Part shown: positions 1-64,000 of the stretch, piece by piece
Layout of the letters: every line of letters starts with the position of its first letter
Numbering within the stretch: position 1 is the first letter of the stretch
Assembly (NCBI GenBank): GCA_016788045.1
Contig: JAEUTG010000015.1
Location: 1-64,000, forward strand
DNA: 64,000 nt
From: Bacteroidales bacterium
GTDB lineage: Bacteria; Bacteroidota; Bacteroidia; Bacteroidales; Lentimicrobiaceae
Direction: 5' to 3'
Notes under the pieces: generated by a model
The model's database searches: none
What the model was told of the DNA's origin: nothing
Seen by the model: only the letters and a program-made list of their open reading frames with translations
Made by a program: the position numbers and the translations under genes

Positions 1-1330
1 GCCACCGATCGGACCATCGGTCTGTGTCCAGGTTCCTGTTCCTGATGTTGCTGTATTGCCGGCCAGGGTTGCTTCCAGTCCGCATACTTCCTGATCTGAA
101 CCGGCAGAGGCTGTGGTGGGACTGTCGTAATTGATCAGCGATACATCATCGCTGGTGGATGCACAAACTCCGTTGTTGATAGTCCAGCGCAATACATAGG
201 TACCCGGTATCATGCCGGTAACTGTGCTGTTGTAGGCTGATGGCGTGGTAATGGCCGGTACGTTCGGTCCACTGATTAATGTCCACAAGCCCGTGCCCGG
301 GGATGGATCGTTCCCCGCAAGGGTGGCTGTAGTTACGTCACAAAGACTCTGATCTGCACCTGCAGCAGCTGTAACAGCCTGATTTACAGTGAACGTTATA
401 GTGCTGTTGGCACATTCAATTCCCGGTACTCCGCTGTCGCAGATTTCAACCACCACAAAGTCAGTACCGTTATACCCATTGTCCGGATCGTATGTGTAAT
501 CCCCATCACTTTCAATGGTGAATGTACCATGTAAAGCATCCGTTAAAGGAACCGTATTGACTGTTAATGCTGTTCCATCAGGATCAGCATCCCCATTGGT
601 GAGAATATTTCCTGAAGATGTTGTACTGCTGCAAAGTGTATAAGCATCATCAACCAGCACCGGTGGGTCATTCACCGCTGTAACTGTAATCAACAGGTCA
701 GCTGTATCGAATCCGCCGTTACCATCGGTAATGGTATAGGTTGCTGCAGGTACACTTCCGTTGTAGTTGAGAACCGGTACAAACTGGAATGAACCATTGC
801 TGTTGATTACCAGCGTTCCAACTCCCGGAATCGTTGCTGTTACACCTGCCAGGTATGTTGTTGAACCTATGACGAATTGGGTAACTGTCAACACATCATT
901 TTCAGGGTCTGAATCATTGGTCAGTACTGTTCCAGCCACCGATGTATCTTCCGGTGTAGTTACTTCGTCGTTGACAGCAACGGGTGCATCATTCGAAGAG
1001 TTGATGGTGATGATTACCTGTGCATCCAGAGTTGCCCAGTTGGTACCATCTGAAGCATTATAGTCAAAGGTAGTTGTACCGAACCAGTTTCCATCCGGAA
1101 CGAAAGTAAGAAGATCAAGATCTGCCAGCGGGATCAATTGTCCTGTTGTTACCAGCACAGAATTCAGATACAGATCCCCATTGGCCGGTAAGCTTACTAC
1201 TTCAACTGTTACCAGGTCATCTCCGTCCGCATCGTTAAATGCATTGGTGAAATCAGATTCAGCAAAGGTTATTGTCTGATCTTCAGTACCTGATTTGGTT
1301 ATATCATCCAGAACAGGTGCATTGTCGTCG
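1..1330 (-). repeat. Cadherin/VCBS-like modules followed by a further repeat class
   Basis: After the last Calx-beta unit the frame reads three modules opening with NAPVLDD, DAPVAVNDE and DPPVLVDDA. These openings are typical of cadherin-like or VCBS-type tandem modules. From about 430 to the edge come two units that start with GADQSLC or GSDQEVCG and contain the motif ATLAGN followed by a GxW segment. This last class is common in large Bacteroidota surface proteins. It clearly continues past base 1. Confidence 0.7.
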
Positions 1331-4300
1331 TTTGTAATAGTTCCCAGTCCACTGGCATCGGTAAGTGTGATGGGTCGGCCATTGGTAACCAGGTTGCTTA
1401 ATTCAACAGTGAAGGTTTCATCATCTTCCACCCTGGTATCTCCATTCACACTGACCGTAATGGTTTTGCTGGTTTCTCCGGCGGCAAAAGCAAGTGTTCC
1501 TGTGGCTGTCGAGTAATCGCTATCGGCAGTGGTAGCAGTGCCGTTGGCTGTTGTATAATCCACTGTAACCGCTGCATCACTTGCGGCACTAAGTATAACG
1601 GTAAAGCTGAAACTGGTCGTTCCACTGTCCCCTTCGGCAAGTGTTACATCGTCAATACTCAGGGTAGCTGAATCGTCATTGGTAATGGTGCCGGTTCCTG
1701 TGGCATCGGTAATGGATACATTATTCCCGTTGTTCTCCAGATTGCTGAGGACTACTGTGAAGGTTTCATTGTTTTCAACTTTGGTATCTCCGTTTATGGT
1801 TACCGTGATGGTTTTGGTGGTTTCTCCGGCGGCAAAAGTAAGCGTACCTGTGGATAAATCGTAGTCACCATCAGCTATGGTGGCACTTCCGTCAGCGGTG
1901 GAATAATCAACAGTTACTGCATCATCGGATGCCGCACTCATACTGACTGTAAAGGTATAGGTGGTGGTGCCGCTGTTGCCTTCACTGGTGGTTACATCGT
2001 TGATGGTTATGGCAGCTGCATCGTCGTTGGTGATGGTTCCAACTCCCTGACTATCCGATAATGTAACTGCCAAACCTCCGTTCGAAAGGTTACTCAGGTT
2101 CATGTAGAAGGTCTCATTGTCTTCGACTTTGGTATCACCGTTAATCGGCACAATGATGGTGCGGCTGGTCTGACCCGCTGTAAATACCAGCGTTCCTGCT
2201 ACGGAAATGTAGTCACCGTCGGCAATGGTAGCGGTATTATCAGCGGTTGCATAATCCACAGTAACTGTTCCGCTGGCAGAACCTGACATTGTCACTGTAA
2301 AGGAAAGATTGGATGTACCGGCATTGCCTTCTACGATGCTTACATCATTTATAGTAATGGTAGCATTATCATCGTTGAGGATGGTTCCTGTTCCGGTAGA
2401 GGTATTAAGGCTGATGTTACGGCCATTGTTTACCAGGTTGCTCAATGCCACGGTGAAGATTTCGTCGTCTTCTATCCTTGTATCACCATTTACTGTTACA
2501 CTGAAGGTTTCTTCTGTATCACCCGCTGCAAAGGTCAGCGTTCCGGAAGCGGTTATATAATCGCTGTCGCCTGTGGTTGCTGTTCCATTGGCAGTTGCGT
2601 AATTAACCGTAACAGCAGCATCGCTTGCTGCACTCATACTCACGGTGAATGTGAAGTTTGTCGTGCCGCTGTTACCTTCGTTCTGGCTAACACTGTTAAT
2701 GCTCAGGGTGGCAGCATCATCATCGGTGATGGTACCTGTTGCCAGTGCATCATAGGTTACCAGAGCATTGCTGATATCAGAAAGATTGATAAAGAAGGTT
2801 TCTGTGATTTCTACAATACTGTTGTCAGTGATATCAACAGTAAAGGTTTCTGTTTCACCGTTGGTTCCTGCGAAAGTCAGTATACCTGAAGTTCCGGAGT
2901 AATCGCTTCCTGCAACAGCTGTATTGTTGGCCGTAGCATAGTCAATGCTTACCCCACCCTGTACTGCACCAGTGAGCGTTACAGTAAAGGTTGCTGTTCC
3001 GTCGGCTTCACTGATGGTTACATCGGCTATGCTCAGGCTGGCAGCATCGTTGTCGTTGATGTTTACGGTAGCCTCATCGGGCAGTCCGATGCTGATATTG
3101 GAATTGCCTGAAGTGATTGATGCAAGGGTTACTGTAACGGTTTCTGTATTTTCCAGAATGGCATCATCATTCACCAATACATCAATGGTAGCAGTTGTAC
3201 TGCCGGCAAGAATAATAACAGTTCCCGAAAGGGTATTGTAATCGGAACCTGCAGTAGCTGTGCCTCCTATGGTGTAGGATATTTCGGTATCGGTATCTGA
3301 GGCCTGCGACATGGTAACGGTAAATTCTCCGTCGTTCGAAGGCTCAGAGGCTGTTGGATCAGAAGCGGCGATGCTTACTGTAGCAACATCATTGTCAGCA
3401 ATGGTCACAGTAGCAACATCATTATCTGTATCTATAGAAGTATTGGCATCTCCTGATGTAATGGCCGTCAGGGTAACGATCACCGTTTCGGATGATTCCA
3501 TAATGAGATTGTCAATAACCTCAACAGGGATCGTTACAGAGGTACTTCCGGCCGGAATTGTTGCAGTTCCCGTAAGGGTTGTATAATCTGATCCGGGAGT
3601 TGCTGAGCCAGTTATGGCATATGTTATCACTGTTGCAACATCTGCTGCATTGGAAATGCTGATGGTGAATTCGCCATCGTTATCCGGTTCTGCTGCAGCA
3701 GCATCCGTTGCTGTGATGCTTACTGTGGCCACATCATCATCAGAAATAACAACAGAAGCTATGTACGGTGCCCCGATGGAAATACCACTATTGCCTGAAG
3801 TAACAGCCGAAAGGGTTATGGTTACCGTTTCGTCGTCTTCAAGTATGCTGTCGTCAATTACCGGAACAGGTATCGTTGCACTTGTCGAGCCAGCCGGAAT
3901 GGTTACTGTACCAGAAAGAGCCGTATAGTCACTTCCTGCAACAGCATCCCCTGAAATTGTATAGCTGATAACTGTGTTGGTTGAAGAGGTCAGGCCCATA
4001 CTTACCGTATATTCCCCGTCATTGTCGGGCTCTGCAGCCGCAGCGTCGCTGGCTACAACCGAAACACTGGTGGCATCATCGTTAAGAATTGTACCAAGTC
4101 CGGTATCGTCAGTGAAGGTAATGTTTCTTAAACCAAAGTCGTCTTCGGTGAGACCCACTGTAAAGGTCTCGGTAGGTTCTACAACAAGATCACCATTTAC
4201 AACAACAGTTAACATCTTTATTTCACCTGTAGTTCCGCTGAAAGTAACTGTACCACTTGTTGTTACGTAATCTGATCCACCTGCGGCCGACACCTCTGCT

Positions 4301-7300
4301 GTTTGATAAGCTACGGTAAAGGGACCATCGGTGCTTCGACCACTGTGTGTAATGATAAATACATATTCCAGTGTTTCACCATTATCAGGCTCTGTATTTG
4401 TAACATCGTTGATGGAAAGGGTGGCAGCATCATTGTCCTCTATATAGGAGGTTGCAGTCGTTGTAGCCCCTCCCCCGTTCAGAATCACATCCTGACTGTT
4501 GATCTGCAGGTTGCTCAACGTTCCGGTTAAGGTCTCTGTTGGTTCAACTATGAGGTCTTCCAGAATGGTAATCGGAACGGTTTGCGAAAGCGCTTCGCCG
4601 TTACCGAAGTCGAGGGTAGTTGAAAATGCTGTGTAATCAGAGCCTGTAAGCGCGGTTCCGTTTGAAGTGGCAAAATCAACAGTAACAGCATTCTGGATTA
4701 CCCTGTCGGATGTAACAGTAAACGATCCTGTTCCGTCTCCTTCATTCGCAGTAAAACCTGAAATGGTAAGGGTTGCCTGATCATTGTCGTTGATGGTGCC
4801 GGTTGCAGTCGGTGTAGAACCGATAGAAATCTGTTGTCCGTTGGCATTTACGAGGGCAATGGTTCCGGTGAATGCTTCAGTGGGCTCTACCACAAGGTCG
4901 CCTACCACTACTACCGGAATGTTGATGGATAGGGTTAATGGCGGGAAGGTATATTCAACCGTGGTTTGCTGGGTCAGATCGCTGCCATGCAAAGCAGTGC
5001 CCTGCGTTGTAGTGAATGAAATCACCACTGGCTCCTGAGCAATATAATCAAGGGATGCCACGAAATTGTATGTAGTATTCACATCCAGCTCTGATTCTGT
5101 AAACCCAACCAGGTTAATAGAATTAAGCGGGTCATCATCGGTAATCTCTCCCAAACCAAGGGCATCGGTAAAGCTGGCTGTTCCGGTTGTACTTATATTG
5201 CTGAGTGTAATTTCATAATATTCTGATAGCGGTTCAGCAATGGCATTATTCACTATGGTAACAGTAATGGTTTTGGTGGTACCACTCAGCGATCCGGCTT
5301 CAAAAGTCAATGTGCCAAGGGCTTCAAGATAATCCGAAGGCTCTTCAGCCGGTGTGGCCGGATGTAAAGAAGAACCATCGCTGGATGCAAAACTCATGGT
5401 AAGTTCATCCTGCAGATTGTCGCCCGACATTGTTACTGTGAATACAGCAACACCAGAACCCACATTTTCGGCTACGGTTATGTCATCAATAGTGAAGGTT
5501 ACAGCATCATTGTCAACAATGGTACCCACTGCTACGGCATCACTGATGGTGACCAGACCTCCGGTGATATTGCTCAGTGTAAGTGTATAGGTTTCTGTTG
5601 GCTCGGTGTAGGTATCATCGGAAATATCCACAGTAAAGGTTCGGGTGGCACCTGAGAGGGAGCCGGCACTGAAGTTAAGTGTACCTGTTGTTGTTGTATA
5701 ATCACTTCCGGCAAGCGCGGTATTGTTGCTGGTAGCAAAATCCACACTGAATGCATCCTGTACGTCTCCGGTCAGGGTTACGGTAAAGAGGGCAGTGGCT
5801 GCATCTTCATCAACACTCACATCAGCAATAGCTATACTTGCAACGTCATCATCTATAATGGTGCCGGTTGCTGTTCCTGTAAGGGCTCCAACAGTTGCCT
5901 GTTGCCCGTTGTCTTCAGTCAGGGTAATGGTACCGGTAAAGGCCTCGGTGGGTTCAATGTAGGTGTCACCCAGAATATCCACCGGAATATCGGTAAATAA
6001 GGTACCGGCCAGAATGGTTACACTTATGGCTGTACGGGCAGTATAATCACTGCCTGAAAGCGCAGTTCCGTTGGCTGTTGAGAACTCAAGGATAATATCT
6101 TCCTGAGCTGTGGTATTCATACTGGCCCTGAAATTACGAACCTGTGTAGCCTCGGTTTCGGTAACAGTAAAACCTGCCAGATCTATGGTAATGATATCGT
6201 TATCATTGATGGTAGATGTTGCTGTTGGGGTTGCAATGGTAATCTGCTGTCCATTTACATTGGTAATTGCAATGGTTCCGGTTAAGGTTTCTGTTGGCTC
6301 GGCAATCAAATCACCAAGAACACTTAAAGGTACATTTACCGAAGTATTGCCTCCTGTAAGGGTAACCACTGTACCGGTCTGTGCAGTATAATCACTGCCT
6401 GAAACAGCAGTAACATTGGCTGTTCCAAAGCTAAGTACAACATTCTCCTGAGCTTCAGCTGTCATGGAAACCACAAAATTCGCTGTCTGCGTTCCGTTGG
6501 TTTCAGTGACTTCAAAGCCGGTAATGGTCAGTGTAGCAGAATCATCATCGGTAATGGTTCCCAATCCCTGATTATCAGCTATGGTTGCATTTCCGGTTGT
6601 AACAAGCCCGCTAAGGTTTATAAAATAAGTCTCTGTTGGTTCGCAGATGGCATCGCTGGTTATGTTGATGGTAATGGTTTGGGTTGCCCCGTCAAGCGAA
6701 CCGGCATTGAAGGTAACTGTACCGGAATTGCTTGAATAATCACTGGCAGAGAGAGCGGTATTGTTGGCTGTGGCGAAGTTAACCGAAATGGCATCCTGGG
6801 TGTTTCCGGTAAGCGTTACTGTAAAGGTAGCGGTACCAGCCGATTCATCCACACTGACATTGTTAATGGCAAGGCTGGCATTGTCGTTGTCGTTAATGGT
6901 CCCGGTAGCGGTAGCGGTGGTTATCGTTACATCCTGGCCTCCTGAGCTGAGGTTGCTGATGGTGCCACGGAGTGTTTCGGTAGGTTCATCGAAGATGTCA
7001 TCTGTTATCGGAATTGAAATGGTCTGAACCAAAGGATTGGCCCCTCCGAATGTAAGGGTTGAATTCACCGCTTCATAATCACTTCCTGCCAGAGCAGTAA
7101 TATCACTGGTTGCAAAATCAACCGTAAACGGCGTTTGAACTGCCCCGCTGAGGGTAACTGTATAGTTCGCTGTTCCGGCATTTTCGTTCACTGTAAATCC
7201 TGTGATAACCAGGGTAGCAGCATCGTCGTTTTCAATGGTACCAATACCTGTACCATCAGAGATGGTTACATTGGGATTGGCTACGCCGGCGACCAATACA

Positions 7301-10300
7301 TTGCTTAGGGTTGCAGTAAAGGTTTCGTCCAGTTCTACTTTCAGATCGCCGTTTATGGTCACACTGAAGGTTTGGGTTTCGCCTTGTGTTCCCACAAAAG
7401 TCAGGGTTCCTGAAGCTGGTTCGTAATCATTGTCAGCATCGGCAGCAGTGCCATCACTGGTGTTATAATCTACGGTAACCCCAAGTTCTACTGCATTGGA
7501 TAAGGATACTGTAAATGTAAGCAACGAAGTACCTGCATTTCCTTCTGTAATGGAAACATCGTTAATGGCAAGAACAGAAGAGTCATCATTGGTTATCGTA
7601 CCCGTTCCGCTGTTGTCAGAAATCGTGATGTTTTTTCCTGAAGCTCCGGTGATAATTCCCAGTCTTACCGGGAAGGTTTCATTGGGCTCCACCATGATGT
7701 CCTGATTCACAAGTACAGTAACCGTTTTGGTTCCGTTGTTAATGGCTTCTGATTCCAGGAAAGTTACGGTTCCCCCTGTTCCGGTAAAGTCGGATGGTGC
7801 TTTTGCTGTTCCGGTGTTCTGGGTAAACCAGGTAACCCCGTAACCTCCGATAACCTGAGCCCCACTGTGGGTTAACGTGAAATTAACTGCTGTGGTTCCT
7901 GGAACTGTACTACCTTCTGTTACAGTTACATCATTTATTGCCACTGTGGCTGCATCATTGTCTGTATTGTTGACCGAAACATCCGCCGGATTCAGGGGAT
8001 CATAGTTGGGGTCTGTGGTGAGTCCTGCATCCACTGTATTGACAATCGTAAATGCAATGGTTCCGTCAACAACAATGTCATCAACACCTGTAACTGTTAT
8101 CGTTTGCGGTATATTCCAATCATCATGGTCAAAAGTAAGTTGCGAAATATCCACAGTACCTTCAGCTGTATTGTTGCTGGCAACGTTTACTACCACAACA
8201 TAATTATCATCATCGGTAGCAGGCATACTGGTAAGCACGATGGTAAAGGTGGCTGTGGTTGCGTTTTCACTTACAGTCAGCGAAGTTGGAGTGACAATAA
8301 AACCGGCAACATCGTTATCAATATTGGTCATGGTAACATCATCAACCACCATATTGTTGTACTTCAGATCGGCTGAAGAAGCGGCACTGGTAACAATATC
8401 GTAAGCAACATCCCCATCAACAATGAATTCATCGATACCGGTAACCGTTACGGTTTGGGCCACATTCCAGTTGGCCGGGGTAAAGGTGAGTGTGGTTGCA
8501 GAGGTTACATCACCTTCGGTTAGATCATCACTTGAAAGCGTAATGGTAACTGTTTCTGTTGGCTCAGTATCAAGTACTACGGTGAAAGTACCGGTCTGAC
8601 CGGTTTCAGTAGTCTGGGAATCTACCGGTGTAACCGTAATTCCGGCAACATCATTGTCAATATTGGTGCCGGCAACATCATCGGGATTTGCATTGTAATA
8701 ACCTGAGCCTTCATCCGTATTGACCGGGTCTATTGAAAGTACAATATTGTATGCAATATCATCATCATCAACCAGATCATCAACGCCGAATACATAAATG
8801 GTTTGCGGAATATCCCAGTTGGTTTCATCAAAACAAATGGTCTTGGTTGTAGCCGCTCCCGGACGGGTATTGTCAGTATCTACAATTGCTTCAGTATTGT
8901 CGCTGCTTGTAGCAATAATACATACATCTCCTGTTGGAGCAGCTGGCAGTACTACGGTAAACGAATCGGGCCCCTGAGCCTGATTCTCGTAAGTCTCAAC
9001 CGGGCCTCCAGTTACAGTTACGGCTCCGGAGGGCAGCGCATTCACGGTAACTGTAAAAGTACAGGTATGTGAATTACCGGCAGCATCGTAAGCAATGTAA
9101 GTGACGGTTGTGGTTCCTACGTTGAAGGTTGCACTGTTCAACTGATTAATGCCCCCCCCCTGGTGGGCGGAAGTTGTTGCTCCGCTTAAGGCATAGGTTA
9201 ATTGGGTCACTGCACAGTTATCACTGTAAACTGCATCCGGTATACCCGATACTACTACACTCAGATCTCCCGGATTGCCTACATTCTGTGTAATATTCGA
9301 CGGGCAGTTTACCACAGGATTCTGGTTGTCTGTTACCACCACATCAAAGGTTACCGTGGCAGTATTGGGTACCGTGGCATGATCAGCTACGGTCCAGGTT
9401 ACCGTTGTGGTTCCCTGATTAAACACTTGCCCGTTGAGTGTTGTATTGGGTGGAGTAACTACTGTGGTTGCCCCGCTTAATGTATAGGTGATGGTAGGAC
9501 TTGAATCACAGTTATCGGTCGGATTCCATAAGTTATCATTGTGTGTATAGGTACATACGCCGTTGTCGGTTACCTCAAGTCGGTCGGTCAGGTCATCAAG
9601 GGTTGGAGCCTGTTGATCAACTACAGTAATGGTGCTGGAACAGGTAGCCGTTCTTCCGGCAGCGTCGGTTACGCGCAGATACGATGTTGGGGTTCCTATA
9701 TCTGAACAGGTATAAGTAATGGATGAAGCCCATGTCCCGGCTCCTCCGGTTTTTGAGATTTCATAAGTTACAATTCCACAGTTGTCGGAAGAAAGGTTAT
9801 CAATATTGGCTGGCGTTACAACAGCCTCGCCGTTGCGAAGCAGCGGAGCTGTATATGCCTGACAGTTTGCAAGCGGGTCTTCATCGTCGGTAACCGTTAC
9901 CGTGAAGACACACGTCTGGCTGTTGCCCGATTGATCGGTGGCCGTCCAGGTTACGGTAGTAACTCCGTTCTGGAATACAGTATTGTTCAATGAAACCCCC
10001 GTTGCCGGCAATGCTCCGTTGTTTGCGGAATATGTTAACGCGGATAATGTACAGTTGTCGGTAGCAGACGGATTCCAGGATACTCCTGAATGGGTATAGG
10101 TACAGACTCCGGGATCTGTTGTTACTGACTGGTTACCCGGACAAGTTGCACCAAATGAAGGGGCAATCAGATCCTGTACAGTTACTGTTGATGTACAGGT
10201 GGAAACATTCCCATTGTTATCGGTTACAGTAAGGGTTACAGTATTATTTCCCAGGTCAAGGCAATCAAAACTGGTCTGACTTGCAACCAGAGAAGCAATT

Positions 10301-13300
10301 CCACAGGCATCGGTTGAGCCATCATCAATGTCATTGGCTGTAATGGTCGCCGATCCCGATGAATTTAACTGGACTGTAATGTCCTGGCAAACAGCACTCG
10401 GGTCAGTATTGTCTTCTACAGTTACAGTCGTTGTACAAGTACTGGTATTTCCGGCATCATCGGTTATTGTAAGTTCCACTGAATTTGAACCAATATCCGA
10501 ACAATCAAAGGTATTTGGACTTACCACACGGGTTGCTATATCACAGTTGTCGCTTGAACCGGCTGAAATTGCGTTGATGTTCGCAACAGACAAGGTGTAG
10601 TCACCATCAGCTTCCAGAGAAATGGTTATGGGTGTGCATGCAGCAACCGGATCAATGTTATCCTCGACGGTGACCGTTGCCTCACAGGTAGAAGTATTTC
10701 CGCTGAGATCGGTGACTGTTAATGTTACTGTATTGGCACCCAGATCATCACAATCAAAGCTGTTCGGACTTACTGCCAGACTTTGTATTCCGCAATTGTC
10801 GTCCGAACCATTGTTCACATCGGCAGCCACGATGGCGGCACTTCCACCGGCATCCAGCTGAACTGTGATATTCTGGCAAACTGCATCCGGATTCTGATTG
10901 TCGTTTACAGTAACGGTGTAAAAACAGTTGCCTGTATTTCCCGATCCATCGGTGGCTGTCCAGGTCACAGTCGTTACTCCCCTGTTGAAGATGACTCCAT
11001 CAAGGGAAGTACCAGTGCCGGTTGTTACCCCAGAAAGGGTATAAGTCAGGCTGGCAATGGTGGTGCAACCGTCGGTTGCTGAGGCATCCCAGGATGTCCC
11101 GGAATGCGTATAGGTACAAACATCTGTATCTGTACCAACCGTCTGATTGGATACCGGACAGGTAACTTCCGGATCTATATCGTCTGCAATGGTTACAGTA
11201 GAAGTACAGGTTGACGAGTTACCATTGTCGTCAGTTACCGTTAAGGTTACAGTATTGGAGCCAAGATCGGCACAGGTGAATGAGGAAACATCAATACTCA
11301 GTGCAGGTGATGCATCGCAGTTGTCGGTTGAACCATTGTCAATGTCTGTTGCTGCTATTACAGCATTTCCGGTAGCATCAAGGTTCACCGTGATATTCTG
11401 ACAACGGGCAACAGGAGGTAAATTGTCTTCAACGGTAATGGTTGTGGTACATTCATCAAACTGTCCACCCGGGTCGGTAACCCTTACGGTGGCAGAATTG
11501 GCTCCGATATCCGAACAATCAAATGTATTGGGTGTTACGGTAACGGTAAGCGTTGAGGCACAGTTATCAGCCGATCCGGCCGAAATGGCATTCAGGTCAT
11601 CCTGCGTCAGTACCCAGTTTCCTGTAGCATCAAGGGAAACAGTTATGGGATTACAAACAGCATTGGGAGCAGTATTATCAACAATGGTGACTGAGGCATC
11701 GCAGGTTGAGGTATTACCGTTGTTATCGGTTACAGTTAGCGTAATGGTATGGTTTCCTACATCGCTGCAATCAAAAATAGTCTGGCTGGCTGCGTATCCG
11801 GCTATACCGCAGGCATCAGCCGAACCGGCATTCAGGCTGGCCGGATTAAGAACGGCCTGGCCAAGGGCATCCAGCGTTAAGGTAGCACTCGTGCATGTTG
11901 CTGTTGGCGGTGTAACGTCCTGAACTGTAACCTCAGCATTACAGGTAGCCGTGTTACCACTGCCATCGGTAACCGTTAAGGTTACCGTATTGGTCCCTGT
12001 ATCAGCACAATCGAATGATTCTGGGCTGACAGAAAGGGTAACCGGACCACCGGGATCATTGGATCCGGCTCCTATGGCGGCAATATCATCTTCATCCAGG
12101 GTGTAATTCCCGGTTGCATCCAGATCAATTGTTACCGGATTACAAACAGCAGTCGGATTTTCATCGTCGGTAATAATGACCTGATAACTGCCGGTAACTG
12201 GTCCGTTACCATGTATATCGGTGGCACTCCAGACCACAGTGTGGGTTCCTATGCCAAACTGAACTCCCATAATCGAGGTTGTCTCATCAATTCCTACTGG
12301 TGTTCCGCCATCAATGGTATAGGTAATCACATCTACCTCGCAGTTGTCGGTAATCACCGGATCCCACGCTGCATCGGTCAACGGATTGGAAGTATAGTAA
12401 TTCTGTCCGGCATCGGTTGAGCGGGTTTGTGTGCCAACCGTCAACACCACAGGAGGTTCGGGGTCAGTAATTGTAAAAGTAGTTACACATGTGGCATTCA
12501 CATTGCCACTCATGTCGTAAAGCCTCCAGGTTATTACATCTGTTCCTACCGGCAATTCAACCCCTACCAGCGAAGTAAGCAAATCTAAACCTACTTCTGA
12601 TCCTGAGTTTATCTGATAGGTGAGTTTCCACACATCATCATTGTCGTCAAATCCGTAAGGATCGTATTCTGAACCGGGAACTGTATAATAGCACTCTCCG
12701 GGATCGCTGTTTTTTGCAACAGTTTCAGGAGGGCAATTCTCAATTGTTGGGTCTTCATTATCTTCAATTTCAATTATTATGGTGCAGGAGGTAACGTTGT
12801 TGCTGGAATCAGTAACCGTCCATATAACCTCATGCGTGCCTATTTCAAATTGCTCTCCCGTAAGGGTGGTACTGTTGTTCCAGTCGTTGGTGAGCTCAAA
12901 ATCGCAATTGTCGCCGTAAGCCGTTGGGTTGAATTCAACATTGATGGCTGTATAATACGGTTCACCAGGGTCGGTTGAGCGGGTAAAGAGATTTCCGGGA
13001 TCACCCACCGGACAATCAAGAGTAGGTGCTATTTCATCCAGTACAGTAATATTAAAGGTATAACTGAAGGCATTTCCTGCTTCGTCAACCGTTGATATCG
13101 TTACAGGTGTCACTCCTACTGGAAAAATATATCCGGGAACTGCATAATCCGGTGTATAAGTTAATGTCAGGTTCGTAGTAACGTTGTCCACAATTACGGG
13201 AGGGGTGTAATTCATCGCCATTGAGCATCCGCTGGGTACTGAAGCAGTAATATTCTGTGGAAGGGTAAAAACTCTTGGTGCTTCAGTGTCAATGATGTAA

Positions 13301-16300
13301 ACAAAGAAACTGGCAGAGCTTTCATTGTCGCTGTCATCTTCTGCTGTCCAGATAAGTTCATTTTCACCCATCTGTAGTATCTGACCGGCAAACGAAGTAC
13401 CGCCATAAATATTCTCAAGTTTAGTCACGATACCGCAATTGTCAACAGCAATCACATCATCAAATTCAGTTCCCTGAACCGTATAATAATTCTGATGCAG
13501 ATCGGTAGGGCGTGTCTGGTTTCCTGGTACGGTAATTACCGGGCCCTCTACGTCGAGAATGGTAAGGGTAAACGAACAGGTGGCAAAATTCCCGTTTTCG
13601 TCTGTTGCAGTCCAGGTAATGGGAATAACCCCGGTTCCTGGCCCATTATTAAATCCTCTGTTAATCGAGACTCCCGAAAGCGAGTTCGAACCAGTAACAA
13701 GATTCAATGTTTCAGGGTCTGTATAACTCCAGGTTACAGATGGTGCAGAACAGTTGTCGTCGAAATTTACAGGGTCAAATTCATTGCCGAGTCCAACATA
13801 AGCACAGGTGCCTGAATTGGCATTTCTTGTCTTGTCTCCTACACAGGTAATGCTTGGCGGCGTGTCGGTTACTACTACATTGAATACACAGGTTGAAACA
13901 TTGTCGGCATTGTCAGTTGCAGTATAAGTAACTACTGTGGTTCCCACAGGGAACAACTGGCCGGGAGAATGTGTTGAGGTAAAACTCTTTACCCCGGAAC
14001 AATCATCGGTGGCGATCAGGTTGGGCCAGCTTACAATGGCAGTGCAATCCTCACCCTGCGAAACGGCTGTAATATCTGCCACAGGGCAATTCGTAATCAC
14101 CGGCCCTTCGTTGTCAACAACAGTCACAACCTGCGTATGTATTGCAGTATTGCCACTGGCATCGGTAAAGGTCCACCTTACATTGTTGGGGCCAATATCA
14201 AACGGCATTACCAATGCCAGATCATTGCTTATTGTGATACTGCCCGATGGGGTACAATTGTCGGTAGCCGTTGGGAAATCAGGGGTTTGGGATGAATAAC
14301 ACTCCCCTGGATCAACATTGAAGGTTACATCATCGAAAGGAAGATCCATTACTGGTGCCTCGGCATCTACAACGGTAACACTATATACGCAGTCATCTGT
14401 ATAAGTAACACCTCCGATGGTTTGGCTTGCGGTCCAGGTTACGGTAGTGGTTCCGGTAGCGAAAACAGCTCCGTTCAGGGTAGAATTTGAAAGTGCATAA
14501 GGCCTCAACGATGAATTGGCAGTCTGCACATCATGGGTCAGGGTACGGCCGCTGATAATTGCTTCATTTTCCCATTCGGGATTCAGCGCATCATTACCGA
14601 TCGTATAATCACAATTGGCGGCACCGGTATTAAACGAAGCATTCCCGGGGCAATCAAGCAGGGGGTCAAATGAATCCACAATCGTTATATTCACCACACA
14701 GGTAGCTGTATTCCCACTCAGATCTGTGGCTGTCCATGTAATGGCATGGTCGCCGATACCCAGTTGGGTACCATTGAGGGTAGAACTTCCGTTCAGGTTA
14801 TTGATATATGACTGTATCTCGCAATTATCCGAAGGGGTGGGCTCAAACTCATCCCCCAGAACAGTATAATAATTAACCTCAAGATTGTCATATTCCCGGT
14901 AATAGGTTGTTGCGGGGCAATTTATGGTTGGTGCAATGTTGTCAACAACCGTAACGGTTTGTGTGTGATAAATATAATTACCGTTGCCATCATGAACTGT
15001 CCAGTAAACATTTGTGGTTCCAATGTCAAACGTAGTCCCTGAAGGAGACCTTGTTGCAGAAATACTGCCACTGGCTGTACAGTTATCTGATAAAACCGGA
15101 GATCCTACCGATACGCCTGTTGCCTGGCAACTGCCGGAATTTACATTCACAGTCAAATTCTCTGGCCAGGTAACTGATGGAACCTGATTATCCTCTACAG
15201 TAACAGTATAGGTGCAGCATTCGTTCATATTGGATCCCTCGGTAGCTGTCCATATTACCGTTGTTGTCGCATCACCGGGGAAAACAGCATTGGCCAGTGT
15301 AGTTGATGATGGGGCATAAGGCAATGTTCCGGGATCAGTCGTTTGTATGTTGTGTGTTAAAGTTACAGCAGGAGATGATTGAGTACTGCTCACATCAAAT
15401 TCTGAACCCTGTACAGTATATGAACAAACATTGCTATCGGTATTTCTGTATTGGTTTCCACGGCAGGTAACAGGAGGCGGATCAGAAGAGCGGATATCAA
15501 TATTGATTGTACAACTGGATGAATTACCTGCATTGTCAGTAATCGTCCAAGTGATGGTGGTCACCGTGTTGGGTACCTGAACTCCGGCCAGTGTATTGGC
15601 AGTAACCGCCGGCCCGCCATTAAAACTATAGGTGCGGCTTTGAATACCTGAACACTCATATATATAATATGGATCAAATTCGTGATCACGTACAGTATAA
15701 TACGTCTGGTTGTAGTCTTGCTGACGGCACAATGAACCCGGGCAACTCAGTGCGGGGGCATCGTCATCGGTTACCGTAATGATCTGATTATCGCTGCTGA
15801 TATTTCCGTGAATATCTTCTGTATACCAAGTAATGGTGGTTGAACCTATCGGGAAACCCCAATAGCTGTAGTAATTTCCAACATTATTCCAGGTGGTATA
15901 AATACCACAATTATCCGAAGTCACCGGTGTACCCAGTGAAACTCCGTAAGCAAAACATCCCGAATTGGTGGTTGTGTTGATATCTGCTGGAGCCTGAATC
16001 AAAGGGTCCTCATCATCAACAACCGTCACGTAGAAACTACAGGTATTGGTATAGGTAGTACCATTTATCTCCTGTGTTGCTGTCCAGGTAACCAATGTAG
16101 TACCTACCGGGAAAATGGCTCCGTTCAGCGTGGTGTTGCCTGGCGCATATGGAATTGCTCCTGAATTCGAAGTTTGAACATTATGGGTTAAAGACGCCAG
16201 CGGCGATGTCGAAGTTGCATTAAATCCCGGGCCGGAGACAGTATAACTGCAGTCTCCATTGGTATTGTTTACACTTTGATCTCCTACACAGGTAATGGGT

Positions 16301-19300
16301 GGATATAATTCTGATACCACAATCACACTTAGTGTACAGGTCGTTGTGTTCCCGGAAGCATCGGTGGCGGTCCAGGTTATGTTTGTTGTACCCACCGGCA
16401 GTTGTTCTCCGGTAAGTGTTCCTGAACTGTTATAATCGTTCAGGTAAGAAGCTACTGCACAATTGTCTGTTGCAACCGGGCGGAACTCACCGGCACCAAC
16501 CGTGTAGTAGTTTTGTCCGTCATCAACCACCCTTACATAATAATTGACCGGGCAATTGATTACCGGATCGGTGTTGTCAACTACCGTAATATTCATGGTC
16601 TGGGTGTTGGTATTACCATAAAAGTCCCTGACCGTCCAGATAACCTCAGTGGTTCCAACCGGGAATACAGCGTAATTCAGCGAACGGTAATTGTTATAAT
16701 TGTTACGTATATACAGATTGTCTTCAGTACAATTATCATCAACAAGCTGGGGGTCAAATTCCGTTCCGGATACCATGTAACTGCAGTTGCCTGAAGAGGC
16801 ATCCCTGGTGGTATTGGCCGTCAGGTCATAGGTTGGGGCCGTAACATCCAGTACTTCCACTTCAAACTGCTGGGTTACAGTATTTCCGGAGGCATCACTC
16901 AAGGTCCATACTACTACCGTTATCCCCACCGGGAATTCGAATCCACTGAGGGTATTTGATGCATTCTGGTTGTTGATAAGAACCGGATCGGGACAGTTGT
17001 CAGTAACTGCTGGATCAAACTCGGTGCCCGAGGCTGTATAATAACATACCCCTGCAGGAGCATTCCGTGTCTGGTCTCCGATTGTTGAAGTAAATGAAGG
17101 AGCTACCACATCGTTAACCGTAACAACAAAGGTACATGTGTTGGTATTGCTGGCGCCGTCCGTGATTGTCCATACTATGGTATTGGCTCCGGCATTTAAG
17201 ACATTGCCTGCCATGGTGGTGGAAGCACCTCCGCTTACCCCATTGATGAAATATTCCAGTTCAAGATCTCCGGAATCGTCACAGTTGTCTGACAAACTGC
17301 TGGGGTCAAATTCTGTTCCTACAATGGTATAGGAACATCCGCCTCCCGGAGCTGTACGTATCTCATTTCCATGACAGATGAACTGAGGCATCTGGTTGTC
17401 TGAAACTGATATGGTAACCGGAATTGCTGTGGTTATATTTCCGTTTACATCTGTTACCGTCCAGGTGATGATATAAGGGAAAGCTGACTTGGGAAGCTGA
17501 ACTCCTGCCAGACTGTTGGTTCCTGTAAGGAAGGTGCTTCCATTGTTGGTAATAATAAAAGCAGCAGGGTTCACACTACAGTTGTCAAGTACATTGGTAA
17601 CATCATAGGTGATATCCGGAATGGTATAATAGCATTGTCCCGGGTCAGTCCCTTTTGAATGCGGACCCACGGCAGGTTGATTAAAGGTCGGATTCTGATT
17701 ATCGGTAACAACAACTACTATGGTACAACTTGAGGTGTTGTTGGAACTGTCGGTCACTGTCCATTCAATGGTATGTGTTCCGGCCGGAAGCAGCTTATTG
17801 GTTAATGTGTTTGTTGAGTCAAACGAGTTGATTGCTGTTACCGGACAACCATCACTGGTTATTGGATTAAATTCTGCACCCTGAACGGTATAGAAACAGA
17901 ATCCGTTATCGGTGTTTCTGGCAAACGGACTGCCTGCCGGACAGGTAATGGTCGGTGGTGTGAGGTCGTTTACTATTACATTGAAACTCATGAAAACCTG
18001 ATTACCGGCAGCATCCAGTGCACGGTAACGAACCATGGTAGTCCCCACGGGGAACTCTTCCCCTGATTCAATTCCATTCACCTGACTGAATATCAGACCC
18101 GGACAGTTGTCGGAATGTAATGGCTCCGTCCAGCTGACCACAGCTCCGCATCCAATGCTTATGTCAACAGTAATGTCCGGGAGCTGCTCGATGTATGGTG
18201 CATCGTCATCATTTACTGTCAGTCTGAAAGTACTCGTGCTGTTGTTGGTGCCATCAGTTGCAGTCCATGTTATAACATTTACACCTTTATTCATAAACAC
18301 TCCATTGAGCGTATTGGTTCCGGTTGCTGTTGTGGCTCCTGTTACCGACCAACTGAGTGTGGTATTGCCCGAACAGTTGTCGGTTACTGTAGGATCAAAC
18401 TCAGTACCGCTCACTGTATAACCACAGGCATTGCTCTGGGTTCCTCTGTTCTGGTTTCCGATACCTACGATTACCGGCCCCTGATTGTCATTAATTGTAA
18501 TGGTAAACGAAAATGCCGGAGAAGATGTGTTGCCCGAAGCATCGGTTGCAGTCCAGGTAATCACATTGGCTCCCACATTCAGATTTTTTCCTGCGAGCGA
18601 ACCTGTTCCACTAAGCGTGGTTGCACCACTTACTGAATAGGATAAAGTAGCACCTGAGCAGTTGTCGGTGGTTGTCGGATCAAACTCTGTTCCTACGACG
18701 GTATAATAACAAAAACCCGAAGTGGTATTTCTGCTGCTGTTAACAGTCGTAGGTGTGGCACTGATGGTGGGGGCCAGATTATCAACTACAGTAACTGTAG
18801 AACTACAGGTACTTATATTTCCCGAAGCATCCCTGACAGTGAGGATTACCGTGTTGGCTCCGATGTTGGAACAATTGAAGCTGGTCTTACTCAGGGTAAG
18901 TATCAGACTTCCGGAAGCTGTGCAATTGTCGGATGAACCATTGTTTACCTGTGATGCAATCAGGGTGGCCTGTCCAGATCCGTTCAGTGTAAGGGTAGCA
19001 TTCTTGCAAACAGCCACCGGAGGAGTATTGTCGGTTACCGTAACATTAAATATACAAGGGTTGCTCACATTGCCTGATTCATCCTGAACAGTGTAGGTAA
19101 CCGTTGTTGTACCTACCGGGAAAGTTGATCCGGGTAGATGTGATTTTGTCCAGACAAGATTTCCCTGTGCAGAACAGTTATCGGTGGCAGTGGGCTCGGT
19201 CCAGCTTACAACGGCATTACATGTCGTGGCACCGGCACCTGTCCCAACCGAAATGTTCGACGGGCAATTGCTGATTACGGGTTTCACCAGGTCGTTGATG

Positions 19301-21852
19301 GTTACCGTAAAGGAGCAGGTCGCACTCACATTACCGGCTCCATCCGTTGCTGTGTAGGTAACTGTGGTTGTTCCCACACTGAAAACCGTTCCGGGCGTGT
19401 GCGACTTGGTCCATACCAGGCTTCCGCTTGGGGTACAGTTATCTGTCGCTGTCGGTTCGGTCCAGCTGACTGCGGCAGTACATGATCCGGCTCCGGCTGT
19501 CCGGGTAATGTTGGCCGGGCACCCGCTGATTACCGGTGCCTGTGTATCATTCACCGTAACTGTGAATGAACAGGTGGCGGTGTTGTTGTCACCATCGGTA
19601 ACTGTTAATGTCACAGTGGTAGTACCAACATTAAATGTCTGGGCTCCGGGTTGGCCATTTCCACTGAGTGTAGTCGCTCCTGAGGTGCTCCATGAAAGCA
19701 CAGAACCGCTGCAGTTGTCACCAAATACAATAGCGGGGATTGTTACACTGGCCGAACACTGATTCACCGCATTGGAAGCGGTGATATTGCCCGGACAGGT
19801 AACGGAAGGATCCTCCGTATCGCTCACCGTTACTGTAAAGCTACAGCTAGCTGTATTCAACGATGCATCTGTTACTGTAAGTAGCACTGTAGTTACACCC
19901 GAATTGAAGGTCTGAGCTCCGGGCTGACCGTTTCCGCTCAAGCTGGTAGCCCCGCTTGTGCTCCACGACAGTGATGAACCTGAACAGTTGTCATCAAAAG
20001 ACACAACTGGTATGGTTACACTCGCTGAACAGGTCCCTGAAGCATTGTTGGCTGTCAGATTACCCGGACAGGTTACTGAAGGATCTTCATTGTCAGTGAC
20101 TGTTACTGTAAAAGAACATGTTGCAGTAAGAAGTGCACCATCAGTAACAGTAAGGGTTACGGTTGTTACTCCGGCATTGAAGGTCTGTGTGCTGGGCTGA
20201 CCATTACCGTTTATGTTGGTGGCTCCGGTTGTACTCCAGGTTAGCACCGGACTGCTGCAGTTGTCACCGAATGTAATGGCAGGAATGGTTACTGCTGCTG
20301 TACATTCCGAAGCATCTGTATCAACAGCGATATTGGCCGGACAGGTAACCGTTGGAACATCATCATCGGTTACAGTTACAGTAAAACTGCAACTGGTAGT
20401 ATTGGCTGGTGAGGCTCCGTCTGATACAAGCACAGAAACTGTAGTGATACCGCTATTAAAAACTGCTCCGTTCAATGTGGTATTTATTGTTCCTGTAGTT
20501 GCTCCGGATAAAGTATATACGATTGATGCGACAGTACAATTATCAGAGGCTGTAACATTCCACGCGGTTCCGCTGTGGGTATATGAACACAATCCGCTGT
20601 TTGTTGCAGCGGTCTGGTTGCCAGGGCAAAATGTGATCGAGGGATCCTCTGTATCTTCAATTGAAACATCAAAACTGCAATTACCGGTATTTCCTGCACC
20701 ATCGGTAACCGTCCAGGTAACCGTGGTTGTTCCCGGTTGAAATACCACCCCGTTGAGGCTGGTACCGGAAGCAGGAGAAGCTCCGTTGTTGGCTGAAAAG
20801 GTAACTGAAGCCACAGTACAGTTGTCAGCTCCCGAAGGATTCCAGGCTGTACCCGAATGGGTATAGGTACATCCGGCACCAGCGGGTACGATTTGATTGC
20901 TCACACAACTGATGGTTGGATTCACATTGTCAAGCAAGGTAACATTGAAGTTACAGCTGGCCTGATTCCCTGCTGCATCTGTTGCTGTTAAGGTGATCTG
21001 TTGCGTAGTGTTGTGTCCGGATATGCTTGTTCCCGGGGCTGGCGACTGGGAAATGGTGATGCTCCCTGCAGCAGTACAGTTATCCGAAACTGTGGCAAGG
21101 CTCCGGTAATCGGGAAGGGCAGCCGAACATCCGGTAGCAGGATTTGGATTCAGTGTCTGATTACCCGGGCAGGTAATAGATGGCGGGGTATTTTCAAGCA
21201 GTACGGTGTAGGCAACTGAAGTCGTACAGGCAGGCGTTGTATTGCTGATTGCCCTGACAGTGTAGTTTGTATTGGCAGAAATAGATGTCAAGTAGGGCAG
21301 ATCGGCTATTTTGACTGTGTTGGCTGCATTCCACAATTCAAAGTTACTGCCATTGGTCGCTGTAGCTGAGATGGTGAAATTGACCCCCGGGCATTGGCGG
21401 GTCGAAGGAGCTACAACAACGGAAGAGGGCAATGGGTTAACCGTTATTGTAACTGATCCCTCCAGCAAAGAGAGGCCTACCAGAGGATCACCGAATGAAA
21501 CACTCACCAGCGTGTAGGTAGTCGTAACTGCCGGGGTTACAATGATAGGATCTCCTTCAAGTGGCCCGGTATCCGGGTCACAATTGCTGTCGTAACCAGT
21601 AACTGTGTAATTGTTGGTTCCGTCGGTGTAAACAACCGTCCAGGGCGCATAACCTCCGCATATAACCACATTGATGCTGGTACTTTCTCCGGCACACACA
21701 GAGGTTGCCCCTCCGGCTTGCAGTGTGGCTTGTGCTTTGGTTTGCTGAACCGAAAGCAGCATTACTATGAAAACAGAAATAGCAGCCACGCCTCTGGCGA
21801 TCACTGCTGCTGAAAACTTCTGCCTGTTTACTGAGTGTAGAATTGTGCCCAT
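1..21852 (-). CDS. Giant modular secreted surface protein (HYR / Calx-beta repeats), C-terminus outside window
   Basis: This is a single open frame of at least 7,284 codons. I translated it from the ATG at 21852, through the C9 run near 9152, and continuously from about 5040 to the left edge; all lie in the same frame. The N-terminus is a signal peptide with a hydrophobic stretch at residues 23-35 and a cut near residue 42 (KAQA). Two Ig-like modules follow (about 43-215), then about 45 HYR-type modules of about 90 residues with conserved Cys pairs and a recurring DNC motif, about 22 Calx-beta modules of about 115 residues, three cadherin/VCBS-like modules and the start of another repeat class. 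Repeat architecture and size recall SprB-type gliding adhesins and other T9SS cargo. A T9SS tail would lie beyond the left edge and is not seen. Adhesion or matrix function is inference. Confidence 0.93.
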   Translation of the reverse strand, partial: MGTILHSVNRQKFSAAVIARGVAAISVFIVMLLSVQQTKAQATLQAGGATSVCAGESTSINVVICGGYAPWTVVYTDGTNNYTVTGYDSNCDPDTGPLEGDPIIVTPAVTTTYTLVSVSFGDPLVGLSLLEGSVTITVNPLPSSVVVAPSTRQCPGVNFTISATATNGSNFELWNAANTVKIADLPYLTSISANTNYTVRAISNTTPACTTSVAYTVLLENTPPSITCPGNQTLNPNPATGCSAALPDYRSLATVSDNCTAAGSITISQSPAPGTSISGHNTTQQITLTATDAAGNQASCNFNVTLLDNVNPTISCVSNQIVPAGAGCTYTHSGTAWNPSGADNCTVASVTFSANNGASPASGTSLNGVVFQPGTTTVTWTVTDGAGNTGNCSFDVSIEDTEDPSITFCPGNQTAATNSGLCSYTHSGTAWNVTASDNCTVASIVYTLSGATTGTINTTLNGAVFNSGITTVSVLVSDGASPANTTSCSFTVTVTDDDVPTVTCPANIAVDTDASECTAAVTIPAITFGDNCSSPVLTWSTTGATNINGNGQPSTQTFNAGVTTVTLTVTDGALLTATCSFTVTVTDNEDPSVTCPGNLTANNASGTCSASVTIPVVSFDDNCSGSSLSWSTSGATSLSGNGQPGAQTFNSGVTTVLLTVTDASLNTASCSFTVTVSDTEDPSVTCPGNITASNAVNQCSASVTIPAIVFGDNCSGSVLSWSTSGATTLSGNGQPGAQTFNVGTTTVTLTVTDGDNNTATCSFTVTVNDTQAPVISGCPANITRTAGAGSCTAAVSWTEPTATDNCTPSGSLVWTKSHTPGTVFSVGTTTVTYTATDGAGNVSATCSFTVTINDLVKPVISNCPSNISVGTGAGATTCNAVVSWTEPTATDNCSAQGNLVWTKSHLPGSTFPVGTTTVTYTVQDESGNVSNPCIFNVTVTDNTPPVAVCKNATLTLNGSGQATLIASQVNNGSSDNCTASGSLILTLSKTSFNCSNIGANTVILTVRDASGNISTCSSTVTVVDNLAPTISATPTTVNSSRNTTSGFCYYTVVGTEFDPTTTDNCSGATLSYSVSGATTLSGTGSLAGKNLNVGANVITWTATDASGNTSSPAFSFTITINDNQGPVIVGIGNQNRGTQSNACGYTVSGTEFDPTVTDNCSGNTTLSWSVTGATTATGTNTLNGVFMNKGVNVITWTATDGTNNSTSTFRLTVNDDDAPYIEQLPDITVDISIGCGAVVSWTEPLHSDNCPGLIFSQVNGIESGEEFPVGTTMVRYRALDAAGNQVFMSFNVIVNDLTPPTITCPAGSPFARNTDNGFCFYTVQGAEFNPITSDGCPVTAINSFDSTNTLTNKLLPAGTHTIEWTVTDSSNNTSSCTIVVVVTDNQNPTFNQPAVGPHSKGTDPGQCYYTIPDITYDVTNVLDNCSVNPAAFIITNNGSTFLTGTNSLAGVQLPKSAFPYIITWTVTDVNGNITTAIPVTISVSDNQMPQFICHGNEIRTAPGGGCSYTIVGTEFDPSSLSDNCDDSGDLELEYFINGVSGGASTTMAGNVLNAGANTIVWTITDGASNTNTCTFVVTVNDVVAPSFTSTIGDQTRNAPAGVCYYTASGTEFDPAVTDNCPDPVLINNQNASNTLSGFEFPVGITVVVWTLSDASGNTVTQQFEVEVLDVTAPTYDLTANTTRDASSGNCSYMVSGTEFDPQLVDDNCTEDNLYIRNNYNNYRSLNYAVFPVGTTEVIWTVRDFYGNTNTQTMNITVVDNTDPVINCPVNYYVRVVDDGQNYYTVGAGEFRPVATDNCAVASYLNDYNSSGTLTGEQLPVGTTNITWTATDASGNTTTCTLSVIVVSELYPPITCVGDQSVNNTNGDCSYTVSGPGFNATSTSPLASLTHNVQTSNSGAIPYAPGNTTLNGAIFPVGTTLVTWTATQEINGTTYTNTCSFYVTVVDDEDPLIQAPADINTTTNSGCFAYGVSLGTPVTSDNCGIYTTWNNVGNYYSYWGFPIGSTTITWYTEDIHGNISSDNQIITVTDDDAPALSCPGSLCRQQDYNQTYYTVRDHEFDPYYIYECSGIQSRTYSFNGGPAVTANTLAGVQVPNTVTTITWTITDNAGNSSSCTINIDIRSSDPPPVTCRGNQYRNTDSNVCSYTVQGSEFDVSSTQSSPAVTLTHNIQTTDPGTLPYAPSSTTLANAVFPGDATTTVIWTATEGSNMNECCTYTVTVEDNQVPSVTWPENLTVNVNSGSCQATGVSVGSPVLSDNCTASGSISATRSPSGTTFDIGTTNVYWTVHDGNGNYIYHTQTVTVVDNIAPTINCPATTYYREYDNLEVNYYTVLGDEFEPTPSDNCEIQSYINNLNGSSTLNGTQLGIGDHAITWTATDLSGNTATCVVNITIVDSFDPLLDCPGNASFNTGAANCDYTIGNDALNPEWENEAIISGRTLTHDVQTANSSLRPYALSNSTLNGAVFATGTTTVTWTASQTIGGVTYTDDCVYSVTVVDAEAPVMDLPFDDVTFNVDPGECYSSQTPDFPTATDNCTPSGSITISNDLALVMPFDIGPNNVRWTFTDASGNTAIHTQVVTVVDNEGPVITNCPVADITAVSQGEDCTAIVSWPNLIATDDCSGVKSFTSTHSPGQLFPVGTTVVTYTATDNADNVSTCVFNVVVTDTPPSITCVGDKTRNANSGTCAYVGLGNEFDPVNFDDNCSAPSVTWSYTDPETLNLVTGSNSLSGVSINRGFNNGPGTGVIPITWTATDENGNFATCSFTLTILDVEGPVITVPGNQTRPTDLHQNYYTVQGTEFDDVIAVDNCGIVTKLENIYGGTSFAGQILQMGENELIWTAEDDSDNESSASFFVYIIDTEAPRVFTLPQNITASVPSGCSMAMNYTPPVIVDNVTTNLTLTYTPDYAVPGYIFPVGVTPVTISTVDEAGNAFSYTFNITVLDEIAPTLDCPVGDPGNLFTRSTDPGEPYYTAINVEFNPTAYGDNCDFELTNDWNNSTTLTGEQFEIGTHEVIWTVTDSSNNVTSCTIIIEIEDNEDPTIENCPPETVAKNSDPGECYYTVPGSEYDPYGFDDNDDVWKLTYQINSGSEVGLDLLTSLVGVELPVGTDVITWRLYDMSGNVNATCVTTFTITDPEPPVVLTVGTQTRSTDAGQNYYTSNPLTDAAWDPVITDNCEVDVITYTIDGGTPVGIDETTSIMGVQFGIGTHTVVWSATDIHGNGPVTGSYQVIITDDENPTAVCNPVTIDLDATGNYTLDEDDIAAIGAGSNDPGGPVTLSVSPESFDCADTGTNTVTLTVTDGSGNTATCNAEVTVQDVTPPTATCTSATLTLDALGQAVLNPASLNAGSADACGIAGYAASQTIFDCSDVGNHTITLTVTDNNGNTSTCDASVTIVDNTAPNAVCNPITVSLDATGNWVLTQDDLNAISAGSADNCASTLTVTVTPNTFDCSDIGANSATVRVTDPGGQFDECTTTITVEDNLPPVARCQNITVNLDATGNAVIAATDIDNGSTDNCDASPALSIDVSSFTCADLGSNTVTLTVTDDNGNSSTCTSTVTIADDIDPEVTCPVSNQTVGTDTDVCTYTHSGTSWDASATDGCTTIASLTYTLSGVTTGTGTSLDGVIFNRGVTTVTWTATDGSGNTGNCFYTVTVNDNQNPDAVCQNITVQLDAGGSAAIVAADVNNGSDDNCGIQSLAVSPNSFDCDDLGANTVTLTVTDLSGNTSTCEATVTVEDNIDPVAACTPITISLEADGDYTLSVANINAISAGSSDNCDIATRVVSPNTFDCSDIGSNSVELTITDDAGNTSTCTTTVTVEDNTDPSAVCQDITVQLNSSGSATITANDIDDGSTDACGIASLVASQTSFDCLDLGNNTVTLTVTDNNGNVSTCTSTVTVQDLIAPSFGATCPGNQSVTTDPGVCTYTHSGVSWNPSATDNCTLSALTYSANNGALPATGVSLNNTVFQNGVTTVTWTATDQSGNSQTCVFTVTVTDDEDPLANCQAYTAPLLRNGEAVVTPANIDNLSSDNCGIVTYEISKTGGAGTWASSITYTCSDIGTPTSYLRVTDAAGRTATCSSTITVVDQQAPTLDDLTDRLEVTDNGVCTYTHNDNLWNPTDNCDSSPTITYTLSGATTVVTPPNTTLNGQVFNQGTTTVTWTVADHATVPNTATVTFDVVVTDNQNPVVNCPSNITQNVGNPGDLSVVVSGIPDAVYSDNCAVTQLTYALSGATTSAHQGGGINQLNSATFNVGTTTVTYIAYDAAGNSHTCTFTVTVNALPSGAVTVTGGPVETYENQAQGPDSFTVVLPAAPTGDVCIIATSSDNTEAIVDTDNTRPGAATTKTICFDETNWDIPQTIYVFGVDDLVDDDDIAYNIVLSIDPVNTDEGSGYYNANPDDVAGTNIDNDVAGITVTPVDSQTTETGQTGTFTVVLDTEPTETVTITLSSDDLTEGDVTSATTLTFTPANWNVAQTVTVTGIDEFIVDGDVAYDIVTSAASSADLKYNNMVVDDVTMTNIDNDVAGFIVTPTSLTVSENATTATFTIVLTSMPATDDDNYVVVVNVASNNTAEGTVDISQLTFDHDDWNIPQTITVTGVDDIVVDGTIAFTIVNTVDAGLTTDPNYDPLNPADVSVNNTDNDAATVAINDVTVTEGSTVPGTTAVNFTLTHSGAQVIGGYGVTWFTQNTGTAKAPSDFTGTGGTVTFLESEAINNGTKTVTVLVNQDIMVEPNETFPVRLGIITGASGKNITISDNSGTGTITNDDSSVLAINDVSITEGNAGTSLLTFTVSLSNAVELGVTVDYNTSDGTAADADNDYEPASGTLTFVGTQGETQTFSVTINGDLKVELDETFTATLSNVLVAGVANPNVTISDGTGIGTIENDDAATLVITGFTVNENAGTANYTVTLSGAVQTPFTVDFATSDITALAGSDYEAVNSTLTFGGANPLVQTISIPITDDIFDEPTETLRGTISNLSSGGQDVTITTATATGTINDNDNASLAINNVSVDESAGTATFTVTLTGNTQDAISVNFATANNTALSASDYSSNSGTVTFNAGSLDGATQTITINITSDAICEPTETYFINLSGLVTTGNATIADNQGLGTITDDDSATLTITGFEVTETNGTQTANFVVSMTAEAQENVVLSFGTANVTAVSGSDYTAQTGTVVTLTGGNTSVNVPLSVLGDLIAEPTETLTGTIAITNVNGQQITIATPTATSTINDNDIITIDLAGFTVTETEATQVRNFRASMNTTAQEDIILEFSTANGTALSGSDYTARTAISVTILAGTLFTDIPVDILGDTYIEPTEAFTGTITLTEDNGQQATVGALTGTATGTIIDDDVASIAIADVSVDEDAATALFTVTLTGDVQDAFSVDFATSNNTALAGSDYTTTTGTLNFSAGSLSGATRTFTVDISDDTYTEPTETYTLTLSNITGGLVTISDAVAVGTIVDNDAVTFTIDDITVAENVGSGVAVFTVTMSGDNLQDELTMSFASSDGSSLHPATPAEEPSDYLEALGTLTFEAGSLSGTTKTITVTIVNNAIAEPLSEYYEITLSNISTTGTASFTDALGLGEITDDDPLNSINLVGFTESELDVNTTYNFVASLDYIAQEPVVISFTTTQGTALHGSDLTQQTTVEYTFPPLTLSINIPVVVVGDLVVEPTEAFTGTIALVNANGQQISIGSTPTATGTINDNDQATLTISGFTANEGDGTGSFTVTSDRVIQNAVTVDFATSNGTALTGSDYTAFSTTLDFGNGEALSQTVPITILEDLIVEPTETLTGTLSNLQINSQDVILNGGGATTTATSYIEDNDAATLSINDVTNTEPDNGETLEYVFIITHSGRSTDGPFTVAYQTAEVSAAGGSDYVTTSGTVTFSGTTGEIKMLTVVVNGDLVVEPTETFTVGLTEDDFGLRNITFTDDTGLGTILNDDATSVSVVASDAAAAEPDNDGEYTVSMGLTSSTNTVISYTISGDAVAGSDYTALSGTVTIPAGSTSATIPVPVIDDSILEDDETVTITLSAVTSGNSGISIGAPYIASVVISDDDVATVSITATDAAAAEPDNDGEFTISISNAADVATVITYAITGSATPGSDYTTLTGTATIPAGSTSVTIPVEVIDNLIMESSETVIVTLTAITSGDANTSIDTDNDVATVTIADNDVATVSIAASDPTASEPSNDGEFTVTMSQASDTDTEISYTIGGTATAGSDYNTLSGTVIILAGSTTATIDVLVNDDAILENTETVTVTLASITSGNSNISIGLPDEATVNINDNDAASLSIADVTISEADGTATFTVTLTGAVQGGVSIDYATANNTAVAGSDYSGTSGILTFAGTNGETETFTVDITDNSIVEITETFFINLSDISNALVTYDALATGTITDDDAATLSINSVSQNEGNSGTTNFTFTVSMSAASDAAVTVNYATANGTATTGDSDYITASGTLTFAAGDTEETFSVTVNGDTRIEDDEIFTVALSNLVNNGRNISLNTSTGTGTILNDDNATITINDVSIVEGNAGTSNLSFTVTMSGSASGTVTVDYATADNTATIADGDYISVAGTLVFTAGQTSRTIIVPINGDTKVEDNETFYMNLSNLSNGGLAVTLSDSQGVGTITNDDAAAITINDVTTSEGNSGTTTYTFTVSMSAASDDAVTVDYSTADGSATIADGDYDLSTGTLTFAAGETTKTITVTINGDTKVENNETFTVVLSNLENNGNNVSITDATGTGTITNDDSATLSIDDVTLAEGDSGTTSFSFTVILSAASDAAVTVDYTTANGTATTADSDYSTATGTLAFAAGETSKTITVSVNGDTRVEDDETFTVELSNLVTNGRPITLTDASGLGTITNDDNAPVLDDITKSGTEDQTITFAESDFTNAFNDADGDDLVTVEVVSLPANGDLYLNSVLVTTGQLIPLADLDLLTFVPDGNWFGTTTFDYNASDGTNWATLDAQVIITINSSNDAPVAVNDEVTTPEDTSVAGTVLTNDSDPENDVLTVTQFVIGSTTYLAGVTATIPGVGTLVINSNGSFQFVPVLNYNGSVPAATYTITDGNGGFDTADLLITVTAVNDPPVLVDDAYTLCSSTTSSGNILTNGDADPDGTALTVNTVPLTDALHGTFTIESDGDYTYDPDNGYNGTDFVVVEICDSGVPGIECANSTITFTVNQAVTAAAGADQSLCDVTTATLAGNDPSPGTGLWTLISGPNVPAITTPSAYNSTVTGMIPGTYVLRWTINNGVCASTSDDVSLINYDSPTTASAGSDQEVCGLEATLAGNTATSGTGTWTQTDGPIGG
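1330..8990 (-). repeat. Block of about 22 Calx-beta modules in the giant gene
   Basis: Modules of about 340-350 bases share a pattern of a DDDxATLSI opening, an EGxxGT turn, VTVDYxTANGTA, GSDY, GTLTF and ExxETFTVxLSN. This is the Calx-beta domain, a calcium-binding beta-sandwich common in giant bacterial adhesins. The block is almost free of cysteine, unlike the HYR block before it. Units between about 1330 and 2740 are the most alike and look like the youngest duplications. Confidence 0.85.
8990..21200 (-). repeat. Block of about 45 HYR-type modules in the giant gene
   Basis: Modules recur every 240-300 bases. Each carries a DNC motif (on the plus strand cagttgtc, caattgtc or cagttatc) and ends with a variant of VTVxDAxGNxxxCxFTVTV followed by P-x-I-x-CP. 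The paired cysteines probably form one disulfide per module. HYR modules are Ig-fold units known from extracellular and adhesion proteins. The count comes from listing DNC-like sites by eye from 21078 down to 9227, so it may be off by a few. Confidence 0.85.
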
Positions 21853-21889
21853 AAACTTTGTTTTTGCCCCTGTTATTATATACCTTAAG

Positions 21890-21911
21890 GCATCCCCTGA
21901 TTAAGGGATGC
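21890..21911 (-). promoter_or_regulatory. Leader hairpin upstream of the giant gene
   Basis: GCATCCC (21890-21896) and GGGATGC (21905-21911) form a perfect 7-bp stem with an 8-base loop, 38-59 bases upstream of the ATG. No T-run follows in the direction of the giant gene, so it does not look like an intrinsic terminator. It may act on mRNA stability or translation. Confidence 0.45.
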
Positions 21912-21935
21912 TCATTAAAATTCAAAAGACAATCG

Positions 21936-21962
21936 GACAGGTAATTGGTCAAACTACCTGTC
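21936..21962. promoter_or_regulatory. Inverted repeat, possible operator of the giant gene
   Basis: GACAGGTA (21936-21943) and TACCTGTC (21955-21962) form a perfect 8-bp inverted repeat with an 11-base spacer, about 85-110 bases upstream of the ATG. It could be a protein-binding site or a second leader hairpin. No TAnnTTTG box was found next to it. Confidence 0.35.
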
Positions 21963-22191
21963 TCTGGTGTATGCTAACCCCATCAAAATACTACAAAGAC
22001 AGCTTTTTTAATCGCATTCGCAACCGATTGCCGCTAAATATTTCAGGTTGTGTAATGGGGTTCCTGACATTGACAATTGGCTCAAAGGGTTGTCAAATTT
22101 TTTACTGTCGTTGTTTGCTATTTTTTACACTTAAAGATATGGTAGATAATATTAGTTTAATTTTAAGCCAATTTGTAAGTTTTACACAAGG

Positions 22192-22205
22192 AGTTGTTAA
22201 CAACT
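22192..22205. promoter_or_regulatory. 14-bp perfect palindrome AGTTGTTAACAACT
   Basis: The palindrome has a TGTTAACA core, as do two sites between nadA and rpiB (36278-36285 and 36382-36395). It is followed directly by another TGTTAA half. A regulator site is possible, but palindromes also arise by chance in AT-rich DNA. Confidence 0.35.
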
Positions 22206-23147
22206 GTTAAATTCTCACTTTATCAACCATACTTATCTGGATATTCACATATACAGGTTTACATAATGCTAAATGATTATCCATTTAAATTATTGATTTT
22301 CATATAATTAAAATTTTCACGGTCATTGCTGAACTCCATTCATGAAATCTTTTCAACTTTTCCAGGCTTAAATATTATTTACACAAATACCTATTGGTAT
22401 ATAATTTTTTTCGCTTTATCAATTTAGGGCCCCCGTAATTACTTCCTATTATGTTATTTATCAGTATTATACATAGATTTATTTGAAATTGTTAATAAAA
22501 CCCAAGGTGTAAATTATTTATACATACTTTTATATCATTGAATATCAGACCATTAAAACTAACAAATTTTGGCTGAACTTCTTATGCTCTGATTTTCTGT
22601 GTGTTAAAATTGCATAAAAAATTGTCTGCATTTTTATAATTTATACTCATTCTAAATAATAGCCTGGGATTCGTTCTGTTCTGGAAAAATACCAAATTTT
22701 ATATATCGTATTGATAATCTGAATATTAATTGCTAAAGGGCTCAAACACCAAAAAATTATTGATGTAAATTTTTTTACATGAAAATCTTTCCAATTTCAA
22801 TCACCATTCAACTATTAATCCTTCTTTTAACTCCGGTCACACATTAATACTTCCGGAATCATTATCTAACCGGATCGATCAGCTACAATTATCAGAAAAA
22901 TTCTTTAAAACAATATTTAATTACTACTTGATTTTTCAAATTGATTACAGATCACGTTGGAATACTTAAATATAATTATTCACACATAGTATTATTCTTA
23001 GTCTATTCGCATATATTACCATATTCCCCTTCTTGAAATATACAACTTTTTATATTATCTAAAACTGGGCCGGTAATATACACTGACAATCAATATTGTC
23101 TGGTAAACTTTGGAATTACTTATGAGATTACCTTCGGTGAGCTTGTC

Positions 23148-23199
23148 TGCTTGTTGCTCAAGCAAACAAGCAGGCCTGTCTGCCTGTGCAAAAAGGCAG
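23148..23199. repeat. Two adjacent small hairpins
   Basis: TGCTTGTTGC pairs with GCAAACAAGCA (23148-23172, one bulged A, short loop). CTGCCT pairs with AGGCAG (23180-23199). These bases are more GC-rich than the surrounding 1.5 kb. They lie about 200 bases past the 3' end of corA, so they could be a transcript-end structure, but no clear T-run follows in the corA direction. Confidence 0.3.
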
Positions 23200-23404
23200 C
23201 CCTGTAAATTACTTGATCCAAGCCAACGTATTGTACTGCTCTAGATTCCTCAAAGCTTCAGTATTATCACGCTTACTTTATCATGATCACAATAAAGACA
23301 CAAAGGCTCAAAGCCAGCCCTGTCTGTTTGACTTCGAGGCAATTATTTCTAAATATTAACCGGACAAGTTTAATAAAACCCGGATTTTCAACGGAAATTG
23401 TTTA

Positions 23405-24316
23405 TTACATCCACTTTTTCCGCTTGAACAGGAAAATCATGGATCCAGCCAGAAGAATCATGGTAGCCATCAGTAACCAGAATGAATAAGACCCGTTTTG
23501 CATTGGCAGGCTGACATTCATTCCATAAAGGCTCGCGATGAATGTAAGGGGAAGAAGGATGGACGAAATCAGGGTGAGTACTTTCATAATTTCGTTGGTA
23601 CGGTTGGTCTGCAGCGAATCAAACGTTTTTGAAAGGCCTTCAACAATTTCCTGGTAATCCTCGGTCATATCCCACATCTTCTGGTAATAGTCGAGAATGT
23701 TACCCCAGTATTCCTCCATGTTTTCGGCATAGCCTTCAATATCGCCGGATTCGAATTTATGGAAAAGCCTGAGCTGGGGCTTAAACACTGTGTTAACCAG
23801 AATGATATTCTTCCGCGTAAGCGATATTCTTTCAATGGTTCGTTCAGCTTTTTTGCTGAACAGGTCGCGGTTAATCAACTCAACCTCAACACCGAGTTTG
23901 CTCAGCAGTGAAAGTGATTCAAGCATCAGGTGTTCCAGGATTTTGTAGAGGAGCGCATCACTGGTCCCTACCTGCCTTACCATGTAATTATCTTCGGGTT
24001 CGCGTCCGCTGTTGAAAAGGTTTTTTACCACCCAGTGCGACTTGCCAATCGTGATGATGTAATCGCTTCCCCAGAAAATTTTAACTTCCTTTACTTTCAG
24101 AAATCTGTTCCAGCGATCGAAATAGGGAAAATGGAGAATCAGAAAATAATAATCGTCGTAGATATCGATTTTAGGACGCTGGTTTGTCCTGCTGCGGCAA
24201 TCTTCAATATCAAGGGGGTGAAAATGAAATTCATCCCTCAGAAACTGTAAATCATCATCGGTGGGGTCAAGTATATGATGCCACTTTAGCGTACCTATTT
24301 TAATGGTTTCAATCAT
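23405..24316 (-). CDS. corA: CorA family magnesium/cobalt transporter
   Basis: A 303-residue inner-membrane divalent cation channel. It has a long soluble N-terminal domain (about 1-245), two C-terminal membrane helices (about 246-264 and 278-297), and the signature GMN at residues 265-267 in YGMNV just after the first helix. The tail is basic (KRKKWM), as is usual. Length fits the family. It is transcribed alone, away from the divergent msrC gene; a CAAAAGTA word at 24382-24389 gives a minus-strand TACTTTTG that could be its -7 box. CorA versus the close ZntB branch cannot be separated by eye, but GMN context and size favour magnesium transport. Confidence 0.93.
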   Translation of the reverse strand: MIETIKIGTLKWHHILDPTDDDLQFLRDEFHFHPLDIEDCRSRTNQRPKIDIYDDYYFLILHFPYFDRWNRFLKVKEVKIFWGSDYIITIGKSHWVVKNLFNSGREPEDNYMVRQVGTSDALLYKILEHLMLESLSLLSKLGVEVELINRDLFSKKAERTIERISLTRKNIILVNTVFKPQLRLFHKFESGDIEGYAENMEEYWGNILDYYQKMWDMTEDYQEIVEGLSKTFDSLQTNRTNEIMKVLTLISSILLPLTFIASLYGMNVSLPMQNGSYSFWLLMATMILLAGSMIFLFKRKKWM

Positions 24317-24381
24317 GCGGACCTCCCGTTTTTAGGATGATTAATCAGTTATCTACATTCCGGTTGTTTGTTTTGGGTTTG

Positions 24382-24389
24382 CAAAAGTA
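24382..24389 (-). promoter_or_regulatory. Candidate -7 box of corA
   Basis: The minus strand reads TACTTTTG, a match to the Bacteroidota -7 element TAnnTTTG, 66 bases upstream of the corA ATG. No clear TTG at -33 was found, so the call is weak. Confidence 0.35.
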
Positions 24390-24527
24390 CGAATTAATTA
24401 CCAGTTAGCCGACCTGCTATCTTTATTCATCTTCAAACGTTTGATCAGGGAATGTGTATCCTTTGAAATATCATTGCAATAATTCAGCGCCTGAACGCAA
24501 CCAAATGGTTATTCATGTTGTTTTGTT

Positions 24528-24535
24528 TAACTTTG
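24528..24535 (+). promoter_or_regulatory. Candidate -7 box of the msrC-buk unit
   Basis: TAACTTTG matches TAnnTTTG and lies 40 bases upstream of the msrC ATG. The -33 position is poor. Confidence 0.4.
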
Positions 24536-24575
24536 AATCGTTCATAGACAGTCATAGAACCAAAATTATCCGTTT

Positions 24576-25034
24576 ATGGAAAAAGGAAAAAAGGAAGGAC
24601 GTTACCTCAGGCTTTGCACCCAGATCAAGGATTTATTGGTCAAAAGCCCTGACATTACCGCCGCAATGGCTACCGTTTCAGCCATTCTTTACAATAAAAT
24701 GGACTACTTTTTCTGGTGCGGATTTTACCGGGTTGATGGAAAGAGACTGATTGTCGGGCCTTACCAGGGCCCGGCTGCCTGCCAGATTCTCGAAGGTAAA
24801 GGTGTCTGTATTGCTTCCGTTGAACAAAGAGAAACCATCGTTGTGCCTGACGTACACCTGTTTCCCGGACACATTGCCTGTGACTCCAGATCACGGAGTG
24901 AGATTGTTGTTCCGGTCCGCAACAACGCGGGTGAAATAATTGCTGTGCTCGATGTTGACAGCAAGGATCTTAACTCCTTTGATGAAACCGATGCGGTTTA
25001 TCTTGAAAAGATCGTTTCCCTGCTGGCAAAGTGA
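24576..25034 (+). CDS. msrC: Free methionine-(R)-sulfoxide reductase, GAF domain
   Basis: A 152-residue cytoplasmic GAF-domain enzyme of the fRMsr (YebR) family, which reduces free methionine-R-sulfoxide with electrons from thioredoxin. The signatures are present: WCGFY (47-51), VGPYQGPAAC (60-69), GKGVC (74-78) and DVHLFPGHIACD (92-103), then SEIVVP. The three family cysteines correspond to Cys69, Cys78 and Cys102. Length is typical. Butyrate kinase follows after 67 bases on the same strand, so the two may be cotranscribed from the TAACTTTG box at 24528. A plain GAF sensor is unlikely because all three redox cysteines are kept. Confidence 0.9.
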   Translation: MEKGKKEGRYLRLCTQIKDLLVKSPDITAAMATVSAILYNKMDYFFWCGFYRVDGKRLIVGPYQGPAACQILEGKGVCIASVEQRETIVVPDVHLFPGHIACDSRSRSEIVVPVRNNAGEIIAVLDVDSKDLNSFDETDAVYLEKIVSLLAK

Positions 25035-25101
25035 TAGAAATCCTCACGACTGCTGCTGAATTACTGAAACTTTTTAACTTTACATTTTTAATTTTCATCC
25101 T

Positions 25102-26178
25102 ATGACACTCGGCATTGTATTGGTTATCAACCCCAAAAACACTTCTTCGAAGATTGCGGTTTACAAGGACTCAAAAATGTGTTTTCTGAAAACCATTAAA
25201 TACACCGACGAGCAGCTTGCTGCCTGCGGGAGTATACCCGGGCAGGTGGAAATGCGCAAAAAAGCCATACTTCAGGAACTGAAAGACAACGACATCAATG
25301 TTAATAAACTCCAGATTGTGGTTGCCCGAGGAGGCTTGATAAAACCTGTTAAATCGGGGGTATATGAAGTCAACCAGCTGATGCGTGAAGATCTGCTGAA
25401 AGGTGTGATGGGAATGCATGCAACCAACCTGGGCGGTATCATTGCCTCGGATATTGCTGCCCTCACCAATGCCAGGGCTATCATCGCTGATCCGGTGGTT
25501 GTTGATGAACTTGAAGACGTCGCCCGCATTTCCGGCCATCCGCTCTTCGAACGGAAATCGGTTTTTCACGCCCTTAATCAGAAAGTCGTTGCCCGGAAAT
25601 ATGCCAAATCCATCAGCCGCAAATATGAAGAGTTAAACCTGCTTGTTGTTCATGCCGGAGGGGGCGGTATTTCGGTAGGGGCCCATAAATCTGGCAAAGT
25701 TATCGATGTAAACCAGGCTTTCGACGGTGATGGACCCTTCTCCATGGAACGTGCCGGAACTCTTCCCACCGGTGACCTCATCAGGCTTTGCTTCAGCGGA
25801 AACTATACTGAACAGGAAATTCATCAAATGATCACTGCCAGGGGCGGATTATATGCCTATTTGGGTACCAACAACCTGAATACCATTGAAAAACGCATTA
25901 TTGATGGCGATGAAAAAGCCTCCTTCATTATGTATGCCATGGCCTATCAGGTAGCCAAAGAGGTTGGTGCCATGTGCACGGTACTCGAAGGTAAACCTGA
26001 TGCCATCATCCTCTCCGGCGACCTCTTTCACCAGCGTTTCTTCACCGAGCATGTAACCCGGAAAATCGAAAAAATTGCCCAGATCGCCATTTATCCCGAC
26101 GAAGACGATGTTGATGCACTTGCCATGAATGCCATCGGCGTCATGAAAGGAGAAATCGAAGTACTGGAATATAAATAG
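25102..26178 (+). CDS. buk: Butyrate kinase family protein
   Basis: A 358-residue acetokinase-superfamily enzyme. It would interconvert butyryl phosphate plus ADP with butyrate plus ATP, or use a branched-chain acid. Family features are HAGGGGISVGAH (about residues 195-206), FDGDGPFSMERAGTLPTGDL and IILSGDL near the C-terminus. Size matches Buk. The N-terminal phosphate-binding loop, usually NPGSTSTK, reads NPKNTSSK here, replacing the Gly-Ser pair by Lys-Asn at residues 12-13. Phosphotransbutyrylase (ptb), the usual partner, is not next to it. The family is clear; the exact substrate is not. Confidence 0.9.
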   Translation: MTLGIVLVINPKNTSSKIAVYKDSKMCFLKTIKYTDEQLAACGSIPGQVEMRKKAILQELKDNDINVNKLQIVVARGGLIKPVKSGVYEVNQLMREDLLKGVMGMHATNLGGIIASDIAALTNARAIIADPVVVDELEDVARISGHPLFERKSVFHALNQKVVARKYAKSISRKYEELNLLVVHAGGGGISVGAHKSGKVIDVNQAFDGDGPFSMERAGTLPTGDLIRLCFSGNYTEQEIHQMITARGGLYAYLGTNNLNTIEKRIIDGDEKASFIMYAMAYQVAKEVGAMCTVLEGKPDAIILSGDLFHQRFFTEHVTRKIEKIAQIAIYPDEDDVDALAMNAIGVMKGEIEVLEYK

Positions 26179-26287
26179 ACCCATAGCTGCTTTCTTTTTC
26201 CCGGAAATTGAAAACATCGCCGAATGCATTTATCGTTGTGTAAATACCAGCAATTAACTCTCTGGTTTTCTGCCTTCAAACTTAACA

Positions 26288-26317
26288 TTGCGGTAATATT
26301 GCTTTTTTTTATCTTTG
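26288..26317 (+). promoter_or_regulatory. Promoter of gldE-gldD
   Basis: TTG at 26288-26290, a 19-base spacer and TATCTTTG at 26310-26317 match the Bacteroidota housekeeping promoter (TTG, 19-21 bases, TAnnTTTG) exactly. Transcription would start near 26324, about 36 bases before the gldE start. Confidence 0.8.
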
Positions 26318-26359
26318 CGTCATTGATATTAACTATCAGGCCTTTAAAACAATAATACT

Positions 26360-27709
26360 TTGGCAGACCCCGATTTAGAACCCTCTTTGCAGTTGTGGGG
26401 AGCTTTGCTCAACATATACTCCGGACCTGTTACTCCCGGTATCATCATCAGCCTCCTGCTAATCGTTGTATTACTCATGCTCTCAGCAGCCATCAGTGGT
26501 TCGGAAATTGCCATGTTTTCGCTCAGCCCGGCAGAACTGAACGACATCCGGAATTCTAACAACAAAACCAATCAACTGATTATTCACCTGCTGGAGAAAC
26601 CCAAAAGACTCATCGCCACCATCCTTATTGCCAATAACTTTGTAAATGTTTCCATTGTGATTCTTTCGTCCTATGTTATGGCTGGGTTATTCGATTTTTC
26701 AGGATCACCTCTGATGGGTTTTTTTATTCAGGTGATCGTTGTAACTGCCTTGCTGCTGCTCTTCGGCGAAATCATGCCAAAAATATATGCGTCTCAAAAC
26801 GTAAGATCTTTCGCCAGATTTATGGCCAAACCCCTGCTGATCATGCGAAGGATTTTTTATCCCCTCAGTTCAGTACTTGTTCAGTCAACTTCCATTATCG
26901 ACAAGCGGATTGCCAGAAAAGGCCATGAAATATCCATTGATGACCTTTCCGAAGCGCTTGAACTTACTACGTCCGACAACAAAACCCCCGAAGAAGAAAA
27001 GAAAATCCTGAAAGGAATCGTAAAATTCGGCGATACCTCTGTCCGTGAAATCATGAGACCGAGAATTGATGTTACTGCCGTCGATGACAACACATCCTAC
27101 ATCAAGCTGATGGGTATCATTCTCGACTCAGGCTACTCGCGCATTCCTGTGTACCATGAGAATTTTGATCATGTAACCGGAATTCTCTACATCAAGGACC
27201 TGCTTCCCCACTTCAACCAAAGTGACGACTTCAACTGGCAGCAACTGCAGCGTCCGGCATTTTTTATTCCTGAAAACAAGCGCATCAACGACCTGCTTCA
27301 GGAATTCCAGGCCAAAAAAATTCACCTTGCCGTGGCGGTTGATGAATACGGGGGCACCTCAGGAATCGTCACGCTGGAAGATATCCTTGAGGAAATAGTC
27401 GGCGAAATAAACGATGAATTTGACTCAGAAAGTGACAACATTCATTATTCGAAAATCGACGACAACAACTATATTTTCGAAGGAAAAACCCTGCTGAATG
27501 ACTTCTGCAAACTGCTGGGAATTGAAGACCGGATTTTTGATGAAGCCAAAGGGGAATCAGATACCCTGGCCGGCCTGATGCTTGAACTGGCTGGTAAAAT
27601 TCCCGAAACCAGTGAGAAATTCCGTTTCGATAAATACGTTTTTCAGGCTGAAACCGTTGATAAGAGACGTATTAAAAAAATCAGGGTGATCATTGATCAG
27701 AACAATTGA
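26360..27709 (+). CDS. gldE: GldE, CBS/CorC-domain membrane protein of the gliding/T9SS set
   Basis: A 449-residue protein of the hemolysin-C/CorC superfamily. It has an N-terminal DUF21-type membrane domain (helices about 27-47, 85-110 and 118-136, with GEIMPK at 136-141), two CBS motifs (about 232-285 and 296-350, with VDEYGGTSGIVTLEDILEEIVGEI), and a C-terminal CorC_HlyC domain (about 365-445). In flavobacteria GldE is a paralogue-like partner linked to GldD and the gliding/T9SS machinery. The start is a TTG: an in-frame stop lies five codons upstream, and the next Met is inside the first membrane helix. gldD follows after 40 bases in the same operon. Confidence 0.9.
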   Translation: MADPDLEPSLQLWGALLNIYSGPVTPGIIISLLLIVVLLMLSAAISGSEIAMFSLSPAELNDIRNSNNKTNQLIIHLLEKPKRLIATILIANNFVNVSIVILSSYVMAGLFDFSGSPLMGFFIQVIVVTALLLLFGEIMPKIYASQNVRSFARFMAKPLLIMRRIFYPLSSVLVQSTSIIDKRIARKGHEISIDDLSEALELTTSDNKTPEEEKKILKGIVKFGDTSVREIMRPRIDVTAVDDNTSYIKLMGIILDSGYSRIPVYHENFDHVTGILYIKDLLPHFNQSDDFNWQQLQRPAFFIPENKRINDLLQEFQAKKIHLAVAVDEYGGTSGIVTLEDILEEIVGEINDEFDSESDNIHYSKIDDNNYIFEGKTLLNDFCKLLGIEDRIFDEAKGESDTLAGLMLELAGKIPETSEKFRFDKYVFQAETVDKRRIKKIRVIIDQNN

Positions 27710-27749
27710 GGTGTTCTCCTGTAACTGATTGTTGCCTTAATCCGGTTAA

Positions 27750-28349
27750 ATGAACTTTAAAAACTCCCTTCTCAGGTCAGCCATCCCCGGTTTTGCCGGC
27801 TTAGTGTTCTCCCTTTTGCTTGCTTCTTGCAGCGAGACTCCCGCCCCAAAACCTGAAGGCTATTTCAGGATTGATCTGCCTGAAAAAAAATATCAGATCC
27901 TCGACAGCATTTTTCCGTATAGTTTTCAATATCCGGTGTATGCAAGCATCACCCGGGACCCCAACGCTCCCGGTGAAGCAAACTGGATTAACGTTGATTT
28001 TCCCCGTTTTAAAGGTCGGCTCCACCTGAGTTATAAGCCGGTAAAAAACAATCTTTCCGTATTTACTGAAGATGCCCACGCCCTGGTTGTCAAACATATA
28101 CCCAAAGCTTCTGCCATAGAAGAGGTACGTATTGAAAATGCCGGTCGCAGGGTTTTCGGACTTATCTACGACATCCGTGGTTCGGGAGCTGCCTCACCCT
28201 ATCAGTTTTACGTGACCGACAGCACAGGTCATTTTCTCAGGGGTGCCCTGTATTTCAGTGTCCTGCCCAACAATGATTCCCTGGCCCCGGTCATCGATTT
28301 CATCAAAGCCGATGTCCTCCATCTGCTCGAAACCCTTGAGTGGAAATGA
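27750..28349 (+). CDS. gldD: GldD gliding motility lipoprotein
   Basis: A 199-residue lipoprotein with signal peptide and lipobox LLASC (Cys27). The mature N-terminus carries the GldD pattern PKPEGYFRIDLPEKKY. GldD is needed for gliding and T9SS function in Flavobacterium. It sits directly downstream of gldE, which is the conserved order, and this synteny strengthens both calls. The frame ends 91 bases before the next gene, which has its own promoter-like box. Confidence 0.92.
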   Translation: MNFKNSLLRSAIPGFAGLVFSLLLASCSETPAPKPEGYFRIDLPEKKYQILDSIFPYSFQYPVYASITRDPNAPGEANWINVDFPRFKGRLHLSYKPVKNNLSVFTEDAHALVVKHIPKASAIEEVRIENAGRRVFGLIYDIRGSGAASPYQFYVTDSTGHFLRGALYFSVLPNNDSLAPVIDFIKADVLHLLETLEWK

Positions 28350-28413
28350 CAATTCAGTTTTTTACTGCATATTTCTTGTCTGTTTTCCTGTAAGCCTGAT
28401 GGTCTGATTTCTT

Positions 28414-28421
28414 TATATTTG
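28414..28421 (+). promoter_or_regulatory. Candidate -7 box of the GH109-type gene
   Basis: TATATTTG matches TAnnTTTG and lies 19 bases upstream of the ATG, implying a leader of about a dozen bases. The -33 region lacks a clear TTG. Confidence 0.45.
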
Positions 28422-28440
28422 CCTGTATAAAGCAACATCT

Positions 28441-29850
28441 ATGAAGAAAAACAACGGACGGCGCGACTTTCTGAAACTTGCTGCCCTGGGAACTGCAGCG
28501 CTCGGATTGGGTTCTCTGGGTAATGCCCTTGCTACAGATTTATCCGACAATGGTTATATGCCTGCCGCTGATCCCCCTGTGCGCAAGGGGAAACCGGTAA
28601 TGGGCCTGCGCTGCGAACCTCTGAACACCGTGAGAATTGCCATCATTGGCCTGGGCATGCGCGGTGAAGATGCTGTCCGTCGCCTTTTGCTGATTGAAGG
28701 TGTAAAAATTACCGCTGTCTGCGATCTGGTTCCCGGTTTTGTTAAAGAAGCCAATAAAAAAATCACCGGGGCCGGCCATCCGCCAGCAGCCGAATACATG
28801 GGCGAAACCGACTGGATGAAAGTGTGTGAAAGGGAAGATGTAGATCTGGTATACAACTGTACCCCCTGGGACCTGCATACACCAATAGCGGTATATGCGA
28901 TGAAAAACGGGAAACACACAGCCCTTGAAGTACCCGCCGCCCTTACCCTCTCAGAATGCTGGCAACTGGTCGATACAGCCGAAGAGACCCAACGTCATTG
29001 TATGATGCTTGAAAACTGCTGTTACGACTTTTTTGAACTGGCTACCCTGAATATGGCCCGCAATGGGGTTTTCGGCGAGATTCTCCATGCTGAAGGGGCA
29101 TATATTCACGATCTGAGGGAACTCAAATTTCTCAAACAGAGCGAAGGAGGATATTACAACTTCTGGCGGCTCGAACACAGTAAAAAGCACAATGGTAACC
29201 TCTACCCTACTCATGGTCTGGGCCCGATCGCACAAATCATGGGCATAAACCGCGGCGACCGCTTCGATTACCTCACTTCCATGTCAACAAAACAGGCTGG
29301 ACTGAGTCTTTTTGCAGCTGAAAAATTCGGCCCTGGTTCGCCTGAAGCCATTCAGACTTATCAGCTTGGCGATATGAACACCACGCTGATTCGTACAGTA
29401 AATGGCCGCACGCTGATGGTGCAGCACGATACCACCAGCCCGCGACCCTACAACCGTCTGCACCTGATCAGCGGAACCAAAGGGATGGCCCGCAAGTGGC
29501 CCAAACCAGCCATCGCCCTTGAACCCAATGCACACACCTATCTCGTACCTGAAGAATTCGAGAAACTAAGGTCGGAATATGAACATCCACTGGTTAATCA
29601 GATAGGTGAAAAAGCAAAACAGGTCGGTGGCCATGGTGGCATGGACTTTATAATGGATTACCGCCTCATTTACTGCCTGCGCAACGGCTTGCCGCTCGAC
29701 CAGGATGTTTACGATGCCGCTGCCTGGTCATGCATTGTTCCGCTGAGTGAACAATCGCTGGTGAACCGCAGCAGCAGTGTAGATATCCCCGACTTTACCC
29801 GAGGCGCCTGGGAAACCGCCCAACCCTGGCCGGTGGTTACGGTGGATTAA
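28441..29850 (+). CDS. Glycoside hydrolase family 109-type protein (Gfo/Idh/MocA fold), Tat-exported
   Basis: A 469-residue protein with a twin-arginine signal (RRDFLK at residues 7-12, then a hydrophobic Ala/Leu stretch). A Rossmann NAD-binding domain follows (IAIIGLGMRGEDAVRR, about 66-81), then the Gfo/Idh/MocA C-terminal domain. Segments YNCTPWDLHTPIAVYAMKNGKH and GGHGGMDFIMDYRLIYCLRNGLPLDQDVYDAA, together with NRSSSVDIPDFTRGAW near the end, are typical of GH109. That family includes NAD-dependent alpha-N-acetylgalactosaminidases. Tat export fits an enzyme that must fold with NAD in the cytoplasm. The exact sugar is inferred from the family; some GH109-like members are plain oxidoreductases. 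Confidence 0.85.
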   Translation: MKKNNGRRDFLKLAALGTAALGLGSLGNALATDLSDNGYMPAADPPVRKGKPVMGLRCEPLNTVRIAIIGLGMRGEDAVRRLLLIEGVKITAVCDLVPGFVKEANKKITGAGHPPAAEYMGETDWMKVCEREDVDLVYNCTPWDLHTPIAVYAMKNGKHTALEVPAALTLSECWQLVDTAEETQRHCMMLENCCYDFFELATLNMARNGVFGEILHAEGAYIHDLRELKFLKQSEGGYYNFWRLEHSKKHNGNLYPTHGLGPIAQIMGINRGDRFDYLTSMSTKQAGLSLFAAEKFGPGSPEAIQTYQLGDMNTTLIRTVNGRTLMVQHDTTSPRPYNRLHLISGTKGMARKWPKPAIALEPNAHTYLVPEEFEKLRSEYEHPLVNQIGEKAKQVGGHGGMDFIMDYRLIYCLRNGLPLDQDVYDAAAWSCIVPLSEQSLVNRSSSVDIPDFTRGAWETAQPWPVVTVD

Positions 29851-30268
29851 TTCTGATAAGGCGGCTGTAAACAAATTCAAATTTTCCTGACATGCCACGG
29901 GCCGGGCTCCCCTCACTTATCTGAACCGGGATACTTATTTCGGATTGATTTTATGCATGTACCAAAAACCGGATTCTCCATCCTGCTGCAGAATCTGCCT
30001 AATTTTGTGAGCCCGACAGCCTGGTATTCTTTTGTGCCTGTCAGCTATTCCCTGAGTCTATGTATTTATACGTATTTAAATACCTGCTACTCGGTATATT
30101 TTAGTGCCGATATTCAACCCAACGCATAGTTAACAACTTGTTTTACAATACTATAAATTAATAATAATGGTTCAATATACGTTATAGATGCCAAAAATAC
30201 ATCAAACTTTGTCTGCGCGCCTGTTGTTGATTTAATGCACCAATCATTAATCATTAAAAATTATAAAC
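29851..30268. other. Gene-free stretch upstream of the T9SS-sorted protein
   Basis: About 420 bases with no credible gene. The right part is AT-rich and includes a GTTAACAACTTGTT segment near 30129. No exact TAnnTTTG promoter was found, though the promoter of the next gene should be here. Confidence 0.5.
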
Positions 30269-31531
30269 ATGAAAAAAAACTTACTCATTATTTCTGTTCT
30301 TTTATTGGCAACCACAGGATATAGCCAATGGATACCCATTCCGGTTGAAAGTGCCACCACGCCTGTTGTTGCCCTCACGGGCATGGAAGGCACATTGTTT
30401 GCAGGTTTCAATGGGGATGGAATATTCGTGTCATCCGATTCAGGAGATTCCTGGTCTGATGTTTCTGGTGACCTGCCCAATAAAAATATCAATTATATTT
30501 TCGGAGCCACAACCGATGAACCTTACCTGGTGGGTACTCAGGGAGGGCCTTTTGTGGGAGGCATTATCAACGGAAACGGACAATACATCAATGCCACAGG
30601 TACGGGGCTACCCAGTACCGATATCACCTACTTTGGAAAAGCAGATGATGTGGAAGAACTCTGGGTTGTTGGAACCCGCAATCAGGGTGTGTTTACGGCC
30701 CCCGATAATGAAAATCTTGTTTGGAATGCCGCCAATAGTGGTTTAAGTGGTGATGCATTAAATATCAATGGTTTAAGTGGTTACAGCGACGATACAGACA
30801 CCTGGGCTTTGAGCACTGACAATGGCATCTATTTTTCCCAAAATCAGTTTGCCACCTGGACAGTGGGAAACAATGGCCTTTCGGGCGACCAGCTCATTGT
30901 GACAGCTTCGATGGTACTCAATACCTTAACCCTTATCACCACTCATGACGGAGCCTTTATGTCAAGTGATCTGGGGCAAAGCTGGTCACCACTGATTGAA
31001 GATGTGAAATTTAACACACTTACATTTGCCATTGATTACAATTCCGGGCAGGCTGCTATCTTCTTTTTGGGGGAAAGTTCCTATGTCACAAACGACTTCA
31101 TTAATTTTACAAGTCTGGTTACTCCGGGCGAAATTATTGCCGCCACAACTTCTGCAACCGATTTATTTATTGCTACAGCCTCATCGAAAAACAGCAATAC
31201 CTCCGGTGGTCTTTACCGTCAACCCATTTCGACCGTTATAACCTCGATTTCCGGGCCTGCAGAATCCGTTTCACTGGCGAAACTTCAGCAAAATAACCCC
31301 AACCCGTTTTCACAATCTACCACCATCAATTACTCAGTGAATGAGTCAGATCTGGTAACCATCCGGATGTACGATATGCTGGGCAGAGAAATCAGTACTT
31401 TGGTCAACGGGTTCACTGCTGCCGGAAATCATCAGGTGACTTTTGAAAATGCAAACCTGCCTTCGGGATTGTATTATGCTGTTTTAAAAACCGGAAAACA
31501 TTCTGCACAAATAAAAATGATCAAAGAATAA
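30269..31531 (+). CDS. Secreted beta-propeller-like protein with type IX sorting domain
   Basis: A 420-residue protein with signal peptide MKKNLLIISVLLLATTGYSQ. The body has repeated Asp-box/BNR-like motifs (SSDSGDSWSDV, SSDLGQSWSPL) separated by short beta-strand-rich units, suggesting a propeller like those of sialidase-type or YCF48-type proteins. The last 80 or so residues, from LQQNNPNPFSQSTTINYSV to QIKMIKE, are a standard type A T9SS C-terminal sorting domain (NPNPF, MLGREI, LPSGLYY). It is therefore exported through the outer membrane and probably anchored or released at the surface. Ligand or enzymatic role is unknown. A strong terminator follows. Confidence 0.88.
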   Translation: MKKNLLIISVLLLATTGYSQWIPIPVESATTPVVALTGMEGTLFAGFNGDGIFVSSDSGDSWSDVSGDLPNKNINYIFGATTDEPYLVGTQGGPFVGGIINGNGQYINATGTGLPSTDITYFGKADDVEELWVVGTRNQGVFTAPDNENLVWNAANSGLSGDALNINGLSGYSDDTDTWALSTDNGIYFSQNQFATWTVGNNGLSGDQLIVTASMVLNTLTLITTHDGAFMSSDLGQSWSPLIEDVKFNTLTFAIDYNSGQAAIFFLGESSYVTNDFINFTSLVTPGEIIAATTSATDLFIATASSKNSNTSGGLYRQPISTVITSISGPAESVSLAKLQQNNPNPFSQSTTINYSVNESDLVTIRMYDMLGREISTLVNGFTAAGNHQVTFENANLPSGLYYAVLKTGKHSAQIKMIKE

Positions 31532-31552
31532 CCTCAGCATTTTTCCCGATAT

Positions 31553-31585
31553 AAGCCTGTAACATATTCTGTTATGGGCTTTTTT
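31553..31585 (+). terminator. Intrinsic terminator after the T9SS-sorted protein
   Basis: A 12-bp stem, 31553-31564 with 31570-31581, with two G-U wobbles, a 5-base loop and a T-run (cttttttg) starts 22 bases past the stop codon. Confidence 0.85.
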
Positions 31586-32040
31586 GATTTTTTCTGTCAG
31601 CAGTATAATGGTCCATCGACAAGTTTGTCCTGTCAGAATATCATTCAGTAGCCTGTTCATCTCTTGACATATGAAAAGTACAATAACTTGCAGATTCTGT
31701 TTGCCTGATTGTTTGGGATTTCAGTCAGATTGGCTTTAATTTGAATCCGGTAACGCTGTTTACCAATATTTTTCAACCAGTATATATATCTGTTTATCAA
31801 TGCTATAGTTAATTTTTTGAGTTATTACCCTGTAGGCATTAAATGCGATGCGAAACCTTACCGATGAATTAGTTGTTATTGAAGTGGTTCGTATCTGGTT
31901 GAAATACAAACCTTGATGTGGCAGTATTCAGTTAACTCAAAAGAACCCTGAGGTCTTAAAAGCTCTCCAAAATCAACTTACCCGGTTCTTCCGGTTTCAA
32001 AATCAGGTTTGACCTTCAGTTCTACTAAAAACCCAAAACA
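31586..32040. other. Gene-free stretch before the first small lipoprotein gene
   Basis: About 455 bases without a credible gene. I see no strong repeat and no exact promoter box. Confidence 0.5.
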
Positions 32041-32583
32041 ATGCAAAAAATCACCCGTAACCGAAGCCGCTTTAACAGAGTTATGAAACAGATGAAAGCC
32101 TTCAGATTTATAGCATTCATTGGCGCTCTCGGTTTCATTTTAACGGGTTGTCCCTACGAGTCCAGGGTTCCTGTCGATGATGTTTCCAACGGAAAAGTAG
32201 ATATGGCGCTGCTTGGAAAATACACAGAAAAGTCTTCCGAAGAATATATCTTTGACATTACCAGCGAAGGCAATCAGTATCGGATTACCAAAAAGAAACT
32301 GAACAGTGAGGATGAACCAACCATTTACATCGGTTATACATCAAAAGTTGGTGCAAATCAGTACCTTAACATTCGTGAAGAAGGCTCATCTGCTTATACC
32401 AAATACTACATCTACAAGCTGGAAGTAATTAGCGAAGGCCGCATCAGGCTAAAGGGTGTATCTGATAACATTACCGAAGAGTTTGTTACCTCTGCAGAGT
32501 TTCGTGCTTTCATTGCGAAGTATGAAAACCTCAGCTTCTTTTTCGATAAAGACGAGGAGAAAACACTCTATAAAGAAAACTAA
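32041..32583 (+). CDS. Small lipoprotein of unknown function
   Basis: A 180-residue protein with a basic N-terminus, a hydrophobic stretch and lipobox ILTGC (Cys37), followed by PYESRVPVDD. The mature part of about 140 residues is rich in charged residues and predicted strands (EEYIFDI, YRITKK, TIYIGYTSKV, RIRLKGV) and looks like a small beta-barrel or lipocalin-like fold. No family is recognised with confidence; similar CPYES-type lipoproteins occur in Bacteroidota. Met15 or Met18 would also work as starts and give a more usual signal length. Confidence 0.7.
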   Translation: MQKITRNRSRFNRVMKQMKAFRFIAFIGALGFILTGCPYESRVPVDDVSNGKVDMALLGKYTEKSSEEYIFDITSEGNQYRITKKKLNSEDEPTIYIGYTSKVGANQYLNIREEGSSAYTKYYIYKLEVISEGRIRLKGVSDNITEEFVTSAEFRAFIAKYENLSFFFDKDEEKTLYKEN

Positions 32584-32787
32584 GCATTTAGCTTAATAAA
32601 CAAAACAGCATGATCCCCTCAGTTGCGGGATGAGGTTACTTTTTGAGCTCAGCGATCATATTTCCTTGTTTTGCCGACATATCGATCAAATTCGGCTGTT
32701 CTGTTTCTTTACTGATAAGCAGAAAAATCAGTATTCATAGGTATTTACTGTTCTCAGGCGATGAGCGAAATTTGTCAAAAACTCAAC

Positions 32788-33339
32788 ATGAAACAAAGTT
32801 TATCCTTCATACTGATTGCATTTTCTTTTCTTACCGCTGCATTGGTATTTACCTCCTGCGAAGCCGTTGAAGAGCTCACCGAAACAGACACCGAAAAAGC
32901 AATCCGGATTTTCACTGCCGGTGTGTGGAATGTCGATACCCTGGTTACCAAAACCGATCTTTTCAGCGGAGGCATCAGCAACATTCAGACCGATTCAACC
33001 TTCAGCAATTACGGTACCATTGAGTTTCAGAAACCCAACCAGACTGTACCCGGCTATGGAGCAGGCTACATGATACACCGCTACACGAAAAACGGCATCA
33101 GCCGCATAGATACCGCTGCCTGGGTTCCCTACAATTTTAACTCAGGCAACAACAACTACATTACCTTGTTCTTTGCCCTGCCTGGCCAGGATATTGTGGT
33201 GGATGGTTATGATATGTACCTCGATCTGGTGGAGTTAAGTGATAAACGTATCCGCATCTCGGGGTGGCGTCGCGAAACCATTCAGGGTGGTTCGGGTGGA
33301 AGTTACGGAACTTACCGCAGGTACCATCTTACCCGGTAA
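32788..33339 (+). CDS. Lipoprotein of unknown function
   Basis: From this ATG the product is 183 residues with a clean lipoprotein signal (MKQSLSF..., lipobox VFTSC, Cys24). I prefer this start to one nine codons upstream (32761) because that extension precedes a normal signal peptide. The mature protein has alternating Gly/Tyr/Asn-rich strands (YGAGYMIHRY, YNFNSGNNNYITLFFALPG) and ends GSGGSYGTYRRYHLTR. It resembles small lipocalin-like Bacteroidota lipoproteins, but no family is certain. It lies on the same strand as the lipoprotein upstream, with 204 bases between them. Confidence 0.7.
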   Translation: MKQSLSFILIAFSFLTAALVFTSCEAVEELTETDTEKAIRIFTAGVWNVDTLVTKTDLFSGGISNIQTDSTFSNYGTIEFQKPNQTVPGYGAGYMIHRYTKNGISRIDTAAWVPYNFNSGNNNYITLFFALPGQDIVVDGYDMYLDLVELSDKRIRISGWRRETIQGGSGGSYGTYRRYHLTR

Positions 33340-33359
33340 AAGTTCGGAAATGCATGAGA

Positions 33360-33377
33360 TCACCGATTATTCGGTGA
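33360..33377. terminator. Hairpin at the convergent gene end
   Basis: TCACCGA (33360-33366) and TCGGTGA (33371-33377) form a perfect 7-bp stem with loop TTAT. It sits between the lipoprotein gene and the convergent MORN gene and overlaps the stop codon of the latter. It lacks a T-run, so termination is uncertain. Confidence 0.35.
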
Positions 33378-34884
33378 ATTCAGGCTTTATTTTCACACCA
33401 TCGTACTTTTTCTCGGTTCCGTTCTGATAGGTAATAACCAGAAAAACAGTCCCGTCGGCATTGTATTGAATCCAATCGCCTGTTTTCATTCCGTTGATAT
33501 ATTCCCCTTCATCTTTCTTCTTTCCGTCGGGCCAGAACCAGATATGCCGCCCGTTGGGATTATCATCAATGTAGGATCCCTGAAACTCCGGGGTTCCGTC
33601 ATTATAAAAATACTTCCATTCGCCGTTGCGCATCCCGCCCCGGTAAGTCCCCTCCTCGCGATGATCACCCAGGTTGTAACTCCATTTGCCTTCTTCCAGG
33701 CCATCAAGAAATTCACCCTGAACGATGACCTGACCATTTTCATCGTATTCGGTGTAAATACCTTCTGATTTCCCATTGAAGAAGCTTTCTTCGCGCAGAA
33801 TATTTTTCGATTCATAAAACCATTTCCACAACCCATCAGGATTTCCCTGGTTGTTGTAGCTTCCTTCCTGCTCAAGTTCACCGTTGAGATGGTAAAAACG
33901 CCATTTGCCGGTTCTTTTTCCGTTCCGGTAAGTTCCCTCAGAGAGCAATTGTCCCGTTTCGTAATATTCTTTCCATGGTCCATCTTTAACACCCTCATCG
34001 TCAATTACTCCTTCTCCAACCATTTTCCCGTTTTTGAAAACATATGAAGCAACCACAGAACCGTTTTCAGCATACTCCCTGCGGATTCCTTCGGGAATTT
34101 CCCCCTTGTAACTTGCGACTGTTTTCACCTTTCCCGATGGATAATAATCGGTTCTGACATCCAGTTTAACCAGTTCAGGGGTCTCTTCCTGCTTCACATC
34201 ATTCACAAATTTCGAGACTTCAGTGAGCATTCCCTTTTCATCGTATTCTTTGAAGTATCCGTTTTTTTTATCATCGCGGTAGGTGCCTTCGGTTTTGATC
34301 TTTCCATCGGCATAAAAGAACTTCCAGCGGCCTTGCTTAAGCCCCTTGCTGTCGCGCCGGTTGATGTTTTCACGGTCAATAACAAATCCCCTGCGGTATT
34401 GTATCAGGGTAATGACGGTGCCATCGGGTGAGTACTCTTTGGCCATGCCACTCTCAAAACCATTTTCAAAATTCACTGTCCTCATGATTTTTCCATCAGG
34501 ATAATAGTAAACAGTCAGGCCCTGTTTTACATCGGCTGAGAAATTCTCTTCAACCACCTCATTTTGTCGTATGGTCCGTCGGATTCCTTCCTTTTTCCCG
34601 TTCAGGTATCCGATCTGAAGCGTAATTTTCCCGGTTTCATCATAAAAACTCCAGATACTGTCCAACTCGAAGTTTTTACGGTTTCCTTCTGATTTCAGGA
34701 TACCCGATTCCCAATATGTTTTCCAGTAACCATCAGGTTTTCCATTCTTCATCATTCCTTCACTCGAAACCTTTCCGTTCGGATGAAAAAACCTGTTATA
34801 CCCATCCGGATTCACCGTATTCTCCTGAGCTATGAGGACGGTACACACGAAGAATAAGAATATGGAAATCAGAAATCTTTGCAT
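33367..34884 (-). CDS. Exported MORN-variant (YwqK-like) repeat protein
   Basis: A 505-residue protein with signal peptide (MQRFLISIFLFFVCTVLIAQ) followed by about 20 tandem units of 20-24 residues with the pattern G-x-W-x-x-YY-x-x-G-x-x-x-x-EG-x-Y-x-NG-K-x-x-G. This is the MORN_2 variant found in so-called YwqK family antitoxin proteins; that name is a database label and nothing here suggests a toxin partner. The repeats should form an extended beta-sheet ribbon, probably for binding. It begins 36 bases after the nadA stop, so the two may share a transcript. Function is unknown. Confidence 0.82.
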   Translation of the reverse strand: MQRFLISIFLFFVCTVLIAQENTVNPDGYNRFFHPNGKVSSEGMMKNGKPDGYWKTYWESGILKSEGNRKNFELDSIWSFYDETGKITLQIGYLNGKKEGIRRTIRQNEVVEENFSADVKQGLTVYYYPDGKIMRTVNFENGFESGMAKEYSPDGTVITLIQYRRGFVIDRENINRRDSKGLKQGRWKFFYADGKIKTEGTYRDDKKNGYFKEYDEKGMLTEVSKFVNDVKQEETPELVKLDVRTDYYPSGKVKTVASYKGEIPEGIRREYAENGSVVASYVFKNGKMVGEGVIDDEGVKDGPWKEYYETGQLLSEGTYRNGKRTGKWRFYHLNGELEQEGSYNNQGNPDGLWKWFYESKNILREESFFNGKSEGIYTEYDENGQVIVQGEFLDGLEEGKWSYNLGDHREEGTYRGGMRNGEWKYFYNDGTPEFQGSYIDDNPNGRHIWFWPDGKKKDEGEYINGMKTGDWIQYNADGTVFLVITYQNGTEKKYDGVKIKPEFTE

Positions 34885-34920
34885 TGGGTAAAGTTAGTTG
34901 TTTCGTTTACAAAATCCGGC

Positions 34921-35901
34921 TTATTTTATAAGATTTGCAGCCTTTGAGATGTCAAGCATTTTTTGAATCGGCAACCTGGCAGCTGTGATGGTTAAATCAT
35001 CGAGCACAATTTCAGGTTTTTCGTCAGACAGGCATTTGTAAAGTTTTTCAAGGGTGTTCATCTTCATGAAAGGGCAATCGTTGCACGAACATGTTTCATC
35101 AGCCGGTACCACAATAAATTCCTTATCGGGAGAATACTTCTGCATCTGATGGATGATCCCTCCTTCGGTAGCTACAATATACCTTTTGCCCGTGTCTTTT
35201 CTTGTAAACTCAAGCATTGCTGCTGTGGACCCGATAAAATCAGCCAATGCCAATACCGGTCCCCGGCATTCGGGATGGGCAATCAGCTTGGCATCGGGGT
35301 TACTGATTTTTAGTTGTATCACTTTTTCATCGCTCAGCTGGTTGTGAACATGACAGCTGCCGTCCCACAAAATCATGTTTTTTCCGGTAACTGAATTGAT
35401 ATAGGCTCCCAGATTTTTATCCGGTGCGAAAATCAGTTTTTCGTTCTCAGGGAATGATTCAACAATCTGCCGGGCATTGCTGGAAGTACAAATGACATCA
35501 GACATGGTTTTAATCGCTGCAGAGCAATTGATATATGAAACAACACGATGACCCGGGTGAGCCTTTAAAAATGCACTGAATGGCTCCGGAGGGCAGCTGT
35601 CGGCCAATGAACAGCCTGCATTGAGATCAGGTAGCAGCACTTTTTTATCCGGACTGAGTATCTTCGCCGTTTCGGCCATGAAATGAACACCCGCGAATAC
35701 AATGATGTCAGCTTTTGTTTCCGCTGCCCGCTGCGAAAGCTGAAGACTGTCGCCAACAAAATCCGCTATATCCTGAATTTTTGCAACCTGGTAGTAATGT
35801 GCAAGGATAACGGCATTCTTCTGACGCTTCAGTTCGTGAATTTTAAAAATCAATTCCTCATTTGTCTGTTTTTCCGGCCGGACGATTTTTCCCTCTTCCA
35901 T
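34921..35901 (-). CDS. nadA: Quinolinate synthase NadA
   Basis: A 326-residue cytoplasmic [4Fe-4S] enzyme that condenses iminoaspartate with dihydroxyacetone phosphate to quinolinate in de novo NAD synthesis. Family motifs are AHYYQ (34-38), GDSLQLS, FAGVHFMAETAKIL (69-82), LNAGCSLADSCP (93-104), the segment around HPECRGP and TEGGIIHQM. Cluster ligands are most likely Cys97, Cys183 and a Cys of the C271-x-C273-x2-C276 group. Length fits the short NadA class. nadB and nadC are not in the window. The gene diverges from rpiB across a 517-base gap that holds several TGTTAACA-type repeats. Confidence 0.95.
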   Translation of the reverse strand: MEEGKIVRPEKQTNEELIFKIHELKRQKNAVILAHYYQVAKIQDIADFVGDSLQLSQRAAETKADIIVFAGVHFMAETAKILSPDKKVLLPDLNAGCSLADSCPPEPFSAFLKAHPGHRVVSYINCSAAIKTMSDVICTSSNARQIVESFPENEKLIFAPDKNLGAYINSVTGKNMILWDGSCHVHNQLSDEKVIQLKISNPDAKLIAHPECRGPVLALADFIGSTAAMLEFTRKDTGKRYIVATEGGIIHQMQKYSPDKEFIVVPADETCSCNDCPFMKMNTLEKLYKCLSDEKPEIVLDDLTITAARLPIQKMLDISKAANLIK

Positions 35902-36418
35902 CTTTTCAGTTTTAAATAATAAAATTTAATTTAAAAATCATTGTTGTTATTGGTCCTGTTAATTGTGTTGAAAAAATGCAGTTTTTTTTTCTTGCAAATT
36001 TCACTGTCAGGTGTTTGTCAACCTCTTATTAACAGGCTTTTTTTATCCGACCAGCACATTTACAGCCTGTTCAGTAATAATTAACAGCTAGTTGATAACG
36101 ATGTTTCAACACCCTGAACCGGCAAAAACAAGGCCAATCTGACGTTAATGATTTGTTAATTTTTAATAACAAATTTCTGTTTTTAACCAATGCTTCCTTT
36201 ACTTTTTGCTCTTAAAGTTCAGAAGGTTGATTTTACCGGAATTTACCAACAAAATTACACTGCAATTAACAAATAACTGTTAACAAAATATAAGAAACTG
36301 AAAACTAAAGTGCTGTATCTTTAGCCGAAAATTTGAGTTTTCGTAAACAATTCATTAAGAAGCGTATTTACCGGGTTCATCACCTGTTAACAGGTTTTTG
36401 ATTTAATTTTTATCAACA
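35902..36418. promoter_or_regulatory. nadA/rpiB divergent intergenic region with TTAACA/TGTTAA elements
   Basis: This 517-base AT-rich gap holds both divergent promoters. Elements seen are TTAACAG at 36029 and 36081, a perfect inverted repeat ATTTGTTA/TAACAAAT with 8-base spacer at 36151-36174, two TTAACAAA copies at about 36266 and 36280 (the second inside TGTTAACA at 36278-36285), and a 14-bp palindrome at 36382-36395. TATCTTTA near 36310 resembles a -7 box for rpiB. Such a cluster suggests binding of a dimeric regulator, perhaps sensing redox or NAD state, but this is inference. Confidence 0.45.
36382..36395. promoter_or_regulatory. 14-bp perfect palindrome ACCTGTTAACAGGT
   Basis: It lies 23 bases upstream of the rpiB ATG and is followed by a T-run. 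It could be an operator overlapping the leader. It shares the TGTTAACA core with 36278-36285 and with 22192-22205. Confidence 0.45.
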
Positions 36419-36868
36419 ATGTGGGATAAGACATCACCTTTGGCACTGGCAAGTGATCATGCAGGGTTTGAACTGAAATCATTTCTGATCAGATTTCTCT
36501 CATCTCAGGGATATACGTTTGAAGATTTGGGTACTTTTTCTTCCGGAAGCGTTGATTATCCTGATTTTGCCCATAAACTGGGGAAAGCTGTCAACGATGG
36601 TTTGTATGAACGTGGTATTGTAATCTGTGGCAGTGGAAATGGAGTGAACATAGTTGTCAATAAATATCCTCAGGTAAGAAGTGCCTTGTGCTGGAACAGT
36701 GAACAAGCAGAACTTACCCGTCGTCATAACGATGCGAATGTGCTTGCCCTTCCCGGCAGATTTATCGATTTTGACGAAGCCCAGAAAGCTGTTAAGTTGT
36801 TTCTGAATACAGAATTTGAAGGTGGCAGGCACAAAACAAGGGTTGATAAAATATCAAAACTGCTTTAA
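36419..36868 (+). CDS. rpiB: Ribose-5-phosphate isomerase B
   Basis: A 149-residue RpiB/LacAB family isomerase that interconverts ribose 5-phosphate and ribulose 5-phosphate. Motifs seen are ASDHAGFELK (11-20), DYPDFA (46-51), the catalytic-cysteine loop ICGSGNGVNIVVNK with Cys70, RRHNDANVLALPGR with His103 and TEFEGGRHKTRVDKI. The loop reads GSGNG instead of the more usual GTGIG; this occurs in the family and is probably harmless. lutB begins 6 bases after the stop, so they form an operon. Confidence 0.93.
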   Translation: MWDKTSPLALASDHAGFELKSFLIRFLSSQGYTFEDLGTFSSGSVDYPDFAHKLGKAVNDGLYERGIVICGSGNGVNIVVNKYPQVRSALCWNSEQAELTRRHNDANVLALPGRFIDFDEAQKAVKLFLNTEFEGGRHKTRVDKISKLL

Positions 36869-36874
36869 AATCTG

Positions 36875-38263
36875 ATGACCGAAATTTACAATAAATTCAG
36901 GCAGGATTCTGAAAATAAGGCGTTTGACCGCGAGCACAGGAGAAAGCTCGACTTCAATATCGGAAGATACGATGAGGCGGTGAAACGTGGAAAACAACAG
37001 TATGCCAACCTTGAACTGGCCCGGCAGAGGGCTGCTGCCATCAGGTACAGAGCAATTGCCGATCTTGAAAAAAACCTTGCTGACTTTGAATCGAATTTCG
37101 AACGAAATGGAGGTAAAGTTATCTGGGCACTGGATGCTGCCGATGCGTTGCGCGAGATTGAAACCATATTGCTGAACCACAAAGCTGCTAAAGTGGTGAA
37201 ATCGAAATCCATGGTTTCAGAAGAGATCAGCCTCAACGACCATCTCGAAAAATCTGGTATTGAAGTGCTTGAAACTGACCTTGGAGAGTATATTGTACAG
37301 CAGGCCGGAGAACATCCGTATCATATTGTTACACCGGCAATGCACAAATCCAAAGAAGATGTTGCAGTATTGTTTAATGAGAAGTTCGGACTGCCGGTAA
37401 AAAGTACTCCCGAAGACATCACAGCTTATGTCAGAAAAAAACTTCGCGAAAAATTCTTCTACGCTGATGTAGGTATTACAGGCGCCAACTTCATTATTGC
37501 TGACACCGGTTCTGTCTGTGTTACCGAAAACGAAGGCAACGGGTTGCTTTCAATGTCTTTTCCCAAAGTTCATATCGTTGTTACAGGTATAGAAAAAGTA
37601 TTACCCTCCTTCCGCAATCTTGACCTTTTCTGGCCCTTGCTGGCTACACATGGAACCGGCCAGTATGTGACAGCCTATAACAGCCTCATCAGCGGGCCCC
37701 GCCAGGATGGGGAAACCGACGGACCCAAAGAGATGTATGTCGTGTTGCTCGATAACGGGCGTAGTCAGCTACTGGCACGTAAGAACCAGCGCAGGGCACT
37801 CAGTTGTATACGTTGCGGTGCCTGCCTTAATACCTGCCCGGTGTACAGGACCATTGGAGGACATGCATACGGAACCACATACTCAGGACCCATAGGTTCA
37901 GTGATAACTCCGTGGATTAAGGGAATGAATGAATACAAGCACATGAGTTTTGCCTCTTCCCTGTGTGGTAGCTGTACCGAAGTCTGTCCGGTTAAAATCA
38001 ATCTTCACGAATTGTTGCTGTACAACCGTAACGACAGTGTTAAACTGAAAACATTTACGGTATCTGAGGCTTTTTCAATGTTTGCCTGGAAAACCATCAT
38101 GCTTAACCGAAAATGGATGGATTTCGGAAGTCCCCGTCTTAAAAATTTTGTTCTGAACAAAGCATTTTCAAAACAATGGGGTTCCAGAAGAAAATTGCCT
38201 GTGGTAAGTGACAAGAATTTCAGGCAATTGTGGGAAGAACGTAAAGAAGGAAAATCAGGCTGA
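36875..38263 (+). CDS. lutB: LutB/YkgF-type iron-sulfur protein (lactate utilisation)
   Basis: A 462-residue LUD-domain protein with an N-terminal LUD region (about 60-300) and two [4Fe-4S] ferredoxin-like motifs: C311-x2-C314-x2-C317-x3-C321-P and C364-x2-C367-x3-C371-P. In the LutABC system LutB carries electrons in oxidation of L-lactate to pyruvate. The usual partners lutA and lutC are not next to it; the downstream gene is on the other strand. It is cotranscribed with rpiB. The family is clear; lactate oxidation as its role here is inferred. Confidence 0.9.
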   Translation: MTEIYNKFRQDSENKAFDREHRRKLDFNIGRYDEAVKRGKQQYANLELARQRAAAIRYRAIADLEKNLADFESNFERNGGKVIWALDAADALREIETILLNHKAAKVVKSKSMVSEEISLNDHLEKSGIEVLETDLGEYIVQQAGEHPYHIVTPAMHKSKEDVAVLFNEKFGLPVKSTPEDITAYVRKKLREKFFYADVGITGANFIIADTGSVCVTENEGNGLLSMSFPKVHIVVTGIEKVLPSFRNLDLFWPLLATHGTGQYVTAYNSLISGPRQDGETDGPKEMYVVLLDNGRSQLLARKNQRRALSCIRCGACLNTCPVYRTIGGHAYGTTYSGPIGSVITPWIKGMNEYKHMSFASSLCGSCTEVCPVKINLHELLLYNRNDSVKLKTFTVSEAFSMFAWKTIMLNRKWMDFGSPRLKNFVLNKAFSKQWGSRRKLPVVSDKNFRQLWEERKEGKSG

Positions 38264-38275
38264 TTGCTCCCTTAG

Positions 38276-39157
38276 TCAGAGATATTGTTTCATTACCTGC
38301 CTGACCCGGGCCATATACCCTTCTCCGAACAGATTTACATGCACCAGCAGTGGGTATAACTGACCTAGTCCTATCCTGCTTTTCCACCCGGGTTCAAGGG
38401 GATGTTGGTGATTATAGGCTTCATAAAAAACCGGGCTGAATCCTCCGAAAAGAAAGGTCATTGCGATGTCCATTTCCCTGTGACCGTAATAGACAGCCGG
38501 ATCTATCAGGCAGGGAGTTCCATCAGTGGCTGAGAGAAAATTACCGCTCCATAGATCTCCGTGAAGCAGCGATGGTGGTTCTTCAGGGTATAGATCAGGA
38601 AGTCTTTTGTAAATCAATCCGAGCCACTTCAAATCCTGAGCACTCATCAAGCCACTGGCGTGCGCCTGCTCAGCCATAGGATTCAACCTTTGATTGATCA
38701 GAAATGAACTCCAGGTTTCATGCAGATCATTCCACTGTTTGAGAGAACCAATATAATTGTCAGAAGAAAAGCCGAAATGAGTGGAAGTGTGACTGTGCAG
38801 CACGGCTGTCTTCATACCGAACGATTCCCAGAAATCACCGGCAGGCAGGCAGGGATGCAGGTATTCTAGTAACAGAAATGAATAAATTCCGGTATCAGCC
38901 CAATGAATTACCCGGGGAACCCTGATACATCCGCAACTTTCCAGTGTCTTCAGTCCTTCGGCTTCTGCCCTGAACATCCCTGGAAACCGATCGGCATAAT
39001 TGTATTTCAGGAAGAAATCACCCTGCTTGCATTTAACATGAAAGGAAGTATTTATTGAACCGCCTGAAACAGACTTCACCGATATGATATCCAAAGGATG
39101 GCCATCATCTTCCTGCATCCTGTAATGCAGGTAATCACTGATTTCAGCAGGTAACAT
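38276..39157 (-). CDS. Fructosamine kinase family protein
   Basis: A 293-residue kinase with the aminoglycoside phosphotransferase-like fold. Seen are GGSINTSFHV (nucleotide loop), FLKYN, the catalytic HGDLWSGNFL and the metal-binding IDPAVYYGHREMDIAMT, all typical of fructosamine-3-kinase/ketosamine-3-kinase proteins. These phosphorylate sugar-amine adducts on proteins or small molecules so that the adduct falls off (deglycation). Length is normal. It is convergent with lutB, with a 12-base gap and no clear terminator. Confidence 0.9.
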   Translation of the reverse strand: MLPAEISDYLHYRMQEDDGHPLDIISVKSVSGGSINTSFHVKCKQGDFFLKYNYADRFPGMFRAEAEGLKTLESCGCIRVPRVIHWADTGIYSFLLLEYLHPCLPAGDFWESFGMKTAVLHSHTSTHFGFSSDNYIGSLKQWNDLHETWSSFLINQRLNPMAEQAHASGLMSAQDLKWLGLIYKRLPDLYPEEPPSLLHGDLWSGNFLSATDGTPCLIDPAVYYGHREMDIAMTFLFGGFSPVFYEAYNHQHPLEPGWKSRIGLGQLYPLLVHVNLFGEGYMARVRQVMKQYL

Positions 39158-39166
39158 CTGCCTGGA

Positions 39167-39616
39167 TCAGAAAAGGAAAAAGTTGTTGTAATACCTTTTT
39201 CTGAAGAACCTTTCAACAAGAAGCAACATGGTGAGAGAAAAGAAAATAACGAGGGTAACGGTAGATTCACGCAAAAGTCCTGATATTCTGGATAGTCCGT
39301 CAAACAAACCCAATCCGGAATGAAGCAGCGTACGCAGAATTCCAGGATCTGAAGGCAATTCAATCTTAAGAAAAGGTAACTGAGCAAAGATCATTACAAT
39401 GACAATAACGAGGGCTGCCCCTATTCCTATATAAGCCCAGAGCATCTGACGCCGGTATTCTCCTGAAGTTGTGGCTACGGGTTCAACTCCTGAATAGACC
39501 TGCTGCATAATGCCCTCAGTAAACCCATGGGGAGCTTTTTCGACGGGCATTTTGTCAAAAAGATCAAACAAAAACCGATCGTTGATCTCTTCGTTGCTGA
39601 TATGGTTGTTTTTCAT
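39167..39616 (-). CDS. Small two-helix membrane protein, candidate anti-sigma factor
   Basis: A 149-residue protein with a cytoplasm-like N-terminus (1-60), a first membrane helix at about 63-83, and a second near 118-135 followed by a basic tail RFFRKRYYNNFFLF. It starts 20 bases after the stop of the ECF sigma factor gene, the usual place for the cognate anti-sigma factor, and its N-terminal MxxEKAPxGF pattern occurs in proteins found beside Bacteroidota sigma factors. No zinc-binding HxxxCxxC motif is present. Anti-sigma function is inferred from position and topology only. Confidence 0.65.
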   Translation of the reverse strand: MKNNHISNEEINDRFLFDLFDKMPVEKAPHGFTEGIMQQVYSGVEPVATTSGEYRRQMLWAYIGIGAALVIVIVMIFAQLPFLKIELPSDPGILRTLLHSGLGLFDGLSRISGLLRESTVTLVIFFSLTMLLLVERFFRKRYYNNFFLF

Positions 39617-39636
39617 GACTACAAAATTAAAAATTA

Positions 39637-40212
39637 TTAACGCATCTGAGGCACTGCCGAACCCAGGAGTGCGTGCATTTCTGAGTACAGTTTCCTGCGA
39701 ATCCTGTGTAATTTGACTTTCACATTTGCCTCACTCAATCCGGTTACAGACGAAATTTCATCAACACTCAACCTGTTGTGATAGAAGAAATTCACCAGTA
39801 GCTGATCTTCGGGTCCCAGGGTTAACATTGCCTTCTGCAGTGCATTCAGTTGCTCTTCAGGCTCTGATTGAGACAGGTTCTCCCGAAAATCATCGGTACT
39901 GTAGTTTTCTATCAGTTTATCATCAATGGCTGTGGTTGTAATTTGTTTTTTTCTGGTTCGTGAAATAGCAGTGTTGTAGGCAATTCTGAAAAGCCAGGTA
40001 CTGAAACGGGCCTCCTGTTTAAAACCAGGAAGTGCCTGATAAGCTTTGAGAAAAGTATCCTGGGCTGTTTCTTCTGCCTCCTCCTGATTTTTCAATATCT
40101 TATGTACCACTGAATACACCAGGTCCTTGTAGCGGTCAACAATAACAGTATAGACTGCTGTATTGCCGTCAAGAATTTTACGGATTAATAAATTGTCGTC
40201 CTGATGATTCAT
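39637..40212 (-). CDS. RNA polymerase ECF-type sigma-70 factor
   Basis: A 191-residue sigma factor. Region 2 is at about 20-90 (DRYKDLVYSVVHKILKNQEEAEETAQDTFLKAYQALPGFKQEARFSTWLFRIAYNTA contains the -10 recognition helix). Region 4 is at about 125-180, with helix-turn-helix LSVDEISSVTGLSEANVKVKLHRIRRKL. No long C-terminal extension. It forms a unit with the downstream small membrane protein and faces the divergent DUF6249-like gene. Such trios are frequent in Bacteroidota, though what signal they sense is unknown. Confidence 0.92.
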   Translation of the reverse strand: MNHQDDNLLIRKILDGNTAVYTVIVDRYKDLVYSVVHKILKNQEEAEETAQDTFLKAYQALPGFKQEARFSTWLFRIAYNTAISRTRKKQITTTAIDDKLIENYSTDDFRENLSQSEPEEQLNALQKAMLTLGPEDQLLVNFFYHNRLSVDEISSVTGLSEANVKVKLHRIRRKLYSEMHALLGSAVPQMR

Positions 40213-40395
40213 CGCGGTATTTTAGACGTAACCCGGCAGTGCAGGTTACAATATTGGTAAGCTTAAAAATGGTGTTCCATTACAAAGCACTAATATACAA
40301 TAAATTGGAATGATATTTACAGATTTTGTAACCAAAATTTGAGCCTTGCGTCATAATGATCAGAAAACAAACAATAACGCTAAAACCAAAACACC

Positions 40396-40761
40396 ATGAA
40401 TGAATTTCTGATTCCTGCCACTGTATTTGCAACAATATATGGCATTGTTTATCTCGCAATAAGAAGGAAAGAGAGAATGGCTTTGATTGAACGAGGTCTT
40501 GATCCACTCTCTTTTGAAAAGAAATCCGACGATTTTTCGTCGCTCAAATACGGACTTTTGTTTACAGGAATTGGTTTTGGATTGATTCTGGCCAATATTC
40601 TTGTTTCCACAGGGGTTATGGACCGTGAAGCTGCTTATTTCTCACTGGTTTCTTTATTCGGAGGCATTGCGCTGATTCTCGATTACCTACTTGAGATCAG
40701 AATTTCGAAAAGAAGGGCGCTGAATGAAAAAGAAAGCCTTCTGAACAATCAGAATGAATAA
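40396..40761 (+). CDS. DUF6249-like membrane protein
   Basis: A 121-residue protein with three hydrophobic segments (about 4-22, 50-71 and 78-97). Between the first two is the conserved motif RRKERMALIERGLDP, typical of a Bacteroidota membrane family often encoded beside ECF sigma factors, as here (divergent, 183 bases apart). Function is unknown. Its last 13 bases overlap the 3' end of the convergent thpR gene. Confidence 0.75.
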   Translation: MNEFLIPATVFATIYGIVYLAIRRKERMALIERGLDPLSFEKKSDDFSSLKYGLLFTGIGFGLILANILVSTGVMDREAAYFSLVSLFGGIALILDYLLEIRISKRRALNEKESLLNNQNE

Positions 40762-41309
40762 CGGTCAATAACAGTATGTATCGGACCTTCGCGTAATAGC
40801 TGGCTTTCGTACAGATTGAATCCGCTTACATGTTGCTGTTGGATTTCAACATCATGAAAGCGTCCCATCAGTTGCTGAAAATACTTTTTGTCCTTTATCT
40901 CCCTGATGCGGCCCAGGGTAAGGTGAGGGACAAAATTTTGCCGGTCGCCCAGTATTCCTGCAGTTTCCAGTTGCTGAGAAACCTGTCTGGCCAGTTTCTG
41001 GAGTGTTTCATTCTCATCAATCCCAAACCAGATAACTTTTGGATCGTAGAAACTTCCGAAAATCCCCGTTCTGCTTATCCTGAGATCGAAAGCCTGAATT
41101 CCTGAGCAAGCTGAGTTGAGGGCAGCCTGAATCTGAGGCACTTCATCGGGAACCGTGTTTCCGATAAACTTTAGGGTCAGGTGAATATTGTCAGGTTCAA
41201 CCCATTTGATGATGTTAAAGTCAAGGGCCTGTCTGAGAAAATGGTAGGTAGTGGAGAAGGGTTCCTGAGGTTCAATTTTTATGGCAGCAAACAATCGCAG
41301 GTATTCCAT
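40749..41309 (-). CDS. thpR: RNA 2',3'-cyclic phosphodiesterase (2H family)
   Basis: A 186-residue 2H phosphoesterase with both HxTx motifs, HLTLKF and HLTLGR, about 80 residues apart, as in ThpR/LigT. It opens 2',3'-cyclic phosphates on RNA ends. I place the start at the ATG at 41309 (MEYLRLFAAI). The frame could be extended nine codons to a TTG, but that TTG overlaps a TATTTG promoter-like word. Confidence 0.88.
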   Translation of the reverse strand: MEYLRLFAAIKIEPQEPFSTTYHFLRQALDFNIIKWVEPDNIHLTLKFIGNTVPDEVPQIQAALNSACSGIQAFDLRISRTGIFGSFYDPKVIWFGIDENETLQKLARQVSQQLETAGILGDRQNFVPHLTLGRIREIKDKKYFQQLMGRFHDVEIQQQHVSGFNLYESQLLREGPIHTVIDRYSF

Positions 41310-41385
41310 GACATTGTCCTTTTCGTGATACTGCAAATATGCGAAAGAATTGTAAAAATTTTCTTTTAAAATCTGGAAAATGTTA

Positions 41386-41393
41386 TAAATTTG
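41386..41393 (+). promoter_or_regulatory. -7 box of the tRNA-Ala gene
   Basis: TAAATTTG matches TAnnTTTG 36 bases upstream of the tRNA 5' end. The -33 region is T-rich without a clean TTG. Confidence 0.55.
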
Positions 41394-41428
41394 CAGTCCC
41401 TGTCGGGTTGGTGTTTCAGCCTGCTTCC

Positions 41429-41502
41429 GGGGCGTTAGCTCAGTTGGCTAGAGCGTTAGACTGGCAGTCTAAAGGTCAGGGGTTCGACTCCCCTACGCTC
41501 CA
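41429..41502 (+). tRNA. tRNA-Ala (anticodon GGC)
   Basis: A 74-base cloverleaf. The acceptor GGGGCGT pairs with ACGCTCC and includes the G3-U70 identity pair of alanine tRNA. The D arm is GCTCAG...GAGC, the anticodon stem TTAGA/TCTAA with loop CTGGCAG gives anticodon GGC, and the T arm is GGGGTTCGACTCCCC. Discriminator is A and CCA is not encoded. A terminator follows directly. Confidence 0.96.
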
Positions 41503-41504
41503 CA

Positions 41505-41540
41505 AAAAAAGCCTGTAATCTTCTGATTACAGGCTTTTTT
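41505..41540 (+). terminator. Intrinsic terminator of the tRNA-Ala gene
   Basis: The segments 41505-41520 and 41525-41540 form a perfect 16-bp stem (ten core pairs flanked by an A6/T6 run) with loop TTCT. Because of the A/T runs on both sides it could work in both directions and so also end the minus-strand tatA transcript. Confidence 0.92.
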
Positions 41541-41626
41541 GTTGGTGTATCAAAATCTGATTGAGTATTCAGAATTTTAATCGGATTTAAAAGGGAATCT
41601 TTTCAAAAGGAGTTGCAGAGAAATTT

Positions 41627-41815
41627 TCAGTCCTGTTTCTTAGGATCATCCTCTTTCTTATCGGTGTTCATTTCATCCTTGAAATCACGGATTCCTTTTC
41701 CGAGGCCTTTCATCAGTTCGGGAATCTTTTTACCGCCAAAAAGAAGCAATACAACAAGAAGAATGATAACTACCTGCCAGGGTCCGATGACCCCCAAAAG
41801 AATTGTTGCTGCCAT
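41627..41815 (-). CDS. tatA: Twin-arginine translocase subunit TatA
   Basis: A 62-residue protein with one membrane helix (about 5-26, [24 protein letters not shown]), the FGxxKxPEL hinge, an amphipathic helix ([15 protein letters not shown]) and a charged tail, all typical of TatA/TatE. It forms the protein-conducting part of the Tat export system with TatC, which is not in the window. At least one likely Tat substrate is encoded nearby (28441-29850). Confidence 0.93.
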
Positions 41816-41884
41816 AGACTTATTTTTTTATTACTGCAAAGTTACTCATTTAAATTTGCAGATATCAAGCGATTGCAATTAATT

Positions 41885-43144
41885 TCACTGCGATTTCAAT
41901 AACCACGATTCAGGATTCTGAATATTCTTGCCCTGCCAGAGTTCGAAGTGCAATTTGGCTTTACCCGACTCATCGGTATCAATGGTACCTATGCGTTGTT
42001 TGGTTTTTACCTTATCCCCCTTTTTTACAAACAATTGACCAAGATTTGAATAAACGGTCAGGTATTCACCATGACGGATAATTACCACATTGTTGTATGT
42101 AGGCAGCGTCATGGTTGAGGTTACCTCACCATCAAATACCGCCCTGGCCGAAGAGCCGGTTACCGTTGAAATATCTATACCGTTATTCCTGGTTTTTATT
42201 CCTTTCAAGATGGGGTGAGCATGTTCACCAAAAGTGGATGAAATAATTCCCCTTTCGGTTGGCCATGGAAGGCGACCCTTGTTACCGGAAAAACTGGTTG
42301 ATAATTGAATTTCGGAAGGAGTTAATCCGAATTTGTTTTCTGCCGTTGGTTTTGTACCTGTCTTTTTTGCAGTTTCTTTGGCCTTTCGCAACTCTTCTGC
42401 GATAAGGTTCTCAATGGTCTGCTGAAGTTTGCGGGCAGCTTTTTCACTTTCCCTGAGCTTGCGAAGAAGTTCTTTTTCTTTTTGAGAAAGCTTCTTAACC
42501 GTTTTGTCCTGCTCTGTCTTCTCAACGGTGAGCTTGCTCTTTTCTGTTTCTTCCGACCGTTTCAGTGATAATTTTAAGACTTTCTGCTTTTCAAGCAACC
42601 TGAGTTTCTCATCCAGTAAGAGCTGATTTTCTTTGATTACCCTAACCTGATTCTGCCGGTAGCTGCTGTATTGCTGAAAATATTTCAGGCGCTGATAGGC
42701 CTGATTGAAATCCCTGGCCGAAAAAACAAACATCAGCCGCGTATAGGCATTGCGGTTTTTTGATGCATAATAAATCATCTTCGCATATTCTTTCTTCAGA
42801 TTGTTGATGGTTTGCTTAAGATGATTGATGGTATCATTGGTTTCTGAAATCTGCTTGTCGAGATTCATAATCTCTCCGCTGATGGCTGAAATAAGTTCCT
42901 GGCGTTTGTTTATTTGTTTGTTCAGCAATACCAGCTGGTTCAGCGAAACCTGCTTGTTCTTCTTGGTTTCTTCCAGTAATTTATTGGTATAGGTAATCTC
43001 TTCTTCAATTTTGGCTTTTTTCTGCTGAAGCTGTGCCTTTTTGTCCTGGGCAAACAGAATGGCAGGCAGCAGTAAAAATAACAGCATCATTCCTGTATGA
43101 AACAGAAAACCAAGCTTCGTTTTGGAAAACCTACGATTCTTCAT
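41885..43144 (-). CDS. EnvC-like murein hydrolase activator with degenerate LytM (M23) domain
   Basis: A 419-residue exported protein with a signal peptide (to about residue 32), long coiled coils (about 35-260) and a C-terminal LytM/M23 domain (about 293-419). Three of the usual metal/catalytic residues are replaced: the HxGxD motif reads N320-N-G-I-D324, the YxHL histidine is Asn367, and the HxH motif reads K397-L-H399. This pattern is that of EnvC, which does not cut peptidoglycan but activates amidases at the division septum. It sits in a row of envelope genes, 3 bases from the DUF4292 gene. The role is inferred from family. Confidence 0.87.
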   Translation of the reverse strand: MKNRRFSKTKLGFLFHTGMMLLFLLLPAILFAQDKKAQLQQKKAKIEEEITYTNKLLEETKKNKQVSLNQLVLLNKQINKRQELISAISGEIMNLDKQISETNDTINHLKQTINNLKKEYAKMIYYASKNRNAYTRLMFVFSARDFNQAYQRLKYFQQYSSYRQNQVRVIKENQLLLDEKLRLLEKQKVLKLSLKRSEETEKSKLTVEKTEQDKTVKKLSQKEKELLRKLRESEKAARKLQQTIENLIAEELRKAKETAKKTGTKPTAENKFGLTPSEIQLSTSFSGNKGRLPWPTERGIISSTFGEHAHPILKGIKTRNNGIDISTVTGSSARAVFDGEVTSTMTLPTYNNVVIIRHGEYLTVYSNLGQLFVKKGDKVKTKQRIGTIDTDESGKAKLHFELWQGKNIQNPESWLLKSQ

Positions 43145-43147
43145 TTA

Positions 43148-43984
43148 TCAGAATTTGTCAGATCTTGTGTATTTGGCCGGTATTCTGAACGGAAAAGAAA
43201 CGGAATCTGTTGTGTTTATCTTTGAATACTGAACCCTGATGTCGTTTTTATCCTGAGCCGTTTCAAGAAAAAAGTTTAAATTCTCTGGCACAAGTTGCTT
43301 TCCATCATTCAGGTATTCGTACGTTCCTTCCAGCTTACGCCCCCCCTGCTGGGTTTCCCTGACCATCACCCTGAGAATCTTGAATGTTTCAGGACTCAGC
43401 CAGATATGTTGAATGGGAATATTAATCAACTGGTTGTTTCTGACGTACTTTTTCAGTTTTCGTCGGTTGGTAGTGGCCAGTTCGTACATATTGTTGCTGA
43501 TTCCGGCTTTGAAAGAACTGTTTTCATAAAAAGAAAAATCATTTCCCGTAAGGAATGCTTGCAACATATCGAAATCAAGGGTGCTGTTAATCAATGAATT
43601 AATATAATTAAAGTCGCTGATAAAGTAATAATTGTCAATGCGGTTCATGTATTTAACCGAATCGTTGGTAATCAGTATGCGTGCCATCTCTATTCCAAGA
43701 ACCGGTGAAATTGAAATCCAGATCAGACTGTCTCTTTTTATTCTGATCTGACCGCTGAAAGAGGTTTCATTTTTTTGTTTCGTAAACGAAGCATTAAACC
43801 TTGCAGAAAAGCTGGTGTACTTTAATTCATTTGATTTCAGACTGTTAAAGAGATATTCGGGTCCCTGATCCCTGATTGGTTCCTTGATTGTTCTTCGGGC
43901 AGTACTGCAGGATGAAACAACCAGAGCCAACAAAACAATGGTCATTACAACATTTAACCTCAATGTGAAAGCAAACTTATTCAT
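43148..43984 (-). CDS. DUF4292 lipoprotein (LolA/LolB-like)
   Basis: A 278-residue lipoprotein (lipobox VVSSC, Cys26, from the chosen start MNKFAF; an ATG four codons upstream is also possible). The family is DUF4292, restricted to Bacteroidota-like bacteria, with an antiparallel sheet resembling lipoprotein carriers. Segments IRIKRDSLIWISISPVLGIEMARILIT and YNYINSLIN-like regions are typical. It overlaps the 3' end of the upstream TPR gene by a few bases and is followed closely by the EnvC-like gene. This block is a common arrangement and suggests a shared envelope role. Confidence 0.85.
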   Translation of the reverse strand: MNKFAFTLRLNVVMTIVLLALVVSSCSTARRTIKEPIRDQGPEYLFNSLKSNELKYTSFSARFNASFTKQKNETSFSGQIRIKRDSLIWISISPVLGIEMARILITNDSVKYMNRIDNYYFISDFNYINSLINSTLDFDMLQAFLTGNDFSFYENSSFKAGISNNMYELATTNRRKLKKYVRNNQLINIPIQHIWLSPETFKILRVMVRETQQGGRKLEGTYEYLNDGKQLVPENLNFFLETAQDKNDIRVQYSKINTTDSVSFPFRIPAKYTRSDKF

Positions 43985-45719
43985 ACAACTTCTCATCCTT
44001 AATTTTCAATTCGAGTTTATCGGATCCTTCACCGGTATCCCTGGCCTTGCGCCACCATTCAACGGCTTCTTTCAACCGGTTGAGTTTAAACAAAATGTCT
44101 CCATAGTGCTCCATTTCTACCCCTCCGGGATTATTATCAAGCGCCAAAGCTTTCTCAATTTTTACCAGTGCTTCTTTATAATCGCCTTTCCGGTAAAGAA
44201 CCCAGGCCCAGGTATCCAGATAGGTTGGAATATCCTGACTCAGATTATTGGCTTTTTCAGCCATCGTGAGGGCTTTTTGAAGGTCCTGACCAAGCAACGA
44301 CAGATAATAGGCATAATTGTTCAGAACAACCGGATTTTCGCTGTTAAATCTAAGGGCTGATTCGTAAGCATTAAACGACTCAGCATGCTTTTCCATTGCA
44401 TGATAGGCATCTCCGGCCATGCTGTAAAAATCTGAGGCAAGCTGATTATCGTTTAACACAAATTTTACACCTGTAGTCAAAGACTTTATTGCCTGATTGT
44501 AATTTTTGAGAAGGAATGCTGCGTAGCCGTTAAAATAATAGGGCATTGGCTGAACCGGGAAAAGTTCAATAGCCTGACTGCTTTCATTCAAAAGCATCTC
44601 GGTATTACCAATAATGGCATTTAGTCGCAGTATGTTTTCCCATACCTGATACTTCCCGGGATCCAGTTCATTCACTTTTCTGAAAGTAGTCAATGCTTCT
44701 TCCCATTTCTCATCCATCATCAGCATTTCTCCCCTGAGCGACAAAACGCGTGGCTCGTTGGGATGTACCTCAGCCAGAATTTCCGAAAGTTTTTGTAAAT
44801 CCTCACCCATACCCTCATATTCACCGGTTTGAGAATAGTAAGTCATCATAATCTGAACCTTTGTATTCGCATCCAGATAGGGATTGGAAAACCCTTTTTT
44901 AAGATAGGCCGTGGCATTCTGAAAATCTTTCTTCTTACGGTATAAATCAGCCAGTGAAATGTTGATGTAAGGATTTTCAGGTTCAATTTCTTCTATTTTC
45001 CTGTAAGTTGCCAATCCTTTTTCTTCATCACCCTGAAGTATGTAGAATTCGGCAAGCAATGAAAGAAGCCTGGTATCGGTCGGGAAGGCAGCGGATAGAT
45101 TTTCCAGTTCTGTCAATGCCTTTTTGTCTTTGCCCAGAGCCAGGTAGATCTTGTGTTTCTGCATCGAATACTCTTCGTTGATGCCGGTAACAGATTCAAG
45201 GTCATCGTATATTTTAATCGCATCTGCAGGTTTATCCATCAGCAGCAGTGTATTGGCCAGTTCAAGGGCATACGACTGATTTCCGGGATCGGTTTTGTAA
45301 AGCGATTCATATATTTCCTTTGCTTCCTTGTATTGCGAATTGCTGATGTAAAGCTGGGCAAGGGCTATACTGTAATAGGTGTTTGCCGGAGCCATGCTGT
45401 AAGCTTTTTCTCCGCATTCAATGGATCTGACGATGTCATTTCTGTTGTAATAAAGTGATGATAACTCAAACCAGGCCGCATCGTTTCCGGGATTCTCTTT
45501 TACATACTCACTGAAGAGAGACAGTGCTTTCTCGGCGTTGCCCGTCAACCGGGCTTTCAGAGCATCAAAAAACAGGTTATTAAGCCTTTGTTTTTCCCTG
45601 TTTATTTTCAACTCTGCTGAATTGTTCAGGTCATCCACCCCTTCAGGAAGCTCCTGTGCCAATACAAGGGTTGATGACAACAGCAGAAGCAATAGAAATT
45701 TTAGTTTGAGAAATTTCAT
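43977..45719 (-). CDS. Exported tetratricopeptide-repeat protein
   Basis: From the ATG at 45719 the product is 580 residues, with signal peptide MKFLKLKFLLLLLLSSTLVLAQ. A GTG 14 codons upstream is possible but would bury the signal. The rest is a superhelix of about a dozen TPR units of 34 residues (for example AWFELSSLYYNRNDIVRSIECGEKAYSMAP). TPR proteins are scaffolds for protein complexes. Position between dut and DUF4292 is conserved in many Bacteroidota. The partner is unknown. Confidence 0.87.
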   Translation of the reverse strand: MKFLKLKFLLLLLLSSTLVLAQELPEGVDDLNNSAELKINREKQRLNNLFFDALKARLTGNAEKALSLFSEYVKENPGNDAAWFELSSLYYNRNDIVRSIECGEKAYSMAPANTYYSIALAQLYISNSQYKEAKEIYESLYKTDPGNQSYALELANTLLLMDKPADAIKIYDDLESVTGINEEYSMQKHKIYLALGKDKKALTELENLSAAFPTDTRLLSLLAEFYILQGDEEKGLATYRKIEEIEPENPYINISLADLYRKKKDFQNATAYLKKGFSNPYLDANTKVQIMMTYYSQTGEYEGMGEDLQKLSEILAEVHPNEPRVLSLRGEMLMMDEKWEEALTTFRKVNELDPGKYQVWENILRLNAIIGNTEMLLNESSQAIELFPVQPMPYYFNGYAAFLLKNYNQAIKSLTTGVKFVLNDNQLASDFYSMAGDAYHAMEKHAESFNAYESALRFNSENPVVLNNYAYYLSLLGQDLQKALTMAEKANNLSQDIPTYLDTWAWVLYRKGDYKEALVKIEKALALDNNPGGVEMEHYGDILFKLNRLKEAVEWWRKARDTGEGSDKLELKIKDEKLYE

Positions 45720-45809
45720 TGGTTTATGGTTGATGATTTCCGGCATTGTTGTTAAACTCACTTAAAAGGATCTGATGATAGACTCTTGCCGGATTAAATA
45801 AAAAGGAAT

Positions 45810-46244
45810 TCAGTCTTTCCCGGTGTGGCCAAATCCTCCGGCACCTCTTGAGGATTCGTTCAGCTGGTCACTTAAAACCCATTCCGCCTTTTCGTGCCGG
45901 GCAATTACCATCTGCGCAATCCGTTCTCCATTGCTGATCGTAAAGGGTTCATTGGATAGATTTACGACAATGATTTTTATTTCTCCCCTGTAATCTGCAT
46001 CGATGGTGCCTGGTGAATTTAAAATGGTGATGCCCCATTTGGCTGCCAGACCACTACGTGGTCTTATCTGGGCTTCATAACCCTCAGGCAGCTCGATAAA
46101 CAATCCGGTAGGGATCAGGGCCCGATCCAGTGTTTTAAGCGTTACAGGCTCCTGCAGGCTGGCCCTGATGTCCATTCCGGCCGACAACAATGTTTCGTAT
46201 GCTGGTAAATTGTGTTCCGATTTATTAACAATTCTGATCTTCAT
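45810..46244 (-). CDS. dut: dUTP diphosphatase
   Basis: A 144-residue trimeric dUTPase that turns dUTP into dUMP, supplying thymidylate synthesis and keeping uracil out of DNA. All five family motifs are seen: [40 protein letters not shown] and the glycine-rich C-terminal [10 protein letters not shown]. Length is typical. A CAAAATTA word at 46296-46303 gives a minus-strand TAATTTTG that may be its own -7 box. Confidence 0.96.
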
Positions 46245-46307
46245 GTTTTAGCAATGAAAGGTGATTCTGGTGATTCAATCCCGTTGCCGGATCCGCAAAA
46301 TTAAGCA

Positions 46308-47798
46308 TTAATAGCCTTTGTTGACTTCGGCCATAAACCTTTGCTTTTCTGAACTATAAACAAATACCATGAACAACAGCAGCAGCATAGTGTTCAGAAG
46401 TAACCTGGTCCAGGTGATATCGAGCAGTTCCAGCGATGCCAAAAAATAGATGATCAGGGCTGCAACTAGGTATTTCAATGCACTTTTCAGGTCATATTCT
46501 ATCCTGTAATACCTCTGACCAATGAGATAAGAAAGCACCATCATGAACGCATAGCAAGCCAGTGTTGCCCAGGCAGCCCCCATATATCCCATCAACGGAA
46601 TCAGAAGGAAATTCAATACAACGGTGACCACGGCTCCGGCAAAGGATATCAATGCGCCTGTTTTCGTCTTGTCAGTAAGTTTGAACCAGACACTCAGGTT
46701 GTAAAAAACACCCAGAAACATATTCGCCAGCAGCAATACCGGTACCACCTGAACACCCTCTCTGTATGATTTTCCGACGAAATGCATCACAAAATCCAAA
46801 TACATGGTAATGGCCAGAAATATGAAAAGGCAGATAATGATGAAATAATGCATGGTGGTGGCATAGGTCTTTCTGGCATCTTTTTTACCAGCCTGATCGA
46901 AGAAAAACGGTTCAGCGGCATAGCGGTAAGTCTGAATAAAAAGGGTCATCAGAATGGATACCTTGTAGCAGGCACCGTATATACCGAGTTGTACCATCGC
47001 ATCCGATTTGTCTGTGATCAGGTGTTTAAGTATGATCCTGTCGAAGGTTTCATTCACAATTCCCGCCATGCCGAAGATCAGCAGAGGCCAGCTGTAGGCC
47101 AGCATTTTCTTTAACAATTCCCTGTCGGGTTTAAGACTCGCCGGGCTGATTTCCGGTAATAGCAGAACCAGGGTTATCAAACTGGCCAGCAGATTGGAAA
47201 TGAAGATGTAACCTATGCCGATATCAGCACTGTAAAACATACCGATAAATCCTGCGATGGTGCTGCCTGGAAAATGATCAAGAATAGCAGGACAGGCAAC
47301 GATAAAAAACAGGTTAAATCCGATGTTGGAAAGGATATTGATGAACTTTACAGCTGCAAAACGGAAAGCCTTGTTTTTAAGCCGGAGGTTGGCATAGGGA
47401 ATGGTGCTGATTACATCTGCAGCCAGAATGAGTGCAAACCATTTAACGTACTCTGTATGATCTGAATATCCCAGTTTACCGGCCAGGAATGAGGCAGATC
47501 CGAAAGTAAAGAAAAGAAAAACCGAGGAGGTAGCAACCAGGGAGGTCAATGCTGTTCCAAACACCTTTCCACGCTGTTCTTCCTGACCAGCGAACCGGAA
47601 AAAAGCGGTTTCCATTCCATAGGTTAACAGAACAAACAGAAATGAAACATAAGCATACATTTCGGTCACGATTCCATATTCCTCCGGAACAAAAACCCTG
47701 GTATAAAGAGGCACCAGAAGATAATTAAGCAATCGGCCTAGAATGGTTGGTAAACCATAAATGGCAGTTTGTCCGGCAAGTTTTTTTAAAGGATTCAA
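46308..47798 (-). CDS. Oligosaccharide flippase family protein (Wzx-like)
   Basis: A 496-residue integral membrane protein with about 12-14 helices, starting MNPLKKLAGQTAIYGLPTILGRLLNYLLVPLYTRVF, the usual opening of Bacteroidota polysaccharide transporters in the MOP superfamily. It would flip lipid-linked glycans across the inner membrane. The start codon is TTG; the family-typical N-terminus supports it, and an in-frame stop lies six codons upstream. No glycosyltransferases are nearby, so the glycan is unknown; a MurJ-like role is a less likely alternative. Confidence 0.87.
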   Translation of the reverse strand: MNPLKKLAGQTAIYGLPTILGRLLNYLLVPLYTRVFVPEEYGIVTEMYAYVSFLFVLLTYGMETAFFRFAGQEEQRGKVFGTALTSLVATSSVFLFFTFGSASFLAGKLGYSDHTEYVKWFALILAADVISTIPYANLRLKNKAFRFAAVKFINILSNIGFNLFFIVACPAILDHFPGSTIAGFIGMFYSADIGIGYIFISNLLASLITLVLLLPEISPASLKPDRELLKKMLAYSWPLLIFGMAGIVNETFDRIILKHLITDKSDAMVQLGIYGACYKVSILMTLFIQTYRYAAEPFFFDQAGKKDARKTYATTMHYFIIICLFIFLAITMYLDFVMHFVGKSYREGVQVVPVLLLANMFLGVFYNLSVWFKLTDKTKTGALISFAGAVVTVVLNFLLIPLMGYMGAAWATLACYAFMMVLSYLIGQRYYRIEYDLKSALKYLVAALIIYFLASLELLDITWTRLLLNTMLLLLFMVFVYSSEKQRFMAEVNKGY

Positions 47799-47825
47799 TG
47801 AAGCGATGATTAATAGTTATTCAAA

Positions 47826-50800
47826 TCAGACATTAACTTCGGGCAATTCAATAACAAAGATGGTTCCTGAACCTTTTTCACTACTGAAACTTATTTTTCC
47901 ACCTGCAGAATCCACAATATTCCTGACCATCGCAAGGCCAAGACCCATTCCCCCGGATTTTGTTGTGAAATTAGGTGAAAAAATCTTAGACTTCTTCTCT
48001 TCATCAATTCCGGTTCCGTTATCACTGATCTCAATCGTATGAATGCCGCTGTTGGTCGACAGTTTCACGATGATTAATCCTTGCTGATTTGCGGGAATAG
48101 CTTGCAACGCATTGTTCATCAGATTGATAAAAGCCCTTGACAGTTGTTTCTCGTCAGCTATTACCATACACTCATGTTCAGGCAGGGTATATTGAATTTT
48201 TACATCGGGATGATCAACAAACAAGGCAAGAATATTCCGCAGTATTACAGTCAGATCTGTTTTCGTATTGTCTGGTGCAGGTAACTTGGCAAAATCTGAG
48301 AAGGCTGAAGCAATGGAAGCCAGTGAGTCAATCTGTTCTATGAGTGTTCTGGTTGTCTTCTCCAGTCGGTTCTCCCATTCCGGTGTATGGTCATTCCACG
48401 ATTTCCAGAGATGCTGTATACTCAGTTTCATCGGGGTAAGGGGATTTTTTATCTCGTGGGCAACCTGTTTTGCCATTTCTCTCCAGGCACTTTCCCTTTC
48501 TGAACGTGCCAGCATTTCTGCACTTTCAGCCAGCTTGTCAACCATGAGGTTATATTCATTGATCAGGTCTCCCAACTCATCTTTACGGCTGTATTCTATC
48601 TTTTCGTTGGTTGTTGAAATGTTGAGTCTGCTGAAACGGTTTCTGATCAGCTGAAGCGGACGCATGAGATAATTACCGGCCAGCAGCGAAATAAATACAG
48701 CCAGTACGGTAATAATCACATAAGTGTTGAAAAATGCCAGTAAAAAGGTGGCTATTTCCTTTCTGAGTTCCTGTTCCCTGGCAAAATAAGGCAGGTTGAT
48801 AAAAGCCGTGAGCTTGTTGTCATCGTTGCGGAAGGGTATGTAGGCTGAAAGGTAATGATAGGTACCAATCAGGTCATTGTCGATATAGAGCGTTCTTTTA
48901 TTCTGCGATAGTTCCCGGTAAGGGATTTCGTCCATCATCTCCGACTTAAGCCCTTCCTCAAAAACCTGCGGTCTTGAAGAAGCAAGCAGGCGGCCATCAA
49001 CCGTGTAAATATTAATATCGCTGAAAAATACCAGCGAGAACTTGGTAAGCAACTCTTCAAGATAAACTTTTTGTGACTCATCCAGGGTATCGAAAGAGGC
49101 AAGTTTATGCTCCATCTCAATCAGAACCGAATGGGCCTTTTCACTCAGCATATCCTTGTTCTTTTTGGCGCTGAGGTTTTTGATATTTGAGATGGAAACA
49201 GCACCCAAAGCCACTGAAGAGAGCAGAACAAAGGATATTACCATTAACTGCAGTCGGGTTTTAAAATCAAGACTGCGGTTTTTGCCGGCAAACCGTAAGC
49301 TGTATATCAGGTAACCCAGCAACAGAATCAATACATGAAAAACAAGCTGATAGGTAAACGGAGTCAACAATGCTGTGATTCCTTCATGACGTCGGCTGAT
49401 TATAATGGTTTTATGAGCATCTGCTTTATAAATCAGATGGTTATAATCATTCAGGTCGAAGAAGGTAAGGTTTTCTGATGATTGAGCCTTGCTGACTTCA
49501 CTCACCCCATAGTTAAATTCCCCAACATTTTTAACCAACTCTCCGTTGTAGAACAATGCGTAGGAATAATCAGAAATATCGGCCAGGGAGCTTGATGTTT
49601 TATCCATCAGAAGTTCAGGATAGCCCAACCCTTTTGGGACATATTTCGGGGTTAATTCGATAATAACAGAGCTGGCTGATTGCATTGATTCTTTTATTAC
49701 AACCGGGATTCTGGCAATGTAACTGTTGGCATCATAAGACTCATGCAGATAGTATAGGTTTGAAGCAGCTGTTTTTTCTCCGAGACGACCAATGATATCA
49801 CCAAAATACTCTGAGCAGGCTATGATATAATTCTGGGGTTTTATCTGTAAAGATTTGTCTGGAAAACAAAGCGTTATCTGAATGTCGTACTTGACCCAAT
49901 AGCGTTTGAAGTATTTCTGTTTTATGAAGTCTGTACATTCGGTTTCCATTTCCGGATTTGCCCAGGCATTGCTGAACAGACGGTTCAGTGTGGTATCGTT
50001 TTTTATCTGGTTTTCTATGTCAATAAATAAAAACTCACCCATCTTATCCCTGTCGGAAGACATTCTGAGGGCCAGTAATTTCCTTTCATCTTTTTCTTTC
50101 TGCTTTTTCGCCGACAACAAGGTTACCGACGACATCACAGTGAGCACCAATAAAGCCAGAACAACGGAGGCAAAAGATGAAAAACCCAGCTTTCTGTTAT
50201 GAAACATAAACAGAAGACTGATAAAAACAAGCCACAATACAAGGACCGGGAAAGCCGGAAGAAAATAATTCCCAAAATACAGCAAACCAAATACCGCCAG
50301 AGAAATCAATACTGAAAGAACAGACACATACCTGTTGCTAAAAATACGACCGCCGGGAAGTGTCAGGGTAAAAGTGAGAAAGAATAATGCCAACAGAATA
50401 TTGAATATTATGGCATAAGCGACGAAGGTATACATATTAATATCCTGAATATCACTTAAATCCATGTTAAATGACGAGTTGTTTATAAGGATATTGATCA
50501 GATAAACCGACAGCAGGAACAGGATAATTTTGATAAGTATTAGCAATGAACCAAGCAGGAGTTTCAGGGTATGGTTCATCCTTTCCGGAAACCGTTGATT
50601 CCTGAAAAATCTGAAGAGCAGAAATGACAATAACGTTATAACGAGACTATCTGTAAATAAATCACCAATGGATGGTAAGTAAGAGGAATAAGCGAAAAAC
50701 AAAGGACTGAAAAAATCGGAACTGTAAAGCGCAGCCGGAATTTTAAGATAGCCGGTAATGCTTCTGAAAACAAATACCACGATCGGTAGCATTAAGATCA

Positions 50801-51515
50801 ATACCGGATATTTTCTGACAATATCAGTTTTCTGAACTAAAAGGAACAATTCTGTTATCAGAAGAAGAAGCGCTGCAAGATACAAAAGGAAAATGGGGAA
50901 AAAAGCATAGCCATGGTTCAGAAATGAACCGTTTTGTTTTATTGAGAACAGATAATTGCCGTTTTTACTTACAATCCGTGTATCCTGGCCTGACAGGTTA
51001 ATAAGGAAATTCTCAGCAAAGCCGTAGGGTTTACTGAACGATGGTTTAAGGTAATCGTTGTTGTATATGTAGTCAGATTTAATCAGGTCAGAAACGATAT
51101 ACTTATAATTGCCTGATATGTAATAGAATAACTGATAGTATCCGTTGCCAGACTTAATGATCCGTTGCTTTTTATAAACCGATTGAAGAAGTGAATCGGG
51201 GCTAAGATTACTGCTCGTCCAGAAGATGACAGAATCATTTTTAAAGAGATACAGGTTGCAGGATTCCTGCAGGCCTGATAATAACTCATTCAGATTATCC
51301 CGGGAAGGTTCGCTATATTTACTTACAAATCCGGTAATGAGTTTCTGTGATTGTCCGTACCTTAAATCAATGGTATTGATAAGTTTCGATGCCACTGTCT
51401 TTTCGCTGTGGCGATAATTGAATACTGCAGTCAGGGTTATGGCCAGAAGCACAAAAACAATCGCCGATACGATCAGCGATCCCGGTCTGTGTGTTGAAGC
51501 CCAATACCTTTTCAT
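47826..51515 (-). CDS. Very large membrane sensor histidine kinase (NtrY-like C-terminus)
   Basis: A 1,229-residue protein. The N-terminal 750 residues hold a first helix (about 13-33), an extracytoplasmic segment, a cluster of helices (about 205-460), a second extracytoplasmic domain, and another helix near 720. A further pair of helices frames a dCache-like domain; then come a HAMP-like segment (MRPLQLIRNRFSRL), HisKA with His1020 in VAHEIKNPLTPMKLS, the N box NLMNNALQAI, G1 EISDNGTGID and G2 GGMGLGLAMV. No response regulator gene is adjacent. The core resembles NtrY-type kinases. The signal is unknown. Confidence 0.9.
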   Translation of the reverse strand: MKRYWASTHRPGSLIVSAIVFVLLAITLTAVFNYRHSEKTVASKLINTIDLRYGQSQKLITGFVSKYSEPSRDNLNELLSGLQESCNLYLFKNDSVIFWTSSNLSPDSLLQSVYKKQRIIKSGNGYYQLFYYISGNYKYIVSDLIKSDYIYNNDYLKPSFSKPYGFAENFLINLSGQDTRIVSKNGNYLFSIKQNGSFLNHGYAFFPIFLLYLAALLLLITELFLLVQKTDIVRKYPVLILMLPIVVFVFRSITGYLKIPAALYSSDFFSPLFFAYSSYLPSIGDLFTDSLVITLLSFLLFRFFRNQRFPERMNHTLKLLLGSLLILIKIILFLLSVYLINILINNSSFNMDLSDIQDINMYTFVAYAIIFNILLALFFLTFTLTLPGGRIFSNRYVSVLSVLISLAVFGLLYFGNYFLPAFPVLVLWLVFISLLFMFHNRKLGFSSFASVVLALLVLTVMSSVTLLSAKKQKEKDERKLLALRMSSDRDKMGEFLFIDIENQIKNDTTLNRLFSNAWANPEMETECTDFIKQKYFKRYWVKYDIQITLCFPDKSLQIKPQNYIIACSEYFGDIIGRLGEKTAASNLYYLHESYDANSYIARIPVVIKESMQSASSVIIELTPKYVPKGLGYPELLMDKTSSSLADISDYSYALFYNGELVKNVGEFNYGVSEVSKAQSSENLTFFDLNDYNHLIYKADAHKTIIISRRHEGITALLTPFTYQLVFHVLILLLGYLIYSLRFAGKNRSLDFKTRLQLMVISFVLLSSVALGAVSISNIKNLSAKKNKDMLSEKAHSVLIEMEHKLASFDTLDESQKVYLEELLTKFSLVFFSDINIYTVDGRLLASSRPQVFEEGLKSEMMDEIPYRELSQNKRTLYIDNDLIGTYHYLSAYIPFRNDDNKLTAFINLPYFAREQELRKEIATFLLAFFNTYVIITVLAVFISLLAGNYLMRPLQLIRNRFSRLNISTTNEKIEYSRKDELGDLINEYNLMVDKLAESAEMLARSERESAWREMAKQVAHEIKNPLTPMKLSIQHLWKSWNDHTPEWENRLEKTTRTLIEQIDSLASIASAFSDFAKLPAPDNTKTDLTVILRNILALFVDHPDVKIQYTLPEHECMVIADEKQLSRAFINLMNNALQAIPANQQGLIIVKLSTNSGIHTIEISDNGTGIDEEKKSKIFSPNFTTKSGGMGLGLAMVRNIVDSAGGKISFSSEKGSGTIFVIELPEVNV

Positions 51516-51628
51516 GTATCAAAATTTGGTTAATCTGGAACCAGCTTAATCAGCACTGATTTACGAAAGAAAGTGAATACACAAATCATGCAAAAGGGCG
51601 GATTTAGATGGGTATATCGGTTATTTCA

Positions 51629-52540
51629 TCACACTATTTTCTTGATAATGTAGATGAGGCTTGAAAATTCGTGCTGACCGCTCGCTGCACTCAGGTTTGA
51701 ACGTAATCCCTGGAAGAATGCCCTGATCAGCGAAGTATTTCCTGATTTGTATTTCTCACTGAGCATAGAAACATAAAAGGAATCGAAGTACATCGGAAGC
51801 ACCCCAATCACTTTGAAGCCATGGTTGTTTGCCAGTCTTCCGAACGATTTGCGGTTAAAGTGATGCAGGTGGCGCGGAACATCCCAGGCCGCCCAGAATT
51901 GTTTGTAGTGCCGGGCATCTTTCGATAGATAATTCGGAAGTGCAATTATGGCTACACCGTCATTACTGAGTAAACGGCTGATATCCTTCATCCTGAGGTT
52001 GATATCCGGTACATGTTCCAGCACATGCCACATGGTAATAATCCCGAATGACTCAGCCTCGAATTGGTCAATCTGTGCCTCAGGAAATACCTCAAGGTGG
52101 TAGCGGTTCACCGCAATGTTCCTTGCTTTTTCACTTGGTTCGATGCCTTTCACCTGCATTTGCTTCGATGAACAATAAGCCAGAAATTCACCGGTTGCGC
52201 ACCCAATATCGAGCAAAGTGCCGGCTGATGAATATTTTCTTATAAGCTGATATTTTCGGGCATGGGTATACTTTCGCACCAGCTGATATACCTTGCTGAA
52301 TAGATCCCTGCTTTCACCAGAATGTGAGATATAATCGTTGGTTTCGTAATAGCGGCCAAGATTTTCAGGTTTCGGAGAAGGATGTGTAGTTCCCAAACCG
52401 CAATGGTTACATTGGTAAACAGAAAAACTCTCCTGACTCAGAAAGTAATCTTTCAAATCAAATAGTTTTGTAAACTCCTTATTATCACAGATTAAGCAAT
52501 GTGATGGTTGATTTTTCAGGTTTTGTTCCACGTGAAACAC
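51629..52540 (-). CDS. Class I SAM-dependent methyltransferase with N-terminal zinc ribbon
   Basis: A 303-residue protein: N-terminal Cys motifs C15-x2-C18 and C44-x2-C47 (zinc ribbon), then a Rossmann methyltransferase domain with motif I LLDIGCATGEFL (about 108-119) and the later motif IITMWHVLEHVPD. This architecture is common in methyltransferases linked to polysaccharide or lipid modification; the substrate is unknown. The start is the GTG at 52540: a stop lies four codons upstream and no ATG lies in the first 100 bases. That GTG and the next five codons (MFHVEQ) are a parS-type site. It begins 18 bases after the mnmG stop. Confidence 0.85.
   Translation of the reverse strand: MFHVEQNLKNQPSHCLICDNKEFTKLFDLKDYFLSQESFSVYQCNHCGLGTTHPSPKPENLGRYYETNDYISHSGESRDLFSKVYQLVRKYTHARKYQLIRKYSSAGTLLDIGCATGEFLAYCSSKQMQVKGIEPSEKARNIAVNRYHLEVFPEAQIDQFEAESFGIITMWHVLEHVPDINLRMKDISRLLSNDGVAIIALPNYLSKDARHYKQFWAAWDVPRHLHHFNRKSFGRLANNHGFKVIGVLPMYFDSFYVSMLSEKYKSGNTSLIRAFFQGLRSNLSAASGQHEFSSLIYIIKKIV
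52524..52539 (+). promoter_or_regulatory. parS-type ParB binding site (copy 1)
   Basis: TGTTCCACGTGAAACA matches the conserved bacterial parS consensus TGTTNCACGTGAAACA at every fixed position. It lies between mnmG and the methyltransferase gene and contains most of the latter's first codons. A chance exact match to a 16-base word in 64 kb is very unlikely. ParB binding itself is inferred. Confidence 0.85.
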
Positions 52541-52558
52541 TTTGAAATATTACGATAT

Positions 52559-54430
52559 TCAGCGACTCAAAAATACAACTAAAACTGAGATGTCGGCCGG
52601 CGAAACTCCGTTGATTCTGCTGGCTTGTCCGATGGTATCGGGCTTTATACGGCTCAGTTTTTCGCGTGCCTCAAATGAAAGTGAATTAAGCGCATGGTAG
52701 TCAAAATCCGGTTTAAGCGGAAGATCCTCAAATTTTGAAAGCCGCTCGGCAATTTCTTTTTCTTTGCCAATGTACCCATCATATTTAATGAGGATTTCAG
52801 CCTCTTCAACAACCTCATCCATTAAGGAAGAATAACCCGCAAAGTGATCGCGAACAAACGGAGCGTGTTGAATAATCTCTTGTAAACTCACCTGGGGTCT
52901 TAATACAAGATTTGACAGTTTCACTTTTTGTTGTATTGGGGCAGTACCGAGGTTTTCGAGTAAGGGGTTTATGTGTTCGGGAGAAATGCTTTGCTCAGAA
53001 AGAAACCGAATGGCTTTCTGAACAGCTTCCTGTTTAATTAATACTCTATTATACCGGTTTTCATCGGCGAGCCCGAGTTGGTAAGACATTGGAGTGAGAC
53101 GGATATCTGCGTTGTCCTGCCGCAGCAATATCCGGTATTCTGCCCTGGAAGTAAACATGCGGTAAGGCTCATCAATGCCCTTGGTAATTAAATCATCGAT
53201 CAGTACACCAATGTAAGCATCGGATCTTTTAAGGATGAAAGGGGCTTGTTCACGAATGGAAAGATGAGCATTAATTCCGGCAATCAGTCCCTGTGCAGCA
53301 GCTTCTTCATATCCGGTAGTTCCATTGATCTGACCGGCAAAGAATAGATTTTTTACCAGGTGGGTCTCCAGGGAAAAACTGAGTTGTTCAGGTGGGAAAT
53401 AGTCGTATTCAATGGCATATCCCGGTCGGAAAATTCTGGCATTTTCAAAACCGGCTATCTTCTTTAAAGCCCTGAACTGTATATAATCGGGAAGAGAGGA
53501 AGAAAAACCGTTCACATAATACTCCACCGTATCCCAGCCTTCGGGTTCGACAAACAACTGATGCCGGTCCTTATCGCTGAAACGGTCTATTTTATCCTCG
53601 ATAGATGGACAATAACGCGGGCCGCGACCCTCTATCCTTCCGGCAAACATTGGGGAGTCATCAAAGCCAAGACGTAGAATATCGTGCACTTCTGGGCTTG
53701 TATACGTAAGATAGCAGCTTCTTTGTTTCGTAAGCGCTGGTGTATCGGAATACGAAAATTTCCCGGGATTCTCATCGCCCTTCTGCTCAACCATCCTTGA
53801 GAAATCAATGGACCGCCCATCAACCCTGACCGGTGTACCGGTTTTGAGCCGCGCAGATTTAAATCCAAGAGATACCAGGTTTTCGGTAAGTCCGGCAGAG
53901 GGTTTGTCGCCCATACGGCCTCCCCCGAAGTTCTTTGTTCCAATGTGGATTTTTCCGTTGAGGAATGTTCCGTTGGTCAGAATTACAGATTTGGAATGGA
54001 TCGTCTGGCCCATGGCAGTATTCACCCCTGCTACTTTACCATTTTTTGCTATAATACCTGTAACAGTATCCTGCCAGAAATCGAGGTTTGGGGTACCTTC
54101 AAGCATCAGACGCCATTTCTCTGAAAACCGCATCCGGTCGCTTTGAGCCCTGGGACTCCACATGGCGGGCCCTTTTGATCTGTTGAGCATTCTGAACTGA
54201 ATCATCGTATGGTCGGTGACAATTCCTGAATACCCCCCTAAAGCATCAATTTCTCTGACAATCTGCCCTTTTGCAATGCCCCCCATGGCCGGGTTGCACG
54301 ACATCTGGGCTATGGTATTCATGTTCATGGTAATCAGCAGCACCGAGGAGCCCATATTGGCTGCTGCTGCTGCTGCCTCGCTTCCTGCATGACCAGCACC
54401 CACAACAATTACATCATATTCTTTAAACAT
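52559..54430 (-). CDS. mnmG: tRNA uridine-5-carboxymethylaminomethyl modification enzyme MnmG
   Basis: A 623-residue FAD enzyme which, with MnmE, installs the (c)mnm5 group on U34 of several tRNAs. Seen are the dinucleotide-binding loop VVGAGHAGSEAAAAAANMG (9-27), CNPAMGGIAKG, LTNGTFLNG, GRMGDKPS, FAGQINGTTGYEEAAAQG, and the C-terminal helical domain ending ISRINGVSPADISVL. Length is full. It has its own -7 box (54524-54531), and a parS-type site lies 7 bases upstream of the ATG; a second lies just past its 3' end. MnmG (GidA) genes are classically found near the replication origin. Confidence 0.97.
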   Translation of the reverse strand: MFKEYDVIVVGAGHAGSEAAAAAANMGSSVLLITMNMNTIAQMSCNPAMGGIAKGQIVREIDALGGYSGIVTDHTMIQFRMLNRSKGPAMWSPRAQSDRMRFSEKWRLMLEGTPNLDFWQDTVTGIIAKNGKVAGVNTAMGQTIHSKSVILTNGTFLNGKIHIGTKNFGGGRMGDKPSAGLTENLVSLGFKSARLKTGTPVRVDGRSIDFSRMVEQKGDENPGKFSYSDTPALTKQRSCYLTYTSPEVHDILRLGFDDSPMFAGRIEGRGPRYCPSIEDKIDRFSDKDRHQLFVEPEGWDTVEYYVNGFSSSLPDYIQFRALKKIAGFENARIFRPGYAIEYDYFPPEQLSFSLETHLVKNLFFAGQINGTTGYEEAAAQGLIAGINAHLSIREQAPFILKRSDAYIGVLIDDLITKGIDEPYRMFTSRAEYRILLRQDNADIRLTPMSYQLGLADENRYNRVLIKQEAVQKAIRFLSEQSISPEHINPLLENLGTAPIQQKVKLSNLVLRPQVSLQEIIQHAPFVRDHFAGYSSLMDEVVEEAEILIKYDGYIGKEKEIAERLSKFEDLPLKPDFDYHALNSLSFEAREKLSRIKPDTIGQASRINGVSPADISVLVVFLSR

Positions 54431-54437
54431 TTAATTC

Positions 54438-54453
54438 TGTTTCACGTGGAACA
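54438..54453 (-). promoter_or_regulatory. parS-type ParB binding site (copy 2)
   Basis: The plus strand reads TGTTTCACGTGGAACA, so the minus strand is identical to copy 1 (TGTTCCACGTGAAACA). It sits in the mnmG leader, 7 bases from the ATG, inverted relative to copy 1 and about 1.9 kb away. Confidence 0.85.
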
Positions 54454-54486
54454 ATCGAAATTCAGACAAGGGCCGTAAGTAACAAA

Positions 54487-54522
54487 CAAAAAAAAGAGCC
54501 CGATGTTGTCTGACATCAGGCT
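54487..54522 (-). terminator. Intrinsic terminator after ybeY
   Basis: On the minus strand AGCCTGATGT (54522-54513) pairs with ACATCGGGCT (54506-54497) with one mismatch and a 6-base loop, followed by a T8 run. It lies 37 bases past the ybeY stop. Confidence 0.82.
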
Positions 54523-54523
54523 G

Positions 54524-54531
54524 CAAAGTTA
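54524..54531 (-). promoter_or_regulatory. Candidate -7 box of mnmG
   Basis: The minus strand reads TAACTTTG, a TAnnTTTG match, about 94 bases upstream of the mnmG ATG and directly before the ybeY terminator stem. A transcript starting here would begin inside the stem and so escape the terminator. The -33 region has TTA but no TTG at the right spacing. Confidence 0.5.
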
Positions 54532-54558
54532 GCGATTATAAATTGTTCTGTAAGGTGA

Positions 54559-55017
54559 CTACCCGGGCTTGATCGCCAGATATTGATCTTCTTTTTTACG
54601 CATCTGCTTTTCCTCTGTTGGCGATTTATCATTGTAACCGCAAAGATGGAGAACCCCATGAATGATCACCCTGGATAGTTCCTCTGTAAAAGATCTGGAA
54701 TAGGACAACGAATTCTCTTTTACCCGATCTATGCTGATAAAAATATCTCCAGAAACGATATTTCCATCGTTGTAATTGAACGTGATGATGTCCGTCAGTG
54801 TATCATGGTCCAGATACTTCACATTCATTTCATAAAGAGTATCGTCGTTGCAGAAGATTACACTCAGCTCTCCGGGTGTTTTACCTTCGTGAACAATGGT
54901 ATCTGTAATCCACTTTTTCGTAAGGCGTACACCTTTGTGACGATAGCTGGTATTTTCGGAGAAAAAACTGATCTTTGGCTGATTCACTCTTATCTGGATT
55001 TGGGTTTGATGACTCAT
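54559..55017 (-). CDS. ybeY: Endoribonuclease YbeY (16S rRNA maturation)
   Basis: A 152-residue UPF0054 metalloprotein for rRNA 3'-end processing and ribosome quality control. The metal motif reads HGVLHLCGYND, with Asp where the classical motif has the third His; this is known in Bacteroidota members. I take the ATG at 55017; a TTG three codons upstream is possible. It is read from the DUF4175 side and ends in a terminator before mnmG. Confidence 0.93.
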   Translation of the reverse strand: MSHQTQIQIRVNQPKISFFSENTSYRHKGVRLTKKWITDTIVHEGKTPGELSVIFCNDDTLYEMNVKYLDHDTLTDIITFNYNDGNIVSGDIFISIDRVKENSLSYSRSFTEELSRVIIHGVLHLCGYNDKSPTEEKQMRKKEDQYLAIKPG

Positions 55018-55163
55018 ATAAAACAAGCCAATTTAAGCAATGGCTGTCTCAACGGTTTTTCTGTTCAAAACAGAGGGGAAGATCGGATCACTTAAATGAC
55101 GAATTCGTGTACTGAAAAACTGGCTGAAGTATGGAAGAGCATTTCTGACAAACACGATTGCAC

Positions 55164-58100
55164 TCAGTCTTTCGAAGCCGGGATGTTCATGAAATACTCG
55201 TTGACCATATTCTTGTAGTACGTTTTGAACGAAGGAGGCACACTTCTGAGCATCTCCGTTTCACGATGCTGAAGCCCCTTTTTGCGGAAGAACTGTTCAG
55301 GGTCGGGCCGCAATATGTCCTGACCCTGTTTCGACTCCCTCCTCTCCTCCTGCTCACGTTGCATCTCGGCCTTTTCAGATTCAAGCATTCTGGTTAGTAT
55401 TTCTTCCTGACGACGCATGGTTTCCTGATTCAGAATTTTGTTCACCAGTTCTGTTTCGGATTTTTCCATCTCTTCAATCATCTTGTTCAGTCCTTTCTGA
55501 TTCAGTGAACCCTCTTTCTGCAACTGATCGCGGTACTCCTGCAATTGATTCCTTAGGGCCTGCTGCTGGGCTGCCATACGGGCCATCTGCTCACTCATTG
55601 AACCCTGACCGGTTTTCCCCTTCTCCCCTTTTCCCTCTTTGAGACTTTTCCGGATGGCTTCCATCTGCTGATTCAGCTTCTCCTGCATCTGTCGCATCGA
55701 TTTCATAGACGAGGGTTTTCCCATTCCGGGATTCGGACAACTTTTACCCGATTTGGAAGAGGATTTTGATGACATATTCTGCTGCATCTTTTTCATCGAT
55801 TCTGCGAGCATCAGCGCCAGGTTGTTTACTGATGTCATCACAAACTGCTGCTTCCCCCTGGCAGCCGGAATGGCCCGGTTGTTCATTGAAACCATTACCT
55901 GCTCAAGGTTATCATTGATGGATGAGATTTCACGGTTGACAAAGGATTCGATCATGGGTTGACGCTTGCTCAAAGCTGTGAGCGAATCTTCAACCATCTG
56001 AAGATTGTCACCGATTGCCTTCTGCTGGTCCACAATACCCGAAAACTGCGGGTCGTTCCGGTTTATTCCGTTTAACCTGTTGATGAGCTTTTCCTGGTCA
56101 AAAGAAATCCTCACAAGATTTTCAAGAATGGCCCTCAACGACTCTATGTCTTCTCCTAACTCCTCTTCTTCCATTTCCTGTTGCATTTCAAACAAATCTT
56201 CACCCATTTCTTCCATTTTGTCTGAAGCATCTTCCTGAGATTTTGAGGCTTTTTTCATCTGACCCTCTTTTATATTTTTTTCAGAATCATTCAGGTCTTT
56301 CTGAATGGCTTCTTTCTGCTGTTCCGGTATTTTAAAGTTGTTGGGCTCTTCCAGTTTGCTGTTCATCTCCTTTATGTCCTGCAGGTCTTTCTTAACCTGT
56401 TCAAACTGCTCATTGATCTTTTTCTGTTCTTCCGACAGTTTTTCCTTCTCTTCATTTCCGGCATTTTCGGTCTTCTCAGCCAACTTTTTTTGCTCTTCTG
56501 ATAAATTCTTCAGTTTGTCGATGGTTTCTGATAGTTTTTTGTCGAACTCAAGTTGTTTGAAAAGCTCAAGATTTCTGTCAAGAGCCTTCTCCATGTCAGC
56601 AGCATTGAACTTCATTTTATCCAGAACCTCATTCAGTTTGTCTTTGTCAAGCTCTTCCATCATTTTCTGAAGTTCTTCAAACATTGCCTTCAGCTCATCC
56701 GACATGATCTCATTGAAAAGCTTCTCTAATTGCTGCTGTTTCTCCAGAATCGACTCGTCAACCTCTGAATACTGATTTTCTTTCCGGTTAATTTTTTCAT
56801 TCTGTTCATTCATGGCTTCAACCTGCTTCTGGAGATTCTTCTGCCGGTCAAGCAGGTCCTGTACCTGTTTCTTCTCCTGATAATTCAGGCTTTTTTTGTC
56901 AAACAGTTTTTTATTCAGCTGACTGATTTCCTTTTGAATCTTCCGCGCTTCGTCTATCCCTTTTTCAAGCTCTGTTTTTACATTGTCCTGATTCTCCTCA
57001 ACCATTTTCTCAATCTCTTCTCTGGTTGGAATTTTCAAGGTCATTTTCTGAGAACGTGTCGATTTAAATCCATTGATTGCATCATTATCCCACACGATGA
57101 AATAGTATTCAACCTGCTCACCGGGCTCCAGGCCGGCATTTCCCAGATCATAATAGTAATAAAACTGCTGCTGAGGATTATCCTTTATCAAATCAACAGG
57201 AAGTGTAAGCTCTGCAGAATTTTCATTTCCGGAAATTTTCCTTGATAAACGGAATTCCATATTTCGGAATCCGTAATCATCTTTTATTAACCCTCTGAAA
57301 TATAGCCTGTTATCATAAATTGAGTCACGGAATTCTTCAACAGAGATCATGGGTGATAAATCTGGTATCACATTAATAAAGAATGACATGGAGTCATTGC
57401 TTTTCATATACTGATTGGCAATACTGACAGATATTCCGGAAGATTCAATCAATCTCGTTGAAGTGGTTACAAGGTTGGAGTTTTTAACTTCAATGGACTT
57501 TTTTGTATCACCAAAGCCAAAAACAAGGAAACGTGTATCCTTGGTGTAAAATTTCCAGTTAATCATCGTACCCATAGGAACAGTAATATCCCCGGTGTTT
57601 GAAATAATCTCCTGTTTTCTGTTGGTATATGCCGGATAATTTAGCTCAGCATCGAAATTCAGAATGATGGGTCTGGGCAGAACAATCAGTTCGTAGTCTC
57701 CTAAATACCTGTCGGTTGCCTGAAAACGGAATCCAATATTCTTCTGTACTTTTTTAAACGTATAGGAATAGTTCAGTTTATCCTGTGCCTCCATCTGATA
57801 TTCTATTCCATCGGCAACCACAAAAACCTGATCCGGTATCTCATTTCCGGTGATTTTTATCCTGAGTTCAAAGTCTTCCTGTTGAATAACCGTCAGTTCT
57901 TTATTTAATACATTGATAGAGAACGGCATAGGTCTAGTGAAGAGTTCGGAGTGGTTGATGAGCCGTTCACCAGGTCCGGTAATGGCACTGGGTGAAAGGA
58001 TCAGGAAAAAGAGAATAATCAGCACAGGAGGGGCAGCATAAATCAGGTACTTTCTATTTTCCCCGAAATTAATGGCAGAGGTGAAAGGTACAGGTTTTAG

Positions 58101-58517
58101 CCTGGCAGCTTTCTGATTGATGCCGGCCATAATGAGTTCCTGCTGCATTGGATTGTTGTCAGACAGGGACTTAAGCTGAAGCGTATTCAACAGTACATCA
58201 CGAACCTCACTGAAGTGTTTTCCGATAATTCCTGCGGCCATCTCGTGAGAAATACGTTTGCCGGCTTTATAAAGACGCAGCAGGGGGATAACTATAAACC
58301 GGCCAAGAATAAAACCCGCAGCAATCAGGTAGGCGTAAAACAACACAGTTCTCACCTGGGGTGAAAACCAGGCGAGTGATTCAAGCTGGGTCAGGAGAAT
58401 AAAAAAGGATCCCAGCAGTGCAATGCTGTACAAGCCTCCCCTGATCAGCTGATTTTTATAATACTTCCTGATGAAGGCATCCAGTTTATCTATGAGTAGG
58501 TTGTAGTTGTCGTTCAT
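55164..58517 (-). CDS. DUF4175 large membrane/coiled-coil protein
   Basis: A 1,117-residue protein. N-terminal membrane helices lie at about 25-45, 55-75 and 155-172, then a beta-rich extracytoplasmic region (about 180-500), then a very long Glu/Gln/Lys/Met-rich coiled-coil region (about 510-1090) with segments such as LDRQKNLQKQVEAMNEQNEK. The layout fits the DUF4175 family found across Bacteroidota, commonly next to ybeY and mnmG. Function is unknown; shape suggests an envelope-spanning or scaffolding protein. It is upstream of ybeY on the same strand. Confidence 0.85.
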   Translation of the reverse strand: MNDNYNLLIDKLDAFIRKYYKNQLIRGGLYSIALLGSFFILLTQLESLAWFSPQVRTVLFYAYLIAAGFILGRFIVIPLLRLYKAGKRISHEMAAGIIGKHFSEVRDVLLNTLQLKSLSDNNPMQQELIMAGINQKAARLKPVPFTSAINFGENRKYLIYAAPPVLIILFFLILSPSAITGPGERLINHSELFTRPMPFSINVLNKELTVIQQEDFELRIKITGNEIPDQVFVVADGIEYQMEAQDKLNYSYTFKKVQKNIGFRFQATDRYLGDYELIVLPRPIILNFDAELNYPAYTNRKQEIISNTGDITVPMGTMINWKFYTKDTRFLVFGFGDTKKSIEVKNSNLVTTSTRLIESSGISVSIANQYMKSNDSMSFFINVIPDLSPMISVEEFRDSIYDNRLYFRGLIKDDYGFRNMEFRLSRKISGNENSAELTLPVDLIKDNPQQQFYYYYDLGNAGLEPGEQVEYYFIVWDNDAINGFKSTRSQKMTLKIPTREEIEKMVEENQDNVKTELEKGIDEARKIQKEISQLNKKLFDKKSLNYQEKKQVQDLLDRQKNLQKQVEAMNEQNEKINRKENQYSEVDESILEKQQQLEKLFNEIMSDELKAMFEELQKMMEELDKDKLNEVLDKMKFNAADMEKALDRNLELFKQLEFDKKLSETIDKLKNLSEEQKKLAEKTENAGNEEKEKLSEEQKKINEQFEQVKKDLQDIKEMNSKLEEPNNFKIPEQQKEAIQKDLNDSEKNIKEGQMKKASKSQEDASDKMEEMGEDLFEMQQEMEEEELGEDIESLRAILENLVRISFDQEKLINRLNGINRNDPQFSGIVDQQKAIGDNLQMVEDSLTALSKRQPMIESFVNREISSINDNLEQVMVSMNNRAIPAARGKQQFVMTSVNNLALMLAESMKKMQQNMSSKSSSKSGKSCPNPGMGKPSSMKSMRQMQEKLNQQMEAIRKSLKEGKGEKGKTGQGSMSEQMARMAAQQQALRNQLQEYRDQLQKEGSLNQKGLNKMIEEMEKSETELVNKILNQETMRRQEEILTRMLESEKAEMQREQEERRESKQGQDILRPDPEQFFRKKGLQHRETEMLRSVPPSFKTYYKNMVNEYFMNIPASKD

Positions 58518-58648
58518 TGCAGTAATTCGGGTAATTGAGTACTCTGTTTTTACTTTTTAAGGATCGATCACTGAAATGTAATCCGGACTTAACAGAGGCC
58601 GGGAAATTTCTCATAAGGCCTCAACGATATATCCGGAAGTGCATTTCC

Positions 58649-60817
58649 TTATTTGGCATCAAATACTTCAATGCCGCTCCAGTCATCCGGGATTCCTTTC
58701 TGAATATTGTTCCGGCAACGGTTCACATAGAATGCGGCAACCGAATCCCGTTGATTGATCTTCAGAATGTCGCTGAAAACATTTTGTGCCTCTTCAAAGC
58801 GTTTGTTTTTATAATGGTCTATTCCATTGTTAAACAAGGATTTGGTCTCAATTTTCAGCTGTTTTATCTCTTCAGGATCACCGTCAATCAATTCGAATAC
58901 ATACACGGCTTCTTTCTTACCCTTCACACGGGCTATATCGAGGAAGCGGAAATTGTACCTTGAAGGGTCTTCGAGCTTGATGAGGGTATCTTCGCTGATG
59001 ATGATCGACGATCTGTAAATTTTCGATAAACCCTCGAGCCTCGATGCAAGGTTTACGGCATCAGAAATCACCGTGCCATCCATGCGCCCCTCCCCTCCTA
59101 CTACACCGAGCATCAGGTTTCCGGTATGAATTCCGATACCTGAATCAATGGTTGGTTTTCCCTGGTCTATCCGGTCGAGGTTGAAAAGATTCAGTGCGTG
59201 ACGCATTTCTATGGCTGCATCAATGGCATCATCAACCTTTTCGTGAAACAAAGCCATAATGGAATCCCCGATGAATTTATCAATGAAACCATTGTTTTTG
59301 CGGATCACCGGCTCCATGTAGCCAAGGTAGTGATTGATGAAATCAAAATTTTCTTTCGGACTCATATCTTCAGATAGCTCAGTAAACCCGCGGATATCCG
59401 AAAACATAACCGTCATCTCTTTCTGAATCTGATCCCCCAGCTGGATGTCAACAAAATTTTCTTTACCCAGAAACTCGAGAAACTGGTTGGGGACAAAACG
59501 ACTGTAAGCTTCATTCATCTGGGATATCCTGAAAATATACTCCCTCAGTCGTGTAGTCATGAGATTGTATCCTTCAGACATCACCCCTATTTCATCGTTG
59601 GTTCTCACAATGGTGTAGTTGTCGAGCATACCCTCTCCCGTTTTGCGCATACTCTGCACCAGTTCATTCACCGGTCTTACAATATCTGCTGTAGACCAGG
59701 AAACGAAAAACAGAATATAAATAAACGATACTATAATCCCGCTGAATATTCCTCCGAACATCAGGGTGTTGTCGAAAGCACTGATGTAATAGAGCTTGGA
59801 ATAACCGGCAGCATTGGTATGATCAATATCCGGGCCAATGATGGTTGATAACTTACCCAGCAGTAAGTTCAACTCTTTCTGACTGAGTTCTCCCATGTCT
59901 TTCAGGGGTGTAAGGCTCAGGATCAGGTACAGCAGAACAATGGTCAGAGGCAGCAGGGTTGTCATTGCGCTGGCGATATACAGGCGGTTTCTGATTTTTC
60001 CTGTGTTCCTTCCGAAAATCCGTTTCTGAAGTTCATCGCGGGTGTAGATATGCTCAATATACCGAATGTGAACCAGGTGCTTCTGCCAGAAGTAGATAAA
60101 CAGCACCGTAAGCAGGGATGCAACCAGGGAGATAAACAGGTAGTTTGAATACATCCGCTTGCCGATTTCATCGGTAAACGCATCGGGTGAAAGAATGCGG
60201 TAAACCATAATTCCGTGAACTATCGTAAAGGCAATCAGTACAATACCACTGTTAATGACAGGGGTAAAAAGCAGAAAACGCCGGCAGTACCGGTACAAAC
60301 GGGGAGAGATGGTTTTCCCGCGGCGTCTTCGCCTGAAATACCGTTTGTACGGAAGATTGAAGGCAAATCCGGCCAGGGTACTGAAGAAAATAACGTAGTT
60401 GAAAAAAGATGCGATTGAATCAGAAAAGGCATTGGAAGTGCCTTTTTGATTTGATTTATCTGCCACAACCGCCCCTTTTTTTGCGGATGAATCAGAGGTC
60501 AGGGTGTCAAAAGTCTGTGCAAGACTGTCGGCAATTGCCTCGATGCTGTCGTTGTACTTCTTCTTTGCATTGTAACCGGCATTAAATCCTTTTTTGAACT
60601 CTTCCGCAACAGAACCATCTGATTTGCTTTGAATGGTATCGTTTTGCTGTACTTCAACCTTAAACCCACCCCTTTCCTTGAGTTCCGGGAAGCTTTTCAA
60701 CAACATGAAAGCCAGTACCGGAAATACCAGCATAAAATAGAGCAAGACAGGAAAAAGAAATATCCTGCCAATACGGTATGTCGGAATTTTTAGTTTTTGT
60801 TTGGGTTTTGCCTTCAT
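58649..60817 (-). CDS. Membrane-bound class III adenylate cyclase
   Basis: A 722-residue protein with helices near 18-40, 135-153, 185-208, 225-245, 280-302 and 353-373, a HAMP-like linker (about 374-430) and a class III cyclase domain (about 465-640). Catalytic metal residues are Asp474 (MFSDIRGFTEL) and Asp518 (FIGDSIMALF); the transition-state pair is Asn589 and Arg593 (NLASR); purine-selecting Lys514 and Asp586 point to ATP rather than GTP. A TPR-like C-terminus follows. A TAACTTTG word at 60868-60875 (minus) may be its -7 box. Confidence 0.9.
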   Translation of the reverse strand: MKAKPKQKLKIPTYRIGRIFLFPVLLYFMLVFPVLAFMLLKSFPELKERGGFKVEVQQNDTIQSKSDGSVAEEFKKGFNAGYNAKKKYNDSIEAIADSLAQTFDTLTSDSSAKKGAVVADKSNQKGTSNAFSDSIASFFNYVIFFSTLAGFAFNLPYKRYFRRRRRGKTISPRLYRYCRRFLLFTPVINSGIVLIAFTIVHGIMVYRILSPDAFTDEIGKRMYSNYLFISLVASLLTVLFIYFWQKHLVHIRYIEHIYTRDELQKRIFGRNTGKIRNRLYIASAMTTLLPLTIVLLYLILSLTPLKDMGELSQKELNLLLGKLSTIIGPDIDHTNAAGYSKLYYISAFDNTLMFGGIFSGIIVSFIYILFFVSWSTADIVRPVNELVQSMRKTGEGMLDNYTIVRTNDEIGVMSEGYNLMTTRLREYIFRISQMNEAYSRFVPNQFLEFLGKENFVDIQLGDQIQKEMTVMFSDIRGFTELSEDMSPKENFDFINHYLGYMEPVIRKNNGFIDKFIGDSIMALFHEKVDDAIDAAIEMRHALNLFNLDRIDQGKPTIDSGIGIHTGNLMLGVVGGEGRMDGTVISDAVNLASRLEGLSKIYRSSIIISEDTLIKLEDPSRYNFRFLDIARVKGKKEAVYVFELIDGDPEEIKQLKIETKSLFNNGIDHYKNKRFEEAQNVFSDILKINQRDSVAAFYVNRCRNNIQKGIPDDWSGIEVFDAK

Positions 60818-60867
60818 GAATACTGTTTGAAAAGGTAAGTACCTTTAAACTAACGCAACAGACAACA

Positions 60868-60875
60868 CAAAGTTA
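60868..60875 (-). promoter_or_regulatory. Candidate -7 box of the cyclase gene
   Basis: The minus strand reads TAACTTTG, 51 bases upstream of the cyclase ATG, in the divergent gap with gltX. No clear -33 TTG. Confidence 0.4.
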
Positions 60876-60967
60876 CATTAAATTGTGAAGTTGTTCGTCT
60901 TAAAAATTTATCGGCTTCCTCAATTCAACTGCAGATGCTTGTATTCTTTACGGGCAGGTGCTTTTAC

Positions 60968-60975
60968 TATCTTTG
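60968..60975 (+). promoter_or_regulatory. -7 box of gltX
   Basis: TATCTTTG matches TAnnTTTG exactly, 19 bases upstream of the ATG at 60994. A TTG lies 26 bases further upstream, rather far. Its position supports the ATG start over the GTG at 60958, which would be upstream of the promoter. Confidence 0.6.
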
Positions 60976-60993
60976 CAGCAAATTCAGAAGAAG

Positions 60994-62517
60994 ATGAATG
61001 AAGTCAGAGTAAGGTTTGCGCCCAGTCCTACAGGACCATTGCATATTGGAGGTGTGCGCACAGCGTTGTACAACTACCTGTTTGCGAAAAAAAATCACGG
61101 GAAGTTTATTCTCAGGATTGAAGATACCGACCAGACCCGTTTTGTACCCGGAGCCGAGGATTATATTGTAGAATCACTGAAATGGTGTGGAATTGACTTT
61201 GACGAAGGGGTGCATATCGGAGGCCCGTACGCCCCTTACAGGCAAAGCGACAGAAAAGAGATCTATCACCAGTATGCATTGTCACTGCTTGAAAAAGGCT
61301 ATGCGTACTATGCCTTTGATTCAGCCGAAGATCTCGAAATCCTGAGAAAGGACAGCGAAAAACGGAAAGAAACATTTCAATACGGCCCGTTGAGCCGGAT
61401 GGCCTTAAAGAATTCGCTGACTATTGATAAAGAAGAGGTTACAAGACTTTTGGATACAGGTCATCCCTTTGTAATCCGTATAAAAATTCCGGAGCACGAA
61501 ACCATTGTGGTCAACGACCTGATCAGGGGCGAAGTGAAGGTTGAGTCGGGCTTACTCGATGATAAAGTCCTCTTTAAATCGGATGGCATGCCAACCTATC
61601 ATCTTGCCAATGTGGTTGACGATTATCTGATGAAGATTACCCATGTAATCCGGGGTGAAGAGTGGTTACCCTCTGCCCCGCTGCATGCGTTGCTTTACCG
61701 CTATCTCGGCTGGGAATCAGTGATGCCGGCCTTTGCACACCTGCCTTTACTCTTAAAACCAGATGGCAATGGTAAACTCAGTAAAAGAGATGGTGATCGT
61801 TTGGGATTCCCTGTTTTCCCACTCAGATGGACAGACCCGAAAACCGGGGATATTTCTTCCGGCTATCGCGAAAGCGGCTACCTTCCCGAGGCATTTATCA
61901 ATATGCTGGCCCTGCTTGGATGGAATCCCGGGACCGAACAGGAGATCCTCAGCATGGCCGAACTGATCGGACTCTTCTCAATCGACCGGGTTGGGAAATC
62001 GGGATCAAAATTTGATCCTGAAAAAGCCAGGTGGATCAACCACCAATACCTCGCTTCTGCTCCCGACGAAACCATCGCTGATTTATTGGAAAAGATCATT
62101 GTTGGTGAAGGAATTCAGGCTGACCGGATCAAACTTCTGCAAATCAGTGGTTTGATCAAAGACAGGGCAAACCTGATTCCGGATTTGTGGCAGCAGTCAT
62201 GGTTCTTTTTCCGGTCACCGGAGAAGTATGATGAAAGTGTAATTCAGAAGTTCTGGAAACCCGAAACGCCCGGATTCCTGAAGAATATAGCGGCCATGCT
62301 TGAGGGTCACGGTACGTTTGATTCGGCAACAGTGGAGTTTTCGCTGAAGCAGTTTATTCAGGAACAGGGTCTGCCAATGGGCCAGGTGATGAACAGCCTG
62401 CGTTTGGTTCTTGTCGGTGGGAGTTTTGGACCCGGTGTGGCCGCAATCATCGCGGTTCTGGGAAAACAGGAAGCCATCAGCCGGATTTATCGGGCACTTG
62501 ATACAATCGGGAAATAA
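60994..62517 (+). CDS. gltX: Glutamate--tRNA ligase
   Basis: A 507-residue class I synthetase starting MNEVRVRFAPSPTGPLHIGG, which contains the HIGH-type motif (LHIG). The KMSKS-type motif reads KLSKRDGDR. The N-terminal Rossmann domain holds RIEDTDQTR and the C-terminal anticodon-binding domain is complete. It charges tRNA-Glu, and possibly tRNA-Gln if a GatCAB pathway is present. A 13-residue longer form from GTG 60958 is rejected because the promoter box falls inside it. Confidence 0.96.
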   Translation: MNEVRVRFAPSPTGPLHIGGVRTALYNYLFAKKNHGKFILRIEDTDQTRFVPGAEDYIVESLKWCGIDFDEGVHIGGPYAPYRQSDRKEIYHQYALSLLEKGYAYYAFDSAEDLEILRKDSEKRKETFQYGPLSRMALKNSLTIDKEEVTRLLDTGHPFVIRIKIPEHETIVVNDLIRGEVKVESGLLDDKVLFKSDGMPTYHLANVVDDYLMKITHVIRGEEWLPSAPLHALLYRYLGWESVMPAFAHLPLLLKPDGNGKLSKRDGDRLGFPVFPLRWTDPKTGDISSGYRESGYLPEAFINMLALLGWNPGTEQEILSMAELIGLFSIDRVGKSGSKFDPEKARWINHQYLASAPDETIADLLEKIIVGEGIQADRIKLLQISGLIKDRANLIPDLWQQSWFFFRSPEKYDESVIQKFWKPETPGFLKNIAAMLEGHGTFDSATVEFSLKQFIQEQGLPMGQVMNSLRLVLVGGSFGPGVAAIIAVLGKQEAISRIYRALDTIGK

Positions 62518-62560
62518 AACTTTTATTTACTGATTCACATAGCCTGAAAATCAATATCCT

Positions 62561-63058
62561 ATGGTTGGAGACAAATTACTCTATCAAAGACTGGAGGAAC
62601 TCGGGATTTCTTTCGGCTACTATGAGCATCCCCCGGCTCCAACCATCGAAATAGCAGCCAACTACTGGAAAGACATTGAGAAAACGACCCACTGTAAGAA
62701 CCTGTTTTTCAGAAATCACAAGGGAAACAAACATTATCTGGTTGTTTTCGATTACCGGCAGACATTGGCCATTCACGATCTTGAAAAAAGGCTGAAACAG
62801 GGAAAGCTCAGCTTTGCGTCTGAACAGCGGATGGAGAAGTACCTGGGTCTTAAGCCCGGTTCGGTTTCACCTTTCGGGCTGATTCATGATACAGATAAAA
62901 ATGTACACCTTTTTCTGGACGAGAATCTTGGCAAACTTCCCGGAATCAGTTTTCATCCGAACAACAATGAAGCAACCCTGGTGGTTGATTACAAGGATTT
63001 TATAAGATTCATCGAAAGTTGTGGCAACACCTGGGAGTACCTGAGCCTGTATGATTAG
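62561..63058 (+). CDS. YbaK/EbsC-type aminoacyl-tRNA deacylase (ProX/PrdX-like)
   Basis: A 165-residue free-standing trans-editing domain that hydrolyses wrongly charged tRNA, typically Ala-tRNA-Pro. Seen are the YEHPPAPTIEIA opening, HCKNLFFRNHKGNKHYLVV (residues about 46-64), SFASEQRMEKYLGLKPGSVSPFGLIHD and the C-terminal FHPNNNEATLVVDYKDFIRFI. These are hallmarks of the PrdX/ProXp-ala branch. It lies 43 bases after gltX on the same strand, so the two translation-fidelity genes are probably cotranscribed. Confidence 0.9.
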   Translation: MVGDKLLYQRLEELGISFGYYEHPPAPTIEIAANYWKDIEKTTHCKNLFFRNHKGNKHYLVVFDYRQTLAIHDLEKRLKQGKLSFASEQRMEKYLGLKPGSVSPFGLIHDTDKNVHLFLDENLGKLPGISFHPNNNEATLVVDYKDFIRFIESCGNTWEYLSLYD

Positions 63059-63117
63059 GCACCTGCTCTGCAGCTTGCTGAACTGAAGGGATGAACGCAT
63101 ATTTTTTCTTACTTTGA

Positions 63118-63145
63118 GGCCGATTAAAATGCATCGGTCTTTTTG
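63118..63145 (+). terminator. Terminator-like hairpin after the YbaK-type gene
   Basis: GGCCGAT (63118-63124) pairs with ATCGGTC (63133-63139), one G-U wobble, 8-base loop, followed by TTTTTT. It lies 12 bases upstream of the next start codon, so it may be an attenuator as well. Confidence 0.55.
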
Positions 63146-63156
63146 AATTCTAAAGC

Positions 63157-64000
63157 ATGAAACCCTGGAGAATCAGTTTGTTTGTTTTCGCGGTATTGGG
63201 GGTTCTGCTTTTAATTACCTTGTTGAGCCGCACATTCGGGATCAGAGGGCTGGGTACTGAGGAGGGATTCGGAAGTGAAAAATTCCTGATAAAATATCCT
63301 TCTTTGTCCACCTTGCCTGATGCCGGCAGCCATGCAGTTAACTTACGGGCCGACAGTGTGATAAAGCTAATTGATACTGCTGCTTCCGATCCGGCAAGGG
63401 CCAGAATTCTGCCTGATTTCTCAAAGATTGACACCAGTAACCTTGTCAGAATCTGTTATCCAGTCACCAACAGTAATTTTACCGGAGAAATAAAATCGCT
63501 GCTGACCAGCGGCAAATGCCGGATTCTGCATTATGGTGATTCACAGCTTGAAGGGGACCGGATTTCAGGATACCTGAGAAACAGACTTCAATCGGTTTAC
63601 AGTGGCAGCGGACCAGGATTTATTCCCATCAAACAGGTATATGAACATTCCGCTGCTGAAGTCACAGTAAGTGACAACTGGTTGCGTTTTGCTTCTTTTG
63701 ATCCGACACAGAAGAAAATTCAGGGCAATGATTATGGATTGTATGCCTCATTTTCAAGGTTTACGCCTTTCGATTTCCATTCCGTGGATAGCAGTACTTT
63801 ACTGACACTGCCGGATGTAAAGGCGGAAATCACCATCAGACCTTCAAAAGCTGCCTATTCCGGATTCCGCAGGTACAACAGAATCGGGTTGCATTATGGA
63901 AATCTTGCAGAACCGGTTAAGATCAGTGTAAAATCGGGAGGTGGACAACCAGATGAAAGCTGGTTGATACCGGATAAATCATACCATTGTTTTGAAATTT
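63157..64000 (+). CDS. SGNH/GDSL-hydrolase-like exported protein, truncated by the window edge
   Basis: The frame is open from the ATG at 63157 to the right edge (281 codons). It begins with a membrane anchor or signal (WRISLFVFAVLGVLLLITLL, residues 4-23). Block I of the SGNH fold is at about 123-135 (ILHYGDSQLEGDR, GDS at 127-129), followed by SGSGPGFIP. Proteins of this kind in Bacteroidota often accompany MBOAT acyltransferases in surface-glycan acetylation; whether one follows here cannot be seen. The catalytic Asp-His block is outside the window. Confidence 0.82.
   Translation, partial: MKPWRISLFVFAVLGVLLLITLLSRTFGIRGLGTEEGFGSEKFLIKYPSLSTLPDAGSHAVNLRADSVIKLIDTAASDPARARILPDFSKIDTSNLVRICYPVTNSNFTGEIKSLLTSGKCRILHYGDSQLEGDRISGYLRNRLQSVYSGSGPGFIPIKQVYEHSAAEVTVSDNWLRFASFDPTQKKIQGNDYGLYASFSRFTPFDFHSVDSSTLLTLPDVKAEITIRPSKAAYSGFRRYNRIGLHYGNLAEPVKISVKSGGGQPDESWLIPDKSYHCFEI

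Follow-up and report, generated by a model that had tools for sequence, protein, structure and literature searches.

The window analysed here, a stretch of 64,000 nucleotides, was found to be bases 1-64000 of contig C51 in the genome G000, a 4.74-Mb assembly of 60 contigs. The left part of the window contained one giant open reading frame on the minus strand, which started with an ATG at position 21852 and ran for 7,284 codons with 0 stops (Table 1). The original prediction had described a frame open from 21852 to the left edge; this was borne out, no stop was found within the repeats, and the observation of a giant multidomain frame was thus confirmed. Window base 1 was the end of the assembled contig and not an arbitrary window cut. 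It is therefore the assembly, and not the window, that truncates the gene, since the frame is still open where the contig itself ends.

Table 1. Features of the giant gene, its surroundings and the contig with its probable end (positions without a contig name are those of the window)
Feature	Position	Strand	Basis
Giant adhesin gene, amino-terminal 7,284 codons	1..21852	-	Open frame, contig end, orthologues, dN/dS
Probable Sec signal peptide, aa 1-42	21727..21852	-	Sequence judged by eye
Region preceding the first HYR domain, aa 43-219	21196..21726	-	Conserved in G006, G001, G012, G010
45 HYR domains, aa 220-4270	9043..21195	-	Pfam PF02494 and iterated profile
About 3 diverged Calx-type repeats, aa 4271-4652	7897..9042	-	By eye; below profile threshold
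19 Calx-beta domains, aa 4653-6839	1336..7896	-	Pfam PF03160, profile, PDB matches
Cadherin-like/Big_9 domains, aa about 6840-7150	403..1335	-	PF17803, PF17963, PF17892, three stretches each
Two PKD-like domains at the start of the repeat stalk, truncated at the contig end	1..402	-	Profile; nucleotide profile
Intergenic stretch preceding the giant gene, long and AT-rich	21853..23404	.	No ORF of at least 150 aa
CorA-type transporter, locus marker outside the adhesin	23405..24316	-	TIGR00383 173.7 bits, below cut-off of 200.75
C-terminal frame, 1,778 codons, probable end of the giant gene	C21:2-5338		Type B CTD: TIGR04131 53.5 bits (cut-off 35); CHU_C 83.4 bits (cut-off 27)
PorP/SprF gene, directly downstream	C21:5365-6279		TIGR03519 269.8 bits (cut-off 90.55)
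PorE-like/CHU_0125-like TPR-PD40-OmpA gene, after PorP/SprF	C21:6340-8742		CHU_0125 445 bits, PorE 346 bits, both below curated cut-offs

The Pfam search of the giant frame found HYR (E=2e-178), Calx-beta (E=6e-242), and cadherin-like/Big_9 (E about 1e-30) domains, all three being families that the original prediction had named. Domains were counted with profiles iterated on the giant protein itself, which gave 45 HYR, 19 Calx-beta, two cadherin-like, and two PKD-like domains, 68 in all; the number rose to about 72 once three diverged Calx-type repeats and a third cadherin-like copy, recognised by eye, were added, in agreement with the predicted number of about 70. The start of the protein, also judged by eye, contained a charged start, a hydrophobic core, and A-Q-A at residues 40-42. 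The region before the first HYR domain had no match in a PDB search, and the PDB matches of the Calx-beta region were the Calx-beta domains of Na/Ca exchangers. By this homology, the giant rope is probably stiffened by calcium. The PKD-like end of the window was about 95% identical in nucleotides to the congener G001 and had a weak Pfam match to K319L-like PKD; its single-sequence AlphaFold model was poor (pLDDT 40).

The promoter of the giant gene probably lies in the AT-rich intergenic stretch before it; the GC content was 0.34 over window positions 22001-24000. No conserved start-proximal motif was found upstream of the gene. A leader hairpin at 21936-21962 was dropped as a candidate because its sequence was not conserved among six upstream regions, and the only Rfam match in the window was a tRNA. 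The CorA gene was present upstream of the giant in G001, G006, G010, G012, and G017. Also upstream of the giant gene, at 23088-23206, lies a dispersed element that is about 100 bp long and contains an inverted repeat. It had about 45 matches genome-wide, several of them less than 250 bp from contig ends, and has the look of a REP/MITE-type repeat at which the assembly breaks. Elsewhere in the window, a separate T9SS type A cargo was present at 30269-31531 (TIGR04183 42.8 bits, cut-off 23).

Orthologues were sought in congeners with the amino-terminal 220 aa of the giant protein. Over about 7,000 aligned codons the identity was 83, 78, and 68% in G001, G012, and G010, respectively. Each of these contained 45 HYR domains, as in G000, and the number of Calx-beta domains was 19, 23, and 19, respectively. 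The dN/dS of the giant gene against its congeners was about 0.05-0.11 where dS could be estimated. The low dN/dS and the fixed domain number rule out decay to a pseudogene, and the frame breaks in G001 coincide with N positions. The giant gene is real and, judged from these sequence comparisons, constrained by purifying selection. The amino half is fixed, with 45 HYR domains in four species, whereas the repeat stalk shifts, which makes the function testable by domain. No phage match to the amino end of the protein was found, and no published HYR/Calx-beta giants of Bacteroidetes turned up in a literature search.

A search with the broken window end led to contig C21, which starts inside the C-terminal frame of Table 1. 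This frame contained seventeen 88-aa repeats with two cysteines, followed by a Big_9 (cadherin-like) domain and a T9SS type B CTD. The cysteine pair was conserved in each repeat, with a spacing of 88 residues. In a Pfam search with the first six repeats, no family reached its cut-off, and the 88-residue two-cysteine repeat is a candidate for a new domain family; it dominates the stalk of these giants (C21 frame, 2-4500). The PorE-like gene was followed by a TrpS-like gene, named from its sequence, and by others common to the relatives.

The C21 frame is probably the end of the giant gene of the window. No sequence overlap was found between the ends of C51 and C21, and the next stretch known from G001 was on no contig when the genome of G000 was searched. 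The order CorA, giant, PorP, PorE-like, TrpS-like was conserved among relatives, with PorP, PorE-like, and TrpS-like genes following the C-terminal frame in G006, G012, G010, and G017. Both ends of the 3.1-Mb contig of G001 fall in its giant gene (amino part 3068460-3114282, carboxyl part 1-6075), and the inspected ends of the other G001 contig did not carry the array. Divergence from G001 was about 5% over the last 284 codons of the window and 7-9% over C21:1-900; with such low values, both broken ends look like one G001-type array. The join is thus supported by the conserved order of the locus, by the contig ends of G001, and by the near-identity of the broken ends to G001.

Across most of the giant gene the nucleotide difference between G000 and G001 was about 25%. 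Three tracts were 91-97% identical to G001 in DNA, i.e., the window parts encoding aa 4801-5100 (about 6553-7452) and aa 7001-7284 (1-852), and C21:1-900. They point to sequence exchange across species in the recent past, with a chimeric assembly as a possible alternative.

In trees built from the C-terminal 450 aa and from PorP, an A group (G001, G006, G012, G013, and G010-A) was separate from a B group (G010-B, G017, and the C21 gene of G000). In G010 an A and a B giant stood in tandem; the two tandem genes occupy 1-7764 and 8718-29360 of G010:C132, and both come with PorP and PorE-like genes, the PorE-like copy of the first being about 100 aa shorter than the other. G000 contained an A-type amino half and, on C21, a B-type end, and neither a B-type amino terminus nor an A-type PorP was found in it. 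The simplest reading of these sequences is that the gene of G000 is an A/B mosaic formed by recombination within the repeats. By both C-terminus and PorP, C21 clusters with the B genes from G010 and G017, and A and B genes are adjacent in G010; this would also fit two tandem giants in G000, with the A-type end, PorP, and PorE-like gene of the window gene hidden in the assembly gap and C21 being the end of a second, B-type giant beside it. We consider this arrangement unlikely, since it leaves the B-type amino terminus and the A-type PorP missing and requires that a large unique stretch is absent from a 96% complete assembly; moreover, C21:1-900 shares 91-93% identity with the array of the A gene in G001, and the broken end of C51 points to this same type of donor. 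With two giants, the protein would still be exported and anchored in the same general way. Since a type B signal is also present at the A-type ends of the relatives, together with shuttle and PorE-like genes, the conclusion on these three holds with or without the join.

Returning to a single gene across C51 and C21, the giant protein, conditional on the join, ends in a type B sorting domain as T9SS type B cargo does. The original prediction had advised a search of the extended contig for a T9SS C-terminal domain of type A or gliding type B, and type B was found on this probable missing end. Its reading of the protein as a T9SS-exported adhesin or matrix component is supported by the type B CTD with the PorP/SprF and PorE-like genes on C21, and the CorA-linked amino half also comes with a type B end in relatives. 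In G000, the genes for SprA (2642.7 bits), GldM (397.8 bits), and GldJ (461.8 bits) were over their cut-offs, as were GldE and GldD in the window; a T9SS is predicted for G000 from these genes. The protein is a very large example of an already known class.

Type B cargo of F. johnsoniae is exported together with a dedicated PorP/SprF-like shuttle, the gene for which mostly lies immediately downstream (PMC12618676). Where a PorE-like gene accompanies the cargo gene, the cargo has been proposed to be static, whereas the moving adhesins are without such a gene (PMC12618676). The published trio of type B cargo, shuttle, and PorE works in the way proposed here (PMC12618676, PMC9143113). By analogy with F. 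johnsoniae and P. gingivalis, the giant protein would be exported by Sec, and its type B CTD would be recognised by the adjacently encoded PorP/SprF-like shuttle, after which the giant would leave through SprA. The shuttle would stay as the outer-membrane anchor and the PorE-like protein would tie it to the peptidoglycan. The HYR, Calx-beta, cadherin-like, and 88-residue repeats would make up a long rope, probably stiffened by calcium. Its HYR half, at the amino terminus, may project outward and meet the target, and the protein would act in adhesion. Taken as a whole, a T9SS-exported giant with a type B CTD past the contig break and a static anchor through the PorE-like protein is the reading that we hold to be likely.

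The point of anchoring bears on another reading, a mobile gliding adhesin like SprB, in which the giant rides on the gliding track and drags the cell across surfaces. The genes for GldD, GldE, GldJ, GldM, and SprA are present, and the size and the type B signal of the giant are SprB-like. The movement of adhesins, however, requires a Cys-Xaa-Cys in the C-tail of SprF, which is disulfide-bonded to GldK (PMC12635249), and the shuttle of the giant contained a cysteine in 0 of the 7 copies from six genomes, so the Cys-Xaa-Cys tail of SprB-type gliding was not found. It is also followed, in the same operon, by a PorE-like gene, which is absent from the moving type B adhesins of F. johnsoniae (PMC12618676). 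We therefore regard a gliding adhesin as very unlikely: the gld genes of the window, on which the original prediction had drawn, stood as a link to the T9SS but not as a sign of gliding. A cysteine-free shuttle with a PorE-like neighbour predicts a fixed rather than a moving adhesin, and we infer static anchoring of the giant; as a prediction, it is clear and can be checked.

GhpA is a heptameric, T9SS-secreted grappling-hook protein of Aureispira with 5,898 aa (PMC13319060), whose role was described previously (PMC11205867). The repeats and CTD of C21 matched GhpA with E=9e-59 over ten stretches, the C-terminus included, and the repeat profile alone matched it with E=2e-6. By sequence, GhpA is the closest solved relative of the tail of the giant. 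No sequence match to GhpA was found with window aa 1-3500 or aa 1-220, and the HYR and Calx-beta halves had no match to it.

A second giant was found in G000 at C49:21830-45583, with 7,918 codons and 58 repeats of PKD-like type. It contained a sub-threshold type B CTD and a PorP/SprF-like gene downstream, and it matched GhpA with E=1e-121. Its shuttle tail ends in E-L-Q-C-S-P-F and thus contains a cysteine, unlike the shuttle of the window giant; the C49 giant may be its moving counterpart.

The GhpA match of the C21 stalk and CTD could mean that several giants assemble lengthwise, like GhpA, into a grappling-hook appendage with the amino part as the catching tip for prey or partner cells. We give this little chance: the HYR domains, the Calx-beta domains, and the amino-terminal 220 aa are without a GhpA match, and the likeness of the stalk is not specific, since the C49 giant matches GhpA as well.

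The assembled parts in G000, window and C21 together, amounted to 9,062 codons, with the array between them unassembled. In G001, the one relative with a long contig, the gene spans about 51.9 kb or about 17,300 codons, about 2.9 times GhpA; this size is an estimate, which includes about 3 kb of N with frame changes at the N positions, and the repeats are out of register between the two contig ends. Such a cargo is a demanding case for T9SS export in terms of size, and genes of this kind are probably under-counted in metagenomes, as the array breaks the assemblies of the examined locus. As a speculation that we think highly improbable, a T9SS cargo of about 17,000 residues, among the largest, could form an oligomeric grappling-hook-like appendage of several hundred nanometres in an uncultured lineage of the Bacteroidia, with HYR domains as the catching tip and a stalk like that of GhpA, and recombination, both among tandem paralogues and across species, would remake it.

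Compared with known systems, the giant ORFs of Omnitrophota are alike in extreme size and presumed cell-surface role. The ORF of Velamenicoccus archaeovorus, with 39,678 aa, is larger than the giant described here; transmembrane helices are predicted in it, and the passages considered make no mention of a T9SS signal (PMC10066038). GhpA of Aureispira sp. CCB-QB1 (PDB 9flp and others) and the present giant are both very large and T9SS-linked, and their stalk repeats and C-terminal regions are alike by sequence, whereas the present gene is much longer and has HYR, Calx-beta, and amino-terminal regions without a GhpA match. SprB of F. johnsoniae, with about 6,500 residues, is likewise a giant type B T9SS adhesin with a gene for a SprF-family shuttle immediately downstream; in the present case more than 9,000 residues are assembled, the shuttle is without the Cys-Xaa-Cys tail, and a PorE-like gene is present. 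The same gene order and the same kinds of genes as here are found in Fjoh_3952-3951-3950 of F. johnsoniae and in PG1035-PorP-PorE of P. gingivalis (PMC12618676, PMC9143113). The cargo of the present locus is far larger, with a body of HYR and Calx-beta domains.
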